Source of the DNA: Odiellus spinosus
Lineage: Eukaryota; Arthropoda; Arachnida; Opiliones; Phalangiidae
Assembly (NCBI GenBank): GCA_963920705.1
Contig: OY987225.1
Location: 32,403,458 to 32,467,457, forward strand
DNA length: 64,000 bases
Reading direction: 5' to 3'
Shown here: positions 1 to 64,000 of the stretch, piece by piece
Position numbering within the stretch: position 1 is the first letter of the stretch
How the letters are laid out: the number at the start of each line of letters is the position of its first letter
The notes under the pieces: generated by a model
Databases searched by the model: none
Told to the model about the DNA's origin: nothing
What the model saw: only the letters and a program-made list of their open reading frames with translations
Made by a program: the position numbers and the translations under genes

Positions 1-818
1 ATCGAATCAGGTAGCAATATTAATTAGCTTTTTGCGTGTAATGTTTTTTTTTATTCGCTTATTTGATTCGCCACTTTAAAAGCCTCAACGTCCAATCACT
101 TGATGCGCTTAAGCAAGGATATTTCTTTTTTATTGCCACAACTAGAATTTCTTTTTAACAAGCGTCCGAAAAAAGGCAAATATTCACAGATCGGCGCTCC
201 GAACATTTTCCAATATATTTTTAGAATGGTTTTTTTTTCTTCACTTTTATTTTTAACGCCCTGCCATGGTTCGCTTATTTTTATTTAGCTCCTGAGAATT
301 TTTTTGTTCCCTGTCTTTGTGAAAAACAAACGCTTCACTAATATATGACGTCACTTGCAGTTCACGAGATAGCGCACGTAACGTCACGCGCGAACAAAAC
401 GAAAGAAAAAAGGTCACTTGTGAAGGTGTTGTAGAAAGAAATTTATCAGCCACGTGATTGATACTAATTTGGACACTGTCCATTTCAAGGGATGTGACCA
501 TGGAGCTGAAATGTGAAAAATTATATTAATTTAGATTTTTTTTTATTTATACTGTAGGGGAACGTATAGTTTTTTAGTTTAAGCGATGGTCACAAATAGA
601 CATAATCTGGCTACAATTTAGCCCGAAGACCTTACAATTAAAATGGTAATAATCACTGTTATCTTGTAATAACTGTACTAAGATATGAAAAAACTTAAAA
701 GCATTGTATTAGATGAGATCTTGATATTTTAGTCACGTAGAACATAAATTAGTCTGGGAATAAGTAGACACAATTTAGCCACGCCTATATACGCAGGCTT
801 TATAATAAAATAACTTAC
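1..818. other. Presumed intron or 3' side of the Beat-like gene; no feature seen
   Basis: AT-rich sequence with T-runs. Both strands were read for a membrane anchor or further Ig exon downstream of position 819 and none was found. Confidence 0.4.
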
Positions 819-1050
819 CTGGTCCTCCGTTGCTGAGTCCATGAAGACCCGAACTTCTTAAACTTCCTCCTATGACGGTTTCTTCGCTGCTCATCCTGAC
901 AATCTTAGATAAAGACGCTGTACACTTGAGCCTTAATTCCGTGTTTCGCATGTGATAACTTTGAACTTTAAAGCTGAGACCCAGGACGGCGGATCGCGTC
1001 CCGTCGCTATGAATTATGCTCGGATATTTGCGCAAATGTTTCGATTTTAC
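819..1050 (-). CDS. beat: Beat-like exon: second half of a duplicated Ig2-type domain
   Basis: 232 bp, phase 0 in and phase 1 out, donor CAG|GTAAGT. Encodes KYPSIIHSDG, VLGLSFKVQSYHM and ELRLKCTASLSKIV with the second cysteine, then a glycine/serine-rich tail. LGLSFKV...LRLKCTA is very close to the Beat consensus, closer than the corresponding part of exon 1926-1704. The acceptor is TGATTAAG at the exon start. The exon ends in phase 1, so further coding exons, probably a tail or membrane anchor, should lie to the left of the window. Confidence 0.87.
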
Positions 1051-4023
1051 CTTAATCAGTTGCGGCGAAATGAGGAGATAGATGGCGCCGAGGGTTAAAG
1101 TTAAAAAAAGATGGAAAAGAAATAGAACTCTAATGAAAGGCGACGTTACCCCAAATATATAAATGTATTAATGGCTGAGATAAACTCACTTCTTGTTCGT
1201 TAATGAACCATTGGAGTTCGACAGGATTTTCGCTCTTGGGCGACGTGCAGTTGACCTCTACCGTCTGACCTACGTCGTACCAAGGTCGACCTCCGTTGAT
1301 TGACGGACCTTTTTCGCCTGAATACCGCGAAATGATTTAATTAAGTCTTCCACGCGCTTGGAAAACTAATTAGGCGAACATCAACGTATACTTTTAACTT
1401 AATTAAAATGATTTTACTGGGGCTTTTCTAAAGGATTGAATATCTAAATAAACCCAAGTTGAAACTAATCGAAATTGTTTAACAACTTCTGGGAACGAAA
1501 AACAATAAATATGGGAAATCCAAATTTATAATTTACACTTATATCTCGACCGAATTCAATTGTAAGAGATCGCGAATTCCCTTAACTATTAAACTATTAA
1601 AACTTTAAAAATGTCCGATTCGGACAGCGGAACTAAAGAACGAGTCAAACGGGGCCAGTTTGAAACGAAAGGGTATATATAGTTTGTCGCGTTTGTCTCT
1701 TACCGCTACTGGGCGGCGTTGGCATGGTAGTATCCCCAACGACTATTTCCTCGCTGATCTTGTCGTAAACCTGAGCGACGGAGGCCGAACATTGGACTTT
1801 GAGCGCTCCCCTCTGCTCTCCCTGGAGATGCTCCGGCTCGATGACGAAGGACAAGTGCGAGATGGAACTCTGGAGACCGTCCGAGTGACGAATCGTCGGC
1901 TGAGAATAGACCCGAGATTTCTCCGCCTTTTCGTAAACACACGTGGTGCCGAAAACCCGGGAACAAGAGCGTAATTGTACCCAAAAGAGACAAAACGGAA
2001 GGAACGATTCGAATTATTTTTCAGTACTCGAAATATCTTAGACTCTAGCTTGTAAGGCCAACCTTTTATTCGACCCGTGGGAAAAATTATTGGCCTTATA
2101 TATATAAATATATTTTAAATTCAAACGGGGCTTCGATTTTCGAAATCTGTTGAGAAGGCAATTTTGTTTTGTTATACGGTTAAATTACACTGTTTATCGA
2201 TTCCCTTATGACTGGTTTATTGTTTTAAATAACGTTTGTAAAGTTTTGAAATATCAACTTGAAAGGCGTTGAAAGTTTCCAAATATTTCCCAAAAGAATT
2301 CAAATTTTTCTTTGACGAAAATTTTAGGAACAACGAATGAAATAACGCGGATTGATAGACATAAGTGTAATAAATTTCTAACAATAATTGGCCGGTTCGA
2401 AACTTTATTTATTTATATATAATTATTTCTTTGTAAATACTACGTAGTTTTCTCTAAAAAAAAATATTTTTCTTCTTCACCATTTTGGTAAATAATAAGG
2501 TTTTTTTGTACAATCTCAAAAATTAATTTTATCTCTGACTGATATGATTATTAGCAGAAGTAGATGAAATCTTCCTTTGAAGTCTACTACTCTAATGTTC
2601 CATATAGCGCTCCTCTCTGTATGGGTAAAATTCACAATTTTACGAGATCGGAGGGGTCCTACTTCATACCCCCCTGTCTACGGAAAATTGGAAATTCTCT
2701 CTCTCCACAAACGACCACGTTTTTTGACGAACTCCAAGGCTGCTAGAGATATTCGCTGGATGAACTCCCGCTCCGAAAATATCTACCGTTAGGAGGCGTA
2801 CGAATCGCGCTTTTGGAAACTAACCCATACAGAGAGGGGTAGACAAGACCAGGGAGTAATAGACTTCAAAGGAGGGTTTCATCGCGGCTTCTAATACTTA
2901 ACTATTACTCAGTCGTGTTAAATAAGCCTTACAATATAGTTACCCTCGAGTAGAACGCACCTCCCTACCGTTAAGTAACCACGTTAAGGTTGGCGCTGGT
3001 TTAGCTGGTCCCGAGGTACAGGTTAGATTTACTTCGTCTCCGGGGTCATAGGGCATTCCAGCCCCCTTTATAACTGGCCCTCGATCGGGTAGTACTGTTA
3101 ATTTAAATTAAATGTTTCTAACGTTTCGTTTTTTTTTTTGTATTTTTTCTAGACTTACCGTATACTCTCATCTCTTTCTCGAATCGATACGTTTTAAATG
3201 ATGGCGCGTCTGCGGATACTTCGCAAGCTATGGTTCCTTCCGTATTTAAATCCGTACTTGGCAGAAAAACGTGAGTGTCGTTTGACGATTTTAACTGCAA
3301 TTATTAATCGTGATAATTAAAACAACCTAATTTAAATGAATGAGTATGAAGGAACAAGCGATCAAATGTTTCCATGATACCCATTATTTTAGATTATGTT
3401 GTTTTATTCAATTGAGAACATGGGTATTAATATTGTAATGTAAGTCTGTGAAGACTTTCAAGAAATACTGGTAATTTGTATTTTAGAAGTATGTTCAAGT
3501 ACTTAAAACTAATCCCATTTGCCGTTGTAGACCCCCTTTTATAGGTCAATTCGATTCATAAATACACCATTTATCTTTGACCTTTGACCCTATTTATCAA
3601 CTAAATCCGGCATTTACCAATCGCGTATATAATTTAATCTATTCAAGTGAATATATCGGAAAAAAAATTAGGCTTAGCGCATTTATTCGAGCTTGATTCG
3701 CGCAAAATAGGCTTATAAGAAAGCGAGCTATCTGTTTTGTCGCTAGCCCCGGGAAATCTCTTCAATTGAGACGTCGGATGAGAGAAGGGGTTGGGATGGA
3801 GGTCGCGATATACTCACGTCTACGTAGACTCCTAAGAGATCAAAGGTTTGACCCGGAGGATTGTCTCTGGGTAGATAACGGTAGAATTCCTCGTTGTTCT
3901 TATACCACTTGACCGAATAGAGCTCGTCCGGTTCCGAGTCGAAGACGCATCGCAACCACAAGGACTGACCGCTGATTATGGCCCCTGGCACGTCCATCCC
4001 GCCGAATTTCAGACACGAACGAC
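819..4023 (-). CDS. beat: Beaten-path-like Ig-domain protein, six internal exons, gene open at both ends
   Basis: Gene model from six minus-strand exons: 4023-3818, 3294-3159, 3094-2961, 1926-1704, 1317-1190 and 1050-819. Beat proteins are secreted or membrane-anchored Ig-superfamily molecules that act in motor-axon guidance and neuronal partner matching, binding Sidestep-family receptors in Drosophila. The sequence shows the family signature LYSVKWYKNNEEFYRY in Ig1, CEVSADAPSF at the second Ig1 cysteine, GDEVNLTCTSG at the first Ig2 cysteine, and LSFVIEPEHL followed by LKVQC at the second Ig2 cysteine. All junctions are GT..AG and the frame is kept throughout. The last two exons repeat the Ig2 layout, which is unusual because Beat proteins normally have two Ig domains. 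Signal peptide and C-terminal tail or anchor exons are not visible. The family call is firm; the particular beat paralog cannot be named. Confidence 0.87.
1190..1317 (-). CDS. beat: Beat-like exon: first half of a duplicated Ig2-type domain
   Basis: 128 bp, phase 1 in and phase 0 out, with acceptor TATTCAG and donor GAA|GTGAGT. Encodes EKGPSINGGRPWYDVGQTVE, then VNCTSP with the first cysteine and LQWFINEQE with the core tryptophan. It aligns along its full length with exon 3094-2961 (42 against 44 codons) and has identical phases, so it is a diverged duplicate of that exon. It can be read after exon 1926-1704 as a third Ig domain, or directly after exon 3294-3159 in place of the first Ig2 cassette. 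Confidence 0.85.
1704..1926 (-). CDS. beat: Beat-like exon: second half of Ig domain 2, copy 1
   Basis: Phase 0 in, phase 1 out, donor GCG|GTAAGAG. Encodes PTIRHSDGLQSS, LSFVIEPEHL and GALKVQCSASV, with the second Ig2 cysteine, then a threonine/proline-rich tail. Two acceptors keep the frame. The one after position 1927 makes the N-terminal segment exactly as long as that of the duplicate exon at 1050-819 and was chosen. The other, after position 1900 (TATTCTCAG), has a better pyrimidine tract and would shorten the exon by nine codons. An overlapping plus-strand open frame is a shadow. Confidence 0.85.
2555..2893 (-). mobile_element. MITE-A copy 1, inside a Beat intron
   Basis: Non-autonomous inverted-repeat element with no transposase. 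This copy is in reverse orientation relative to most others and has the most decayed ends: CAGAAGTAGATG on the left, and CTA in place of CTG at the right tip. No target duplication is left. It lies in the Beat intron between exons 3094-2961 and 1926-1704. Confidence 0.85.
2961..3094 (-). CDS. beat: Beat-like exon: first half of Ig domain 2, copy 1
   Basis: 134 bp, phase 1 in and phase 0 out, with acceptor TTAACAG and donor GAG|GTGCGT. Translation gives LPDRGPVIKG, then DPGDEVNLTCTSG with the first Ig2 cysteine, then LTWLLNGRE containing the core tryptophan. This matches the Beat Ig2 layout (P.I.G..Y..GD.V...CTSG...P...L.W..NG). A short 64-bp intron separates it from the preceding exon. The following intron of about 1 kb carries a MITE-A insertion at 2555-2893. 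Confidence 0.88.
3159..3294 (-). CDS. beat: Beat-like exon: second half of Ig domain 1
   Basis: 136 bp, phase 0 in and phase 1 out, with acceptor TTGCAG and donor CG|GTAAGT. The product contains the F-strand cysteine in GTIACEVSADAPSF, almost a textbook Beat motif, followed by FEKEMRVY, the strand that leads into Ig2. The 3' end is phase-compatible with both downstream Ig2 first-half exons (3094-2961 and 1317-1190), which matters for possible alternative splicing. Confidence 0.9.
3818..4023 (-). CDS. beat: Beat-like exon: first half of Ig domain 1
   Basis: Encodes 68 codons after two bases that complete a split codon (phase 1 in, phase 0 out). The first Ig1 cysteine lies in SLWLRCVFD and is followed by LYSVKWYKNNEEFYRY, the most diagnostic Beat motif, then a proline-rich turn and LLGVYVD. 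The donor is GAC|GTGAGT. The acceptor was placed at TTAAAG because the coding similarity begins just after it. It has a weak pyrimidine tract, so the start is the least certain boundary here. The preceding exon should carry the signal peptide and was not found. Confidence 0.87.
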
Positions 4024-4129
4024 CTTTAACCGCGCGCGCCGAAATAAGGAACAAAGATCAATGAAATTCCCTCACATATCCTCTATCTTTACTATCCTTC
4101 GAAAAACATTATATCAAAAGTAAATTAAA

Positions 4130-4480
4130 CCACATTTTAAGTGTGACAATTAGATATACGTATATATTTAGCCGTAATCAGTTGCGTAATTGAGAAGTCG
4201 GTGTACAGTTTAAACGGAAGTAGTAAATCATTCGACCGGAAGTAGTCTTTTATCGACCTGATAATGTTAGCTAGTAGAATCATTTCAAATAAGTGGCTAT
4301 AGGACATGAAAAATTGTACTCTAACATGTCCAAAGACACCAAACACGAATAAATATTGAAAAGTAGGCTCGTAGACGATTTAAAACGTTGAACTTTGACC
4401 TTTTTTTGGAAATCCAAAAGAATTATATATTACCATTTTAGTAATTTAACCATTACCATGGTAATTTATCCATTTACATC
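4130..4480. repeat. Dispersed repeat family E, copy 1
   Basis: Resembles 38230-38640 over a few hundred bases, including the stretch ATTGAAAAGTAG followed by TTTAAAAC, ACTTTGACC and AATCCAAAA. No inverted ends were seen and boundaries are approximate. It lies just upstream of the first recognised Beat exon. Confidence 0.6.
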
Positions 4481-4985
4481 TCTATAGTAAAAGTATTTAA
4501 TAAATTCTAGAGTTGATAATGTTGAATATGTAATGACCAAAGTAAATAATTCGTCAATGTCAAACTTATATGACGTTTTGACTTTATAAACTTTTGCTGT
4601 TAGCGAGCGCTTAACCCAAGGTTTCGGGGATAATATTTGAACCGTTTTAATTATAGTTTTGGACCGTTATTAGATTGGGCGTCGTAATAGTTGCGCTAAT
4701 TAGAGAATGATTCTCCTCCCCCCCCCCCTTCCCCGGCACCTTTTGTCCGCTTGTTGCCAACCTCCACCCACTCTTCCCTGTTTTGGAACTTCTCTCCTCA
4801 CTAATGAATCCGATTCGTTCGATATATACCGAAAGAATAGATCCCATACACGTTCAAGTTCAACAATTAAACTGCGAAGCGTTGGAAGGGTGTAGGATAC
4901 ATGTTCGAGCATTTTGGGTTGTATTTTCAGAATGTAAATGTAAATTTATTGTCAGAAGCCTGCGAGATAAGAAATATACCCAGAT

Positions 4986-5266
4986 CAAGAAGGATCAGAT
5001 AAGGAGAGGAAAAGTGGGGCTGCGTTGAGTTAGAGAGAGAAGAGCCAACCTCCCACTCGGGTGGAAAGGGGGGATAGGAAATTCTCGAGGTAAACTGTTG
5101 TCACGTGGTCGCTAGCTAGCGCGTCTCGTAAAGGATTCGTTTTACCCACGTGACAACAATTTACCACGAAGCATCTCTACCCCCGTTCTCCCAGAGTGGG
5201 AGTTTAGGCCGACGCAGTAGGAGCCGCGCCGTTCCCACTTTTCCTCTCCTTATCTGATCCTTCTTG
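4986..5266 (+). mobile_element. MITE-F7 copy 1 with 7-bp target duplication
   Basis: 281-bp inverted-repeat element beginning CAAGAAGGATCAGATAAGG and ending with its complement. The inverted repeat runs inward through GGAGAGGAAAAGTGGG. It is flanked by the perfect 7-bp duplication CCCAGAT (4979-4985 and 5267-5273). The central part is GC-richer, with two CACGTG-containing arms. No coding capacity; mobility would depend on a transposase supplied elsewhere. Confidence 0.93.
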
Positions 5267-5339
5267 CCCAGATCGAGCATTCTTTTCTATATTTGCTTTT
5301 GGGAAACATTGGATACGTTCGCACTTGCGTATCCCAATA

Positions 5340-5580
5340 GATTTTAATCGATAAAATCAAATCGATATTTAAATCAAGCTCTGAATCTTTTTATAAGCGC
5401 CATCTGTTCGTATCATCTTCATAAATAGATTAATTATAGTTTCATCTGTTGGTTATTGAAGCCGAATCGATTTGAAACTGGTTCCCGAAGCAGTTTTGAA
5501 GAAATCGATTCGTATATATTAAATGGAAAAACGGTTTCCCGTTCGCGAGACTGCAGCGAAACGATTTCAATTAACTCCAA
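5340..5580 (+). repeat. MITE family F6, copy 1
   Basis: Member of a dispersed family with the core GGTTCCCGAAGCAGTTT and many AATCGATT motifs. Here the core sits near 5479 and is followed by a degraded outer arm. The small open frame across it is not a gene. Confidence 0.65.
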
Positions 5581-5972
5581 GGCTATTTTTCTCTTGGAAA
5601 ATGCTTGGGTGGTCCGGTCGATTCCGAGTATTTTTAACTCATAATTAATAGATTGAGAGGTTTAAAATATTTTTTTATAATCAGTACATCTTCATGATGC
5701 CTTTAAGAATTTTCTTGGCAACTCCTAGTTTTCTATAAAACTAACCTAACTAATGTGATAAATTGTGAATACAATGTTTTGGTGATATATGGAATTATCC
5801 GTGTTTATGTATTAGACTAGAATGCTTGGCGGGAAAATATAAGATTATATTTGAATATATTCTAATTAGAATCACGAGTATATGTTAACACTCTTACTCA
5901 ATTTGTTTCCATGTCTAATGATTGGATTTATATATAGATTTAGGTAGGTTTAATTTCTAGTATACGTACCAT

Positions 5973-6311
5973 CAGAAGCCGATGAAACCCTCCTTTGAAG
6001 TCTATTACTCCCGGCTCTTGTCTACCCCTCTCTGTATGGGTTATTCTCAAAAGGCGCGATTCGTACGCCTCATAACGGTAGATGTTTTCGGAGCGGGAGC
6101 TCGTCGAACATGAATATCTCTAGCAGCCTTGGAGTTCGTCCAAAAAACGTCGTCGTTTGTGGAGAGAGAGAATTTCCAATTTTTCGTAGACAGGGGGGAT
6201 GAAGTAGGACCCCTTCTAACTCGTAAAATTGTGAATTTTACCCATACAGAGAGGAGCACTATATGGAACATTGGAGTAGTAGACTTCAAAGGAGGGTTTC
6301 ATTGGCTTCTG
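5973..6311 (+). mobile_element. MITE-A copy 2 with 7-bp target duplication
   Basis: 339 bp, beginning CAGAAGCCGATGAAACCC and ending in its complement (one mismatch near the right tip). The perfect target duplication GTACCAT lies at 5966-5972 and 6312-6318. Outer arms of about 38 bp plus an inner inverted pair CCTCTCTGTATGGGT make most of the element foldable. Small open frames on both strands recur in other copies only because the copies are near-identical. Confidence 0.95.
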
Positions 6312-6603
6312 GTACCATGCAACTTTGACTCTCATTAAACCACTTAGGGGCGTATAATCCTTTCTTTGTATATATTATCAGGGTATCTCAAAACTGTTTC
6401 AGACTGTAGATATTTTAATCTTTGTTTATTATTACGTACGAGAAAGCTATAGGATTCAAACAAATTATAAAGATAAGGGAATGTTTAGACAATCTTGTAT
6501 CAAATTAAATTGGAACCTTACCAAAATTTTGAATATCACGTTTTAATAGCATGATAAAACTAAAAATAACAGTCCAAATTAATTAAAAATTACTTGATAC
6601 TAG

Positions 6604-6920
6604 CAAGAATCCATTCAGGTTCCATAAGAATATGGGAGCATAGCTTTAGCCTCTGTTACTATCCTCCCAAACTTTGTAACAAAAGTTCGTCCGCAATTTT
6701 CGCAACATTTGTTCGCTTAGATCTTTTTTCGGTCGGCTCCATTTTTATTACCCAAAATATTATGTCAAGGTCCTTAGTGGCGCGGGTTAATAATAGATGT
6801 CAGAAGCGATTTACTTGAAAAATCGATTCGAAGCGGACGAACTTTTGCTACAAAGTTTGGGAGGATGGTTATTGAATCGCGGCCCTCCCATATTCTTATG
6901 TAACCTGAATGAATTACTTG
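6604..6920 (+). mobile_element. MITE-F8 copy 1 with 7-bp target duplication
   Basis: 317 bp, starting CAAGAATCCATTCAGGTTCC. The right end is slightly decayed and ends ATTACTTG. Flanks are ATACTAG (6597-6603) and ATACTAT (6921-6927), six of seven identical. An inner inverted pair built on ACTTTTGTTACAAAGTTTGG-like arms makes it a long hairpin. No coding capacity. Confidence 0.88.
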
Positions 6921-6927
6921 ATACTAT

Positions 6928-8418
6928 GTGTGCCTAGTATCCCTTTAGATATGTGGGATTGGACTATAGATACTGATATTTCTAACTGATTCAGCCGAAA
7001 TGTTTGGCGACGACTAAAGTCGTTTGTCCCTATTTCCATTACCGGTGTATCCGTTACAATTATACCACGTTGTTTTATTTATGAGTTAAAAGGAATAGAG
7101 GACGAACACCCGGGCCACCGAAATTAATCTATATAATTGATCTTGTTGCCTCGCCATTTAATTTTGCCGGTTTGTTCTAGACGCGAGAACCCGCTTACAC
7201 CCCATCCGGGTTAAAGGATAATTTATTTTTCGACCTTCTATTTGTATATTCGACTACAATTGGTCAAATAGACTCGCGTATTCAAATTCGTTAAAGGGAG
7301 GCTGACACCATTTATATCTAGAGTTTATTCATATTTTTAGTTTTTTCATTTTTATTAAAGTACCTTACCTGACTTAATCGATTTGAATCGATATTCAAAT
7401 CGCCAGGAATCGTTTTTAAGCGTCACGCGTTCGCGGATTATCTTTATAAATCGATTTATTGTAGCTTCCTCTATCGGTTGTTGAAACCAGCCGAATCGAT
7501 ACGAAACTGGTTCCCGAAGCAGTTTCGAGAAATCGAATCTAGAAAAGACAATTTCCAGTTCCCACGACTCTAGTAGATTTAGAATATTTTTCATTTCCCC
7601 TTTGTAGACTAAAATATCTGAAACAGACTGGAAAAGTCATGTAAAATTGAAAAATGACAGGGAATTTTAATTTACGAGCTTTTAAATATACAATATTTAA
7701 AATATATAATATTTATCACACTGCGCAAGCGCGTACTCGCCGCAAATGTTTCCAACCTATACATTTAACGTTTAATCGATATCGTGTATTTGTTGTAATT
7801 ATAAAGTTTTGCCCCAAGCTTCGACCCCGTTGAAAAATAATTTTTCATAACCTTTTGTTTTAAAACTCCAAAAATGACCACCAAAGTTGCTCGCTTGAAA
7901 AGGGTTAACTTTTTAGGCCTCCGCAAAGTTGTTAAGCCTAATTTAGTTAATGTTTTACTTTCAAAGTTGTATTAATACTCGTTTGCTATTAGATAAAATG
8001 ATAAAATGACTTAAAACATTAAAACAATGTTAGTTTTAAGAAAAACGAGTATTGAAAAGTATTCTTAAAATTAACGGCTAAAGGTGCAATAGGATAGGCT
8101 TCACCCATAACACGGAAGCTTATAGGATAGAACACTTTTGCAGGGGCAAACCATATTGAATTGGTATATTTTTTTATTACTCGTGTCTATTGCAAAACAT
8201 TATAACATGATTCATTTAAACCTGGGTTAAAAAACTCAGGGAAACTCGTAATTTTGTAGAAAATCAGGGTCTTTTTCAGGGTACGTTTATTAATAATAAA
8301 ATGCCACCAAGTCCTAGCGGGTCTTTCTATTTAAAACAGGATGATAATATTAACTTAAATATATGAAAAATAATATTTTTTGCACCTGAAAATCTCATTC
8401 GAAATTCATTTAAAAAAA
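6928..8418. other. Non-coding stretch apart from the F6 copy
   Basis: AT-rich sequence with no exon or RNA gene recognised, other than the F6 repeat at 7362-7600. Confidence 0.4.
7362..7600 (-). repeat. MITE family F6, copy 2
   Basis: Carries the core GGTTCCCGAAGCAGTTTC, TCGATTTATTGTAGCTTC and AAAACGATTCCTGGCGATTT-like arms shared with copies at 13175 and 30435. The open frame on the minus strand lies wholly within the repeat. Confidence 0.65.
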
Positions 8419-8665
8419 ATCTGGAGAAATATTTGGGAAAATTCATTGGAAAATCTGAAAATATTTGGGAAAATTCATTGGAAAATCTGAAAATATTTGG
8501 GAAAATTCATAAAATCTGAAAATATTTGGGAAAATTCATGAAATCTGAAAATATTTGGGAAAATTCATAAAATCTGAAAATAATTGGGAAAATTCATAAA
8601 ATCTGAAAATAATTGGGAAAATTCATAAAATCTGAAAATATTTGGGAAAACTCATTGGAAAATTG
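8419..8665 (+). repeat. Minisatellite, 32-bp then 29-bp units
   Basis: About eight tandem units built on ATTTGGGAAAATTCAT and AAATCTGAAAAT. The first units carry TTGG between the two parts (32 bp) and the later ones lack it (29 bp), so a 3-bp deletion variant has spread through the right-hand block. Confidence 0.9.
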
Positions 8666-10480
8666 TTTATTTTAAAATGTTGAGTGAACCCTACATACAC
8701 CAAGCCCATAACTGATATTAATACCATAAGTGATAAGTCTATTTCCACTAAAAGTCTACACTCCCTGAGATTTTACAAGTAATGGGGGAGAGATTTTCAA
8801 TTTTTACCAAGTTAAGAATAAAAGTAGTCTTTGAAAATTGCTTATTGTTCTCCTCTTCAACACGAGAGCGCGAAGCTTATAGCGACGAACTGCGAGACGT
8901 CTCGCAAATGATATTCACGTTCTAAACCTCTCGTCGAAACGTATATAGCTACGAAGGCTAGGCCTATCCCAGACTAGACTTTATCGCTTATAAGGTTTGA
9001 CAAAACGCCGCCAGGGGAACGATTGGCGTCTATCTAGCGTTAGACACGACGCTTCGCTTTAAACTATTAGGCAATAGGCATCGGGCGCCGGCGGGGGCTG
9101 TACGACGCTTTAGTCGTTTGATGCCTGGCCGCCGAAATGAGTAATAGCAGTTTGGACTTATCAATTGCAGCGCACCTTCTCTCCTTTTAGATCCTCCTCG
9201 CGGCGCTACCGCGTTTCCCATCCCATTGAGTTTGCAACGAGAGCGAAGCCTAAACTCCATCTTAATATCAATAACCAGTAGAGATGAAGCCAAAGTCTGT
9301 ACCCGCTGAAATCTTAAATGTGATTTTGATGGAATATTTAAAGGATTAAGTTTGCAACGCGTAAAACACTAGACTAGCTTCAACCTATAACAAACTAAGT
9401 TTAAAGAGAAACTAGACTCTGAAAACAAATTATTTTTAATCGATTTAGATTTAAATTATGCCCTCAAACATTATCAAAACTTAACCATCATAATTCGCGG
9501 TTAATTATCAAAGTTTTGAAGTTAGGCCTAAAGACATATAAGATTATTTTAAAAGAACTCATTTGCTGATCCAATAAGAGTTCGTCTTTCAAATAGCGCG
9601 TGACCCGAAAGAGATGTTCGTTAGAAATGGCGCGTGCTTTAGGGTTCAAATTAATTCTCGCGCCATTTTTATATACGATGTTTCACTGGCTTAGTCCAAA
9701 ATTTCTTCTCGACAGATTTAGGCTTAGCGAATTTAGTTCGCGACTTTGAAAATTAGCTGTTAATTACCACGAAATCTTTGTTTTTGAATTTTGAAACGGT
9801 TTTAAGGCATATTTCATCGGTTCATATCATTCGTTAAAAAATGGGAAACCCTGATTTTTATTCACTGCGAATTTAAACTGATTATGAGTATAAAGTTATT
9901 TCAAATTGAGTTTTCAATTCGTAACGAAACTGCATACAGTCGCGTCTCTACTATCTAACAAACAATACGTATCTTTGCTTAGAGTTATATCCGCGCTGCA
10001 AATTCAAACTGGGATTCAATCTGGCTGCTCTTTTCTCTCTCGCTTTCTAGTCTCGTTTTAAAGTTTGAACCCTCTTCTCTAATAGCGATGGGGGTGCGTT
10101 TGCGTGGGTGTGTGTACGAGGGAAGGAACCCCCCCTGTCAACGGCAATTGATAAATCTGTCGTTTCTCACGCAGATTGGAAACAATTGGCCATTATTAGC
10201 AAGTCCAAGAGCGTCAGCTGGAGATCAGACTCCCATATATTTTAACTCTCGAGCTTCTGTATACGAAGAGCTTACGTTACATTGTAACTCCTCTTCGGCA
10301 CCCTATCTTTCTACTTCCAAATTGGGGCAATTTTTCCTATACGATTGTTCGTGCTATATTGTTGTATGTTATGTTGAAACTCGAAATTTCTCGAAATATC
10401 CGATGTTGTTAAAGGGAATCAATTAATACTCGTGTGACCTTGTTTATGTTAAACGTTTAAAGGTTTTATATCAATGTACT
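8666..10480. other. Non-coding stretch with GC-richer patches
   Basis: Apart from the island at 8860-9270 and a second GC-richer patch at about 10080-10310, nothing is recognised. The 112-residue plus-strand open frame at 10088-10426 has no domain or repeat and is not called. Confidence 0.35.
8860..9270. other. GC- and CpG-richer island, function unknown
   Basis: Clearly richer in CG dinucleotides than the surroundings (for example CGGGCGCCGGCGGGGGC at about 9079). The longest minus-strand open frame (9293-9030) has no recognised motif and is rich in basic residues, as expected from translated GC-rich DNA. A promoter, a first exon or conserved non-coding DNA are all possible. Confidence 0.35.
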
Positions 10481-10483
10481 TTT

Positions 10484-10605
10484 TAAGTATTATCAAAATT
10501 CTATCAGCAAACGTACTAGCCAATCACTTAAAACTAGCAAAAAAGTCATCACCCCTGTCTGGCTCGAGTTATTTGGACTCTTCCTCGATATTTAGAGTGA
10601 GAGGG
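10484..10605 (-). repeat. Dispersed repeat family C, copy 1
   Basis: Reverse-orientation copy of a roughly 110-bp repeat with the strongly conserved core CAGACAGGGGTGATGACTTT preceded by GAAGAGTCCAAAT. Related copies are at 15757 and 52972. No inverted ends or target duplications were recognised. Confidence 0.75.
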
Positions 10606-10904
10606 ATGGGATTAAATAAAGTAGTACTTTTTATTTTACTAATGGACATTTTCTATGTGGTAACGAAGTTTGTCAAATTTGGTCAATAATTTTCAAATTA
10701 TTTAAAAAAATCACAGTTCTCGACTTACACCATTCTACCTCCAATATTTTTTTGGGGTTTTATTTTATTTTTTTTCAAAGTGAGCCAGTCTTTTGTTTCT
10801 TTCCCTCCACACGACGTTCTTTTGAAATTTCTTCCCCCATCCTAACGTTGACTTGAAACTGGGGGAAACCCCCATATAACAGTTCAAAAACAATCTTCAA
10901 AATA

Positions 10905-10970
10905 GAACAAACCAAGGCGGATTTATATCCAATGTTAAATCTGATAGGATTTAAAATAGTTCTTCGATTT
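10905..10970 (+). repeat. Dispersed repeat family D, fragment
   Basis: Contains AAGGCGGATTTATATCCAATG and ATAGGATTTAAAATAGTT, matching the D consensus (GCGGATTAATACGCAATATT then ATAAAAATAGTT). Confidence 0.6.
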
Positions 10971-11540
10971 CTTCCATGATCATTCTCCTTCTTTTATATA
11001 ATGCAGACTTTTACGCTTTGCAGTGAAAACCTACTTATAGACAGACGGGAGGGATATTTCGCCGCGCCATCAGTCTCTCAGATAGTGAATGTTCCAAAAT
11101 AGAGCTAGGGGTAGAAATGGATAGGAAAGCGGCAGGAACATATACGCTCTCGCTTCAGGCCATATACTTTGCAATATTGAAAAGGCCTATATCGGCTTCC
11201 TGTAGAGAAGAAGGGTCCTTTTTGAAATTTGGCACCCATTATGTACGTCGCAGCTAGGCTGTAGGCGTTATATTCCGATTATCCAATAGCAGCGTGGTAT
11301 ACAACTTAAAACTGTGGGGGGATTTCTATTGTTAATTGCTGTCAAGTCTTAAATTAAGCTGCCAATTTTATTGACTTCCTTTCAATCAAATCATACGTTG
11401 AGAACAACGCGAAGGTCATGTGTGCGTGTAGCTTGATGACGTGGGATGTTAGAAAAACGTGTTTAAATCTAAATTAGATGTGATTTTAATTAAAATCATT
11501 AACAGAATCGCTTCATGAAATCGATAAAAAGAACATTTCA

Positions 11541-11620
11541 TTAGCCGCGTTCACACTACAGACTTTGAAACCGTTTTAAACCGTTTTGGAAAGGTCAAAT
11601 TATAAAATTTTGGGGTCACC
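11541..11620 (+). repeat. MITE family F6, outer arm only
   Basis: GCCGCGTTCACACTACAGAC followed by TTTGAAACCGTTTTAAACCG is the terminal arm of family F6 without the rest of the element. Confidence 0.6.
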
Positions 11621-12559
11621 CTTGTAGACCTTTGATCATTATAGGTGATATTCCACTATATTTAACCTTAAATATTTTAATTAAGGTCGTGTTATTGAAC
11701 TACTACGTAACTTAAACGATGTCTGGCAGGCGTCAGTCTAGCTATTTAGGCTCTAGATCATTAGAGAAAAGGTCGTGTAGTAACTTATCTAGATAAGGTC
11801 GCCGGGAACCCATGGTACATCAATGATTATTGGAGTCTGCTCTGATATATTCGAAACGAGATTCATAATGAAACCAATAGTTAGAGCAATGCTATAAGTA
11901 CTTACAAGTTAACTCCTTATATAACCTTCTATTTATTCAACTTTGACCCTTGGACGAACGATTGCCATTTAGTCTTAGATAATTAAATTGGAGAATCAAT
12001 TATCCGCCTATATTAATATGAATACAGTTTAAATTGAAATTATACATATTCCCTCGGTTAAAAGGTCACTGACCTCGTATTGATTCAAGGTCAAAGTTCG
12101 TATTTATACGTATTCAAGGTCAATTTGGATTCGAACTAAAGCTGAGGTATTTATATATAGATTCAAATGAAAATATTATTAAAATATATTTTCAACTTGC
12201 AGAGATATTCAATTTTAAATATGGTAGCCTCATTTTAATTAAATTAAATTATCTTTAAGTGAACTTAACATTTTTTAAAGCTAGATAATTTGGTGGGTAT
12301 CTTTAAAATATCTAAAATGATTGCAAAAAATAAATTTTTATTTTCACAACGTTTTTAAGAACTTAATAAATTAGATTAAGTCTAAAATAACAATCTAAAC
12401 TCTTTATATAGACTAATAATTAAGTTATTGGCTTATTTTTAACGCCTTAGTTTATTTTATAAATTTTATTTATTTTATTTATTTTTTGTCAAAGGTCCTA
12501 GCTAGTAAATTAATCCCTTGGAGCTAAACTTTTCCATTACATTAAAGTTTGCAAGCTGT

Positions 12560-12620
12560 TGAAAGCTAAGGCGGATTAATACGTAATATTAAACATCGTA
12601 GGGAAAAAATAGTTTTTGCA
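12560..12620 (+). repeat. Dispersed repeat family D, copy
   Basis: GAAAGCTAAGGCGGATTAAT then ACGTAATATTAAACATCG and AAAAAATAGTTTTT match the D consensus. Confidence 0.7.
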
Positions 12621-13174
12621 AACTAAACCAAAGTTTTTCCAATTCTCGCTTTATCTTTGGGAGAAAGAAAAATTTCTGGGCGCTCGTCTCGCCGATAGTT
12701 AATAAGATTATTTGATACAAATACTCCAGTCACACCTTTAGGGGGGCAGAGAGTGGGTTATCACTAGTCTTTTAGGCTTAATTCCGCAGACGCACCGTGT
12801 ACAGGAAGCACGTGGGAGAAAAATAAAAAAAAGGCGCGAATTAGGGTCCCCAATCAAGAAAGTTTTGGCGCGCAAATATGGCGCGAGATATTTTTTCTTC
12901 GATGCTTTTTTTTTTTATTCCTTATTTAAGGGTATATATAGCGCCCCTTTTTCTTGGAGTATTGGTTTTAATTGGGATGTTTCTTGATCTTATTATCTAT
13001 AAGTGCTTGGCTAAGGAGTTGTTCTTTTCTGTTTTTACGAGAGAATGAATGAACAATGTAAGCTCGAAAGCTCTCCTAAAAATGTCTTCTGCTTTTCTCA
13101 AGTCGTGTTTAAACTCTGAAGGATAGAAATAAATTTTCTTAACTTCTTGAAACTTTTAAATAATGTAAGTTTCT

Positions 13175-13640
13175 TCTCGGAACGATTTGATTCGATTTCT
13201 CGAAACTGCTTCGGGAACCAGTTTAGTACCGATTATGTTTCAACAACCGATATATGAAGCCACGATAAATCGATTTACAAAGGTGAACACGTGACGCTTA
13301 AAACGATTCCTGGCGATTTCAATATCGGTTTGATTTTACCGTTTCAAATCGATTAAGAAACCGATTTATTATAGTTTCATCTGTAGGTTATTGAAGCCAA
13401 ATCGGTTTCAAAATGGTTCCCGAAGCAGTTTCGAGAAATCGATTCAAATCGAACGGTTTCCTGTTCATACGACTGCAGCGAAACGTTTTAAAAGAGTTTG
13501 AATCGATTTCGATGCGTAATGTAAACGCGGCTTATCTCGTGATTAAATTTACTAACTTGGCGCGATATCAATTCGACGAGGCTCGAATCGATTCAGTTTG
13601 CTTGTCTACGTTAAGGAATTTGGTGGTTCTGTATTGATAT
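13175..13640. repeat. MITE family F6, long palindromic copy
   Basis: Two head-to-head arms. The left carries CGAAACTGCTTCGGGAACC and the right carries its complement GGTTCCCGAAGCAGTTTCG at 13411. The right arm ends with TAATGTAAACGCGGC. The 74-residue open frame within it is a by-product of the repeat. Confidence 0.75.
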
Positions 13641-13713
13641 TAAGTAGGGCATGAAGACGAAGAGTCTTGGAGGGCCAAAGAGATCTGGTACCGAGATAAA
13701 AATTAACGAGGCA

Positions 13714-13733
13714 AACCACTCGAAAGAGTGGTT
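13714..13733. other. Perfect 8-bp hairpin with GAAA loop
   Basis: AACCACTC, GAAA, GAGTGGTT. A GAAA tetraloop is a stable RNA loop type. No other support for an RNA gene here. Confidence 0.5.
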
Positions 13734-14730
13734 CGGTTCGCTGGTTGTTGTCGAGTAGATGCCCGGTTATAACCGGTTCTTTGGCTTTAAAAGTTCATTA
13801 AGCTCGACACAATGCAAATTATTTCTGCCCATTTTTCTCCGGTTTCTTTCTGAAAAGATGGAAACATCCTAGCAACGTATTTTCGAGTCTCGTGGCACGC
13901 TCGCCTTTTCAACTCCCTTCGTCACTAATGACGGGACAAAAACTTAATTAACTAATTACCTAAAACTCGCGAGTCGTAATTAAAATCGCCCGCTTGTTAT
14001 CCCAACTAGAAAAAAAAAAAAAAAATGAAGAAAACAAAATACACGAGATAAAATAAAAAAACAGCCATTGATTCGATTCGAAAACATTTCGAGGATTAAT
14101 AAGAATTAAATATAATTAGGAATTTTAATTGAAATGAAACTGAAAGGGGGCGATGACTGAATGAGTCGGTTTTTTTTTAATTTATTATATTTAATATAGT
14201 GATAGACTTTAATTACTTAAATACATCTTACTTATAAAATTACTTTTGTTGTTCGAAATTACTTAAAATTAATTGAAGTTCAGGTTCAACATTCCGCTCA
14301 ACACTTTTGCTTTATTTTGCCATGATTTTGCAAACATATCTTGAAGTATATATAGCTAATGCTTAAATTATAACCATCATATGCGCGCTATACTTTTAAC
14401 ATGAAGAAGACACACCCATAATAAATCGGCTTAACGTATTTTAGTTCCTTATATTTATCTCGTGATATTATTTTCCATTTCAGCAAATCTTTGGGCGTAA
14501 AAGTGCCTATAATCCCATTTTTACCCTAATACGTAGTAATACCGCTAATATTAATCCTAGCAAACCGGCCCTTATTCTCTTTCTCTGGGCTTTTCCCGAA
14601 ACCACGCCCCACCCGCCTAATTCTACAAGGGGATTATAACTACGCGCGAACATTCCCAACCAATTGGAAGAAACAATTTTAGTTTGCAGAACGAACAAAT
14701 TCATTTACGAAACGGATTAAGTGAAGAAAA
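13734..14730. other. Non-coding stretch
   Basis: AT-rich with a poly-A run near 14010. No gene recognised. Confidence 0.35.
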
Positions 14731-14734
14731 TAGA

Positions 14735-14795
14735 GAGGCGGATTAATACGCAATGTTATAAACGCAATTACGGATAAAAGTAGTTTACGCTCGCG
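14735..14795 (+). repeat. Dispersed repeat family D, copy
   Basis: GAGGCGGATTAATACGCAAT, then a GGATAAAAGTAGTTT segment as in the D consensus. Confidence 0.7.
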
Positions 14796-14852
14796 CGAGA
14801 ATGAGATAAAACTTAGATATATAAAAATGAACTAGATCCACAACCCTACCAA

Positions 14853-15068
14853 AGTCACGCGCCAAAAATGTCAGGAATAGAGAATATTTTCACGCGCTAA
14901 TGCTCGCCTTTGGCTGTACAAATTTTACGCGCCAAAAATGCCAGGAATAGAAAATATTTTTTCGCGCTAATGCTCGCCTTTGACTGTACAAATTTTACGC
15001 GCCAAAAATGCCAGGAATAGAAAATATTTTCCCGCGCTAATGCTCGCCTTTGACTGTACAAATTCACG
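14853..15068 (+). repeat. Three tandem 71-bp units
   Basis: Each unit contains ACGCGCCAAAAATG, CAGGAATAGA, CGCGCTAATGCTCGCCTTTG and CTGTACAAATT. The three copies differ at only a few positions, so the array is young. Confidence 0.92.
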
Positions 15069-15214
15069 CGCCAGGCCTACTCGAATTAAATATTAATATT
15101 TCAATATCTGTTTCTCAACAAGTTTTAAACACGTTGCAAACAGTGATTGTAATAAATCTTTGGTTGTTGGCCCTCTTAATCAAGGAGAGAGAATTCGTAG
15201 CTCCCTAATAGTAG

Positions 15215-15290
15215 CACTACTTTCAATATCTATTTCGATTTAACATTGTGATATAAATCCGCGTCAGCTTTTCCAATAGATTGAGAGGAA
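15215..15290 (-). repeat. Dispersed repeat family D, fragment
   Basis: AACATTGTGATATAAATCCG followed by CGTCAGCTTTTCCAATAGAT, the reverse-orientation D core. Confidence 0.6.
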
Positions 15291-15756
15291 TGTCGCTAAT
15301 AAAATTCGCGTGCCAATGGGATGGGTTTATCCGATTAAGAATTAACCCGGTTCATTCTTTCACGGAATTAAGAGTACAGCGTGGACTCGCTACGGGGCAT
15401 TCACAGGTGCTAAAACGTGGTATTAGGGTAGGTTTTTAATTTTCGGGGTGTTGAAGCGCGTAACCCTCGGCCTTGAGCTTTCCCTTTTGAGGATTTACTG
15501 ACGGTTTTAATTCAATTAGTAATTAACACCGTATCCCATCGGTTCTTAATTGGCTGATACGCGGTTTCCTACTTATTCGTTTTAATTTTTGGTATAAAGG
15601 ATTATAATTTGGAACTTAAATATTTTTGAAGTTGGTATTAAGATTAACTTTTAACTTTTTAAACTTTAATTAAAGTGATACTTTCATCTAATTTTCACGA
15701 ATTTCATGTCGAATAAGAGTAGCATTTTTGTAAAGTGAAATCGGAAGCGACACTCT

Positions 15757-15885
15757 TTCGAGAAATTATCCAGGAAGAGTCCAAATCAATCGAGACAGAC
15801 AGGGGTGATGACTTTTTTGACTAACTAGTTTTAAGTGATGTACTAGTACGTTTACCTGGCCCTTTGCTGATAGCATTAAGCTACT
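15757..15885 (+). repeat. Dispersed repeat family C, copy 2
   Basis: Contains GGAAGAGTCCAAATCAATCG, CAGACAGGGGTGATGACTTT, a TTTTAAGTGATGTACTAGTA segment and ATTAAGCTAC, all shared with the copy at 52972-53080. Confidence 0.8.
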
Positions 15886-16499
15886 TGGTACTGCAGAAAA
15901 AACAAATATTTAAATTTCTATTTAACCATGGTTAATAATTTTAATATTAACGATTAAATATAATCATACGGATTATATTTTCGTTTCGTTTTTCTGTAAA
16001 ATTTTACTTGTATACCACTTTGCTCTATAAAGAGTAAAATTATACATCTTTTTAGATATTAAATTTTCCGCTATAAAGATTTTGAAAATCTTTACTTTGA
16101 AACTGTCAAATATTAGATCCATAAAGTTTTCCTAAAAGCGCAGACACTGTCCGTCCTTCCTTATAAGTTATAGGATATGACATCAAAAATGAAAAAGCTG
16201 TCTTTAATAATAGGGTAGGCTATTAATTTCTGTAAAAACTTTTTTTTTTCTATTTTTATATATATATATATACCTTTTATATCATCACGTTGTATTTTTT
16301 GGCGGGAACAGGAAGTTCCTAGACTCGTAGGGTTTTCGTCACGAATTGGCAGGTGCATTCCGAAGATTTCTTTGGACCCTTAATAACTCCGCCCCTTTTC
16401 TCTAGCTAATACCATCTTTTCGTGACAAGCACGTAAGACTTGGCTTCAAAAAATCAGGCGTCAATTAAAAGCGTGACAGTGATAGTTAGGCTTTCATTT

Positions 16500-16620
16500 T
16501 CGAGTTTAAAGTTAAGTTCACACGGGTTACTTTCTATTCTATGTGGTATAACATGGTGTATCAATCCGCCCCTACCTTTATATATTAAATAAACTTCTCT
16601 TGAATAGAAGTATATGATCA
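16500..16620 (-). repeat. Dispersed repeat family D, copy
   Basis: TATAACATGGTGTATCAATC then CGCC and, after about 35 bp, CTTGAATAGAAGTATAT, as in copies near 22250 and 27410. Confidence 0.6.
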
Positions 16621-16904
16621 GTAACGGTTTTTTTATAACTTTGCAGTCATTTTTTTATACATTTTTTTATTCTAAAATTATGGTCGTATAAAGGCTGTCT
16701 TACACTTGTTGTTGATATGTCTGTTTTACGCACGCGTGGTTTGAATTTAGGTTGCGTATATAAATCTGAAACACTGGTTGTGATTTGGCATCGGGGCCCA
16801 AAATTACGTAAGTGATATAATCCTCCTAAGTATGCCACTTCAATTAAAAAAATGTTTTGTTGGTCTAAATTGCGTTGATGTTTTAAGGTAAACGCGTAAC
16901 CTGA

Positions 16905-17200
16905 CTCAATTAGGGCTTTGTCAAATTTAATTTCGCGCCAAAAAATTGATTATTTATAAGTTAGTTGGATATCAAGTAACATATCAAGTAACCATTGATT
17001 TAAAACACGGCCAATCCTTACTGATATTAATTATTTCCGTGAACTTGAACTTCAAGAACGTTTTAGTTCTTAGTTAGTAATTATTTATACTCCGAATTAT
17101 CGCTTACACGAGGTTATTTTTACGTACACGTGACGTCAGTTTTACTTATCATTTAAATGCGCTCCCATGTGTAGAATAAGGAAAGAAATCAGTTTTCCCA
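16905..17200. repeat. Repeat related to F9, decayed
   Basis: Has AATTTCGCGCCAAAA on the left, and TGACGTCAGTTTTACTT and GCTCCCAT on the right. These are the same landmarks as the better preserved F9 element at 28958-29292. Ends not found. A further fragment with the same TGACGTCGGTTTTACTTT landmark lies near 20620. Confidence 0.5.
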
Positions 17201-18397
17201 ATTAGAAATTAACTTCTAAATTGGTTGAAAATGGCCCAAATTGGATAAATACAACAGAATTTGACCAAATAGGGTAATTAAGAAACTAAATTCAACAAAA
17301 GAGGATATCGAGCAAAGACTTTTGTTGAAATCACGTCGTTATTGCGTGAAAAAGGCCTGCGAAATCATTTACTATATATAAACTGGGTATCTGACGAAAT
17401 TCAATGGCGAATTCTTGTTTTCGGAAGGGGTTGGTCTTTATTGATCTTCTCATCATTGTCACGCGAAGGGCGCTTTACGAAGACTCTCTCTACCTCTTCC
17501 CCTTTCATTTTTTTAATAGACTTTTTTAGAGATGATAGATGATTTATAATAATTATATTGGATCCCCACATTATCCATTTTTGTGTAAAATAGCTGGACC
17601 CTTTTTTATTTTTTTTTTTAAATAGGGCGCCTCGGGCTACATACGGGATTTTTTAAAGGGACGCTATTAACGATGGTTAACAGTAAAAAAGTCTAAAGTT
17701 GCGTTTTAAAACAAGATTTTTTTGGTCAAAAAAGTATTTACGACGAAAATTTTCTTTTTTAGCCAAAAATCTTGATTGAAAATGGATTTTTATGCTTATT
17801 AGGTAAAAAAAAGCTAACTTGGTGGTGTGTAAATTGATTTGGTTATGTTAGATTTGATTGGAATAATTAGTTTTAACTATATCAATTAAATTTAAGAAAT
17901 TTATATACCACAGGAGACGAAAAAGCGTATTTAAACCACCGACCAATTTTTACCAACTGCACGCTACGGAGGCCATAAAATCTTAGTTTATCAGTTTTAA
18001 CACTTAATTAATTAGAACAGCCGGTTATGTTAGGTTGAGTTTTTAAGTTAGGTTTATGGATCTTTATTAAAAATTGCCTCTTGAGTTGTGACTTCCTCAC
18101 TTTAAGAAAAACCTTTTCTTTTTAAAGAATTAATATAAGCTCGCTCGGTACCTTAGGAAATTTATTACCATTAATAATTGAAATTGAGTTTAAGCCCGGC
18201 GGTCTATGGCTCATTGGCCTTTTGACATATTTAAACTAGCGTTAATTATTAAGGGTCGAAACCTCGGGCATATAAATCTATTAATCTTTTGACTTTTCAA
18301 TAAATATAGCGCTTCCTTTTGGGACTTTATACTACCTATATGTAAGACCGTATTTTGACCTTAAATAATAACAATACTTGTTACCTATCTAAAGTTT
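17201..18397. other. Non-coding stretch
   Basis: AT-rich. A short plus-strand open frame at 17342-17542 has no recognisable motif. No gene seen. Confidence 0.35.
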
Positions 18398-18535
18398 ACT
18401 TTAAAGTGAAGCTGTAACACATTTTCAACGAACTCCAAATGGAAATTGACTAGAATTTTTGGAAAGGTCGTTAAAAAACGATTTAATATATATATATACA
18501 TGTCATAGAACAAATTACCTCTAAAGGTTTATGTC
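18398..18535 (-). repeat. Dispersed repeat family B, half copy feeding a minisatellite
   Basis: Reverse-orientation B sequence: ACTTTAAAGTGAAGCTGT, AACTCCAAATGGAAATTGA, AAGGTCGTTAAAAAACGATT, then ATATATACATGTCATAGAAC, where it runs directly into the 31-bp array. The other half of B is absent after the array. Confidence 0.8.
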
Positions 18536-19422
18536 ATAGAACAAATTACCTCTAAAGGTTTATGTCATAGAACAAATTACCTCTAAAGGTTTATGTCATA
18601 GAACAAATTACCTCTGAAGGTTTATGTCATAGAACAAATTACCTCTAAAGGTTTGTCATAGAACAAATTACCTCTAAAGGTTTGTCATAGAACAAATTAC
18701 CTCTAAAGGTTTATGTCATAGAACAAATTACCTCTAAAGGTTTATGTCATAGAACAAATTACCTCTAAAGGTTTATGTCATAGAACAAATTACCTCTAAA
18801 GGTTTATGTCATAGAACAAATTACCTCTAAAGGTTTATGTCATAGAACAAATTACCTCTGAAGGTTTATGTCATAGAACAAATTACCTCTAAAGGTTTGT
18901 CATAGAACAAATTACCTCTAAAGGTTTGTCATAGAACAAATTACCTCTAAAGGTTTATGTCATAGAACAAATTACCTCTAAAGGTTTATGTCATAGAACA
19001 AATTACCTCTAAAGGTTTATGTCATAGAACAAATTACCTCTGAAGGTTTATGTCATAGAACAAATTACCTCTGAAGGTTTATGTCATAGAACAAATTACT
19101 TCTGAAGGTTTATGTCATAGAACAAATTACTTCTGAAGGTTTATGTCATAGAACAAATTACTTCTGAAGGTTTATGTCATAGAACAAATTACCTCTGAAG
19201 GTTTATGTCATAGAACAAATTACCTCTGAAGGTTTATGTCATAGAACAAATTACATCTGAAGGTTTATGTCATAGAACAAATTACCTCTGAAGGTTTATG
19301 TCATAGAACAAATTACCTCTGAAGGTTTATGTCATAGAACAAATTACCTCTGAAGGTTTATGTCATAGAACAAATTACCTCTGAAGGTTTATGTCATAGA
19401 ACAAATTACCTCTGAAGGTTTA
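18511..19422 (+). repeat. 31-bp minisatellite with higher-order structure
   Basis: About 30 tandem units of GTCATAGAACAAATTACCTC followed by TAAAGGTTTAT. Variants: TGAAGG for TAAAGG, a 29-bp form lacking AT before GTC, and ACTTCTG or ACATCTG near the right end. The unit begins with a piece of family B (ATGTCATAGAACAAA), in which the array lies. Confidence 0.96.
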
Positions 19423-21416
19423 AGTTTTTTGTACACTACGATTTATTCTTCACTCTCCCTTGAAAATGGAGTTGATTAGAAAGTTAGAGAAACTTTGCTG
19501 CTATCAAGAGAGCTTCGATGAATAACGATTGATATATTTATTACCAAGAATTAATTCATGTCATAAAGAACTACTACATAAACACCGCATCCGGTCTGTT
19601 CAGTTTTATATTAGTCTTTGATAATTCTAACACTCCTTTAGACCATTTTTAAGTTTATTTTAAAATTCAAATAACGGAATGAAATCCAAAACTGCACTTA
19701 ACCCGTAAACGAAACTTTTCTTTCAAAACTAATATTTATTTACCGGATACTTTAGTAGCGATAAAAACTTTAGTATTCTCGCTTAACAGTAACAGACTTT
19801 ATCAGCTAGACAGCAAAGGCTTTTATTCAAGATCGGATTACGTAATAGAGGAAGTAGAGTCGGAATAATACAAAATGTTAAACCCTCGTTGAATAGAAAA
19901 GTAGTTCGTGAAACTCGACTGTAATTATTCCGTTTTTGAACCTCAAGATAGAGTTCGCCCATGGGTAATAAGCAGTTTTCAAATATGCATTTTTGGGAAA
20001 TTCGTCTTGACATTCCTATTTACCTACGATAGACTATTTTAATAGGAAACATCCGCTAGTTAAAACCCAAGTTTTTAGCATTTTGCGATAGTTTTAATAT
20101 ACGTAACGTTACCAAAGGCGTACGGTTAAAATCTACAACGTTATCATCAAAATAGTCCATCGTGGAAAATGCTTTCTTGGTCTTGTTCGCACCTACTTTT
20201 CGTCGCGTTTACTTTCGTGGGTACGTGATAATATTATCGCCAGCGATATGATGCAAATGAGACCCCCCTATCTTTCCTCAACCCTCTCTTCACCTATTCT
20301 ACTAATTATGGGGTCCTAACGCCGCTAACGCGAGCTTCGCTAAGGGGTAAGAATACATTAATTTAATGAGAGGAACCGCTAGAGGCACCAGAGTTCTAGC
20401 TAGAGGTGAATGCCACGCGCGTATACAAAAGTCTTAAATAGGGTTTCGTACGCTAATGGTTGACTGCTATTATATCTCTTTCACACTCTCCAATTCAACC
20501 TTAATTTACATTATTATCTTATAAGAGTAACTAGTTAATATTTCTTACTTAATTAAATATTAATTGTTAATTTGCTTAGTTATTGTATTGAATTCTGGCT
20601 CAATCTTGCGCCAAGGTCGTATGACGTCGGTTTTACTTTTGATTTCAATACTCTCCCATAACGAAGTCAGATTTCTTGCGTACTTTCAGGTTTAAAGGTT
20701 GCATCTCACAAGCTACGTTCACACTAACAACTTTGAAATCCTTTTCAAACCGTTTCAAATGTTAAATTTGATTTTACGAGTAAATAATTATATAATTTTA
20801 GAAATGATCTTTTCAGTTGACCTTTAAATTTTCAATTTTGACCTTTACGGTATTGAATTTTTCCGTAGGGACAGTTGTTTCTATCTTGAAGTTTAGTTTC
20901 AGTTTGATGTACGAAACAAAATCTCATATTACTTTAAAGGAAGACATAGTTCTGCAAGTGCTGAAATTTGAACCCGATTCGCCTTTAATCTTTTTTCGTT
21001 TTTTGGTCGTTTTTAATTGGTTGAACAATGAAAGTCACTTGGTCGAGTTCACATTAGAATTTTCTATTTTATTCAAAATTAGCGTATCTTTTTTTCGGTT
21101 TGAAACTTTGTTATCCCCTTTTTTTCCCACTTCCCTTTAGTTAAGCGTTTGAAGTAATTAGGCAAGGATTTTTCGGCGCCTTCCTTAATTCTTTGTTTAA
21201 AAGATAAAATTTATCGCGGCTCCCTATTTGTTTTAGTTCTTAAATACCCTTAGTGTTAATTACTTGATTGCCTTTTTTGTTCCTAGCTTCTTAATTAGGA
21301 TATCCTGTTAAAAAGCGTGTCTGAAAAATATTTTATATTTCCTTAAAGTTTGTCTCTTTATAATTACTTTACATTTTATAATCCGCGCTAATTTATTAAA
21401 GAGAAATAAATTGCTA
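19423..21416. other. Non-coding stretch with a GC-richer patch
   Basis: A GC-richer patch at about 20160-20440 shows no coding signature. An F6 outer arm lies at about 20708-20775 (GCTACGTTCACACTAACAAC). The plus-strand open frame at 20817-21140 is AT-biased, phenylalanine-rich and without motif, and is not called. Confidence 0.35.
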
Positions 21417-21420
21417 TTAA

Positions 21421-21871
21421 AGGGAGAATGAAAGGTCGAAACAAGCTATTTTTAATCGATTAAATAATGAGAATACCAATAATATAACTCACCAAAAATA
21501 TTTCGTTATTTTATTATCAATTTCCAAATTTCCGGTGCTAAGCCTAGGCTGCCTAGCTCGGCCTGTATTTTTTTAATATTCGCGGCTGTTCTTGTCGCCA
21601 ATCAGGAGCGAGTACGCGTATTTTAAAAATAAGCGTACTCGCTCGTGATTGGCGACTAGATCAGACGGGAATATTTAAAAAATACGGCTCGTGCTCGCCT
21701 AGCTAGTTCGCCGAGCTAGGCAGCCAAGGCTTAGCATCCACAAGTTTCGGAACTTTGGAAATTGATTATAAAATAACGAAATATTTTTGGTGAGTTATAT
21801 TATTGTTTTTCTCATTATTTTAGCATTTTTAATCGATTAGAAATAGGTTGTTTTTACCGTTCATTCTCCCT
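21421..21871. mobile_element. Foldback element F3, 451 bp, near-perfect palindrome at TTAA
   Basis: Starts AGGGAGAATGAAAGG and ends with the complement, flanked by TTAA at 21417-21420 and 21872-21875. The two arms, each over 200 bp, are nearly complementary along their whole length. They include ATAATATAACTCACCAAAAA on the left and its mirror on the right, and converge on a short spacer near 21630. The central part is GC-richer, with CTAGCTCGGC-type motifs. No coding capacity. TTAA duplication is typical of piggyBac and Kolobok transposases, but the family is not assigned. Confidence 0.92.
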
Positions 21872-22199
21872 TTAAAGGGTCGCCCGACTCTGAGCCTTCA
21901 AAGGTTAAATTTTGGAACATTTTAAAGTGTTGTTCTAAAAATATTTATAGAGGTTTATCAAATATGTGGATAAGCAAACTCAAGACAAATTAATATACAA
22001 TATTAACATCATAATCGTGATCATAAAAGCAAATACAGTTGGCAAATTGGTATAAATTATTATTGGGTCAATAATTATCTGTAGTTATATACAACAATGA
22101 TTCCAATTTGCGTATTAGACCTAAATAGGCCTTAAAATCGTAACAATATTAATACAGTTCAATTCCTTAAATCATTATATATTTAATTCATGCAGCGCA

Positions 22200-22320
22200 C
22201 TATTTATCAATTCAAAAACTACTTTTATCCTTATGAAATTTAACATTATGTAATAATCCGCTTCAGCTTTCTCTCTTAGGCCAACTTCCTTTGTATTATT
22301 GTATACTAGAAGTTATTATA
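22200..22320 (-). repeat. Dispersed repeat family D, copy
   Basis: AACATTATGTAATAATCCGC, TTCAGCTTTC, then CTTCCTTTG and an AGTTATTATATAC tail, in reverse orientation. Confidence 0.65.
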
Positions 22321-22584
22321 TACATTTCTAAAGTTCAATATTGAGATTATGATAAATATTGAAACTAAAATTTCTATCAATGACGGAAAAGGGAATTTAA
22401 ACATTTCAATACGGTGTTCTATCCTTATTGCCTTAAAGCGAGGCTTTCATAATATTTTTCGAACGCCTTATCATACTATTAAAACGCAATTATCAAAAAT
22501 TGACGCTTCTGGCTTCACTCTTTCGAAATAAACTTCGATATTGATATATTTCTGTAAAGTAATTAACAATAATTTTAATCCAAG

Positions 22585-22772
22585 AATTTCTGGATTAAGT
22601 ACTTTTACAAAAAGAACTGCGCGAAAGCGATCTTATCACGTGACAGAAAGCGCGAGAATTAATTGTAGGCGCGACCATAGTGATGACGTAGCATTTCGTG
22701 GAATTTTTATTTTAAAATATGTATTTTTACAGGCGCTTTAATTTGTTTCTATGACATATGTATATATATTTT
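22585..22772 (+). repeat. Dispersed repeat family B, left part, split by MITE-F8
   Basis: GGATTAAGTACTTTTAC, GCGCGAAAGCGATCTTATCA, CATAGTGATGACGTAGCATT and TATGACATATGTATATATA in the order typical of family B. The element is interrupted after ATATTTT by MITE-F8 and resumes at 23091. Confidence 0.85.
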
Positions 22773-23090
22773 CAAGAATCCATTCAGGTTCCATAAGAAT
22801 ATGGGAGGGCCGCGATTCAATAACCATCCTCCCAAACTTTGTAGCAAAAGTTCGTCCGCTTCGAATCGATTTTTCAAGTAAATCGCTCCTGACATTATAT
22901 TATTAACCCGCGCCACTAACGACCTTGACATAATATTTTGGGTAATAAAAAATGGAGCCGACCGAAAAAAGATCTAAGCGTACAAATGTTGCGAAAATTG
23001 CGGACGAACTTTTGTTACAAAGTTTGGGAGGATGGTACCAGAGGCTAAAGCTATGCTTCCATATTCTTATGGAACCTGAATGGATTCTTG
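22773..23090 (-). mobile_element. MITE-F8 copy 2, nested in family B
   Basis: 318 bp, from CAAGAATCCATTCAGGTTCC to the exact complement. The perfect 7-bp duplication ATATTTT lies at 22766-22772 and 23091-23097. The insertion splits a family B repeat at ATATATATTTTGAATCG. A plus-strand open frame at 22952-23275 spans this element and its flank and is not a gene. Confidence 0.95.
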
Positions 23091-23185
23091 ATATTTTGAA
23101 TCGTTTTTTAACGATCTTTCCGAAAATGCTACTTAATTTCCATTTGGAATTAATTTGGAGTGACAGCGTGACTTTAAAGTATATT
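23091..23185 (+). repeat. Dispersed repeat family B, right part
   Basis: Continues the split B copy: TTTTTTAACGATCTTTCCGA, ATGCTACTTAATTTCCATTT, then GTGACTTTAAAG. Confidence 0.85.
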
Positions 23186-24165
23186 GTTTACATAACGGAA
23201 CAATTCCAACGATTGTACGATCCTTCTCGCGTGTATATAGTAGACACGGAAGACGTCTCTTTTGAGTCTTTGTAGAAATTAAATCAGTAATATTTCAATA
23301 ACAAAGCGGATGTAACAATACCGGGAAATCGCGCTTGCCTGCCTGGTCTGAGGGAGATTATCCAACGAGAGAAAGAGAGATGAGAGCTGAATTTTAGCTT
23401 AATATTTCTCCTTCGATAGAAATTAGCATAACAACAAGCGTATCTAAAAGGTACCGGCCCCGAATATGACCCTATCTTTACATTTCGAGTAAAGAGATCT
23501 GTAGGCCTCGGTTTATTCCAAAAGTCTACTTAATAATAATAATAATACTAATATTACGATGGAATGCGTTCAAATAGTGGAAATCATAATATATTCGTTT
23601 ACACTCTTAGATGGGACAGACATTCCAATAGAAACTAGCTTTTCCAAAGAAGAATTAAGTTCTTATCAAGATTTAAAATCGAAGTATAATACATATTGAT
23701 TTTAGTCTCTTCAATTGAACTCTATAGTGAACTTTAAGTGTACCCTGCCATTGATTACGCTGTCTTTATACTTCGTTATTCATTATTGGAATACTATAGC
23801 TTGAATCAGCTTACTTTTCAGCACGAACAAAGCTAAACTTTCACATTAATTTTATATAAATGTAAGTGTAGTATTAAAAGATAGGTTTGTACGTGATGAA
23901 ACTATACAAAATTGATCACTTTTCAGTCCTTAAAATATTCAATAACGTAAAAGGGTACCTCCGCCTTTGGTTCCGCTCTAGATCTAACGTTGATCCTGAT
24001 ATCAGTTAATAAATCTTTCTATTGTTGTTATTATTATTACAAATTATCTTTGCGTAGAATCACAGCGAAAACGATATCATATGGAATTGGTATACGTAAT
24101 GGAAAAGTTAAGTTACTATTTAAATTCAAATTTCTGTTAGTTTTTTGAATGTAAATTCAGCTAAA
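23186..24165. other. Non-coding stretch
   Basis: AT-rich, with a short AAT run near 23530. No gene or repeat family recognised. Confidence 0.35.
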
Positions 24166-24169
24166 ATTT

Positions 24170-24420
24170 CTCTCTCTTAAAGTGAAGATATATCCTTTAT
24201 AAATCGATTTCTTGTAAAATCGAATCGGTATGAAAATGGTTCCCGAAGCAGTCTCGATAAATCGAATCAAATCGATTCGAGAAAAGATGGGTTTCCCGTT
24301 CACACGACTACAACGAATAGTTTTGAAACGGTTTAAATCTAGTATGAACACGGCTAATTCGATCTTTCAAAACAAGTTCTAAACTGTTTTCAAAGTTTGT
24401 AGTGTGAACGCGTCTTTATG
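24170..24420 (-). repeat. MITE family F6, copy
   Basis: Contains ATGGTTCCCGAAGCAGTCTC, AAACGGTTTAAATCTAGTATG followed by AACACGGC, and a second terminal arm CAAAGTTTGTAGTGTGAACG at the right end. Confidence 0.7.
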
Positions 24421-26369
24421 ATATATAGTTTTGGATAATGCGATTAAAACCGGTTAAGGAGATAATCCGCTCGACAACGTTCTCTCTCATTCTTCAAGTC
24501 TTATTCAAAGTGTCGCTAATTAAAAGTAATCGGAGCACTCGACGAGAATGACCGCGCTCGCGTCTTGAAAGGTCTTGTTCCTATATCATATATAAATTTA
24601 AAAGCAAAATTGAAGACAATTATCCAAAGTAGAGCCTAAATTTTCATTATTTTCTCTCTTGGGCTTAAATTATTCCAATACTTTTTTTTATTAATATTAC
24701 TTAGCATAATTTATCAATTGAAACTTTAAAAGAAACTTGGATTTTATTATTTCATTTTCACTTTAAATAATTCCACTTGGGAAGGAGACACTCTTCAACG
24801 TCTTTAATTTGAATATTCTATTAAGTCCGTATTAAGGAAGGACGTGTGAAGAATAATTGGGTGTGTCGTAAAAATTAAAGAGCCCAGGAACTAATTTATA
24901 ATACCCGAGAATGTACAATCAGGTAGGGAATTTAAAAATGAGTCCAGAGTCAGGGAAAAATTGAACATTTCATTTACATGTCAAGAAAATGTTTATAATA
25001 GATATTTAATTGTAATAATTATTTTAAAATGAAAATAACCGCCTAAACATAGTTTTTTCTCATATTTGGTGAGTTATATTATTGTTTTTCTCATTATTTT
25101 AGCATTCTTAATCGATTAAAAATAGGTTGTTTTGGCCTTTCATTCTCCCTTTAAAAACCAATTGTGGGTATCCAATCAAAAATATACATGATTTTTTTTA
25201 TATATATGTCTCTTTGTACATTCTCGTATTTAATTAATTAGGTCTTGGTAAGTCTCATCGGCGAATTTTAAATTAAGAGTTTATAATTTTCTATATATAT
25301 TTTAAAAGTTCCGGGTCTGGTTTCTTGCATCAGTATATCTAATTTGAATATTTAATAATTATTTTTTTTTTTTTCGATAAAAGATCATACACTTGAGACG
25401 TGAAAAATCTGCCAAATAGTGGATTAAATCTAACTGCTGCTTAAATTAAATTAAGCAGCTCTATTTCGATCTTTCGATAATATTTTTGTTCATCCGACGA
25501 TTGTCTCATTCAATATGCGTAATTTAATAATCACGCTTAATTAGTAACATCCAAATTTAAATTTTAAATAATTTTCTTGTGAAAATTTCGATTTTATTTT
25601 AGATTAAATGAAGGGACACCTATTTTTTCAATTTTTACTTGGGTTTAACACTCTGATCTGCTATAGATTAAGGATAATCCCATTCTGTTTAAAGATTAAC
25701 CCTATATATACCACCTTTACTTGACACTGAAGTTAAAGGTTATAATAACTTAATTTTTCCATTCACACGAATAATACCATCGTGATTCCAACAGAAGAAA
25801 AATGTTCCTTTAGGCGCTTTCAATTTTTCGATTAACTTAAAAAAAAAAACCTTAAGCTTCTTACATTCAGTCGATTTATTTCGTTACGTCAATATAGAAG
25901 TACTTATCCATTATTATACAAAACCGAGTAAAACCTAATAACCAATATCCTTGTTCATAGCTTGTTTCATTTTTAGTTTTTAAGAACATATGGTTAGAAT
26001 ATTTTTAAATTTGAAAACAGGCAAAGTTTGGCCCGTATGATCGGATATAATTAAGTACTTCTAAACTTTATACGCGCCGCAAACTCTAACTGAAACTAAA
26101 ACTGATGATAGTTGAGTCGATCCGCAATAAAAATTTGTATAAAAGAAATTTGAAGCGTGCGAAATTCAAGCAAAGTCGACGTTCCGTAAAATTCACGAAT
26201 CTGTTTAACTGAACCGAAGCAATAAAGAAAAATGCCGGGGGATAATATTCTTTAAAGTGTGGCTGTTATATTTTTACTTTTTTCATAATATTAAAACGAC
26301 ATATTCGAAATTTTTACAGAATTCTTAAGAAACTTTAAAATGAAAATGAATTTTTATTTTACGATGTAG
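24421..26369. other. Non-coding stretch apart from the F3 arm
   Basis: AT-rich, with T-runs near 25360. No exon recognised on either strand. Confidence 0.35.
25066..25150 (+). mobile_element. F3 element, right arm only, ending at TTAA
   Basis: TTGGTGAGTTATATTATTG, then TAGCATTCTTAATCGATTAA and GGCCTTTCATTCTCCCT followed by TTAA (25151-25154). The left arm is missing. Confidence 0.8.
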
Positions 26370-26376
26370 GTTAATT

Positions 26377-26667
26377 CAAGAAGGATCAGATAAGGAGAGG
26401 AAAAGTGGGGACGGCGCGGTTCCTTCTGCGTCGGCCTAAACTCCCACTCTGGGAGAACGGGGGTAGAAACGTTTCGTGGTAAAATGTTGTCACGTGGGTA
26501 AAACGGATCCTTTATCAGCTTCATCGTAGCCAACGACGCTAGTGACCACGTGACAACAGTTTACCTCGAGAATTTCCTATCCCCCTTTCCACCCGAGTGG
26601 GAGGTTGGCTCTTCTCTCTCTAACTCAACGCAGCCCCACTTTTCCTCTCCTTGTCTGATCCTTCTTG
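26377..26667 (-). mobile_element. MITE-F7 copy 2 with 7-bp target duplication
   Basis: 291 bp, CAAGAAGGATCAGATAAGG to its complement (one change near the right end), in reverse orientation to the copy at 4986. The perfect duplication GTTAATT lies at 26370-26376 and 26668-26674. It has the same GC-rich interior with paired CACGTG arms. Confidence 0.95.
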
Positions 26668-26684
26668 GTTAATTAACGAAAGGT

Positions 26685-26998
26685 AGAATTTTCTAAATTA
26701 AGTACTGTTACAAAAAAGACAGCGCGAAAGCGATCTTATCACTCGTGCATGAACGCGTGAGAATCAACTGTAGGCTCTACAATAGTCAAATCACGTGACC
26801 ATAGTGCGATGACGTAGTATTGCGGGGAATTTATATTTTAAAAATTTTGAAAATGGAGATTATAAAATATGTATTTTTACTTTTACACTAATTTTGTTCT
26901 ATGACATATGTATATATATTTTGAATAGTTTTTTAACCATATTTCTAAAAAGGTTACTGTATTTCCATTTGGAGTTCGCGATAGCCTCACTTTAAAGG
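26685..26998 (+). repeat. Dispersed repeat family B, copy
   Basis: AAATTAAGTACTGTTAC, GCGCGAAAGCGATCTTATCA, CAAATCACGTGACCATAGTG, ATGACATATGTATATATATT and ATTTCCATTTGGAGTTCG, ending near CACTTTAAAG. MITE-F7 copy 2 lies immediately to its left. Confidence 0.85.
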
Positions 26999-28145
26999 AA
27001 ATAATCTGGTGGTTTCCAGCTTCGTTGCTTCGAATTATTTGAACATTTGGGTATTATTTGAAAGAGGTAAATAATTTTTCAAAGATTTTTATATCCGCAA
27101 CATTTTAAGAGACCATTATGGGCCACGCTTAGCTAGAAAAATTTCATCTCCATTTGATATTAGAAGTGAAGTAAGGCTACGATTATCGTCTTGCTTATAC
27201 TATCATATAGTTTTTATATAGTTTAGCGTAAACCTAGTAAACTTTAATAGTGAAATAATATTGAGGTTCTTATCTACGGCTTCTTATACAGAATGATGAG
27301 AAGTCTTTCGATCTGTCCACGTAGAAAAAACGAATGAAATTATACCTTCACTTCAAAGGGAGTTGTCTGGGATACTTTTTCCTCTATGAGGTTTTGTATG
27401 GCGTATTAATCCGCGTCAGCTTTGATCATAGTGACAACTCACCTTGAATAGAAACTATGTATACGTTTAGTCAAATTTAGTTGGAATTTAGAGTTTGATT
27501 TGATACTACACTCAAAGCTATACTTCTTAGATAAAATCATTGTTATAATTGTATGAAGTATCACTTCGTACCCTGTTATCAATTCCTGGTGAAATTATAA
27601 TCACCGTGCCTTTATCTCTATTCAGTTTTGTACCTTGAATTGACTATAGGAAAAAGCTTTGATGGATCAGGACTATATTACACAAAGCCCTTCCACGCGT
27701 CCTCCATTAAAAGAGCGCGAAAAATTTGCCTTTAAAAATGTACCTCTCGCTTCTCTTAGTGTTGGGAGTATATCATCTTTATCACGCGAATGCAAACCTC
27801 TTTAGCGTCTCGAACCCGTTAGCTAATAGTTATTTTTTTTTTTCTATAAAGGTTAAACTTACATGATTTATTCTTACCGGTATAAGGGGCTGTTTTTAAA
27901 TTTAAAAATATTGTACATATTAGCAGATTTTGTATCAATTTTTTTTTATGGGTTATTGAAAGTAATTTATTACGTGTTGGCTTTATTACGTGTTTCAATT
28001 GGTTTTTTGTTACATTATGGTTGGTTTGAATTGCTGTTCTTCTTTGAAATATATGCGATTATTCTTTTTCCTGATTTATTGGAGCAATATACGTCCATCA
28101 TGATTAGATCAAGCCCTTTAGCGTAGCTTAATTGTTCTAAAATTG
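26999..28145. other. Non-coding stretch apart from a D copy
   Basis: The 87-residue plus-strand frame at 27863-28126 is hydrophobic but AT-driven, has no recognised family, and is not called as a gene. Confidence 0.35.
27385..27475 (-). repeat. Dispersed repeat family D, copy
   Basis: TATGGCGTATTAATCCGCGT, CAGCTTTGATCATAGTGACA, then CCTTGAATAGAAACTATGTA. Confidence 0.7.
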
Positions 28146-28149
28146 AAAA

Positions 28150-28425
28150 TAACGGACTCCAAATTGAAATTGAGTTACATTTTCGGAAAGATCGTTAAAA
28201 AACGATTCAAAATATATATACGTATGTCACAGAAAAAAATTATAGTCACAGTAAAAATATATTTTTAAAAATTTTAAATTCCCCGCAATCTACGTCATCA
28301 CTATGGTCGCGTGATTTCGCTATTGTATAGAGCCTACAGGTGATTCTCTCGCGCCATCTGGCACGTGATAAAGTCGTTTTCGCGGCGTCTTTTTCGTAAA
28401 AGTACTTCAACGTTCCAGAAATAAA
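28150..28425 (-). repeat. Dispersed repeat family B, copy
   Basis: Reverse orientation: GGACTCCAAATTGAAATTGA, AAGATCGTTAAAAAACGATT, ATACGTATGTCACAG, TACGTCATCACTATGGTCGC and TTTTTCGTAAAAGTACTT. Confidence 0.85.
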
Positions 28426-28429
28426 CTAC

Positions 28430-28950
28430 GTCATATATCGGAAAATAATTATCTTTATATTTTAACCAATATTACCTTGAATTATATCTGTCAAAGTAAA
28501 CAATAAACAATTAGGTAACATTAATCCCACTATCATTCCAAACTAAAATAGATTACCTAAATTCTCTCGGCCTTAATCCGTCCGTCATGCGGATAATTAT
28601 TAATATAAAGACAGATCATCTTATACCTTCCTCTATTGACCTATTTATAACAGGCAGATATTTCATTGATAGCTATAATATTTTCCCCTTCGAAATCAGT
28701 TTTATTTTTCTTGGTAATGAAAGGTATCGTACCTTTTGGCGCAATTGCAACTTCCGATTGGTTTCTACTGTAAAAATCCTCCTTTCACTTTTGCTTCCCG
28801 CATCAACCATTATCTTTGGCATTATTTCTCTCTCACGGTCTCACCCACCCCACGTTAATACGCCAATGACGACGTGAGAAGCAATTAGGCTTCAAAATTG
28901 CGCCGTTGACAAAGATCGGTTAGTCACCCCCCGACGCCGCCAGGGTGCCG
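28430..28950. other. Non-coding stretch
   Basis: The 96-residue plus-strand frame at 28587-28877 has no domain or neighbour support. Nothing else seen. Confidence 0.3.
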
Positions 28951-28957
28951 CTTTTAA

Positions 28958-29292
28958 AGTAGACACGAAACGTGACTCGATTCGGGCCTTGGCAAATAAA
29001 ATAACGAAATAAATTGGCTTACCTAATTAGGAAAGATCGGGTGATTTCATTTGCACCAAGAATTTTGTTGGAAATTTTTACTTTGAACCATTTTTTACCC
29101 AATTAGAAGTTGTTTCCTGATTGGTTAAGTCTATTTCTTTCGTTATTCTATGGGAGCATATTTAAATTAAAAGTAAAACTGACGTCATGCGTATGAAAAA
29201 AATTACTTCAATTTTTAAAAATTTAATTTCTGAAAGGCTTGGCGCGAAATTAATTTGCTAAGGCCCGAATCGAGTCGGGTTACGTTTCTACT
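28958..29292. mobile_element. F9 inverted-repeat element at TTAA
   Basis: 335 bp with roughly 40-bp imperfect inverted ends starting AGTAGAC and AGTAGAA, sharing GACTCGATTCGGGCCTT. It is flanked by TTAA at 28954-28957 and 29293-29296. The interior has TGACGTCAT and GGCGCGAAATTAATTTGC. The ends differ from the AGGGAG families although the target is the same. Confidence 0.82.
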
Positions 29293-29296
29293 TTAA

Positions 29297-30430
29297 GAAG
29301 GTGCATTAAGGGGTTGTAAATGTATGAGAGGCGAACCTTCACCGACCACTATAACCGCATCTTGGCCCAGCCCTGAATAATGGTCCATATTACTGAAAAG
29401 ATGACTACGAGATTCCTTAAGATCCTGCATGGTGCAGTGAATTTTATCACGTTATAGCTAGTAGATAGACGAAACTACTTTTCCCGCTATAAGGTTTAAC
29501 ATAGTGTATTAATACGCATCACCTTTCGATGCAGTTGACAAATTCCTTGATAACAAAAGTATATACCCAGTTACAGGGACCTGCAGTAAAAATTGGGAAG
29601 GGAGAAAGAACAAACAAGTAGTGACGTCATTTTGGTTTATACCCGTCTTGAAAAAACTCCTATGTCTCCAGGAATATCCAACGGGATAGGCTGAATGTTG
29701 GTGATTTTTAGAATTTTATTACTTAGTTTTTCAAGTTTGAAACAATAAAGAGAAAGGCAGTATACGTTTTGGTCAAGATCAGATCAGATCAACACTTTTA
29801 GTATAACTTCAGTTCATTCAGTTTGTTTCCATGGACAGATAATATAGATAACTCTATAGCTTTTATCTTTTGGAGGCGAAAAAATATTCAACGTACTAAA
29901 TAAAGGCTGCCTAAATATGAATAAATGACGTCATAAAGATGCCTTTCATCCTCCATCCAACCAATCATATTTTAGGAATTTGTTTTCACTTAAGGAGAAG
30001 CCAATCTTGTGTGGCTGTAGATTTTTTATCGGAAATGAAGGCCTGTATATATACTCTGAGCAGACGATTAATTCTGCCAAGATCATAATTAAAAAGTTTA
30101 TTAATGATCTCAAGGGAGGAGGAGCTTTCAGGACTTAATTTTCTTCCCCTATTTTAGGCCTAAGTTGTTTGAATTATAATTATTATTAATTTAATATTAG
30201 AGTTTTTTGTAAAATTTTAAATTCAAAATCAAAAAGAAACCACAAAAAATATGATTACATATATATGAGGTCATAGGTCATCCTTAAATATATTCTATAT
30301 ATGTTCGGAAAATACCTAAAAACATCACTTATACAGAAATGGTTGTGGGTATATTGATTTGATTATTCAATATCAAAATCGGATGGTTCTGATTTTTTTA
30401 CATAATTCACACACACTTCGGTGTTTCACT
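29297..30430. other. Non-coding stretch apart from a D copy
   Basis: AT-rich. No exon or RNA gene recognised. Confidence 0.35.
29465..29575 (-). repeat. Dispersed repeat family D, well preserved copy
   Basis: GAAACTACTTTTCCCGCTAT, AAGGTTTAACATAGTGTATT, AATACGCATCACCTTTCGAT, GCAGTTGACAAATTCCTTGA, then AAAGTATATACC. One of the best copies for a consensus. Confidence 0.75.
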
Positions 30431-30434
30431 ATAC

Positions 30435-30800
30435 GTTAAAGCCGCGTTCATACTAGGCCTTGGAATCGATTTAACAGTTTTAAAACGTTTCACTAGAGTC
30501 GTGCGAACGGAAAACCGTCTTTTCTCGAATCGATTTGATTCGATTTCTCGAAACTGCTTCGGGAACCAGTTTCGTACCGATTCGGTTTCAACAACCGATA
30601 GATGAAGCTACGATAAATCGATTTATAAAGATAATGCGTGAACACGTGACGCTCAAAACGATTCTTGGCGATTTAAATATCGGTTTGATGATACCGTTTC
30701 AAATCGATTAAGAAATTCTAGTGTTGAAGCCAAATCGGTTTGAAACTGGTTCCCGAAGCAGTTTTAAAGAAATCGATTCAAATCGATTCAAGGAAAAATA
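30435..30800. repeat. MITE family F6, long copy
   Basis: Left terminal arm GCCGCGTTCATACTAGGC, then CGAAACTGCTTCGGGAACC, AACACGTGACGCTCAAAACG and, inverted, ACTGGTTCCCGAAGCAGTTT at 30746. Same layout as 13175-13640. The right terminal arm is missing. Confidence 0.75.
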
Positions 30801-31404
30801 AAAAGCAAATTCAATTCACCATCCCTTTAATAACATTTCAATTTCCCTTTAAACGACTGTACTTTTATTTTAGAGCGTTTAATGTTTTATCCTCGCTTAG
30901 TTTATCAAGTTTTCTTCGGTACAATTTTAGTGTAGTTTTTTTACGAACTAGATTTTTCGATATATAATGACGAGATAATTTAGGAACCAACGGGAAAAAT
31001 GAAGGAGTTTTAAGACTTGTTAAATTTACCACCGGAAAAGAACCAGGCTGGGCTTTTTTTTTTATTGGTCTTAATAAAATCGCACCCAACTCTTTCCACT
31101 AAAAATATATTCCTTCACTTGGTCAGCGCGTTTTATTTAAACGTGGGAAATTTTTAATAGGTCTACATATTTGGTCTAGGAATTTTTACGGTTTTATTAG
31201 CGGCAATGAGGGTTATATGTTCAGTTACAACCTTGAAAAGGACTTATATTTTCATTAGATAAGTCGTTATTTCTATAAGAATTTATCTCTTCTAAGGTAC
31301 AATTATTATAGGCCTAATTTTCGTAGTTTTAAGTTTTTCCAATCTTTCGCTATAGGGCCATATTTTTCTAAACATTCAACTCAAAGAATTGGAATATTGT
31401 GACG

Positions 31405-31489
31405 TATTTTTCATGAACCCTAAATTGAAATTGAGTAGCATTTTCGGGTTGATCGTTAAAAAACGATCCAAAATATATATACATATGTC
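31405..31489 (-). repeat. Dispersed repeat family B, part, split by MITE-A
   Basis: TTGAAATTGAGTAGCATTTT, TTGATCGTTAAAAAACGATC and AAATATATATACATATGTC in reverse orientation, continued at 31833 beyond the MITE. Confidence 0.85.
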
Positions 31490-31825
31490 CAGAAGCCGAT
31501 GAAACCCTCCTTTGAAGTCTATTACTCCCGGGTCTTGTCTACCCCTCTCTGTATGGGTTATTCTCAAAAGGCTCGATCCGTACGCCTCCTAACGGTAGAT
31601 GTTTTTGGAGCGGGAGTTCGTCGAGCGAATATCTCTAGCAGCCTTGGAGTTCGTCAAAAAACGTCGTCGTTTGTGGAGAGAGAGAATTTCCAATTTTCCG
31701 TAGACAGGGGGGATGAAGTAGGACCCCTTCTAACTCGTAAAATTGGGAATTTTACCCATACAGAGAGGAGCGCTATATGGAACATTGGAGTAGTAGACTT
31801 CAAAGGAGGGTTTCATCGGCTTCTG
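31490..31825 (+). mobile_element. MITE-A copy 3, nested in family B
   Basis: 336 bp with intact CAGAAGCCGATGAAACCC termini and a perfect 7-bp duplication ATATGTC (31483-31489 and 31826-31832), which is itself part of family B. The 118-residue open frame across it is a product of the repeat and its flank. Confidence 0.96.
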
Positions 31826-32055
31826 ATATGTCATATAACCAAATTACAGCGTTAGTACAAATATATATTTTATAATTTAATTAATTTAATTTTAATTAAA
31901 TTCCAAGCAATACTACGTCATCATGGTCGCGTGATTTAGAGATTGTAGAGCATACAGTTGATTCTCGTCGCGTTCTAGCACGTGATAAGGATCCCTTTCT
32001 CGCGGTCTTTTTCGTAAAAGTACTTAATCCAGATCAATTAAACTATCTTTTAGTA
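31826..32055 (-). repeat. Dispersed repeat family B, remainder
   Basis: ATATGTCATATAACCAAATT, TACTACGTCATCATGGTCGC, GTGATTTAGAGATTGTAGAG, CTAGCACGTGATAAGG and TTTTTCGTAAAAGTACTTAA. The first seven bases are the right target duplicate of MITE-A copy 3. Confidence 0.85.
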
Positions 32056-32394
32056 TGAAAATTATCCTTAATTACATTCCAGAAATAAATAACGGAAAAG
32101 ATACAATGTTTCCAATCATTTCTTTGCAGTATTATTAAACTTAAACGGAATGCTCTTAAAACATTCCAATTTAATCCCATATATCACCCAATTAACTAAA
32201 TAGGACTAGGGACCAATAAGGTTTTACCCCATTACCATAATTGAACATCAATTATTTCCATAAAATAAAACCGTGGTCAAACTTGAAACCAACGCGTTTA
32301 TAGATTACAGCCAATTACAATATCCTCCAAATTATAAGACATAAAAGGCTGCAAAATTTAAGTTCTAGTTTATTCGCGATCAAAATTGTAACGT

Positions 32395-32460
32395 AGTCGA
32401 AAAGTAAGGCGGATTAATACGCGATATTAAATATCATAGCGTATAAAAATAGTTCCACAA
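32395..32460 (+). repeat. Dispersed repeat family D, copy
   Basis: AGTAAGGCGGATTAATACGC, GATATTAAATATCATAG and TATAAAAATAGTTCC. Confidence 0.7.
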
Positions 32461-33443
32461 ATTTTTGACGGACCGATTTTAAACATCGCCTCATTTATTT
32501 CATACGCGCGATACTCCTTGAACGCGAGAATTGACCTAAAATCGATCAACAGTTTTAAATATCGGTACTACTTTTTGGTCTATTGAATTTAACACGGTAA
32601 ATCCATCCGCCGTAGTGTTAGTCGGTAGTTAAATAACGTTTTCCCCGCCAATTCTCAATTTTGTAGATTTTACAGGCCCTTTTACTGACGAGTCTAATGT
32701 GGTTTCTACGCATTAAATTAACATTACCTATATAGTTATCTTAGTGAATCATCCCTTTCTACCTACCCATCTTATAGAGTTTATTTCACCTTAAATTTGC
32801 ACCACTTAAAACCCCTAATCTCCCTCTGATACTAAGATATCAAATGGTAAAGATACTTCGAAGTTAAGCCTTTGTACCCGCAAAAAACTCGACCTGTTTG
32901 TCATATTTAATAAGAGTTTTCAGTAAGGATGAAGTTAGACTACCTCTCTATATAATTTATATTAGATTAGGAATAAAGCGTATTCCGTATTAATTAGCGA
33001 TGCAAGCTCGAGATGAGATCGACTGTAGTGTAGGCGAAGGCAAGCCTCCATCACTAACGGGCAATTTCCGTTACCCGTTACCGAATAGCGATAGAAAATG
33101 ACCATGACTTCCGGTTGGTCCACCGCCGACCGGAAGTCATCATGGAAACCAATCTGTATATACGACGGCCCGAGTGCGACTCATCTAAGATTTTTAAACA
33201 TCACGACGTCTTTAAAAATGTCTTTTTTTTTTCTATTTTTATCCTTTATGACTAATCCTGGAACTTTCCCGCGAATGCTTAATGGCTTGGACCTTTTTTT
33301 GGGCAGTTTTATTATAGTTTGCAACGGGAAATGGTTCTTATTGAAAAGTTAAACTGCGATTTAGAGTTTCACCAATATTGGAGCTTTCCCATTTATTCGG
33401 ACTTGAATAGTGAATTTAATTTAACATTGGGAATAAATTTCTG
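32461..33443. other. Non-coding stretch with a GC-richer patch
   Basis: The patch around 33000-33180 contains the ETS-like hairpin. The 84-residue open frame at 33098-33352 overlaps it and shows no family. Confidence 0.35.
33101..33145. promoter_or_regulatory. Hairpin formed by two inverted ACCGGAAGT motifs
   Basis: ATGACTTCCGGT (33104-33115) and its exact complement ACCGGAAGTCAT (33129-33140) around a 13-bp GC-rich spacer. ACCGGAAGT matches the known binding consensus of ETS-family factors, so two divergent sites would result. Regulatory function is inference only. It sits in a GC-richer patch at about 32990-33160. Confidence 0.35.
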
Positions 33444-33447
33444 TTAA

Positions 33448-33780
33448 AGGGAGAATGCAACCTAAAATCACGTGATTTTTTTTATCGAATCCTTATCGTT
33501 TAAATAGGCCTAATCCAACAGTAAAAATTTTAAAATTATTTGGAAAATAGGCTTAGCGGGATTCATGGTTTCTAGCGACCAATCGAACGCGATTGTAAGT
33601 CTCGTGGAGATCTCGCGTGAACGACGGGCCTTTGCTTATTGGTCGCTTGCCCTTACACGGAGACAATTCAGCTGATCTCCATGAATTGAGCTAAGCCTAC
33701 TTTCCGGGTAAGTTTTAAATTTATTTCTAGTTTAATATTTGTTTTTTTGTAAACTTTTTATTGATGGATATATCCTTTAT
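33448..33780. mobile_element. F4 element, left end at TTAA
   Basis: Starts AGGGAGAATGCAACC after TTAA (33444-33447). The interior is a palindrome: AATAGGCTTAGCGGGATTCA on the left arm, CATGAATTGAGCTAAGCC on the right. A TTTTAAATTTATTTCTAG tail is shared with the other F4 copies. The right terminus is decayed and its position approximate. Confidence 0.75.
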
Positions 33781-35162
33781 CTCTTCATTTTTGGCTGTAA
33801 GGTTATGACAGATTCCAGAAGGATAAGATTTTTATCTTTATCTTTAAGCTTTTGCTCTCTAAAACTTAAAGAAGATAGAGAGAGGTAGGAATGAAAATAG
33901 CGAAAGACGAATTTATTTTTCTATCTCAGTCTATAACTCCTTATGGATCCGAAGGAAAACGAGGTTGGGAGTAATAAGAGGCGTAGGAAGATGGTAGGGT
34001 TGAGTTTTGGGAAGTCTGCGGGGACTTAGCTCCGTAACTAATGTATTTTTAATGGTCCTAGTAGTTGGTCATCATTAAGGTTTTGTGACGGAACAATTAT
34101 CTTGGCACGGAGGTATATATAAAGATAGTCGGTCCTTTTTTTTTTTTTTTTTTTGGTTATTTTTGGGGGATATTATAGGGAATTAAATGATTGGTTAAGC
34201 TAAACCCGAGGGTATATATACCCGCGTAATAATTTTCGTCATTTAAGTGTAAAGCTGCCTTCAGCTAAGCGATATATAGATCTGATTTTCGGTACAGAAA
34301 GGGTGAAGAAATTACTTTTAGATTCTATTTCAAATTCGAAACTTTATGATTTGTCACCAATTTAAGTTTTTATTGTTAAATTTTTTATTTTAAATGGAAA
34401 CTTTGAGCTAAACGTGGAATAGGTTTTTACGTTTTTTGGCACGGCGATTCCAAAAATATTCTAATATTTTTTTACTATCCGATTCCGAGCGCTAATAAGT
34501 TAATAATTTATCTATTTATTTAAGTTTTAATTTTATTGGTTAATTTCGCTCCTTATACCTAATTGTCGCGCTACATCACATCCAAGTAGATCGCGCTATA
34601 AGTTGGTTTAAATTTTAGAACAAACCGAGCTTAATTGCGCGATCTGATTGGATCGTAAAGCTTCGATAAGGCACAAAGAAGAATTAATGAACTAATATAA
34701 TCTAGTATTATAATTTAATTATTTAATTAAGAAACCAAAAATTTAAGATTTTAAATTTACTTGTAATTAAATTTCAAATACATCCCTTGATTTCCTACAA
34801 TTTGACCGAGTTTCTCTCAGATGTTTATATTTTAATTATATCTCAAAATGATTTCATAACCGTGAGAATACTCAAATTTAAATTTTCTAAATCCAAATCT
34901 CCGACAGAAATTTTAAAATCTGTGTTTAAAATAAATTTTCAAATCAATATTATCATCTTAAAACAATTCCCTAAACTTAAAGGCAATGGGTACACGTTTA
35001 AGGACGAACCTTAACGTCGTCTGCTTCCAAGTGATGTAAAACCTACGGGTTAAAGGTTAACCTGTACATAAATAACTCTCTTCAAAGCTAAATCCCTGTC
35101 AACTCGAATCATTCAATCTGTCTTGATTCGTCAGTCAGAATTCGTAAGATATTTACGCTCGT
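33781..35162. other. Non-coding stretch
   Basis: Contains a T-run (34138-34154) and TATATATA motifs at about 34113 and 34205 that could be mistaken for TATA boxes. No gene recognised. Confidence 0.35.
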
Positions 35163-35166
35163 TTAA

Positions 35167-35455
35167 AGGGAGAATGGAACCTATCTTGCCTGAAAAATAG
35201 GCTTAGCTGGATTCATGGAGATTCGGAATTTCCTTCGCATTGATGGCTCAGCGACCAATCGAATTTAGTTTAAAATCTCACGGAGATCTTGCCTTAACGA
35301 GGGATCTTTGTTCATTGGTAGATAACCCTTCAATGCGAAAAAATTCAGCAACTCCATGAATCCAGCTAAGCCTATTTTTCCGGCAAGTTTTAAATTTGGT
35401 TTTTTTACTGGTGGATTAGGCCTATTTAAACGATAAGGTTTATAACTGTAGAAAA
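35167..35455. mobile_element. F4 element, copy 2
   Basis: AGGGAGAATGGAACC after TTAA (35163-35166). Then AAATAGGCTTAGCTGGATTC, and the mirrored CATGAATCCAGCTAAGCC, followed by GGTGGATTAGGCCTATTTAA. Minus-strand frame 35519-35265 is repeat-derived. Confidence 0.75.
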
Positions 35456-36115
35456 TCGTAATATTTGAAACCAACGCGATAATCTTCCTTTTAAATAATA
35501 CGATGATTTTATTTGCCAAGGCCTAAGAGGTGTAGAAATATATTTTCAAAAATATTTGTTATGGTTTCGATTCGATTTTTGGTATTATTCGTTTTGAAAT
35601 AAGGCTATAATGAAGACGCCTAAGGTCTCTGGTATATTTTCCGTTTCCGTATATTCGTCTCAGTAATTATTACCTATCCGAAGCGAGAATCAGTTTGGTT
35701 TTACCATAGGTATAAAGCCCCTGCAAAGTCTTATTTGTATGGTACAAATTAATATGATAAATGTAGGAGGGAACATTGCTCAACACTGCCCGAAACCTAT
35801 CATTGATTTTGATGACCGTATTGGATTGGTTATGGTTTAGGTAACAGTCGCCTCGAGGCTCTTTAACGTAAGGGAAAAGGGACAGGAAAACGGGCCTTCA
35901 CAAATTGTCCTCTCCTCTGATCAAATAAAATTAGCATTAACACATATATGTATATATTTATATATATGTATATGATCAAGACCTTTGACCAAAAAAGTAG
36001 TTTCGGAATTTCGTGGATTCATCCGCGGTTTCCCGCCAAAACCACGAAAAAAAACGAAATTGCTTCTCGAAATAGGCGAGAATACCTACTTTCCACTATT
36101 GACTTTTGCCTAATA
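35456..36115. other. Non-coding stretch
   Basis: AT-rich, with a TATATATG cluster near 35945. No gene recognised. Confidence 0.35.
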
Positions 36116-36310
36116 TGGATTAATGTTTATTAATATTTGTTAATGTGGATTAATGTTTATTAATATTTGTTAATGTGGATTAATGTTTATTAATATTTGT
36201 CAATGTGCATTAATGTTTATTAATAATTATTAATGTGGATTAATATTTATTAATAATTATTAATGTGGATTAATATTTATTAATAATTATTAATATGGGT
36301 TAATATTATT
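36116..36310 (+). repeat. 30-bp minisatellite next to an F3-type end
   Basis: About six units of TAATGTGGATTAATGTTTAT followed by TAATATTTGT, with later units drifting to TAATAATTAT. It is followed by AAAAATAGGTTTATTGTC and CATCCTCCCTTTAG (to 36359), which resembles the right end of an F3 element. Confidence 0.88.
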
Positions 36311-36613
36311 TAATATTGATTTAAAAATAGGTTTATTGTCTTTTCCATCCTCCCTTTAGTTAGAAATATCCGTGTTTATGTCAAAGCCTTTGAAAAGGCG
36401 AGCTATAGTTGTTTCGTCGCCGCTAGGGAAATTTTTGTTGTTTTTAGCTTTAATATTCAGTAAGAGAGGAGCTCTACCCTTTTCTCTCATGATTATTGAT
36501 GACGGGAACTAAATTAAGAGGATCTTCTAAAAGTCCCCTTTAACTCCTATTATAATTTTAATTTAAAAGAGAAAAACGTTGAAATAATAAATTAAAGGCT
36601 TAAGGGGATGTAA

Positions 36614-36638
36614 TTGATCTCTCTCTCTCTCTCTCTCT

Positions 36639-36724
<86 letters not shown>
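36614..36724 (+). repeat. (TC)n microsatellite
   Basis: About 100 bp of TC dinucleotides with one interruption. The serine-leucine open frame through it is not a gene. Confidence 0.97.
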
Positions 36725-36728
<4 letters not shown>

Positions 36729-36940
36729 TGTTATTCGTCTCTTTATTCTCTCACTCACTCACTTTCATGTTCTCCTCCCCTTCACACCTTATTGTTTGGC
36801 TTTGAGGGGGGCTCATATTTTTCATTTTGTTTTGTAATTATTTTTGCGCTTTCCTGTAATTCCCTAAATAACAAATTTGCTTTCAATTCGACATAAATTT
36901 AAATCTTTCTTTTAAAATACATTGTTACTGAATTTATTAA

Positions 36941-37215
36941 AGGGAGAATGCAATTTAACAACGAGTGAATGTTTATCGATTCGGCCTAATCCAACAGGAA
37001 AAAAGATTTACAAACAAATATTAAACTAGAAATGAATTTAAATCTTACCCGGAAAATAGGCTTAGCTATATATTCATTTATATCACGAATTTATTCTCAT
37101 TCGACCAATAGAATGTTATTGGAAGTATATTGAAGATCTCGCCTTAACGACAGGCCTTTGTTCATTGGTCAATGACTCATCAACGCGAAGGAGCACATCC
37201 GATTTAGGTTTTTTT
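36941..37215. mobile_element. F4 element, copy 3, right-truncated
   Basis: AGGGAGAATGCAATT after TTAA (36937-36940), then AATATTAAACTAGAAATGAA, AAATAGGCTTAGC and GATCTCGCCTTAACGACAGG, as in other F4 copies. The right arm breaks off before a poly-T at about 37209. Confidence 0.7.
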
Positions 37216-38229
37216 TTTTTTTTCGAATTTACGCAATTCAAACAAAGCCTATAATTTTTTAATCCAATTTTCCTTTTAATCTGAATTATTTTACTTCTTC
37301 TCTAAGACATCGGTGTCTACCAAAAAGTTGTTAGAAATTGTTTTATTAGTTATTTGTTTGATTTGAGATTTGGGATCCTAATTCATATAGATAAAACGCA
37401 ATCGAATTCTCACGTAGATATAAGGTAACGCGACAAACTAATAATTATTAATCCGCGAATCAAGATCTAGAGCAGAAACAGTTCCTGAAAATTTAATCAG
37501 TGTATGTTCACCCCTTCCTTGTTACCCAATTCATTTCAACATTCAACCATATTGAACCAAGTTCTAATAAGCTTCGAGTCTACCGGCTTTTTCTCCCTTC
37601 CTCCATCTTCATTAAATTATCTCAAATAAGTCGAACCATTTCAATCTGTTTAACTAATTTGAACCAATGCATATATAAACTATATTCCAGCTTGTATTAT
37701 TTCTAATCGCGTCTCTAACGTGTTTTTCACTCTTTCCCTATCTTTAATTATCTCAAATAAGCGCAACAATTTCAATCTGTTCGTCTAACTTGAATCAATT
37801 CCTTCGATATATATTCCAACAGTCTATTTCTCCTCCCACGCGCTAATATCAGTTCATTGTCTCGAATAATTTAAACAAACAGTGTAGATTAATAACGCGC
37901 GATCCTGATTATGAGCGGATCAGTCTACACGATCTAACGTTGACCTAATTAGTTTAACGGTTTAACCGGAATAGAAACTAATCAATTCTACCTCCGTTAT
38001 TGCCAAGTCCTTCTACACTAGCTGTATCTCAGATCGAGAAACGGTTGAGAAGCGATAAAGCGAAAGGCAGGGAGCGATAGATACTGGCAATGACGTCATT
38101 ATTTTGATTAATAATAGGCTAATTAATGAATTAATATAATGTATTACTTGTATTTATGTTCTAAAACAATACTGAACCAAAAATAAACTAGTTTGTGAAA
38201 GCTAGGGTAACGCACCTAGAGTTATTAAA
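37216..38229. other. Non-coding stretch
   Basis: Two loosely similar blocks at about 37620 and 37745 both carry TTATCTCAAATAAG and TTTCAATCTGTT, a local diverged duplication. No gene recognised. Confidence 0.35.
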
Positions 38230-38640
38230 TTACCGTAGTTTTAGTAATCGCTAAATTACGCGGTAACTTACCTGTATTCACGATATTATTTCTATTTGAA
38301 TTTCTCTTTCCAAGGCTTATAAATTTCTTCTGACTAAACAACCCCTCGTAAATAATGTTTTTCATGATATCTTTGACCTTTTGACTTTGCATTGATAGGG
38401 AAAAATGACTTGGACATAAAAAATACACTAATATATCTTTAATGACGCCAAATACGAATAAAATATATTGAAAAGTAGATTGGTAGATAATTTAAAACAA
38501 ACTTTGACCTCTTTTTTTCAATCCAAAAACTTTTAAATTATAATATAAAATTTTGATAATTTTAGAACAATCTGTAAATTAAGATTATCGTGGTATTTTA
38601 CCGTGTTATTTTACCGCGGTAATTACTTGGATTAATTATC
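38230..38640. repeat. Dispersed repeat family E, copy 2
   Basis: Shares ATTGAAAAGTAG, AATTTAAAAC, ACTTTGACCTC and AATCCAAAA, in order, with 4130-4480. A short F4 fragment (AATCCAGCTAAGCCTACTTT) follows near 38665. Confidence 0.6.
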
Positions 38641-39060
38641 GATTAAAGCTCTTTAAATCACGAAATCCAGCTAAGCCTACTTTCCTAATAATTAAAAAAA
38701 ATTACAAATTAAGTCTTTCGATTTTTTTTCTAATGAATTGAAGTTAAAAAATCAATCAAAAACTTATTTTTTTGACGAATTACTTGAAGGTAATAAAACT
38801 ATTTCTATAAATATTTGAATTAAATGTCAGAAGAATCAAAGGATGAAATTTCATCTCGTCTAGACTAGAAACAAATATTTTGAAACTTAACCAACCATCC
38901 AAAGGAGAGTTTAGTTTTGGCCACTCAGCGTCTTGCACTTTGTAGCACACTTCTTTTACTTTTCTTTCTATATAAGTTCCCTTTCTTTATATTTTTTCCT
39001 TGGGTATGGTTGTCTCAATCCGAGTTGAACTAATGCAACAAGAAAGAAATCCACGTGGTA

Positions 39061-39081
39061 TAACCCTAACCCTAACCCTAT
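39061..39081 (+). repeat. Short CCCTAA tract
   Basis: Three and a half CCCTAA units. This equals the TTAGGG telomere unit, but it is too short to show a telomeric origin. Confidence 0.6.
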
Positions 39082-39159
39082 TCATCTAACCCACCCAATT
39101 CGTAACCTCAAGGGTTGCTGCCACATGATGCTATTTAGAAAAACGCCGCGTTCGCGAAC

Positions 39160-39290
39160 TGGAAATATTTCAAAACTATTTTATTCCCTATGGGGTTTAA
39201 TATTGTGTAGTAATACGCCTTAGTTTTGGTAAGCTTGCGAGCTTCTCTGGTACTTTATAAGAAAAGAAATAAAGGAAGTATATCTATTAT
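39160..39290 (-). repeat. Dispersed repeat family D, copy
   Basis: TCAAAACTATTTTATTCCCT, ATGGGGTTTAATATTGTGTA, GTAATACGCCTTAG, then GGAAGTATATC. Confidence 0.65.
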
Positions 39291-39701
39291 ATTATAGATC
39301 TACAAGGGAGAGACTCAGAAATTAGTTAAGATTTTAAACAACATTTGTTGACCATGGTGAATAACTTAAAATATTATTAAAATAATTAACGTTTGCGAAA
39401 TAATAGAGAGCTTTCGAACGTGAATTAATTAATAAGAGACTACTATTGGTCCGAAATCTCTCCAAAAACGATTATTTAACAATCATTAAGTAGTTAATTT
39501 AATTATTTTAAAGTTTCAGATAATTATGAAGTCGATTCAAATCGCGTGATATTTATTAATTAATAGTAGAATAGTTAAAAAATTATTTTCATTTTCAACT
39601 TCTCTTTAAGAATTATAATTAATTATAATTATAATGGTAACTACTAAATTTAATTTACTTGAAATTAATTAATTTTTTTTTAATTATTATTTAATTTTAA
39701 T

Positions 39702-39772
39702 TTGAATGTAAACCATATTTTTCCTAAGATTTGCCCTTTTATCTTAGGAAAAAGGGAGCCCTTACATTCATC
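39702..39772. other. Long imperfect hairpin
   Basis: An inner perfect 13-bp stem TTTTTCCTAAGAT (39718-39730) with ATCTTAGGAAAAA (39741-39753) closes a 10-base loop. An outer TGAATGTAA / TTACATTCA stem frames it. The size is compatible with a small RNA precursor or a tiny foldback repeat. No further evidence. Confidence 0.4.
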
Positions 39773-40778
39773 TATGTTTAACTTAATAGTGGCTTTGTTT
39801 GCAGCTGTTATGAATAAATATATTAATAATCGGAGAAAAACAATTGGCATCTTTATAGACCGTTTTGTTTTGCTTTAGGCCTTTTTTTCATCCTTAGAGG
39901 AAAGTAATTGACTGGATTTTAAGGTTTCTAATGAGACTGACAAATATTTTACTTAATTTTGGGTATTAAAGGGGAAGGCATCTTGTAGGGGTAAATGTGC
40001 CTATGTATTTTCTATGGCGCCTGTAAAAGTGTTTCAACTGCCGCGCTTCAAAGTGCAAAGTGAAGAATATTTCCAGAGCTCAAATTATTATAAAAAGCTT
40101 GCGTGAAAAATTAATTTTTATTACTTCAAATTTAATTAAGATACTTTCTAATTAAAATAAGATTAAACACTGATTATAATATAGTTCTATATTTGTTCAG
40201 ATAAAAGGTATTACTTGAAATTTAAATTTAGGGTTGAAAATTGATAATATTTAATTAGTTTTATTTCCTAAGGCTAAATAAATAAAATATATCAAACAAC
40301 ATAATGCTTGTTTGTTTGTTTAACTTTTATTAATTGGATACTATACGTACTTAATTAAATTCTAATATTATTCGTTTCCTTATAATAATAGACTATCATT
40401 CCAGTTATTTTATCCGAAGATAAAATAAATATAATACCTAGTATCCCAAAATTTCAAATTATCCTAGAAAATTATCCGAACATATCATTAATTAATTTGC
40501 AGGAATAAATTAGTCATATATCGTAAAATAAAATAAACTATATATTTTTTGACACATTCATTTTAAAATTTCGGGAGAATTCCTCAACCTAGAGATATAA
40601 AATTTTGATTAGGACGTTTAGTACTTAAAATAAATTTAAAAATATAAATTCATATGCATTAGAAAAAAAGGTGACAGTTTGACTTTAAATTACATAATCA
40701 AATGAATTAATAACTGATGATAAAATTTCCTTGTTTGTTCAGCTTACTTAAATTCCGTCTATTTTTAATTAGTGTTAT

Positions 40779-41115
40779 CAGAAGCCGATGAAACCCTCCT
40801 TAGAAGTCTATTACTCCCGGGTCTTGTCTACCCCTCTCTGTATGGGTTATTCTCAAAAGGCGCGATTCGTACGCCTCCTAACGGTAGATGTTTTCGGAGC
40901 GGGAGCTCGTCGAGCGAATATCTCTAGCAGCCTTCGAGTTCGTCCAAAAAACGTCGTCGTATGTGGAGAGAGAGAATTTCCAATTTTCCGTAGACAGGGG
41001 GGATGAAGTAGGACCCCTTCAAACTCGTAAAATTGTGAATTTTACCCATACAGAGAGGAGCGCTATATGGAACATTGGAGTAGTAGACTTCAAAGGAGGG
41101 TTTCATCGGCTTCTG
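40779..41115 (+). mobile_element. MITE-A copy 4 with 7-bp target duplication
   Basis: 337 bp with intact CAGAAGCCGATGAAACCC ends and a perfect duplication GTGTTAT at 40772-40778 and 41116-41122. Three small open frames inside it match frames in other copies and reflect shared ancestry only. Confidence 0.96.
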
Positions 41116-41122
41116 GTGTTAT

Positions 41123-42016
41123 ATATTTTTATATTTAATAAGACCAATTTTAACAGTGAAATATCATAATTTTATATTCAAGATTAGAGTATTTAATATT
41201 AATTAAAAAAAAAATGTTTTAGAAATCTCTATCAATTTGAATGATAAAAAAAAACAACTTTATCGACCAGATATAGACGAAGTAGGTCAACTTTAACTAA
41301 CCAATAAGGTTTAATTTAGTTTAATGTAAATACCCCGAAACATAAAACGTAGTTGGCCTCTCTGAATCGCTAGAATTCGAATCTTTGCACGTAAACAAAC
41401 CTAATGAAAAGTAAAAAAAAAGATATACTGAGAGAAAAAACGAGTTCAACAAATACCACCATCGAAGAAAAAAAAAAAAAAAAAAAAACTATACCATCAA
41501 GGGCTTAACACGTAGACAAGAAAATCTCACGTAACAAGTAAAAAGAAAGACAATGCGATGGTTTGGGTCCCAAACCGACGACCCTCGTGGCTTTAAAAAA
41601 TACAGATCTCTTTTAGTCTTTTAGACCCCCCTGTATATACTTAATCAAGAGAGACCCAACCCCAAAATAGAGAAAATAAAAAGTACCGCAAGAAAAGGGT
41701 CAGTTAAGATCTTTCTTGATACCGTTACCTGGATATTCAGTCAAAAATGGTAACAGAGGACGGTTTTTTGATATTATTTATTAGCAAAAGTCTATATCTT
41801 AATTCCATAAAAGTAAATAACGCCCCCCCCCCCAAGAAACATATAATAATTAAATTAGGCCTTGTTAGGCTTAATCGACGTTTGAATTAATTCCTGAATC
41901 TTGAAAAGTTTAATTCGAGTTTAACCCTATTCCCCGAATCTTTCGATCCATGGTCTGATATTGAATAGATGATAAGTTCTGTGTGTGTGTGTGGGGGGGG
42001 GGTTATTTCAAAGCGC
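41123..42016. other. Non-coding stretch
   Basis: AT-rich, with a poly-A near 41468, a C-run at 41823 and a GT/G-run at 41980-42002. Confidence 0.35.
41862..41886 (+). repeat. Single unexpanded copy of the 23-bp satellite unit
   Basis: TTGTTAGGCTTAATCGACGT followed by TTGAA equals the first unit and left flank of the array starting at 55642, but is present once here. Confidence 0.8.
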
Positions 42017-42020
42017 ATAA

Positions 42021-42335
42021 AGGGAGGGTGAAGAGGAAAATTATTAGTGATTCTTCTAAAAATAAGACACGTTTGCGCAAAGTAAAACATTCATGAAGTG
42101 TCTCTGAATTGTACAAAAAAATCAGAAAATTAAAAGGAGAACCTTCGACCAATGAAAAACGTACCTGTACCTTTGGTACAGGGCGTCTTTTGATTAGTCG
42201 AACCATCTCCATTTAATTTAATGCCAAATTCTTTTTTAACACGATTTAGAGACAAGTAGGGCAACATTTCGTGAATATTTTATTACAAGAAACGATCAGT
42301 CTTATTTTTACTTCAGTTTCTTCTTCATCATCCCT
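42021..42335. mobile_element. F5 element, palindromic, TTAA-type ends
   Basis: Begins AGGGAGGGTGAAGAGG and ends CTTCATCATCCCT before TTAA. The left flank reads ATAA. Arms contain ACCTTCGACCAATGAAAAAC and, mirrored, TTTTGATTAGTCGAACC around CCTGTACCTTTGGTACAGG. Confidence 0.85.
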
Positions 42336-43585
42336 TTAACTTTCATTCGTTCAGTTTGGTTTAGTGGACAGTCTAAAGACAATGTACTTCCCCAGGGATG
42401 GACAAAATAAAGGGATCGTTCGAGGACTGATGGTCATCCACCTTTTAGGGTGGTTTCCAATTCTTTTTCTCGGTCGCTATATCAAATAGTCTTTAATTCT
42501 GTATATACGTCTATTTAGGAAGCAAACGCGAATTCATTCAATGCTACAAGGAAGCGAAAACATAGAAACTAAAAGCTTAGAAATCCAGGGATTGTACGAT
42601 TCCAATTCATTCGATATTTTCCCACGGACATCACGCGTATTCAATTCATGTTATTACTTAGGTAAAGAGATAGAGAGACGCTTATAGTAATAAACATTAC
42701 ATATAGCCTTATAATCCATTCAAAATACTCGTATGAACGAATGAACAGACATTGGTCCTTTTTTTTCTATATAATACTGATGAGTAGGTAAACCTAAAGG
42801 CCTATTCTTGTAATCAACCTTGTTATGGTATATAATTACAATGTAATTTTGTACCAATAAACTTATAAATTCGTATTCTTAATTGAGACTGAAAAGTCGT
42901 AAAAAATAGTTTTATTTCAAAGCATTATGATTTGGTTTATTTATTACCATTTTAAATTCAACCACATCGGGTTTATAAACCAGTAATTAACCAAGTTAAA
43001 TTACCAGGGTAAGGTTAAGTACTTTCACGAAAAAGACAGCGCGAGAATTAACTTTAGGCTCTACAATAGCGAAATCACGTGACCATAATTTTTATTTTAA
43101 ATTCATTTCGAAAATAGAGATAGTAAAATGTATTTTTACTGTCGTTTTAATTTTTCCGAAAATGCTACTCAATTTGCATTTTGAAAAATTCGTGTAGACA
43201 AAATATGATAACGTTAAATTAATTATTATGATTGGATAATTCAAACGGTTATTTTAGCCCATACTAAGCTTGATTAATAGTGATCAAGAGTATGTTTATA
43301 CTAAAAGAAATACTCTTTAGATTCCGTGTGGTTTTTTTTTTTTTCTCTTATGGGCAGATTAAATTTCCCTAAAGACCTCTGATAGGATTCTCTATCAGGC
43401 TATTTTGCAATTTTTTTTCTTTTTCTTTATAAGTATAATACGAGATTTGAAATTGGGTCGATAAGCTTAAACCGCCTTTTATCCCTTCTTTGTCTTCCTC
43501 TTTAAATATGTTGGAAATATGATCCAATATTAAGAGAGATAAAATGAGAAGGAATCGAGTTATATAAACTTAAAGGAAAACTTGG
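42336..43585. other. Non-coding stretch apart from a B copy
   Basis: AT-rich. No exon recognised. Confidence 0.35.
43008..43200 (+). repeat. Dispersed repeat family B, shortened copy
   Basis: TTAAGTACTTTCACGAAAAA, GACAGCGCGAGAATTAACTT, CGAAATCACGTGACCATAAT and AAAATGCTACTCAATTTGCA. The ATGACATATGTATAT part is deleted. Confidence 0.75.
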
Positions 43586-43589
43586 AGAA

Positions 43590-43870
43590 CTGATTTTGAA
43601 ATTTTTTTCGGAATCACCGTGACAAAAAACGTATTTCAGAATTTTTTTCGGAAATTTTTAGACACGTTTTCGGTGGTTAAATTAATTTCTAAAGATTGGT
43701 AGTAAATATAAATTCCGACCAATCATATTATTTCAGCCTTTAACATCGCTTGTAATGTCCTAACATTAAAAGAATAGACCGGTGTTTGACGCCTTAGACC
43801 TTGGTCATGAAACGCCGGCCAATTTTAGCTTCCAAGTTTCCCTTTAAGGAAAAATTTGAATTTTATTAAA
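43590..43870. repeat. Dispersed repeat F10, copy 1
   Basis: TTTTTCGGAATCACCGTGAC, AGACACGTTTTCGG, CCGACCAATCATATTATTTC, GCCTTAGACCTTGG and CCAAGTTTCCCTTTAA are shared, in reversed order and orientation, with 51695-51965. Confidence 0.65.
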
Positions 43871-43970
43871 TGTGATGGTGTGTTTGTTCAGTTGGTTTTT
43901 TATCTGTTTTGATCTGATTTCTGTTAGATTTTTTGGCGTGGGATCGTGTTTGATTGACAAGTTTTTTTAA

Positions 43971-44040
43971 GGGAGGATGAAGAGGATTAAATTAATCTCT
44001 TAAAAATTTATCTGTAGGCAACAGTATTGTCTACAGAATT
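43971..44040 (+). mobile_element. F5-type terminal fragment at TTAA
   Basis: TTAA then GGGAGGATGAAGAGG, an F5-like left end, followed by a small palindrome GTAGGCAACAGTATTGTCTAC. The rest of the element is not recognised. Confidence 0.5.
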
Positions 44041-46032
44041 TGTTAATGACTGGGCTAAGTTAAAATTTTAAATTTTGAGTTCCTAAAGTTTGATTTCAAA
44101 CTTATTAATCTTTTAGGCCCGCATTATATACCAGTAATCTTATTTTAGCTCCTTCTGATATAAGTAAAAGCGATAATAAAAATATTTTTTCACGGAGTGA
44201 ATGCGAACTAGACCAATTTCTATATGTACGAAATCTCTTTAGAAAGAGGACTTGATCCGAAGTTGTTCTTTATTTTTGCTGCTCTTTTTTTTTATATTAT
44301 TTCTGCCGGCGCAAATTTTCTTTGATCCACACGAGCTGGAGAGATACCCTTCAGAATTTATTTTATTATTTTTTCTTCTTCTAGTGTAGCGTAAGAGAAA
44401 TATCCTTAAAGTATTTAAGTCGAATTTTTCTGGATATATATATATATATAAAAGTAGAATTTCTAGAAACGTCTTTTAAATGATATACGCCAAATGATTT
44501 CAAAAGCGTTTTTAATCCTAATTAAATCATTTTATATTAAATTTACTCTTAAAGGAACCAAGAAAATAGTTAATTCTTCTACATTTAGTTAGACCGAATC
44601 ATTTGAATGAAATCTCCATTAGGTGTTAATTTAAAATATCAATATTTATCCATCAAAATCAATAAAGGTTAATCTTAAAACAATTGAAATTTCAAAGCAA
44701 TTCAAATAGTTTAAAGATTCTCGCTCCATCAGAATGTAACTTTGGCAACGCTCGCGACAAAAGCTCGCGCCAAAAACTCGCGCCAAAAGCTCGCGCCAAA
44801 AGCTCGCGCCAAAAGTTCGCGCCAAAAACTCGCGCCAAAAGCTCTCGCGCATGTAACATAATTACTTTCAAAAAACAGAATTAGTCCCGAATTAGGCTTA
44901 GCTTAAAATCAACCAGATTGAGCTTTTACGAACGTAAAAGTGTATTATTTTATTGGTAAAAGCTTGAATAATATCGTTTTTGCTTCGGTAAGTCATTTTC
45001 TTACAGTTATTGTTTATTAAAAATGAAATATCTATAAATTAACTGGTCAAAGTGACTTTTTGATAACGCGTGATGAACCATGTTCCGTGATTAGCCTATT
45101 GAATTGCTTTTCTTTTGGAGAACAAGTATAGTAGATCTATTAGTTACTGCAATTGGTTCTTAATTGCTATTTCCTCTAAAACTTTGAACGAATTGCGATG
45201 GTGCCGAAACTTTATCGCTCGAGGGACTTGAAAATCCTTGTACACCGTGTCTTTCCGAATGAAATAATGTAGTACGCTTACTTCATGTTGATAAAAAGAG
45301 TTAAGGGTAACCTTGCAAATCTATCCTTGGCTCAAATTGTACTACCTGTTCGCTCTGCGCACACTAGGAGAATAATTTTTCTGTTCAAGTCTCAATGTTT
45401 TTTTTTACTCACTCGATTCTATTATAAGAGAATGGTAGTCTTTCGAGTATTTTCAAGTTTCGACTGTTTCGATGTTAGAGAGAAAAAAAAAATAAAGTAG
45501 TTTCTGGAGACTCTTGAAGAGTTGCCTTTTGGTGCCCGCGGGTTACAAAGAAATGAAATTATTCTTCAATAACTGATATACCTAGTATATGAAAATAAAT
45601 TGCCATCTGTTATTGTACTTTTTGGTTATAAGGCTGTTACCATTTTTTTCGAGTGCCTATGCATCATATTTTTAGTTTAATTATTTTAAGGTGGGTTAGG
45701 TTAGATTTGATTGGATTTTAATATGGAAATTCTAAAATTTCTAATACGTTTTTCTCAAATTTTCGTTGTTTGGAAATGATTTGTGGTCATTGCGCCAATA
45801 GCATTCGTTAGAAATGGGTGATACTAGAGCATCAGAACCGAATGACCCAATCAGAACAGCGAACGACAATTCTTGCGAATTTGTGTGTTTGAAAACAAAA
45901 GTTTCGGTATATAAATATATTATAATAATTCCATTTAAATAATAAAAACAATGATTCTAATTATCCAGATATAAACATTCAGAGGTTAATCTCTAGCTTT
46001 TAAAAGGAATTCTAGTTATACTAAGCTCAACA
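44041..46032. other. Non-coding stretch
   Basis: AT-rich. Contains the 13-bp array and a (TA)n run near 44435. No gene recognised. Confidence 0.35.
44754..44848 (+). repeat. 13-bp minisatellite CTCGCGCCAAAAG
   Basis: About seven units alternating AAAAG and AAAAA. The 13-bp period shifts frame, yet one frame on each strand stays open; neither is a gene. Confidence 0.92.
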
Positions 46033-46036
46033 ATAA

Positions 46037-46373
46037 AGGGAGGGTGAAGAGGAAAATCAAGTAATTAAAATTAAGACTCGGAAAATGACAAGATTCAGAT
46101 TTTGATATTCAATTAATGAAGGAGAGCCTCCGACTAATCAAAAGACTCCTTACCTTTGGCTTCATAAAATATCCGCGACACGCGCTGTTGTACACGCGTG
46201 AAATTAATCAAAAACGTGTCCAGAGGATTTTACGAAGCCAAAGGTACAGGGGCGTCTTTTGATTGGTCGGAGGTACTTCTTTTAATTCTACGCAAAGGTT
46301 GAACTACATTTCTTTGTACAATTCACTTCAGAGTTACTTCCGGAATGTTTTACTACTTTTTTTCATTCATCCT
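46037..46373. mobile_element. F5 element, copy 2
   Basis: AGGGAGGGTGAAGAGG at the left (flank ATAA), CATTCATCCT before TTAT at the right. Palindromic arms ACCTTTGGCTTC and GAAGCCAAAGGT flank a GC-richer centre. The open frame at 46263-46535 begins inside it and is not a gene. Confidence 0.82.
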
Positions 46374-46944
46374 TTATTTTCTCCATTAGTAATATCCAAT
46401 TACTTAATCAAATTAATAGATGCGAATAAGCCTTTGTCTCTCATCCTTACATTTGGGAACTTGAGTCGTGTTTTTGTCTCGTTCTCTTTGAAGTTGTCTG
46501 TTGTGTTTTTTTTTTTTTTTCTTTTAATTCTTTGAATCTCTCTTTCTTTATTCTTTAGAACTTATCTTATGTCTTAGGGAAATCGATATAGGTTGATGTA
46601 TAAGAATTCCTAAGACCTGAGATAACTCTCTTATTGAGTGGAATTAGTTGGGAGATGAAAAAAAATGTCGTCGGCTCTATCTGTCTCATCTGTCTCTTTA
46701 TTTTTTTTTTTTTAACTTCCGGCGATTTTTTGGTAATATAATCAAATATTCGTGTATCAAAATTCTTTCAAGCCATTTTTTCTCTCATTCTTGTCTATGT
46801 ATTCATCAAAAGGTTCATTTAAAATAATTGGTTTTCTCGAATTTCTCTTCTTGTAGAGAGAATAATAAGTTGTTTGAAATTTTAACAAATATGTAATAGG
46901 ATATATTTTCTACTACATCGTCTTGCTATAAGATATTCTTAAAA

Positions 46945-47195
46945 GAGAGCCTGAAGGTAATGGAAAGCGATTATAGGATCTGTAGTAGCCACGTGACCAT
47001 AGTAATGACGTAGTGTTTCATGGGAATCTTTTTTTTTTTTATTTCAAATATTTCTTTAATTGTTACTCTAAAATTTTGTTCTATGACATATGCATAAATA
47101 TTTTGAATAGTTTTTTAACGATCTTTCCGAAAATTCTACTCAATTTCCATTTGGAGTTCGTGAAGAATTCGTGACAGCTTCACTTTAAAAGATAT
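46945..47195 (+). repeat. Dispersed repeat family B, copy
   Basis: GTAGCCACGTGACCATAGTA, ATGACGTAGTG, TCTATGACATATGCATAAAT, TTTTTTAACGATCTTTCCGA and CAATTTCCATTTGGAGTTCG, ending CACTTTAAAAG. Confidence 0.85.
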
Positions 47196-47592
47196 AAATT
47201 AATCAAATTAGTGTTGATATTATAAAGAATTTAATCTAAAATTTTGCCTATTTTGTTGTCGTAATTCAGGCTTTGACATTTTACAACTCTTTATTAAAAT
47301 GTAAAACATTGAACCTCGAATTGAAAGAGCTAGGTTTGCTCGGGTCATAAAGGTCATGGTTTTAAAAGTTTGTATTCGCGATGTAACGTTGAATTAAGTT
47401 TTAAGTAAGCGGCTATTTTAAACAAAAGGTTTCAAAAATTTAAGCCCGAAACCAAATTGTTTTAGAGCAGCTCGCGTGATATTCAGTATTCGTGGTTCGG
47501 TAACGAATAACTTTTATTATAGAAAAGGGTATAAGTCTGTAGTCACGTAATAGCCAAAGTCCCAAACTTCCTGAAAATGGTCTAAATGGTTC

Positions 47593-47593
<1 letters not shown>

Positions 47594-47666
<73 letters not shown>
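47594..47666 (+). repeat. (TC)n microsatellite
   Basis: About 70 bp of TC repeats. The arginine-glutamate frame on the minus strand is not a gene. Confidence 0.97.
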
Positions 47667-47667
<1 letters not shown>

Positions 47668-47833
47668 CGAACTATCTGACGACAACTTGGCGTTCGTCGC
47701 CCAAACCAACAAATTAGTATTTATAGAGGACGGCCAGACATTTCGCGAACCCTTCTCCTTTGTGTTAACAGGCCTCTATGTTCCGTACAAGAAACCAAAC
47801 TGAATAAAACCACGCGTATTAAGAGATGGATCA

Positions 47834-48420
47834 AGTCGCGTTCGTGCTACAAATTTCGAAACAATTTTCAAAAAAGCTTTTTAGAGATATAAGAAATTAT
47901 CAGATAGATCAGTGTTCCGATTAAAATGGAGTTTCATTTATAAACGGGTTGATTTTCGTTTTTAACGGGTTGATTTTCGTTTTTAACGGGTTGATTTTCG
48001 TTTTTAACGGGTTGATTTTCGTTTTTAACGGGTTGATTTTCGTTTTTAACGGGTTGATTTTCGTTTATAACGGGTTGATTTTCGTTTATAACGGGTTGAT
48101 TTTCGTTTATAGCGGGTTGATTTTCGTTTATAACGGGTTGATTTTCGTTTATAGCGGGTTGATTTTCGTTTATAGCGGGTTGATTTTCGTTTATAGCGGG
48201 TTGATTTTCGTTTATAGCGGGTTGATTTTCGTTTATAGCGGGTTGATTTTCGTTTATAGCGGGTTGATTTTCGTTTTTAGCGGGTTGATTTTTCGTTTTT
48301 AACGGGTTGATTTTTCGTTTGTAACGAATTGATTTTTCGTTTATAACGAATTGATTTTTCGTTTGTAACGATTTTTCAATTAGTTTATAGCGAACTTTAT
48401 TGTATAGTGTGAATTTGGCT
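47834..48420. mobile_element. F6-type terminal arms enclosing a 21-bp minisatellite
   Basis: Left arm GTCGCGTTCGTGCTACAAAT followed by TTCGAAACAATTTTC; right arm TATAGTGTGAATTTGGCTAA. Both resemble F6 ends (GCCGCGTTCACACTA and its complement). The array at 47939-48372 fills most of the interior. Confidence 0.65.
47939..48372 (+). repeat. 21-bp minisatellite TGATTTTCGTTTATAACGGGT
   Basis: About 20 units; the sub-blocks carry TTTTTAACGGG, TTTATAACGGG, TTTATAGCGGG and, at the right, 22-bp units with TTTTTCG. Because 21 is divisible by three, both strands stay open, encoding heptad repeats such as NGLIFVF (plus) and NENQPAI (minus). No start context, splice signal or non-repeat domain supports coding. 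Confidence 0.95.
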
Positions 48421-49200
48421 AAGAAATATAGTACTTGTAGAAATCTAGAAATCTCCAATCCTTTGTTTTGATTCGGCTTCGCTTGGTGTATAATTTAAAG
48501 ACTGTTTTAATCGGATCCAAGAGGCGTAAATATTAGTTTCTATTTTGCGTCCAAGTGTTAAAGGGAAGTTTTGGGGGCTAAACAGAGCATGTCCATTTTT
48601 AAAGCGGGATGGAGACAGGGAAGATAGAATGGCGAGACCTTTACTCGTGGTTTGTTGTTGTTGTTCGCTTTCTAACGACATTATCTTTTAGAACATTATA
48701 TTGTATGACCTTCTCCATTATACCGTTTTGAAGATTTTACGGGATTAGACAAACACGTCGCGATGCGCCAAATTACGGGGTATACGTACTTAAGAGTACG
48801 GCCTCGTTCCTAAATTATAAATAAATATAGTGTTATAGGCACGCACACCATTACTAGATGGCACTATGTATAATTACTAGCAAGAACGAATTGAAATCCC
48901 TTTATAGGACCTTCAGGGTACCTTTTAGCCTTTGATATTATACTCGCGAAGCTCAAGTACTTTATCTCGTAAAACGTCGTCTGCTTATTTATTAGCCCCG
49001 CGCCTTTAACAAGGCCAATTTGAAAGCTTTTCTCCGTAGCCAATTTTGGTTCGTCTGAACAAAAATTGGTCAAGTGGGTGAAATTAAAATCGCCACAGAA
49101 AAATTGGGTTGTTCTCTACATGGGTTAATAAGCGGGAAAGCTTTTTATTAATCCATGCTTTGTAAAAAGTATCCAGCTTTCTAACAGGGTACCTTTATTC
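48421..49200. other. Non-coding stretch
   Basis: The small minus-strand frames at 48681-48445 and 49073-48864 have no recognised family. Confidence 0.35.
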
Positions 49201-49214
49201 GGGTAGCTTGGATA

Positions 49215-49664
49215 GGAATTCTCTCTTTAAAGGCCTAATCCACTAGTAAAATATAGTATTTTTCATATATCAAAATCAGAAGCCGATGAAACCCTCCTGT
49301 GAAGTCTATTACTCCCGGGTCTTGTCTACCCTTCTCTGTATGGGTTAGTTTCAAAAAAGCGTGATTCGTACGCCTCCCAACGGTAGATATTTTCGGAGCG
49401 GGAGTTCGTCGAGCGAATATCTCTAGCAGCCTTGGAAATCGTCAAAAAAACGTCGTCGTTTGTGCAGAGAGAGAATTTCCAATTTTCCGTAGACAGGGGG
49501 TATGAAGTAGGACCCCTCCGATCTCGTAAAATTGTGAATTTTACCCATACAGAGAGGCGCGCTATATGGAACATTAGAGTAGTAGACTTCAAAGGAGGGT
49601 TTCATCGGCTTCTGACAATAAGTAATCGATAAAAATTACTTGTTTGTTAGTTTTCATTCTCCCT
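49215..49664. mobile_element. Probable F4-type element interrupted by MITE-A
   Basis: The left side has CTTTAAAGGCCTAATCCACT and AGTAAAA, as near an F4 end. The right side ends TTTTCATTCTCCCT before TTAA (49665-49668). MITE-A copy 5 lies between them. Confidence 0.5.
49277..49614 (+). mobile_element. MITE-A copy 5
   Basis: 338 bp with CAGAAGCCGATGAAACCC ends. The flanking 7-mers TCAAAAT and ACAATAA do not match well, so the duplication has decayed or the copy was rearranged. Confidence 0.92.
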
Positions 49665-49668
49665 TTAA

Positions 49669-51050
49669 GAAAAATCTCCTTGTTTAAAGTTAAATTTTTC
49701 GAAATAAGATTGGAAATTGCGTAAACTTTAAAAGTTATTTCCATATATATTTGAATGTAAAGGGTTTGCGTTACGAGGGAGGCGAAAGTTTCCCCAAGAA
49801 AAATAATATTTGAAACACAGTGACATTTATATTAGTCCCTTTCCACGGATACATTACTTTATATTTTGTATAAAAGGAAAAAGGGGAAAAATCTTAAGGT
49901 ATAAGCTAGCGTGGTCATGGTAGATGTAGTCGTAAGAATCCCTTCTATCTGTGTAAGAAAGTTGAATAAATTAAATCATGATTCCTCTTATACAAAGAGA
50001 GGACAGTTGTAATATCAAAATATTAGTTTTTAACTACTTTTTTCCCTATGGAAGTTAGTATATTTGTATCCTTCCGCCATTGCTTTGTACGTATTGATAA
50101 TTTAATCTTAATTTTGAATTAAAGGAGGGGAAGAAATACTAACCTTTTTATTTAAGGGAAACTGAAATTTAAACTAATTTCATAACTTAAAATTTCGTGG
50201 AAAATACAATTTTAAGAACTCTCTCTTCTAACCTGGAAACTGATTGAGGTTTTTTTTTTAATTAACGACGTTAATTAATAGATTAAAAACTTACCAGGAT
50301 ATCATTTTCATCATTGAAATTAAAATATTAGAATTTTACCGACACTCACTAATCCCCCAAGTTTGATTTTTCCACGAAACAATTGTCATGTGGTGTTTTG
50401 ATTGGTTGTTGTGGTTACATTTCTTGTAACGCGTGCTACTTAATCTCAATAGCTACTTTTTATTCAAATGAATTTAAAATTTGAAATTGGCGCGAAATCT
50501 AATTTGAAATTAAAGTAATTCTAACTTCACCGTCCCTTTTCTCAGGGTTTCACCGAATTCGCCTTTTCTGTCTTTTTCTCCTTGTAATTTCCGTTACACT
50601 TAAGGGATATTTCAAATCCCCGCTCAAGATATAGAAAACAACACCTTTCCCCATTTTAGTCTTATTTTTCTATCAAAGAGTGAGCTCGGTAAGATTTAAA
50701 AATAAAATTTAAAAGACGGCTGGAAAAGGTACATCGCAATCAGTTTAAAAATTCAGCGTATCTCGAAGCTAAACTCCCTTCTATTTCAAAGAAATAACTT
50801 AATATAAAGATTGATTGCATCTATACCCTTACAAACTTTGAATATGCACCTTGAAATCTTAGCCAGAACAAACAGTATGAAGTAGAATTTTGGATTTTGG
50901 GTTTTTACTTGATTTTTTGTGGCGTTTTCCCACGGTTTCGCTGTTAGTTTAGAGCCAATAGAAACTTCAAGCGAAGGAATGACGTCATGAGTATTAATAC
51001 AAATGTTAAACTTTATATATAAAGATATATGTGTAATTCTTTTTACTAAT
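49669..51050. other. Non-coding stretch
   Basis: AT-rich. Around 50370-50540 there is a GGCGCGAAATCTAATTTG segment reminiscent of F9. No gene recognised. Confidence 0.35.
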
Positions 51051-51054
51051 ATAT

Positions 51055-51385
51055 GACGTAGTAATTTTCGTAAGTACTTTTACGAAAAAGACCGCGTGAA
51101 AGTTACCTTAACACTCGTGCATGAACGCGTGAAAATCAACTGTAGGTTCTACAATAGTCAAATCACGTGACCATAGTGCGATGACGTAGTATTGCGGGGA
51201 ATTTATATTTTAAAAATTTCGAAAATGGAGATTATAAAATATGTATTTTTTACTATCGCTGTAATTTTGTTCTATGACATATGTATATATATTTTGAATC
51301 GTTTTTTAACGATCTTTCTGAAAATGTGACTCAATTTCCATTTGGAGTTCGTGAAAAATCAGTAACAGCTTCACTTTAAATTGCT
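51055..51385 (+). repeat. Dispersed repeat family B, full-length-looking copy
   Basis: GTAAGTACTTTTACGAAAAA, CATGAACGCGTGAAAATCAA, AATCACGTGACCATAGTGCG, ATGACATATGTATATATATT, TTTTTTAACGATCTTTCTGA, ATTTCCATTTGGAGTTCG and CAGCTTCACTTTAAA in order. Useful as a family reference. No inverted ends found. Confidence 0.88.
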
Positions 51386-51694
51386 TCTAAGATAGTTTGT
51401 ACAAGTACCAGTCTTCTCTTGATACTATATGTAAGAGAACTTTGGCACGCACTAGGGCCATCTGGAACTTGTAATTGAAATTAAGGTGTTTTTTTGTACG
51501 TATACCCTATATGTTCGGTGATACTTTTCTCAGGCTGGTAGTATTTTTAGTTAGGGTTTGCCTAGAAACCCCTAAAACCGTATTTTTAACAAACAACAAC
51601 TAAAGAGCGACAATTATTAGGAGCCATATGTTTTTGAAAGGGTAGTGCGTTATTTCTCGCGTTACCATCGTTACTTTTCACTTGATATATCGTA

Positions 51695-51965
51695 AGAATC
51701 AATGGTTCGTTTTCAAAGCGATTTGAAAAAAAATCATTGCTTTTTGACGCGCTGAAGATTCAAAAGAATAGGCTGGCGTTTGATTGCCAAGGTCTTAGGC
51801 TGAAATAATATGATTGGCCCGAATTTATAGAAATTATACCAAACTTAAGAAATTAATTTAAACAACAAAAACGTGTCTAAAATTCTGAAATAAATTTCGA
51901 ATATTTTTTTTGGCACGGTGATTCCAACAAAATAAATTAAAAAGCTTCAAGTTTCCCTTTAAATT
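51695..51965. repeat. Dispersed repeat F10, copy 2, inverted
   Basis: GCCAAGGTCTTAGGCTGAAA, TAATATGATTGGC, AAAACGTGTCTAAAATTCTG, GGCACGGTGATTCCAAC and CAAGTTTCCCTTTAA, the inverse arrangement of copy 1. Confidence 0.65.
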
Positions 51966-51972
51966 AGTTTAA

Positions 51973-52170
51973 AGGGAGAATGAAAGGCCGAAACAACCTA
52001 TTTTTAATCGATTAAGAATGCTAAAATAATGAGAAAAACAATAATATAACTCACCAAGAATATTTCGTTATTTTATAATCAATTTTTGGTGAATTATATT
52101 ATTGTTTTTCTCATTATTTAAGCGTTCTTAATCGATTAAAAATAGGTTGTTTTGGCCTTTCATTCTCCCT
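51973..52170. mobile_element. F3 element, compact foldback copy at TTAA
   Basis: 198 bp, AGGGAGAATGAAAGGCCGAA to its complement, flanked by TTAA at 51969-51972 and 52171-52174. The two arms meet with almost no spacer, so the internal GC-rich part of the copy at 21421 is missing. Confidence 0.93.
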
Positions 52171-52174
52171 TTAA

Positions 52175-52970
52175 GAGCCATTTTATACCAGACGATATTT
52201 AATAGATAAAGCAACGTACTCTGTAAAATTTCTTCGAAATAAATTTAGGCTTAGCGAAATTAGTTCGTAACTTTAATTATTAACCTTTGATGAGTTTTGA
52301 TACCTTTTTTAACGCGTTGTATCTCTGAAAAATAACTCGTTAACATAATCTAGTATCCCTTTAAAAGATTCGTAAAATATTTTAGGGTGTTTTTTATTTA
52401 TTTTGAAGATAATGATACAATTTATTGCCTTTATGGACGAAATATTTCATATCATCAATGGGATTTTTAGTTGCTTCTTAGGATGTAAGTTCGTACGAGT
52501 TTTGTCCGGGGATGGGAGATGGGGGAAGTAGGATGCTTTTGGGACTGGTTTAAAGGAATCTTGATATGTTTAAGATGTGCTGGGCTCATTTTTCAAATCT
52601 TCTATTCCCTATTTTATATATTTTTTGGTGGAGAGGAATTTTCCTCCCCACTTCGAAAGGGAAAAGCGTGGTTTCTTTATGACTTTGTCATTTGTTTCAA
52701 TTTGGGAAACTTATAGGGTATTTTCTGGAAGGACTCGGCGTCCAATGATGTCGGATATGGGGCCCTAAGTTTAATATACAATGCGATTTTTGCCATATTT
52801 ATTTATTCCATTTTTTTTTTCTTAAATTTTTCTGAAATTTTAAACTTATAGCTTATGAATGGTACCAAAAGTCAATGATTTTATATCATAAAAGTAGATA
52901 ACGCGACTGTCAGATTCTGATTCGAAACACTCTAGCGACAATATAGCCAAGCGCGTTTCTCTCTCCCGAC
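52175..52970. other. Non-coding stretch
   Basis: A segment TTTAGGCTTAGCGAAATTAG at 52244 repeats one near 9719. The short open frames at 52519-52768 have no recognised family. Confidence 0.35.
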
Positions 52971-52971
52971 A

Positions 52972-53080
52972 TAAAATATCGAGGAAGAGTCCAAATCACT
53001 CGAGCCAGACAGGGGTGATGACTTTTTTTGGCTATTTTTAAGTGAATGACTAGTACATTTGCTGGTAGTATTAAGCTACG
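52972..53080 (+). repeat. Dispersed repeat family C, copy 3
   Basis: CGAGGAAGAGTCCAAATCAC, TCGAGCCAGACAGGGGTGAT, GACTTTTTTTGGC, GACTAGTACATTTGC and ATTAAGCTAC. Confidence 0.8.
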
Positions 53081-53190
53081 GGGGGTTGTTTACTTTTATG
53101 GAATAAAATGATAGACGTTTGATATTACTATACCTAATAAAATATTTTTGGTAGGACTAATTAAGCCACTCTTTGCTACCATACTAATAC

Positions 53191-53527
53191 CAGAAGCCGA
53201 TGAAACCCTCCTTTGAAGTCTATTACTCCCGGGTCTTGTCTACCCCTCTCTGTATGGGTAATTGTCAAAAGGCGCGATTTGTACGCCTCCTAACGGTAGA
53301 TATTTTCGGAGCGGGAGTTCGTCGAGCGAATATCTCTAGCAGCCTTGGAGTTCGTCCAAAAAACGTCGTCGTTTGTGGAGAGAGAGAATTTCCAATTTTC
53401 CGTAGACAGGGGGGATGAAGTAGGACCCCTTCTAACTCGTAAAATTGGGAATTTTACCCATACAGAGAGGAGCGGCATATGGAACATTGGAGTAGTAGAC
53501 TTCAAAGGAGGGTTTCATCTGCTTCTG
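53191..53527 (+). mobile_element. MITE-A copy 6 with 7-bp target duplication
   Basis: 337 bp with intact ends (one change near the right tip) and a perfect duplication CTAATAC at 53184-53190 and 53528-53534. Confidence 0.96.
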
Positions 53528-53534
53528 CTAATAC

Positions 53535-54436
53535 TAATAGTAAACCTATGATATTTTTCACTGAAAATAATGATGTTGATGGCTCCACGAAATAATAAGG
53601 CGTATAATTTTAAAGTCTTCAAACCAAGTCTAGCCAATCATCGGGACGCTCTACAGGGAAGGTATCGCGAAGGAATAAAATTTTTATCCAATTAGCTGAG
53701 GAATACGACTAAATTACCCATTTTACATAAAAATTAGCAAGTTTAAAGTGCATTTTAGTATAGTGATGTTAATTTTATAGATCAAAGGTTTTTAGCCTAA
53801 CTTCTACGTCGCTTCTATAGTTTTAGTTTGAGTTGTGTTTTCAACGTAAGTTAATGTTCTGGCGTATTAATAAACGATATTAAAACTCGTAGGAATAAAA
53901 ATAGTACTTTAAAATCAGTTCACGAACGTATGAAATGTTTTCAACAATAGAAAATTTTAAATAAGAATTTTCGATTAGCGCCGGCGCGCCACCAAGCCTC
54001 CTTTTTAAACCATTATTTAAATAAGCTTTTTCCCGAAAAATCTCGTGTATTTTTAAAATCAAGCCGAGGGATTTTGCGTAATAGACAAACTTCTAGATTA
54101 TTTTATCCACCCAAAGAGGGCGAATGGAGAAATTGATATCGTCTCGGGGGAAAACCCGGGAAATCTGATTTCAAAAGGGAACCCGCTCGACTTCAATCGC
54201 TATTGTTTCCCGCGTGCCGAGAATTCGGCTAAGAAAGGCCAATTTATCCGACGCCGGTCTCCCGTTCTTATAATACCGAAATTGAGCGCTTGCATAATTG
54301 AGGGAGGTTTTCGAGTTCGCTTAAATCCTAACGTATACGGGAGAAATAGGTGGAGGTAGACGAAATTCGAAACATTCCTAAAGAAAAAGTCTCGCGGAAT
54401 TATGACAAGTTTCCCCTTCAATTATTATTTAAGAGT
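53535..54436. other. Non-coding stretch with a D fragment and GC-richer patches
   Basis: A D-family copy lies at about 53860-53915 (GGCGTATTAATAAACGATAT). A GC-richer patch at 53970-54400 includes CGCCGGCGCGCC but no coding signature. Confidence 0.35.
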
Positions 54437-54775
54437 CAGAAGCCGATGAAACCCTCCTTTGAAGTCTATTACTCCCGGGTCTTGTTTACCCCTCTCTGTA
54501 TGGGTTAGTTTCAAAAAGCGCGATTCGTACGCCTCCTAACGGTAGATAGTTTCGGAGCGGGAGTTCGTCGAGCGAATATCTCTAGCAGCCTCGGAGTTCG
54601 TCAAAAAAACGTCGTCGTTTTTTGGAGAGAGAGAATTTCCAATTTTCCGTAGACAGGGGGGTATGAAGTAGGACCCCTCCGATCTCGTAAAATTGTGAAT
54701 TTTACCCATACAGAGAGGAGCGCTATATGGAACATTAGAGTAGTAGACTTCAAAGGAGGGTTTTATCGGCTTCTG
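54437..54775 (+). mobile_element. MITE-A copy 7 with near-perfect 7-bp duplication
   Basis: 339 bp. Flanks are TAAGAGT (54430-54436) and TTAGAGT (54776-54782), six of seven identical. It lies about 0.9 kb from copy 6, in the same orientation. Confidence 0.95.
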
Positions 54776-54825
54776 TTAGAGTTTAGAGTGGAGTGAGAGC
54801 TCAAAATATGGTGTTATTTCAAACT

Positions 54826-55097
54826 TATCATCAAAATAGGCTTAGCTGAATTCATGGAGATACTTGATTTCTTCGTATTCAATGGAGATCTTGCCTTAAC
54901 AACGTGCCTTTTTCTCATTGGTCGCTGACCCGTCAATGAAAATAAATTCAAAATCTCCATGAATCCAGCTAAGCCTATTTTGATGGTAATTTTTAAATTT
55001 ATTTCTAGTTTAATATTTTCTTCTAAATTTTTTTACTGGTGGATTAGGTCTATTTAAACGATAAGGAATTTAGAATAAAATCAGGCTGCATTCTCAA
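54826..55097. mobile_element. F4 element, copy 4
   Basis: TCATCAAAATAGGCTTAGCT and the mirrored CAGCTAAGCCTATTTTGATG delimit a palindrome. It is followed by the F4 tail TTTATTTCTAGTTTAATATT, GGTGGATTAGGTCTATTTAA and a degraded right end GCATTCTCAATTTA. Confidence 0.75.
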
Positions 55098-55101
55098 TTT
55101 A

Positions 55102-55640
55102 AGATAGATGTCCATTGTTAATAGTTTAGATAAATCGAACGTTGTTAAGTAAGGCTAGTTCTTTATTAAATGCATATATGCTTAGAATGAAAACGCAATT
55201 TTTGAAGAATTGAGGCAAAATAGCGGAAAGCCAGCGGAAGTTAGTCTGAGTTATATGCAACAGAGCATACTCTTTATATGTTCATGTTACTCTCAGCTAT
55301 CTCTCTCTCTCTCCTCCGAAGAGTATTCTATCTTCTATCAAAACATCCGTTCTTGAGTGCCTTTTTGCTCTTATCTTTTTTTTATATATATATATATGCC
55401 TATATATTCATTTTTTCGTTTTCTCTGTGGCTTCCCTGTAAGGTTTTTACAATTTTTTCCTTCTGGAAGATTTGAAGACTAATAGATCGTGTAGACATAT
55501 ACACCGTGAGATGTTTCATTCGACTATAATACCGTGACGATTTCATTTGAGTCAGAATGTGGGATAATCATACGCGTAATTGTTTTAAATTATTCTTTTT
55601 CCAGTTCTTTCTTTGTTAAACATCGCAAGACGTTATAATT
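55102..55640. other. Non-coding stretch
   Basis: AT-rich, with a short TC run near 55300. No gene recognised. Confidence 0.35.
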
Positions 55641-55641
55641 T

Positions 55642-56265
55642 TGTTAGGCTTAATCGATGTTTGAAATTAGGCTTAATCGGCGTTTGAAATTGGGGTTAAA
55701 TCGACGTTTGAAATTAGGGTTAAATCGACGTTTGAAATTAGGGTTAAATCGACGTTTGAAATTAGGGTTAAATCGACGTTTGAAATTAGGGTTAAATCGA
55801 CGTTTGAAATTAGGGTTAAATCGACGTTTGAAATTAGGGTTAAATCGACGTTTGAAATTAGGGTTAAATCGACGTTTGAAATTAGGGTTAAATCGACGTT
55901 TGAAATTAGGCTTAATCGACGTTTGAAATTAGGCTTAATCGACGTTTGAAATTAGGCTTAATCGACGTTTGAAATTAGGCTTAATCGACGTTTGAAATTA
56001 GGCTTAAATCGACGTTTGAAATTAGGCTTAAAACGACGTTTGAAATTAGGCTTAATCGACGTTTGAAATTAGGCTTAATCGACGTTTGAAATTAGGCTTA
56101 ATCGACGTTTGAAATTAGGCTTAATCGGCGTTTGAAATTAGGCTTAATCGACGTTTGAAATTAGGCTTAATCGACGTTTGAAATTAGGCTTAAATCGACG
56201 TTTGAAATTAGGCTTAAATCGACGTTTGAAATTAGGCTTAAATCGACGTTTGAAATTAGGCTTAA
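55642..56265 (+). repeat. 23/24-bp minisatellite, AATTAGGCTTAATCGACGTT type
   Basis: About 26 units. Units 3-11 are mostly 24 bp with AGGGTTAAATCG; later ones are 23 bp with AGGCTTAATCG, and a few at the right are 24 bp with AGGCTTAAATCG. The 24-bp block keeps a frame open (GLNRRLKL octads, 55657-55926), which is a by-product of the period. Confidence 0.96.
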
Positions 56266-57111
56266 CTTGTTTTTCAAATAATAAATAAAACTCGCCACGT
56301 GCAAAGAAGTTTAACCAAGTGTTAACCCCAAAACAAACCTACCTATAGAATTATATTTTTAATAACTTGTATATTTTTAAAATACTTCAATCATTATCCT
56401 TTTAAGATAAAAACAACATCAACTTCTCTTTAAGGAGTTAAAAGTTTGAATAAACAAACGTAACAGTTTGTAAATTTTAGTATATGTTGGGTCGATAAAA
56501 CCCTCTCTTTCCCTCATCAGCGCAGTTGCAATGTTTGTTTATATAAAATTTTAAGTCTTTAAACTACACGAGCTTCTCTTCAATTGATAAAATATCTTCG
56601 TAAGCTCCGAAATATTTTAAATTAAACTGAAATCAATTAAAACTTAAGCTTAAAAATGTAAACTTCGTATGTACTCTCTTGAAGAGCAAAAAACCAAAAT
56701 GGAGCAATATTTAAGCTGGTTTATTTATGTATAGCGTAACGGCATAATGCTCTTTCGGGACTCGTCTCTATTTAGGCCTAATTTAACTTTAAATAATTTA
56801 CTATTCCTTGGCGAAGGAGACATGGAAAGCTTCAGTTTTCCTCTAGCTAATACGTGAATTGTAAATTTCTAGATTACCGCTCCTTCGCGAAGGCAAAACT
56901 TGTACAATGGCTTCAAATTATATAGATGTCAATAACAATACTCGTATAACTTGAAACTTAGAGTTTTGCCAACCTGACTATATACTAAATTAGTTGAAGT
57001 TGTTGAATCCAGAGACACAATGATTTCTAAAACTTCACACTCCTTCAAAACTCGTCACAAACTTTACGTACCGAACTATTAACTTTAGAATTTAGAGTTT
57101 AGAGATTTTAG
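56266..57111. other. Non-coding stretch
   Basis: AT-rich. No gene or repeat family recognised. Confidence 0.35.
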
Positions 57112-57118
57112 GCCTAAC

Positions 57119-57448
57119 CAGAAGCCGATGAAACCCTCCTTTGAAGTCTACTACTCCAATGTTCCATATATATAGTATGGGTAAAATTCCCAATTTTACG
57201 AGATCGGAGGGGTCCTACTTCATACCCCCCTGTCTACGGAAAATTGGAAATTCTCTCTCTCCACAAACGACGACGTTTTTTGGACGAACTCCAAGGCTGC
57301 TAGAGATATTCGCTCGACGAACTCCCGCTCCGAAAATATCTACCGTTAGGAGGCGTACGAATCGCGCCTTTTGAGAATAACCCATACAGAGAGGGGTAGA
57401 CAAGACCCGGGAGTAATAGACTTCAAAGGAGGGTTTCATCGGCTTCTG
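57119..57448 (-). mobile_element. MITE-A copy 8 with 7-bp target duplication
   Basis: 330 bp, reverse orientation to copies 2-7, with intact CAGAAGCCGATGAAACCC ends and a perfect duplication GCCTAAC at 57112-57118 and 57449-57455. A short internal deletion replaces part of the inner inverted pair near 57170. Confidence 0.96.
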
Positions 57449-57455
57449 GCCTAAC

Positions 57456-58470
57456 TAAAGTTCAAACGCAATACGGCCCTTTATGTACAGTTTTCTAAGC
57501 CTTTTTTGAATTATAGCTTTTAAATAAGGTAAATCTGAATACGTTTGGAAATTGTTTTATTTCGCGACTCTCCATTCGAGAGCCCCTCTCCCCCGAACTC
57601 TATACAATCCGTATACCAAGGCCCGATTGTAAGGCGTTCGACAAGCACCTCGGTATCCGTGATAAAGTTCGTTTGCTAATTGAAATATAACTTCAAAGGT
57701 AACATCTCTATCTCTCTTTCTCTTTCTCCGAATTTTAAGTCAGTCCCAACGCTAGTCGATTCGGTAAAATCAAAAATCACGATAGTCTGAAACCCCCCGA
57801 AAAAGCGTAATTTGTTTCAATCAGAGTCGTGGAACTTAATTCCGTTCTAATTGAAGCAATTAAGACGATGTTAAAGTGGGTGGACACGTTATACACCCAT
57901 CAACCCTTTATTTCTCTTCCCCTCAATATATATTCGTTAATCGTAACCACTCGAACAAAATTTACATCAAACAAGATTGTTCGACTTCTTTGACGCAATG
58001 TAAACCAAACTGGATTGAAGGTGGTTTTGTTAAACGCGTAATAGTTTACCATTACCTTTAAGGGTTATCTTTAAATCCTATCTGAGCTAATCCCAGAAAT
58101 TGACAAGTTTCGGTTTTATCAGAGGATAAAGGGAGATAATTCTGGAATGTCAATTTACAAATTAGTCTGAATTTGACCTAAAAACTAGGTGTCAATAAAC
58201 CTTAAGTATAACTTCATTACCTAACAAAACGCGAACAGATTATTCGCACTATTTAACTTTGATTTCGTGACGTTTTGAAAAGTAGTGGGATTGATTTATC
58301 AGAAGTAAATAGTTAGAAGTAAGTATTCTTATCTATTTTTAAAGTTTCGCGATTTTGGCGGGAAACCGCTGATGACCGACTTATACCTATTTACTTCTGG
58401 TATAACTAAACGTTAATCTACCTAACTTTCCTTTTGCCCTGAACCTTCATTCGTTAACTGGAACAACGCG
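57456..58470. other. Non-coding stretch with a GC-richer patch
   Basis: The patch at about 57540-57700 is GC-richer than its surroundings, with no coding signature. No gene recognised. Confidence 0.35.
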
Positions 58471-58475
58471 AACGG

Positions 58476-58483
58476 TATAAAAG
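58476..58483 (+). promoter_or_regulatory. Candidate TATA box (TATAAAAG in GC-richer flank)
   Basis: CGGTATAAAAGGGGG matches the metazoan TATA consensus, including the G-rich downstream flank. No transcript or coding exon is recognised downstream, so this is a sequence match only. Confidence 0.25.
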
Positions 58484-59099
58484 GGGGAAAGGTATACGTA
58501 GAGAGAAAATGAGGGGTTATCTTAATGCGAACGAATCTCTGGAGAATTCCCGCGCTTTTCCTAAAAGTCGGTGTTGGAAACTAGGAAAAAGAGGCGAGTG
58601 TTTCGTTTGTTCATCTTATTTCAGACAATTGAATGGATTATAATGGGAACTAGAAAGGACAGTAGGAGGTTTGTAATTATAATATATACGGCGATATATA
58701 TATTTCTCGCTTCAGACTCGTTACTTCAAATTGTTTAAACAAAGGTTAAGAAGTGAGAGAAACTGATAGAAAAAAAAAATAAAATAAAATTTCGGAGTGG
58801 AAAAGCTCCGAGACTTCTAATTCTTTCTAATGAATCTAAATTGCCTCGCTTTAGTGAAATAAACATTCTTACCTTCAGCTTTTCTTATTTGTCTAATTTG
58901 AAAGTTAAAATCGGTTTGCCATTTTGAACGCGTATGTACAGATTTTTTAAATTACAGACTTGGATTACGGTATATTTAAAAAAAACTTGTTTCAAAATTA
59001 GTTCAATTAAGAATTAATTATATTAAATGAAACCTATATTAGATTTTACCATATTTATGAAATATGTAAATAATCTAGATTATTAGGGGTTGGAGCGGG

Positions 59100-59565
59100 A
59101 GTGACAATTAGCAGACGATGGTTTAAAACGTTGGTTTTTTCACATGCCTCTTGTTTTGGATATGAGATCGCGTGTTTTGGGTTTGAGATTACGTGTTTTT
59201 CCTATGAAATCGCGTGTTTTCGCTAGATGAAATCGCGTGTTTTCGCTAGATGAAATCGCGTGTTTTTGCTAGATGAAATCGCGTGTTTTTGCTAGATGAA
59301 ATCGCGTGTTTTTGCTAGATGAAATCGCGTGTTTTTGCTAGATGAAATCGCGTGTTTTCGCTAGATGAAATCGCGTGTTTTCGCTAGATGAAATCGCGTG
59401 TTTTCGCTAGATGAAATCGCGTGTTTTCGCTAGATGAAATCGCGTGTTTTCGCTAGATGAAATCGCGTGTTTTCGCTAGATGAAATCGCGTGTTTTCGCT
59501 AGATGAAATCGCGTGTTTTTGCTATGAAATCGCGTGTTTTTGCTATGAAATCGCGTGTTTTATTC
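59100..59565 (+). repeat. 23-bp minisatellite GCTAGATGAAATCGCGTGTTTTC
   Basis: About 18 units with variants TTTTT/TTTTC and, at both ends, shorter units lacking AGAT. The array runs directly into the right half of an F5 element. Confidence 0.94.
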
Positions 59566-59701
59566 TTAAACCAAAGGTACAGGAGCTTCTTTTGATTGGT
59601 CAGAGGTTCTCATTTTAATCCAATACCAAAATCAGCTTTTTCTACACTTCCTGATTGTTTTACTACTAATAATAAATAAATTTTCATTCTTCACCCTCCC
59701 T
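59566..59701 (-). mobile_element. F5 element, right half, next to the 23-bp array
   Basis: AACCAAAGGTACAGGAGCTT, CTTTTGATTGGTCAGAGGTT and CATTCTTCACCCTCCCT before TTAA (59702-59705), matching the right halves of the copies at 42021 and 46037. Its left half is not present. Confidence 0.82.
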
Positions 59702-59705
59702 TTAA

Positions 59706-61290
59706 AGATAAAGTTGCTAGATTGAAGGCGCCAAGTATCGAAGAACGCTGACTTTTCGAATTGATTAGAGCGTATAGAGTTGATTCTCCATTTTCTCTCG
59801 TATTATGACCGATTTTGAGAGGAGGTTTGGTCCCGATATACGCCGAGATTGGGCGTTAGCCCAAGCCCGGCTCTTTATTTTAAATCGCCCCCGGATGGCT
59901 ATTCTGTCTCTCTCTCTCTCTCTCTCTCTCATCGGCTGCCCACCCTTAGAAGTTTCCCCTCGTTTGCCCAACCTAATGACTCTTAAAAGTCAAAGTTGTT
60001 TGAGCTTTTAAAAACTAGTCACCCGTTAAATTAAATCTTATTCCTTCTTTCGTGGTAGTATATCCCGATTCTCGCGAGAGGGGGACCAAATTTTCATATC
60101 TTTTCTTTATATATCGGCCTATTTTCTTACTCTTCCCTGTTCAACACCTCGAGGTGTAAATTTTAAGTTTTGACTGGTTTTGTAAACCAGGTTCTTTTTA
60201 GCAAAAAGCGCGTGGTGCATTGATTTTTGGGCCTCTTATTATTTTAATTTCAAATATCGCGAAATTCGTCGAATTAAATCAATTATTTGGTATATAAATA
60301 GTTTTAAATGTTCAAAAGAAACTAAAAGTTGATAGAAATTCGTAAGCAATCGATTACTTTTAAAAGTAATCCGGTAATTGGTCCCTAAAGTCCTTCGACG
60401 ATTACTTTTAACGATTAATAACGACTGTAAATTTTGTTTAAAGTTTCATATCTTAAACTTGTGTTTGAATTTCGTGTAGAGTGATTAATCGTCCAATCAG
60501 CGGTCGCGAGTGTTTACTTTACATATTTCGTATAGAAATCTAATAAATTGTCTCATGGCGCGCGATTCCTTATTTTTTTTTTTTTTTTTACGATTTCGCG
60601 CCCTTTTTCAATTTTTTCAAATTAGGCTTAGCGCAAATATGGCTATTTCAAGAATTTACAAGTTTTAAAGTCAGTTTATAACTTCGCCCAGATATCTGTT
60701 CGGTTAACAGATATCTGGAGATAGTTATATGAGAACTATTGTAAAGTTTTTAAGAGCTTAAACTCAATTCACGATCAAAATTGAACTCATTCAACTCGCG
60801 GACGCGTGTCCATGCAGCGAATTAATTTTATTTTTATGATTATAAAAGTACTTGTTGGAATTGAATAATTAGGTGCTATATGATTGATTTTCCCCGCAAA
60901 CTCGACGAACTTATCTACATTTATCGAATATGTATAAAATTTTACAGACGTCTAATCAATCTTATTTTTTACATATCCTTTGGCGACAGTACTAGAAAGT
61001 TGCGTCTGTAGCACTCACGCACCAATACCTTAAAGTTCTCGTTTTTTTTCGTACGACTGTTGTTAAATGGAATTCTATACCGAATAACATTGTTTCCCTC
61101 TCAAGTTTTGCCTCCTTTAAGTTAAAACTGCTCGCGTATATGGGTGTTTGAGTGGTTCAAACATTTTGTGCACTGATGAGATTGCGCAACTTTTATTAAT
61201 CCTGGATATACTGAATTATTTTTGGATATTATCCGTTTGCTTAAAAATTTAGCTTAACCAAACGTAATTAACGATAATTATCGTAAAAAG
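59706..61290. other. Non-coding stretch
   Basis: Contains a short TC run near 59910 and a T-run near 60575. Overlapping small frames at 59765-60011 cross the TC run and are not genes. Confidence 0.35.
60688..60718. other. Perfect 13-bp hairpin
   Basis: CCAGATATCTGTT, loop CGGTT, AACAGATATCTGG. A TTAGGCTTAGCGCAAATATG segment lies 60 bp upstream, so it may be the centre of a decayed foldback element. Confidence 0.5.
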
Positions 61291-61605
61291 GTAGGAATTT
61301 GTGGATTAAGTATTTTTACGAAAAAGACCGCGTGAAAGCGACCTTATCATTGGTGCCATGCAGAGAATCAACTATAGGCTCTACAATAGCGAAATCACGC
61401 GACCATAGTGACGTAATATTGGCGGGAATTTTTATTTTAAAACATTTCGAAAATGGCGATTATAAAATATGTATTTTTACAGTCGCTGTAATTTTGTTCT
61501 ATGACATATGTATATATATTTTGAATCGTTTTTTAACGATCTTTCCGAAAATATAACTCAATTTCAATTTGAAGTTCGTAAAAAACCCGTGAGATTATCA
61601 CTTTA
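61290..61605 (+). repeat. Dispersed repeat family B, copy
   Basis: GGATTAAGTATTTTTACGAA, GCGTGAAAGCGACCTTATCA, CGAAATCACGCGACCATAGT, ATGACATATGTATATATATT and TTTTTTAACGATCTTTCCGA, ending near ATCACTTTAA. Confidence 0.85.
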
Positions 61606-62600
61606 ATAATCCTTTATCATCTGATTTAAAACTTATAGGATAAAATATTCATCCATGGCTTTTCTTAAGTCTTTGTATAATAAATCTCGACTATTACTAA
61701 GCTCTAATTAAATTGTGACACGCAAACACGCGTGAACAACTCAAAACCCTATATATGCGGTACTCGAAAATAATATTATGTAAATTAGCTTTTAAAAGTT
61801 CTCTAAAGGTCCGATATAAATTGTAACGTTTTATATATTTTAAATAAACTTCCCAAATTAATTCTTCGACAGTATGTTGTGGTTGGGACTAATTACGTTT
61901 TTAGTGGACATTTTAAATTTTCTAACGTAATTAGTTTGAGTCACAATTCGTCTAAAGTGGTCCCTTTCTAAATCTTTCAATTGTTTATTCAAATTAAGTT
62001 TATAAATATGGTAATTTTAAATTCATTACTTAAATTTAAATTATGATTGCGAGCCTATAGGTTGAAAATCAATCCCCTTAGAAGAAAATTGAAGTAAATT
62101 ATCGTGCGAATAATACATAATATATAAAAATTAATCCTACATGGGATTATATTTTTTAGTTAAAACGGCATATTTAAAATTTCATACCTTTGAGTTAAAG
62201 TGTCAGGAAATATGAATAATAAATATTTTATTTTGCCATTTTGGGGTAATATTATTATTATTTTAGTAATATTGTTTTATTTTATCATTTAATAAGTTAA
62301 TTGTAATGATAAATAGTTTTAAGCAAACGGATAATTTTGAATATAATTAAAATAAAAATTCCTAACACTATCTAAAACTATTAAAACATTTAAACTCATG
62401 ATTAAAAAATAACACGTATATATTTTGAATATATTAGCAATGACTTACCCTGAATTAAAGATAGCAAAACTTGAGCCATAATTAGTAGTAACATCTCGGT
62501 AATTATTATAATTTTTTTTTTTAATTTTCTTTTTGTCGTCAAACGTTGTTATATAGTATATAGTTTTGTTGATATTAGATATAAGTCTTTCCCGGTCTTT
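61606..62600. other. Non-coding stretch
   Basis: Very AT-rich; no feature recognised. Confidence 0.35.
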
Positions 62601-62609
62601 TTAATATCT

Positions 62610-62960
62610 CTTTTGGGGGTCCTAAACGTTGTCCGGCTTCTGTTTCGCGTGTCTCTTAACTAAAACCCGTCAGTTTCTCATCTCTCGACTCTCAAAAGTC
62701 GACTCGTGCACTCTTTGGTCTCCACGCGTTTTCATCCCCTCGCCAAATCTCTCTCTTCCTCTCTCCTCTCTCTCTCACAATTCTCCACTACTCTTAAACC
62801 TCCCAAATTCCCAGCTTCTCTGTCCCCTTCTTATCCGCCCGTGTCCCACCCCTCGAGCATTGCCTCCGACTCGTTTGTCTCTTCTAAAACTCGGCTTCTA
62901 TTCAACCGAATTTACCGACGGAGGTGTCCTCTTTCGACGGTACCTCGAAATACAATGTGT
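62610..62960 (+). promoter_or_regulatory. Pyrimidine-rich, GC-richer stretch; possible promoter or 5' UTR
   Basis: Dense CTCTCTC and TCCTCTC tracts with CGCG motifs, unlike the AT-rich flanks. A 167-residue frame at 62629-63132 would need a non-ATG start. It is low-complexity and ends in a poly-T-encoded hydrophobic tail, so it is not called as a gene. The stretch could be the leader exon of the gene whose exon starts at 63896. That is inference from position and composition. Confidence 0.3.
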
Positions 62961-63172
62961 TGTTAAAAAAACCTCATTAAAACTTAGAAAAAAAAAGCCC
63001 TGTTGTTGTTTTTGGGTGTATTTTTTGGGGGTTTTTTTCACCCTTTTTTTCTTGATATTTTTCTGTTTATTTGTATCTAAGATTATGCGAAGTTTTTCCC
63101 TTGTTAAACAATATGTTTTTGAGTTTAAGTGATCCATTTTGAAATTAATGACATTAATTAACTAAATTTACC

Positions 63173-63655
63173 TAAGCCTTTGTCGATTAAATTGTTTGAA
63201 AGTCGATTAATTGGGCAAAATAACCTTGTCGATCATTTGAAAGTCGATCAATTGGGCAAAACAAACGTGTCGATCATTTGAAAGTCGATCAATTGGGCAA
63301 AACAATCTTGTCGATCATTTGAAAGTCGATCAATTGGGAAAAACAATTTGTGGATCATTTGAAAGTCGATCAATTGGGTAAAACAAACTTGTCGATCATT
63401 TGAAAGTCGATCAATTGGGTAAAACAAACGTGTCGATCATTTGAAAGTCGATCAATTGGGAAAAACAATTTGTGGATCATTTTAAAGTCGATCAATTGGG
63501 AAAAACAATTTGTGGATCATTTGAAAGTCGATCAATTGGGTAAAACAAACGTGTCGATCATTTGAAAGTCGATCAATTGGGTAAAACAACCTTGTCGATC
63601 ATTTGAAAGTCGATCAATTGGGCAAAACAACCTTGTCGACCATTTGAAAGTCAAT
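63173..63655 (+). repeat. 41-bp minisatellite
   Basis: About 12 units of TGTCGATCATTTGAAAGTCG followed by ATCAATTGGGCAAAACAACCT. Variants include GGG(C/T/A)AAAACA, and TTTGTGGATC in place of TGTCGATC. It lies 240 bp upstream of the terminal exon, probably in its intron. Confidence 0.95.
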
Positions 63656-63895
63656 CAATATCGGATAGTTTTCTAGGATAAGGACATTTTAGAATAAAAA
63701 TAGATACGATTATATTTTTTTAATTTTCTCTTTGGATAAGTTAACTCTAATGATAAATAGTCTATTTTTAAGCAACCGGATAATATTTGAATATAATTCA
63801 ATTGATCTATATATCCAATTAATAAAAATTACCCAAAATCCTAGCACAAATTATTGATCATTTTTTAATGTTTTTATTTTTAATTGTCTTTGCAG

Positions 63896-64000
63896 ATATG
63901 TATTCTCTTGGTGAAAGGCAAGAAAGAGGAACTGTCTTTGATACTTCCTTACCAGTTGATGTTGGCAGCAGCCCTACTCTCCCCTCACCCAGTTCCAGCC
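63896..64000 (+). CDS. Partial exon of an unidentified gene, open at the window edge
   Basis: A strong 3' splice site (TTTTTAATTGTCTTTGCAG, ending at 63895) leads into GC-richer sequence quite unlike the intron-like DNA before it. Two of three frames stay open to the window end. The frame beginning after two bases gives MYSLGERQERGTVFDTSLPV, then a serine/proline-rich segment, and looks the more natural. The other open frame starts ICILLVKGKKEE. No domain is visible in 35 codons and I do not recognise the gene. The ATG near the start could be an initiator if the upstream exon is untranslated. Confidence 0.5.
   Translation, partial: MCILLVKGKKEELSLILPYQLMLAAALLSPHPVPA

Follow-up and report, generated by a model that had tools for sequence, protein, structure and literature searches.

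The window (the whole 64,000-nt stretch of DNA analysed here) carries twelve copies of three families of miniature elements, MITE-A, MITE-F7 and MITE-F8 (Table 1). When the flanks of the 11 copies with both ends were compared, 7-bp target duplications were found to be perfect in 8, matched at six of seven positions in 2 and at four of seven in 1; counting the decayed MITE-A copy at 2554..2892 as well, the perfect ones amount to 8/12. All eight perfect duplications claimed in an earlier sequence-only reading of the window, and both of its 6/7 pairs, were found at the element ends. The MITE-A copy with the 4/7 match was absent from that list. As a chance control, left and right flanks of different window copies were mispaired, and identical 7-mers appeared in 0/110 pairings; for window positions at MITE spacing, 7-mers matched in 14/63,590. 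Removal of the F8 element at 22773, or of the MITE-A element at 31490, together with one copy of the duplication, left a sequence that aligned, with at most one gap, to other copies of the host repeat in the window that carry no insertion.

Table 1. MITE copies of the window, and complete P elements read elsewhere in the genome.
Feature	Position	Strand	Length	Target duplication and remarks
MITE-A	5973..6311	+	339 bp	GTACCAT
MITE-A	31490..31825	+	336 bp	ATATGTC; inside a dispersed repeat, intact repeat copies give the empty site
MITE-A	40779..41115	+	337 bp	GTGTTAT
MITE-A	49277..49614	+	338 bp	flanks only 4/7 identical
MITE-A	53191..53527	+	337 bp	CTAATAC
MITE-A	54437..54775	+	339 bp	TAAGAGT/TTAGAGT (6/7)
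MITE-A	57119..57448	-	330 bp	GCCTAAC
MITE-A, decayed	2554..2892 (ends approximate)	-		mutated tips, no duplication found
MITE-F7	4986..5266	+	281 bp	CCCAGAT
MITE-F7	26377..26667	-	291 bp	GTTAATT
MITE-F8	22773..23090	+	318 bp	ATATTTT; empty sites in other window copies of the same host repeat
MITE-F8	6604..6920	-		ATACTAG/ATACTAT (6/7); altered right tip
P element L019			5,670 bp	GTCTGTC (7 bp)
P element L037			3,777 bp	TTTGAAG (7 bp)
P element L024			4,581 bp	GTTTATA (7 bp)
P element C5			5,343 bp	CCCTGCT (7 bp); transposase shares 55-57% identity with the F7 transposase across the matched part
P element L015				8 bp

Each family combines a terminal inverted repeat with a separate subterminal one: 38 and 15 bp in MITE-A, 33 and 20 bp in MITE-F7, 32 and 37 bp in MITE-F8. 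Past the first few bases, the terminal repeats of the three families look unrelated. The P element L037 of the same genome has a 31-bp terminal and a 16-bp subterminal repeat, and the Drosophila P element repeats of 31 and 11 bp (PMC7776569, in part). No subterminal repeat was seen in the outer 250 bp of P elements L019 and C5, so that the feature is not universal.

Duplication length was then tallied over copies from the 443 Mb genome, in a sample that leans toward well-preserved copies. The 7-bp length recurred: among copies with both ends read, it was perfect in 36/52 and matched at six of seven positions in 9/52, and a perfect 8-bp duplication was seen in 0/51 scored copies of the three families. 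For MITE-A, 21/27 were perfect at 7 bp and 3/27 at 6/7; for MITE-F7, 10/12 and 2/12; for MITE-F8, 5/13 and 4/13, with one F8 copy (L103) perfect at 6 bp only. The sample comprised the window copies, MITE-A in the loci best matching one query (contigs C1, C2, C7 and C14) and at places on C1 with the exact left 21-mer, F7 from pairs on C1 with exact ends, F8 from places on C1, the majority with exact 27-mers at both ends, and copies met by chance in other loci. Left out were L001 (identical with window copy 40779), an artefact pairing in L004, L095 (right end not found), L046 (a truncated copy), L071 (cut at the edge of the stretch read) and the decayed window copy at 2554.

Exact ends in the whole genome numbered 18,782 for MITE-A, 4,323 for MITE-F7 and 3,544 for MITE-F8. 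At two ends per copy this corresponds to at least 9,391, 2,162 and 1,772 copies, respectively. Exact A and F7 ends gave no match in viral contigs. Mean divergence from the consensus was 3.65% for MITE-A (16 copies) and 1.2% for MITE-F8 (9 copies, most of them picked for exact ends).

The tendency to a pyrimidine at positions 2 and 7 of the duplication, noticed earlier in the window, was borne out at 33/35 and 26/35 perfect sites, respectively. At the same 35 sites T stood at position 1 only once, T at position 2 in 24 and A at position 6 in 28. A palindrome is the fuller description of this preference. With 18 pooled sites (14 of them from MITE-A), a palindromic motif centred on the duplication was obtained that 0/5,000 random sets equalled, and the insertion sites are dispersed AT-rich palindromes. 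For F7 alone (9 sites) the palindrome was less clear; C occupied position 2 in 6/9, and T did so in 3/9 as against 17/21 for MITE-A (Fisher p = 0.03, the test having been picked after the data were seen). It may be noted that a palindromic target is not P-specific and is shared by every TIR and LTR family studied, including hobo (PMC3276498, in part).

Long elements carrying the MITE termini and a transposase gene, looked for among the P transposases of the genome, were found for F7 but not for A or F8. The F7 parent is a 5,857-bp element (C2:22245336-22251192, read as L068 and L069) with F7 ends around a P transposase. Its left ~150 bp are about 85% identical to F7 and its right ~133 bp 88-89% identical, and F7, judged from this alignment, is these two ends joined, i.e., an internally deleted version of the parent. 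One exon of the parent matches the THAP domain (PF05485, 1.6e-10), a 786-aa frame matches PF21787 (2.9e-24) and PF21788 (1.6e-14), and a further exon matches the RNase H C-terminal model weakly (PF21789, 2.5e-4; 21.4 bits, below the 24-bit cut-off). The transposase also matches the P transposase structure PDB 6p5a (9.8e-8), with which two N-terminal aspartates align. These aspartates, and the glutamate within LNRDSLENYFG of the further exon, we take to be the catalytic acidic residues. Because an element with F7 ends encodes what is predicted to be a THAP, RNase H and GTP-binding transposase, F7 is assigned to the P superfamily. In this parent copy the left tip is rearranged, and no target duplication flanks the element. 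F7 ends were absent from two stretches (L114 and L115) around C2:23519388, where an 88% relative of the F7 transposase lies. The transposase on C17 is about 66% identical to that of F7, nearer than that of C5, and the element there has a similar 3' end.

Five other P elements were read end to end, and a 7-bp duplication was found in four and an 8-bp duplication in one; two of the five begin with CG, not CA. Among the relatives of the F7 transposase with both ends read, C5 is the closest, and its ends, CATGGAAAAATAAGCA, differ from those of F7. The ends of P elements L025, C2b, C14 and C275 were looked for and not found, nor were paired ends at C8:3853317, C4:3251992 and C17:90211.

For MITE-A and MITE-F8, reading of the 5' stretches at 65 P transposase places revealed no coding element with their ends (the first look gave 386 candidates, of which 150 were scored). 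Searching with patterns in which an A or F8 end departs early from the MITE sequence gave 21 matches (8, 1, 0 and 12), none of which, when compared by eye, lay near a P transposase among those listed. Beside P element L024 (in L046) lies an A-like end whose match to MITE-A extends over only about 97-118 bp; it was read as a truncated copy, because no listed P transposase match lies just beyond it. An F8-like end beside C8:3853317 (L118) has no partner end and was judged a chance match. The 707-bp F8 variant L108 was rejected as an F8 parent, as it looks like F8 with an internal insertion.

We place A, F7 and F8 among the non-autonomous members (MITEs) of the P superfamily, with a probability of about 0.85. 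A and F8 are placed there by inference from duplication length, terminal and subterminal repeats and target motif. In mechanism the three families seem to be of one kind. Full-length elements at other places in the genome would supply a P transposase in trans; it would bind the terminal and subterminal inverted repeats of a MITE, excise the MITE and join its ends to a palindromic AT-rich target with a spacing of seven bases. Repair of this stagger would leave the 7-bp duplication.

The sequence-only reading had called a 7-bp length uncommon, with 8 bp usual for hAT and P, and proposed that one transposase may mobilise all three families. A 7-bp length does not point away from P, since the P-superfamily elements 1360 and Galileo, and four of the five complete P elements here, give 7 bp. 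As to the single transposase, the common duplication length, the CA(A)GAA start and the similar architecture do favour it, but since duplication length is common to the members of a superfamily, three separate transposases would leave the same picture. The terminal repeats look otherwise unrelated, F7 has a P parent that shares its subterminal sequence, and C5, the nearest to the F7 transposase among those with both ends read, already has other ends. The small-sample, post hoc difference at target position 2 between A and F7, the different ages of the A and F8 copies and the lack of A or F8 ends in the 5' stretches at the 65 P transposase places argue in the same direction, and a single enzyme appears quite unlikely. 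A transposase from a separate P subfamily probably served each of the three families.

It is also unlikely that A, F8 or both are hAT elements with an unusual 7-bp duplication, only F7 being a P element. Many hAT elements start with CAG, and MITE-A starts with CAGAAG. Transposases of the hAT type are also common in this genome; at the one hAT locus read, the ends were not found. As in our sites, the hobo target motif carries T at position 2 and A next to last, but hobo duplicates 8 bp at 99.8% of sites (PMC3276498, in part), a length never perfect in the copies scored here, and P element L037 shares the combination of long terminal repeats and a separate subterminal repeat. Dada elements give duplications of 6-7 bp, and in this length alone they agree; the P transposase carried with F7 ends and the dispersed AT-rich palindromes used as insertion sites make them a very improbable source.

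Placement in the P superfamily is consistent with known systems. For 1360 (Hoppel) of D. melanogaster, the modal duplication length is 7 bp, seen at 98% of sites, and the target is the palindrome GTTNAAC (PMC3276498, in part); A, F7 and F8 differ as abundant MITEs of another genome. Galileo of Drosophila likewise gives 7-bp, rarely 8-bp, duplications at a palindromic GTANTAC target (PMC4168063, in part), but its terminal repeats are long and internally repetitive (PMC3573991, in part), whereas ours are 32-38 bp with a separate subterminal repeat. The P-MITEs of Anopheles gambiae have subterminal sequence in common with a P element, as F7 does, but show 8-bp duplications and an unrelated middle (PMC1562414, in part), F7 being two parent ends joined. 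The D. melanogaster P element resembles the F7 parent and the MITEs in its THAP, RNase H and GTP-binding transposase and its 31-bp terminal and subterminal repeats, and it depends on GTP and is excised with a 17-nt stagger (PMC7776569, in part); unlike A, F7 and F8, it duplicates 8 bp, at a GTCCGGAC target (PMC3276498, in part). Hence 7-bp duplications were already known in the superfamily, and the mobility described here is abundant, not fundamentally new.

Three very abundant MITE families are thereby placed, F7 by direct evidence and A and F8 by inference, and the usual rule, by which a 7-bp duplication speaks against P elements, is corrected. More tentatively, and at somewhat less than even odds, the P superfamily of this genome may have come to use mainly a 7-bp stagger, as four of the five complete elements and the three MITE families do, with an 8-bp relative alongside. 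If so, duplication length would be a switchable trait of the superfamily, and pairs of 7- and 8-bp elements could reveal the part of the transposase that sets the stagger length. The presence of both kinds side by side in one genome opens the control of the stagger to direct comparison. Copies of several of the P elements show 99.9-100% identity in the stretches compared.

In the window, MITE-A is present in eight copies and the MITE families F7 and F8 in two each, and every duplication listed by the sequence-only reading was found at these copies as given. Two copies lay beyond that list: a MITE-A at 49277-49614, whose flanks agree at 4/7 positions, and a decayed MITE-A at about 2554-2892. 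In the window, identical 7-mers were observed in 8/11 true flank pairs, compared to 0/110 mispaired flanks and 14/63,590 spaced positions taken as a chance control; chance is therefore a poor explanation for the matches. The F8 at 22773 and the MITE-A at 31490 are hosted by a dispersed repeat. When their flanks were joined without the element and one duplication, they aligned to uninterrupted copies of the repeat in the window (0-1 gap), which shows directly that insertion duplicated the 7 bp. The two elements entered the same repeat at points about 20 bp apart. A 31-bp satellite array of 30 copies (18500-19422) abuts a copy of the dispersed repeat (region 18427-19422).

The assembly (443 Mb, 286 contigs; window at C1:32403458-32467457) was scanned for exact terminal sequences. 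Matches numbered 9,358 + 9,424 for the MITE-A 21-mers, 2,156 + 2,167 for the F7 29-mers and 1,782 + 1,762 for the F8 27-mers, with 0 for each reversed control. Duplications were tallied for 52 copies with both ends read, a sample biased to well-kept copies, those fetched for it all being on contig C1: they were perfect at 7 bp in 21/27 MITE-A, 10/12 F7 and 5/13 F8, with a 6/7 match in a further 3, 2 and 4 copies, respectively. One F8 copy had a perfect duplication at 6 only. No predominance of 8-bp duplications was seen in this sample: 0/51 scored MITE copies were perfect at 8.

Eighteen perfect sites (14 A, 3 F7, 1 F8) describe a palindrome extending past the duplication, with T at -2 and 2, A at 6 and +10, and a base other than T at 1; their palindromicity was reached by 0/5,000 random sets of window sites. 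The pyrimidine preference proposed earlier for positions 2 and 7 was borne out (33/35 and 26/35 sites) as one half of this palindrome. At position 2, C occurred in 6/9 F7 sites versus T in 17/21 A sites (p = 0.03, in a test picked post hoc). Since PMC3276498 describes a palindromic target in every TIR and LTR family studied there, the palindrome alone does not point to P.

A 7-bp duplication is already established in the P superfamily: for 1360 it is modal at 98% of sites, with target GTTNAAC (PMC3276498), and for Galileo it is 7, rarely 8, with GTANTAC (PMC4168063). Anopheles P-derived MITEs have 8-bp duplications (PMC1562414), unlike the 7 bp found here. No P-superfamily MITEs with 7-bp duplications beyond Drosophila were recognised in the literature searched, subscription titles being largely outside its reach.

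A genome search with PF21787, the P transposase catalytic domain model, gave at least 150 matching places, many with long open frames. Long elements with the MITE termini and a transposase were sought for all three families; one was found for F7, with a P transposase, and none for A or F8 among the 5' stretches and pattern hits described below. The F7 parent encodes a THAP exon and a 786-aa frame with RNase H N-terminal and GTP-binding domains; a further exon gives a weak RNase H C-terminal match and holds the glutamate. The sole PDB match was Drosophila P transposase (6p5a, 6pe2). The MITE is about 85% identical to the parent over the left ~150 bp and 88-89% over the right ~133 bp, so the MITE is both parent ends joined. 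Its divergence from F7 marks this copy on C2 as a relative of F7's source rather than the source. It carries an 11-bp rearrangement in its left tip, and no target duplication flanks it. The 11-bp extra piece (L068, C2:22245336) is palindromic, as if from templated repair. F7 MITEs were also seen in 3/65 stretches 5' of P transposases (L071, L088, L133), which looks above genome density.

Features located in the window and P elements resolved in the genome
Feature	Location	Strand	Length	Duplication or match
Beaten path-like immunoglobulin gene exon	window 3746-4057	-		Beaten path Vb, PDB 9np7, E 1.4e-6
F7 parent	C2:22245336-22251192		5,857 bp	F7 ends
P element L019			5,670 bp	7 bp, GTCTGTC
P element L037			3,777 bp	7 bp, TTTGAAG
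P element L024			4,581 bp	7 bp, GTTTATA
P element on C5			5,343 bp	7 bp, CCCTGCT
P element L015	C2:29511937-29517143		5,207 bp	8 bp, CGCCAACC

Besides the F7 parent, five P elements were resolved end to end (see the table); the ends of several more were not found in the stretches read. Among the few resolved here, 7 bp is the commoner stagger. L015, with its 8-bp duplication, shares the genome with the four 7-bp elements. The first bases are CG in L024 and L037 and CA in the other three. The C5 transposase is 55-57% identical to that of F7, the nearest relative among those with both ends read. Copies 99.9-100% identical over 3.3-3.4 kb lie at separate places for the P transposase loci L025/L027, L037/L038 and L019/L020/L021/L023, which suggests that activity is very recent or current.

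MITE-A and F8 have a terminal repeat of 32-38 bp and a second inverted repeat 51-58 bp in from the end. A comparable second repeat lies at 102-104 bp in F7 and at 95-114 bp in L037; none was seen in the outer 250 bp of L019 and the C5 element. Sequence read 5' of the P transposase at 65 places showed no A or F8 ends. Each stretch had been positioned relative to the transposase match, and intact ends may therefore fall outside. Patterns for A/F8 ends departing early from the MITE sequence gave nothing useful; such patterns would miss the parents, because F7 matches its own parent along the whole length. hAT transposases are likewise abundant in this genome. P membership of A and F8 is accordingly inferred, with a probability of roughly 0.8. 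The sequence-only reading proposed that one transposase may mobilise all three families, with which the equal stagger and similar architecture would agree; membership of the same superfamily, however, is enough to account for both, and the ends differ between families, F7 has a separate parent and the target bases differ. A single transposase is thus unlikely, and we favour separate subfamilies behind the families.

Two other MITE-like elements in the window (21421-21871 and 51973-52170) have ends AGGGAGAATGAAAG beside TTAA, and possibly belong to another transposon group.
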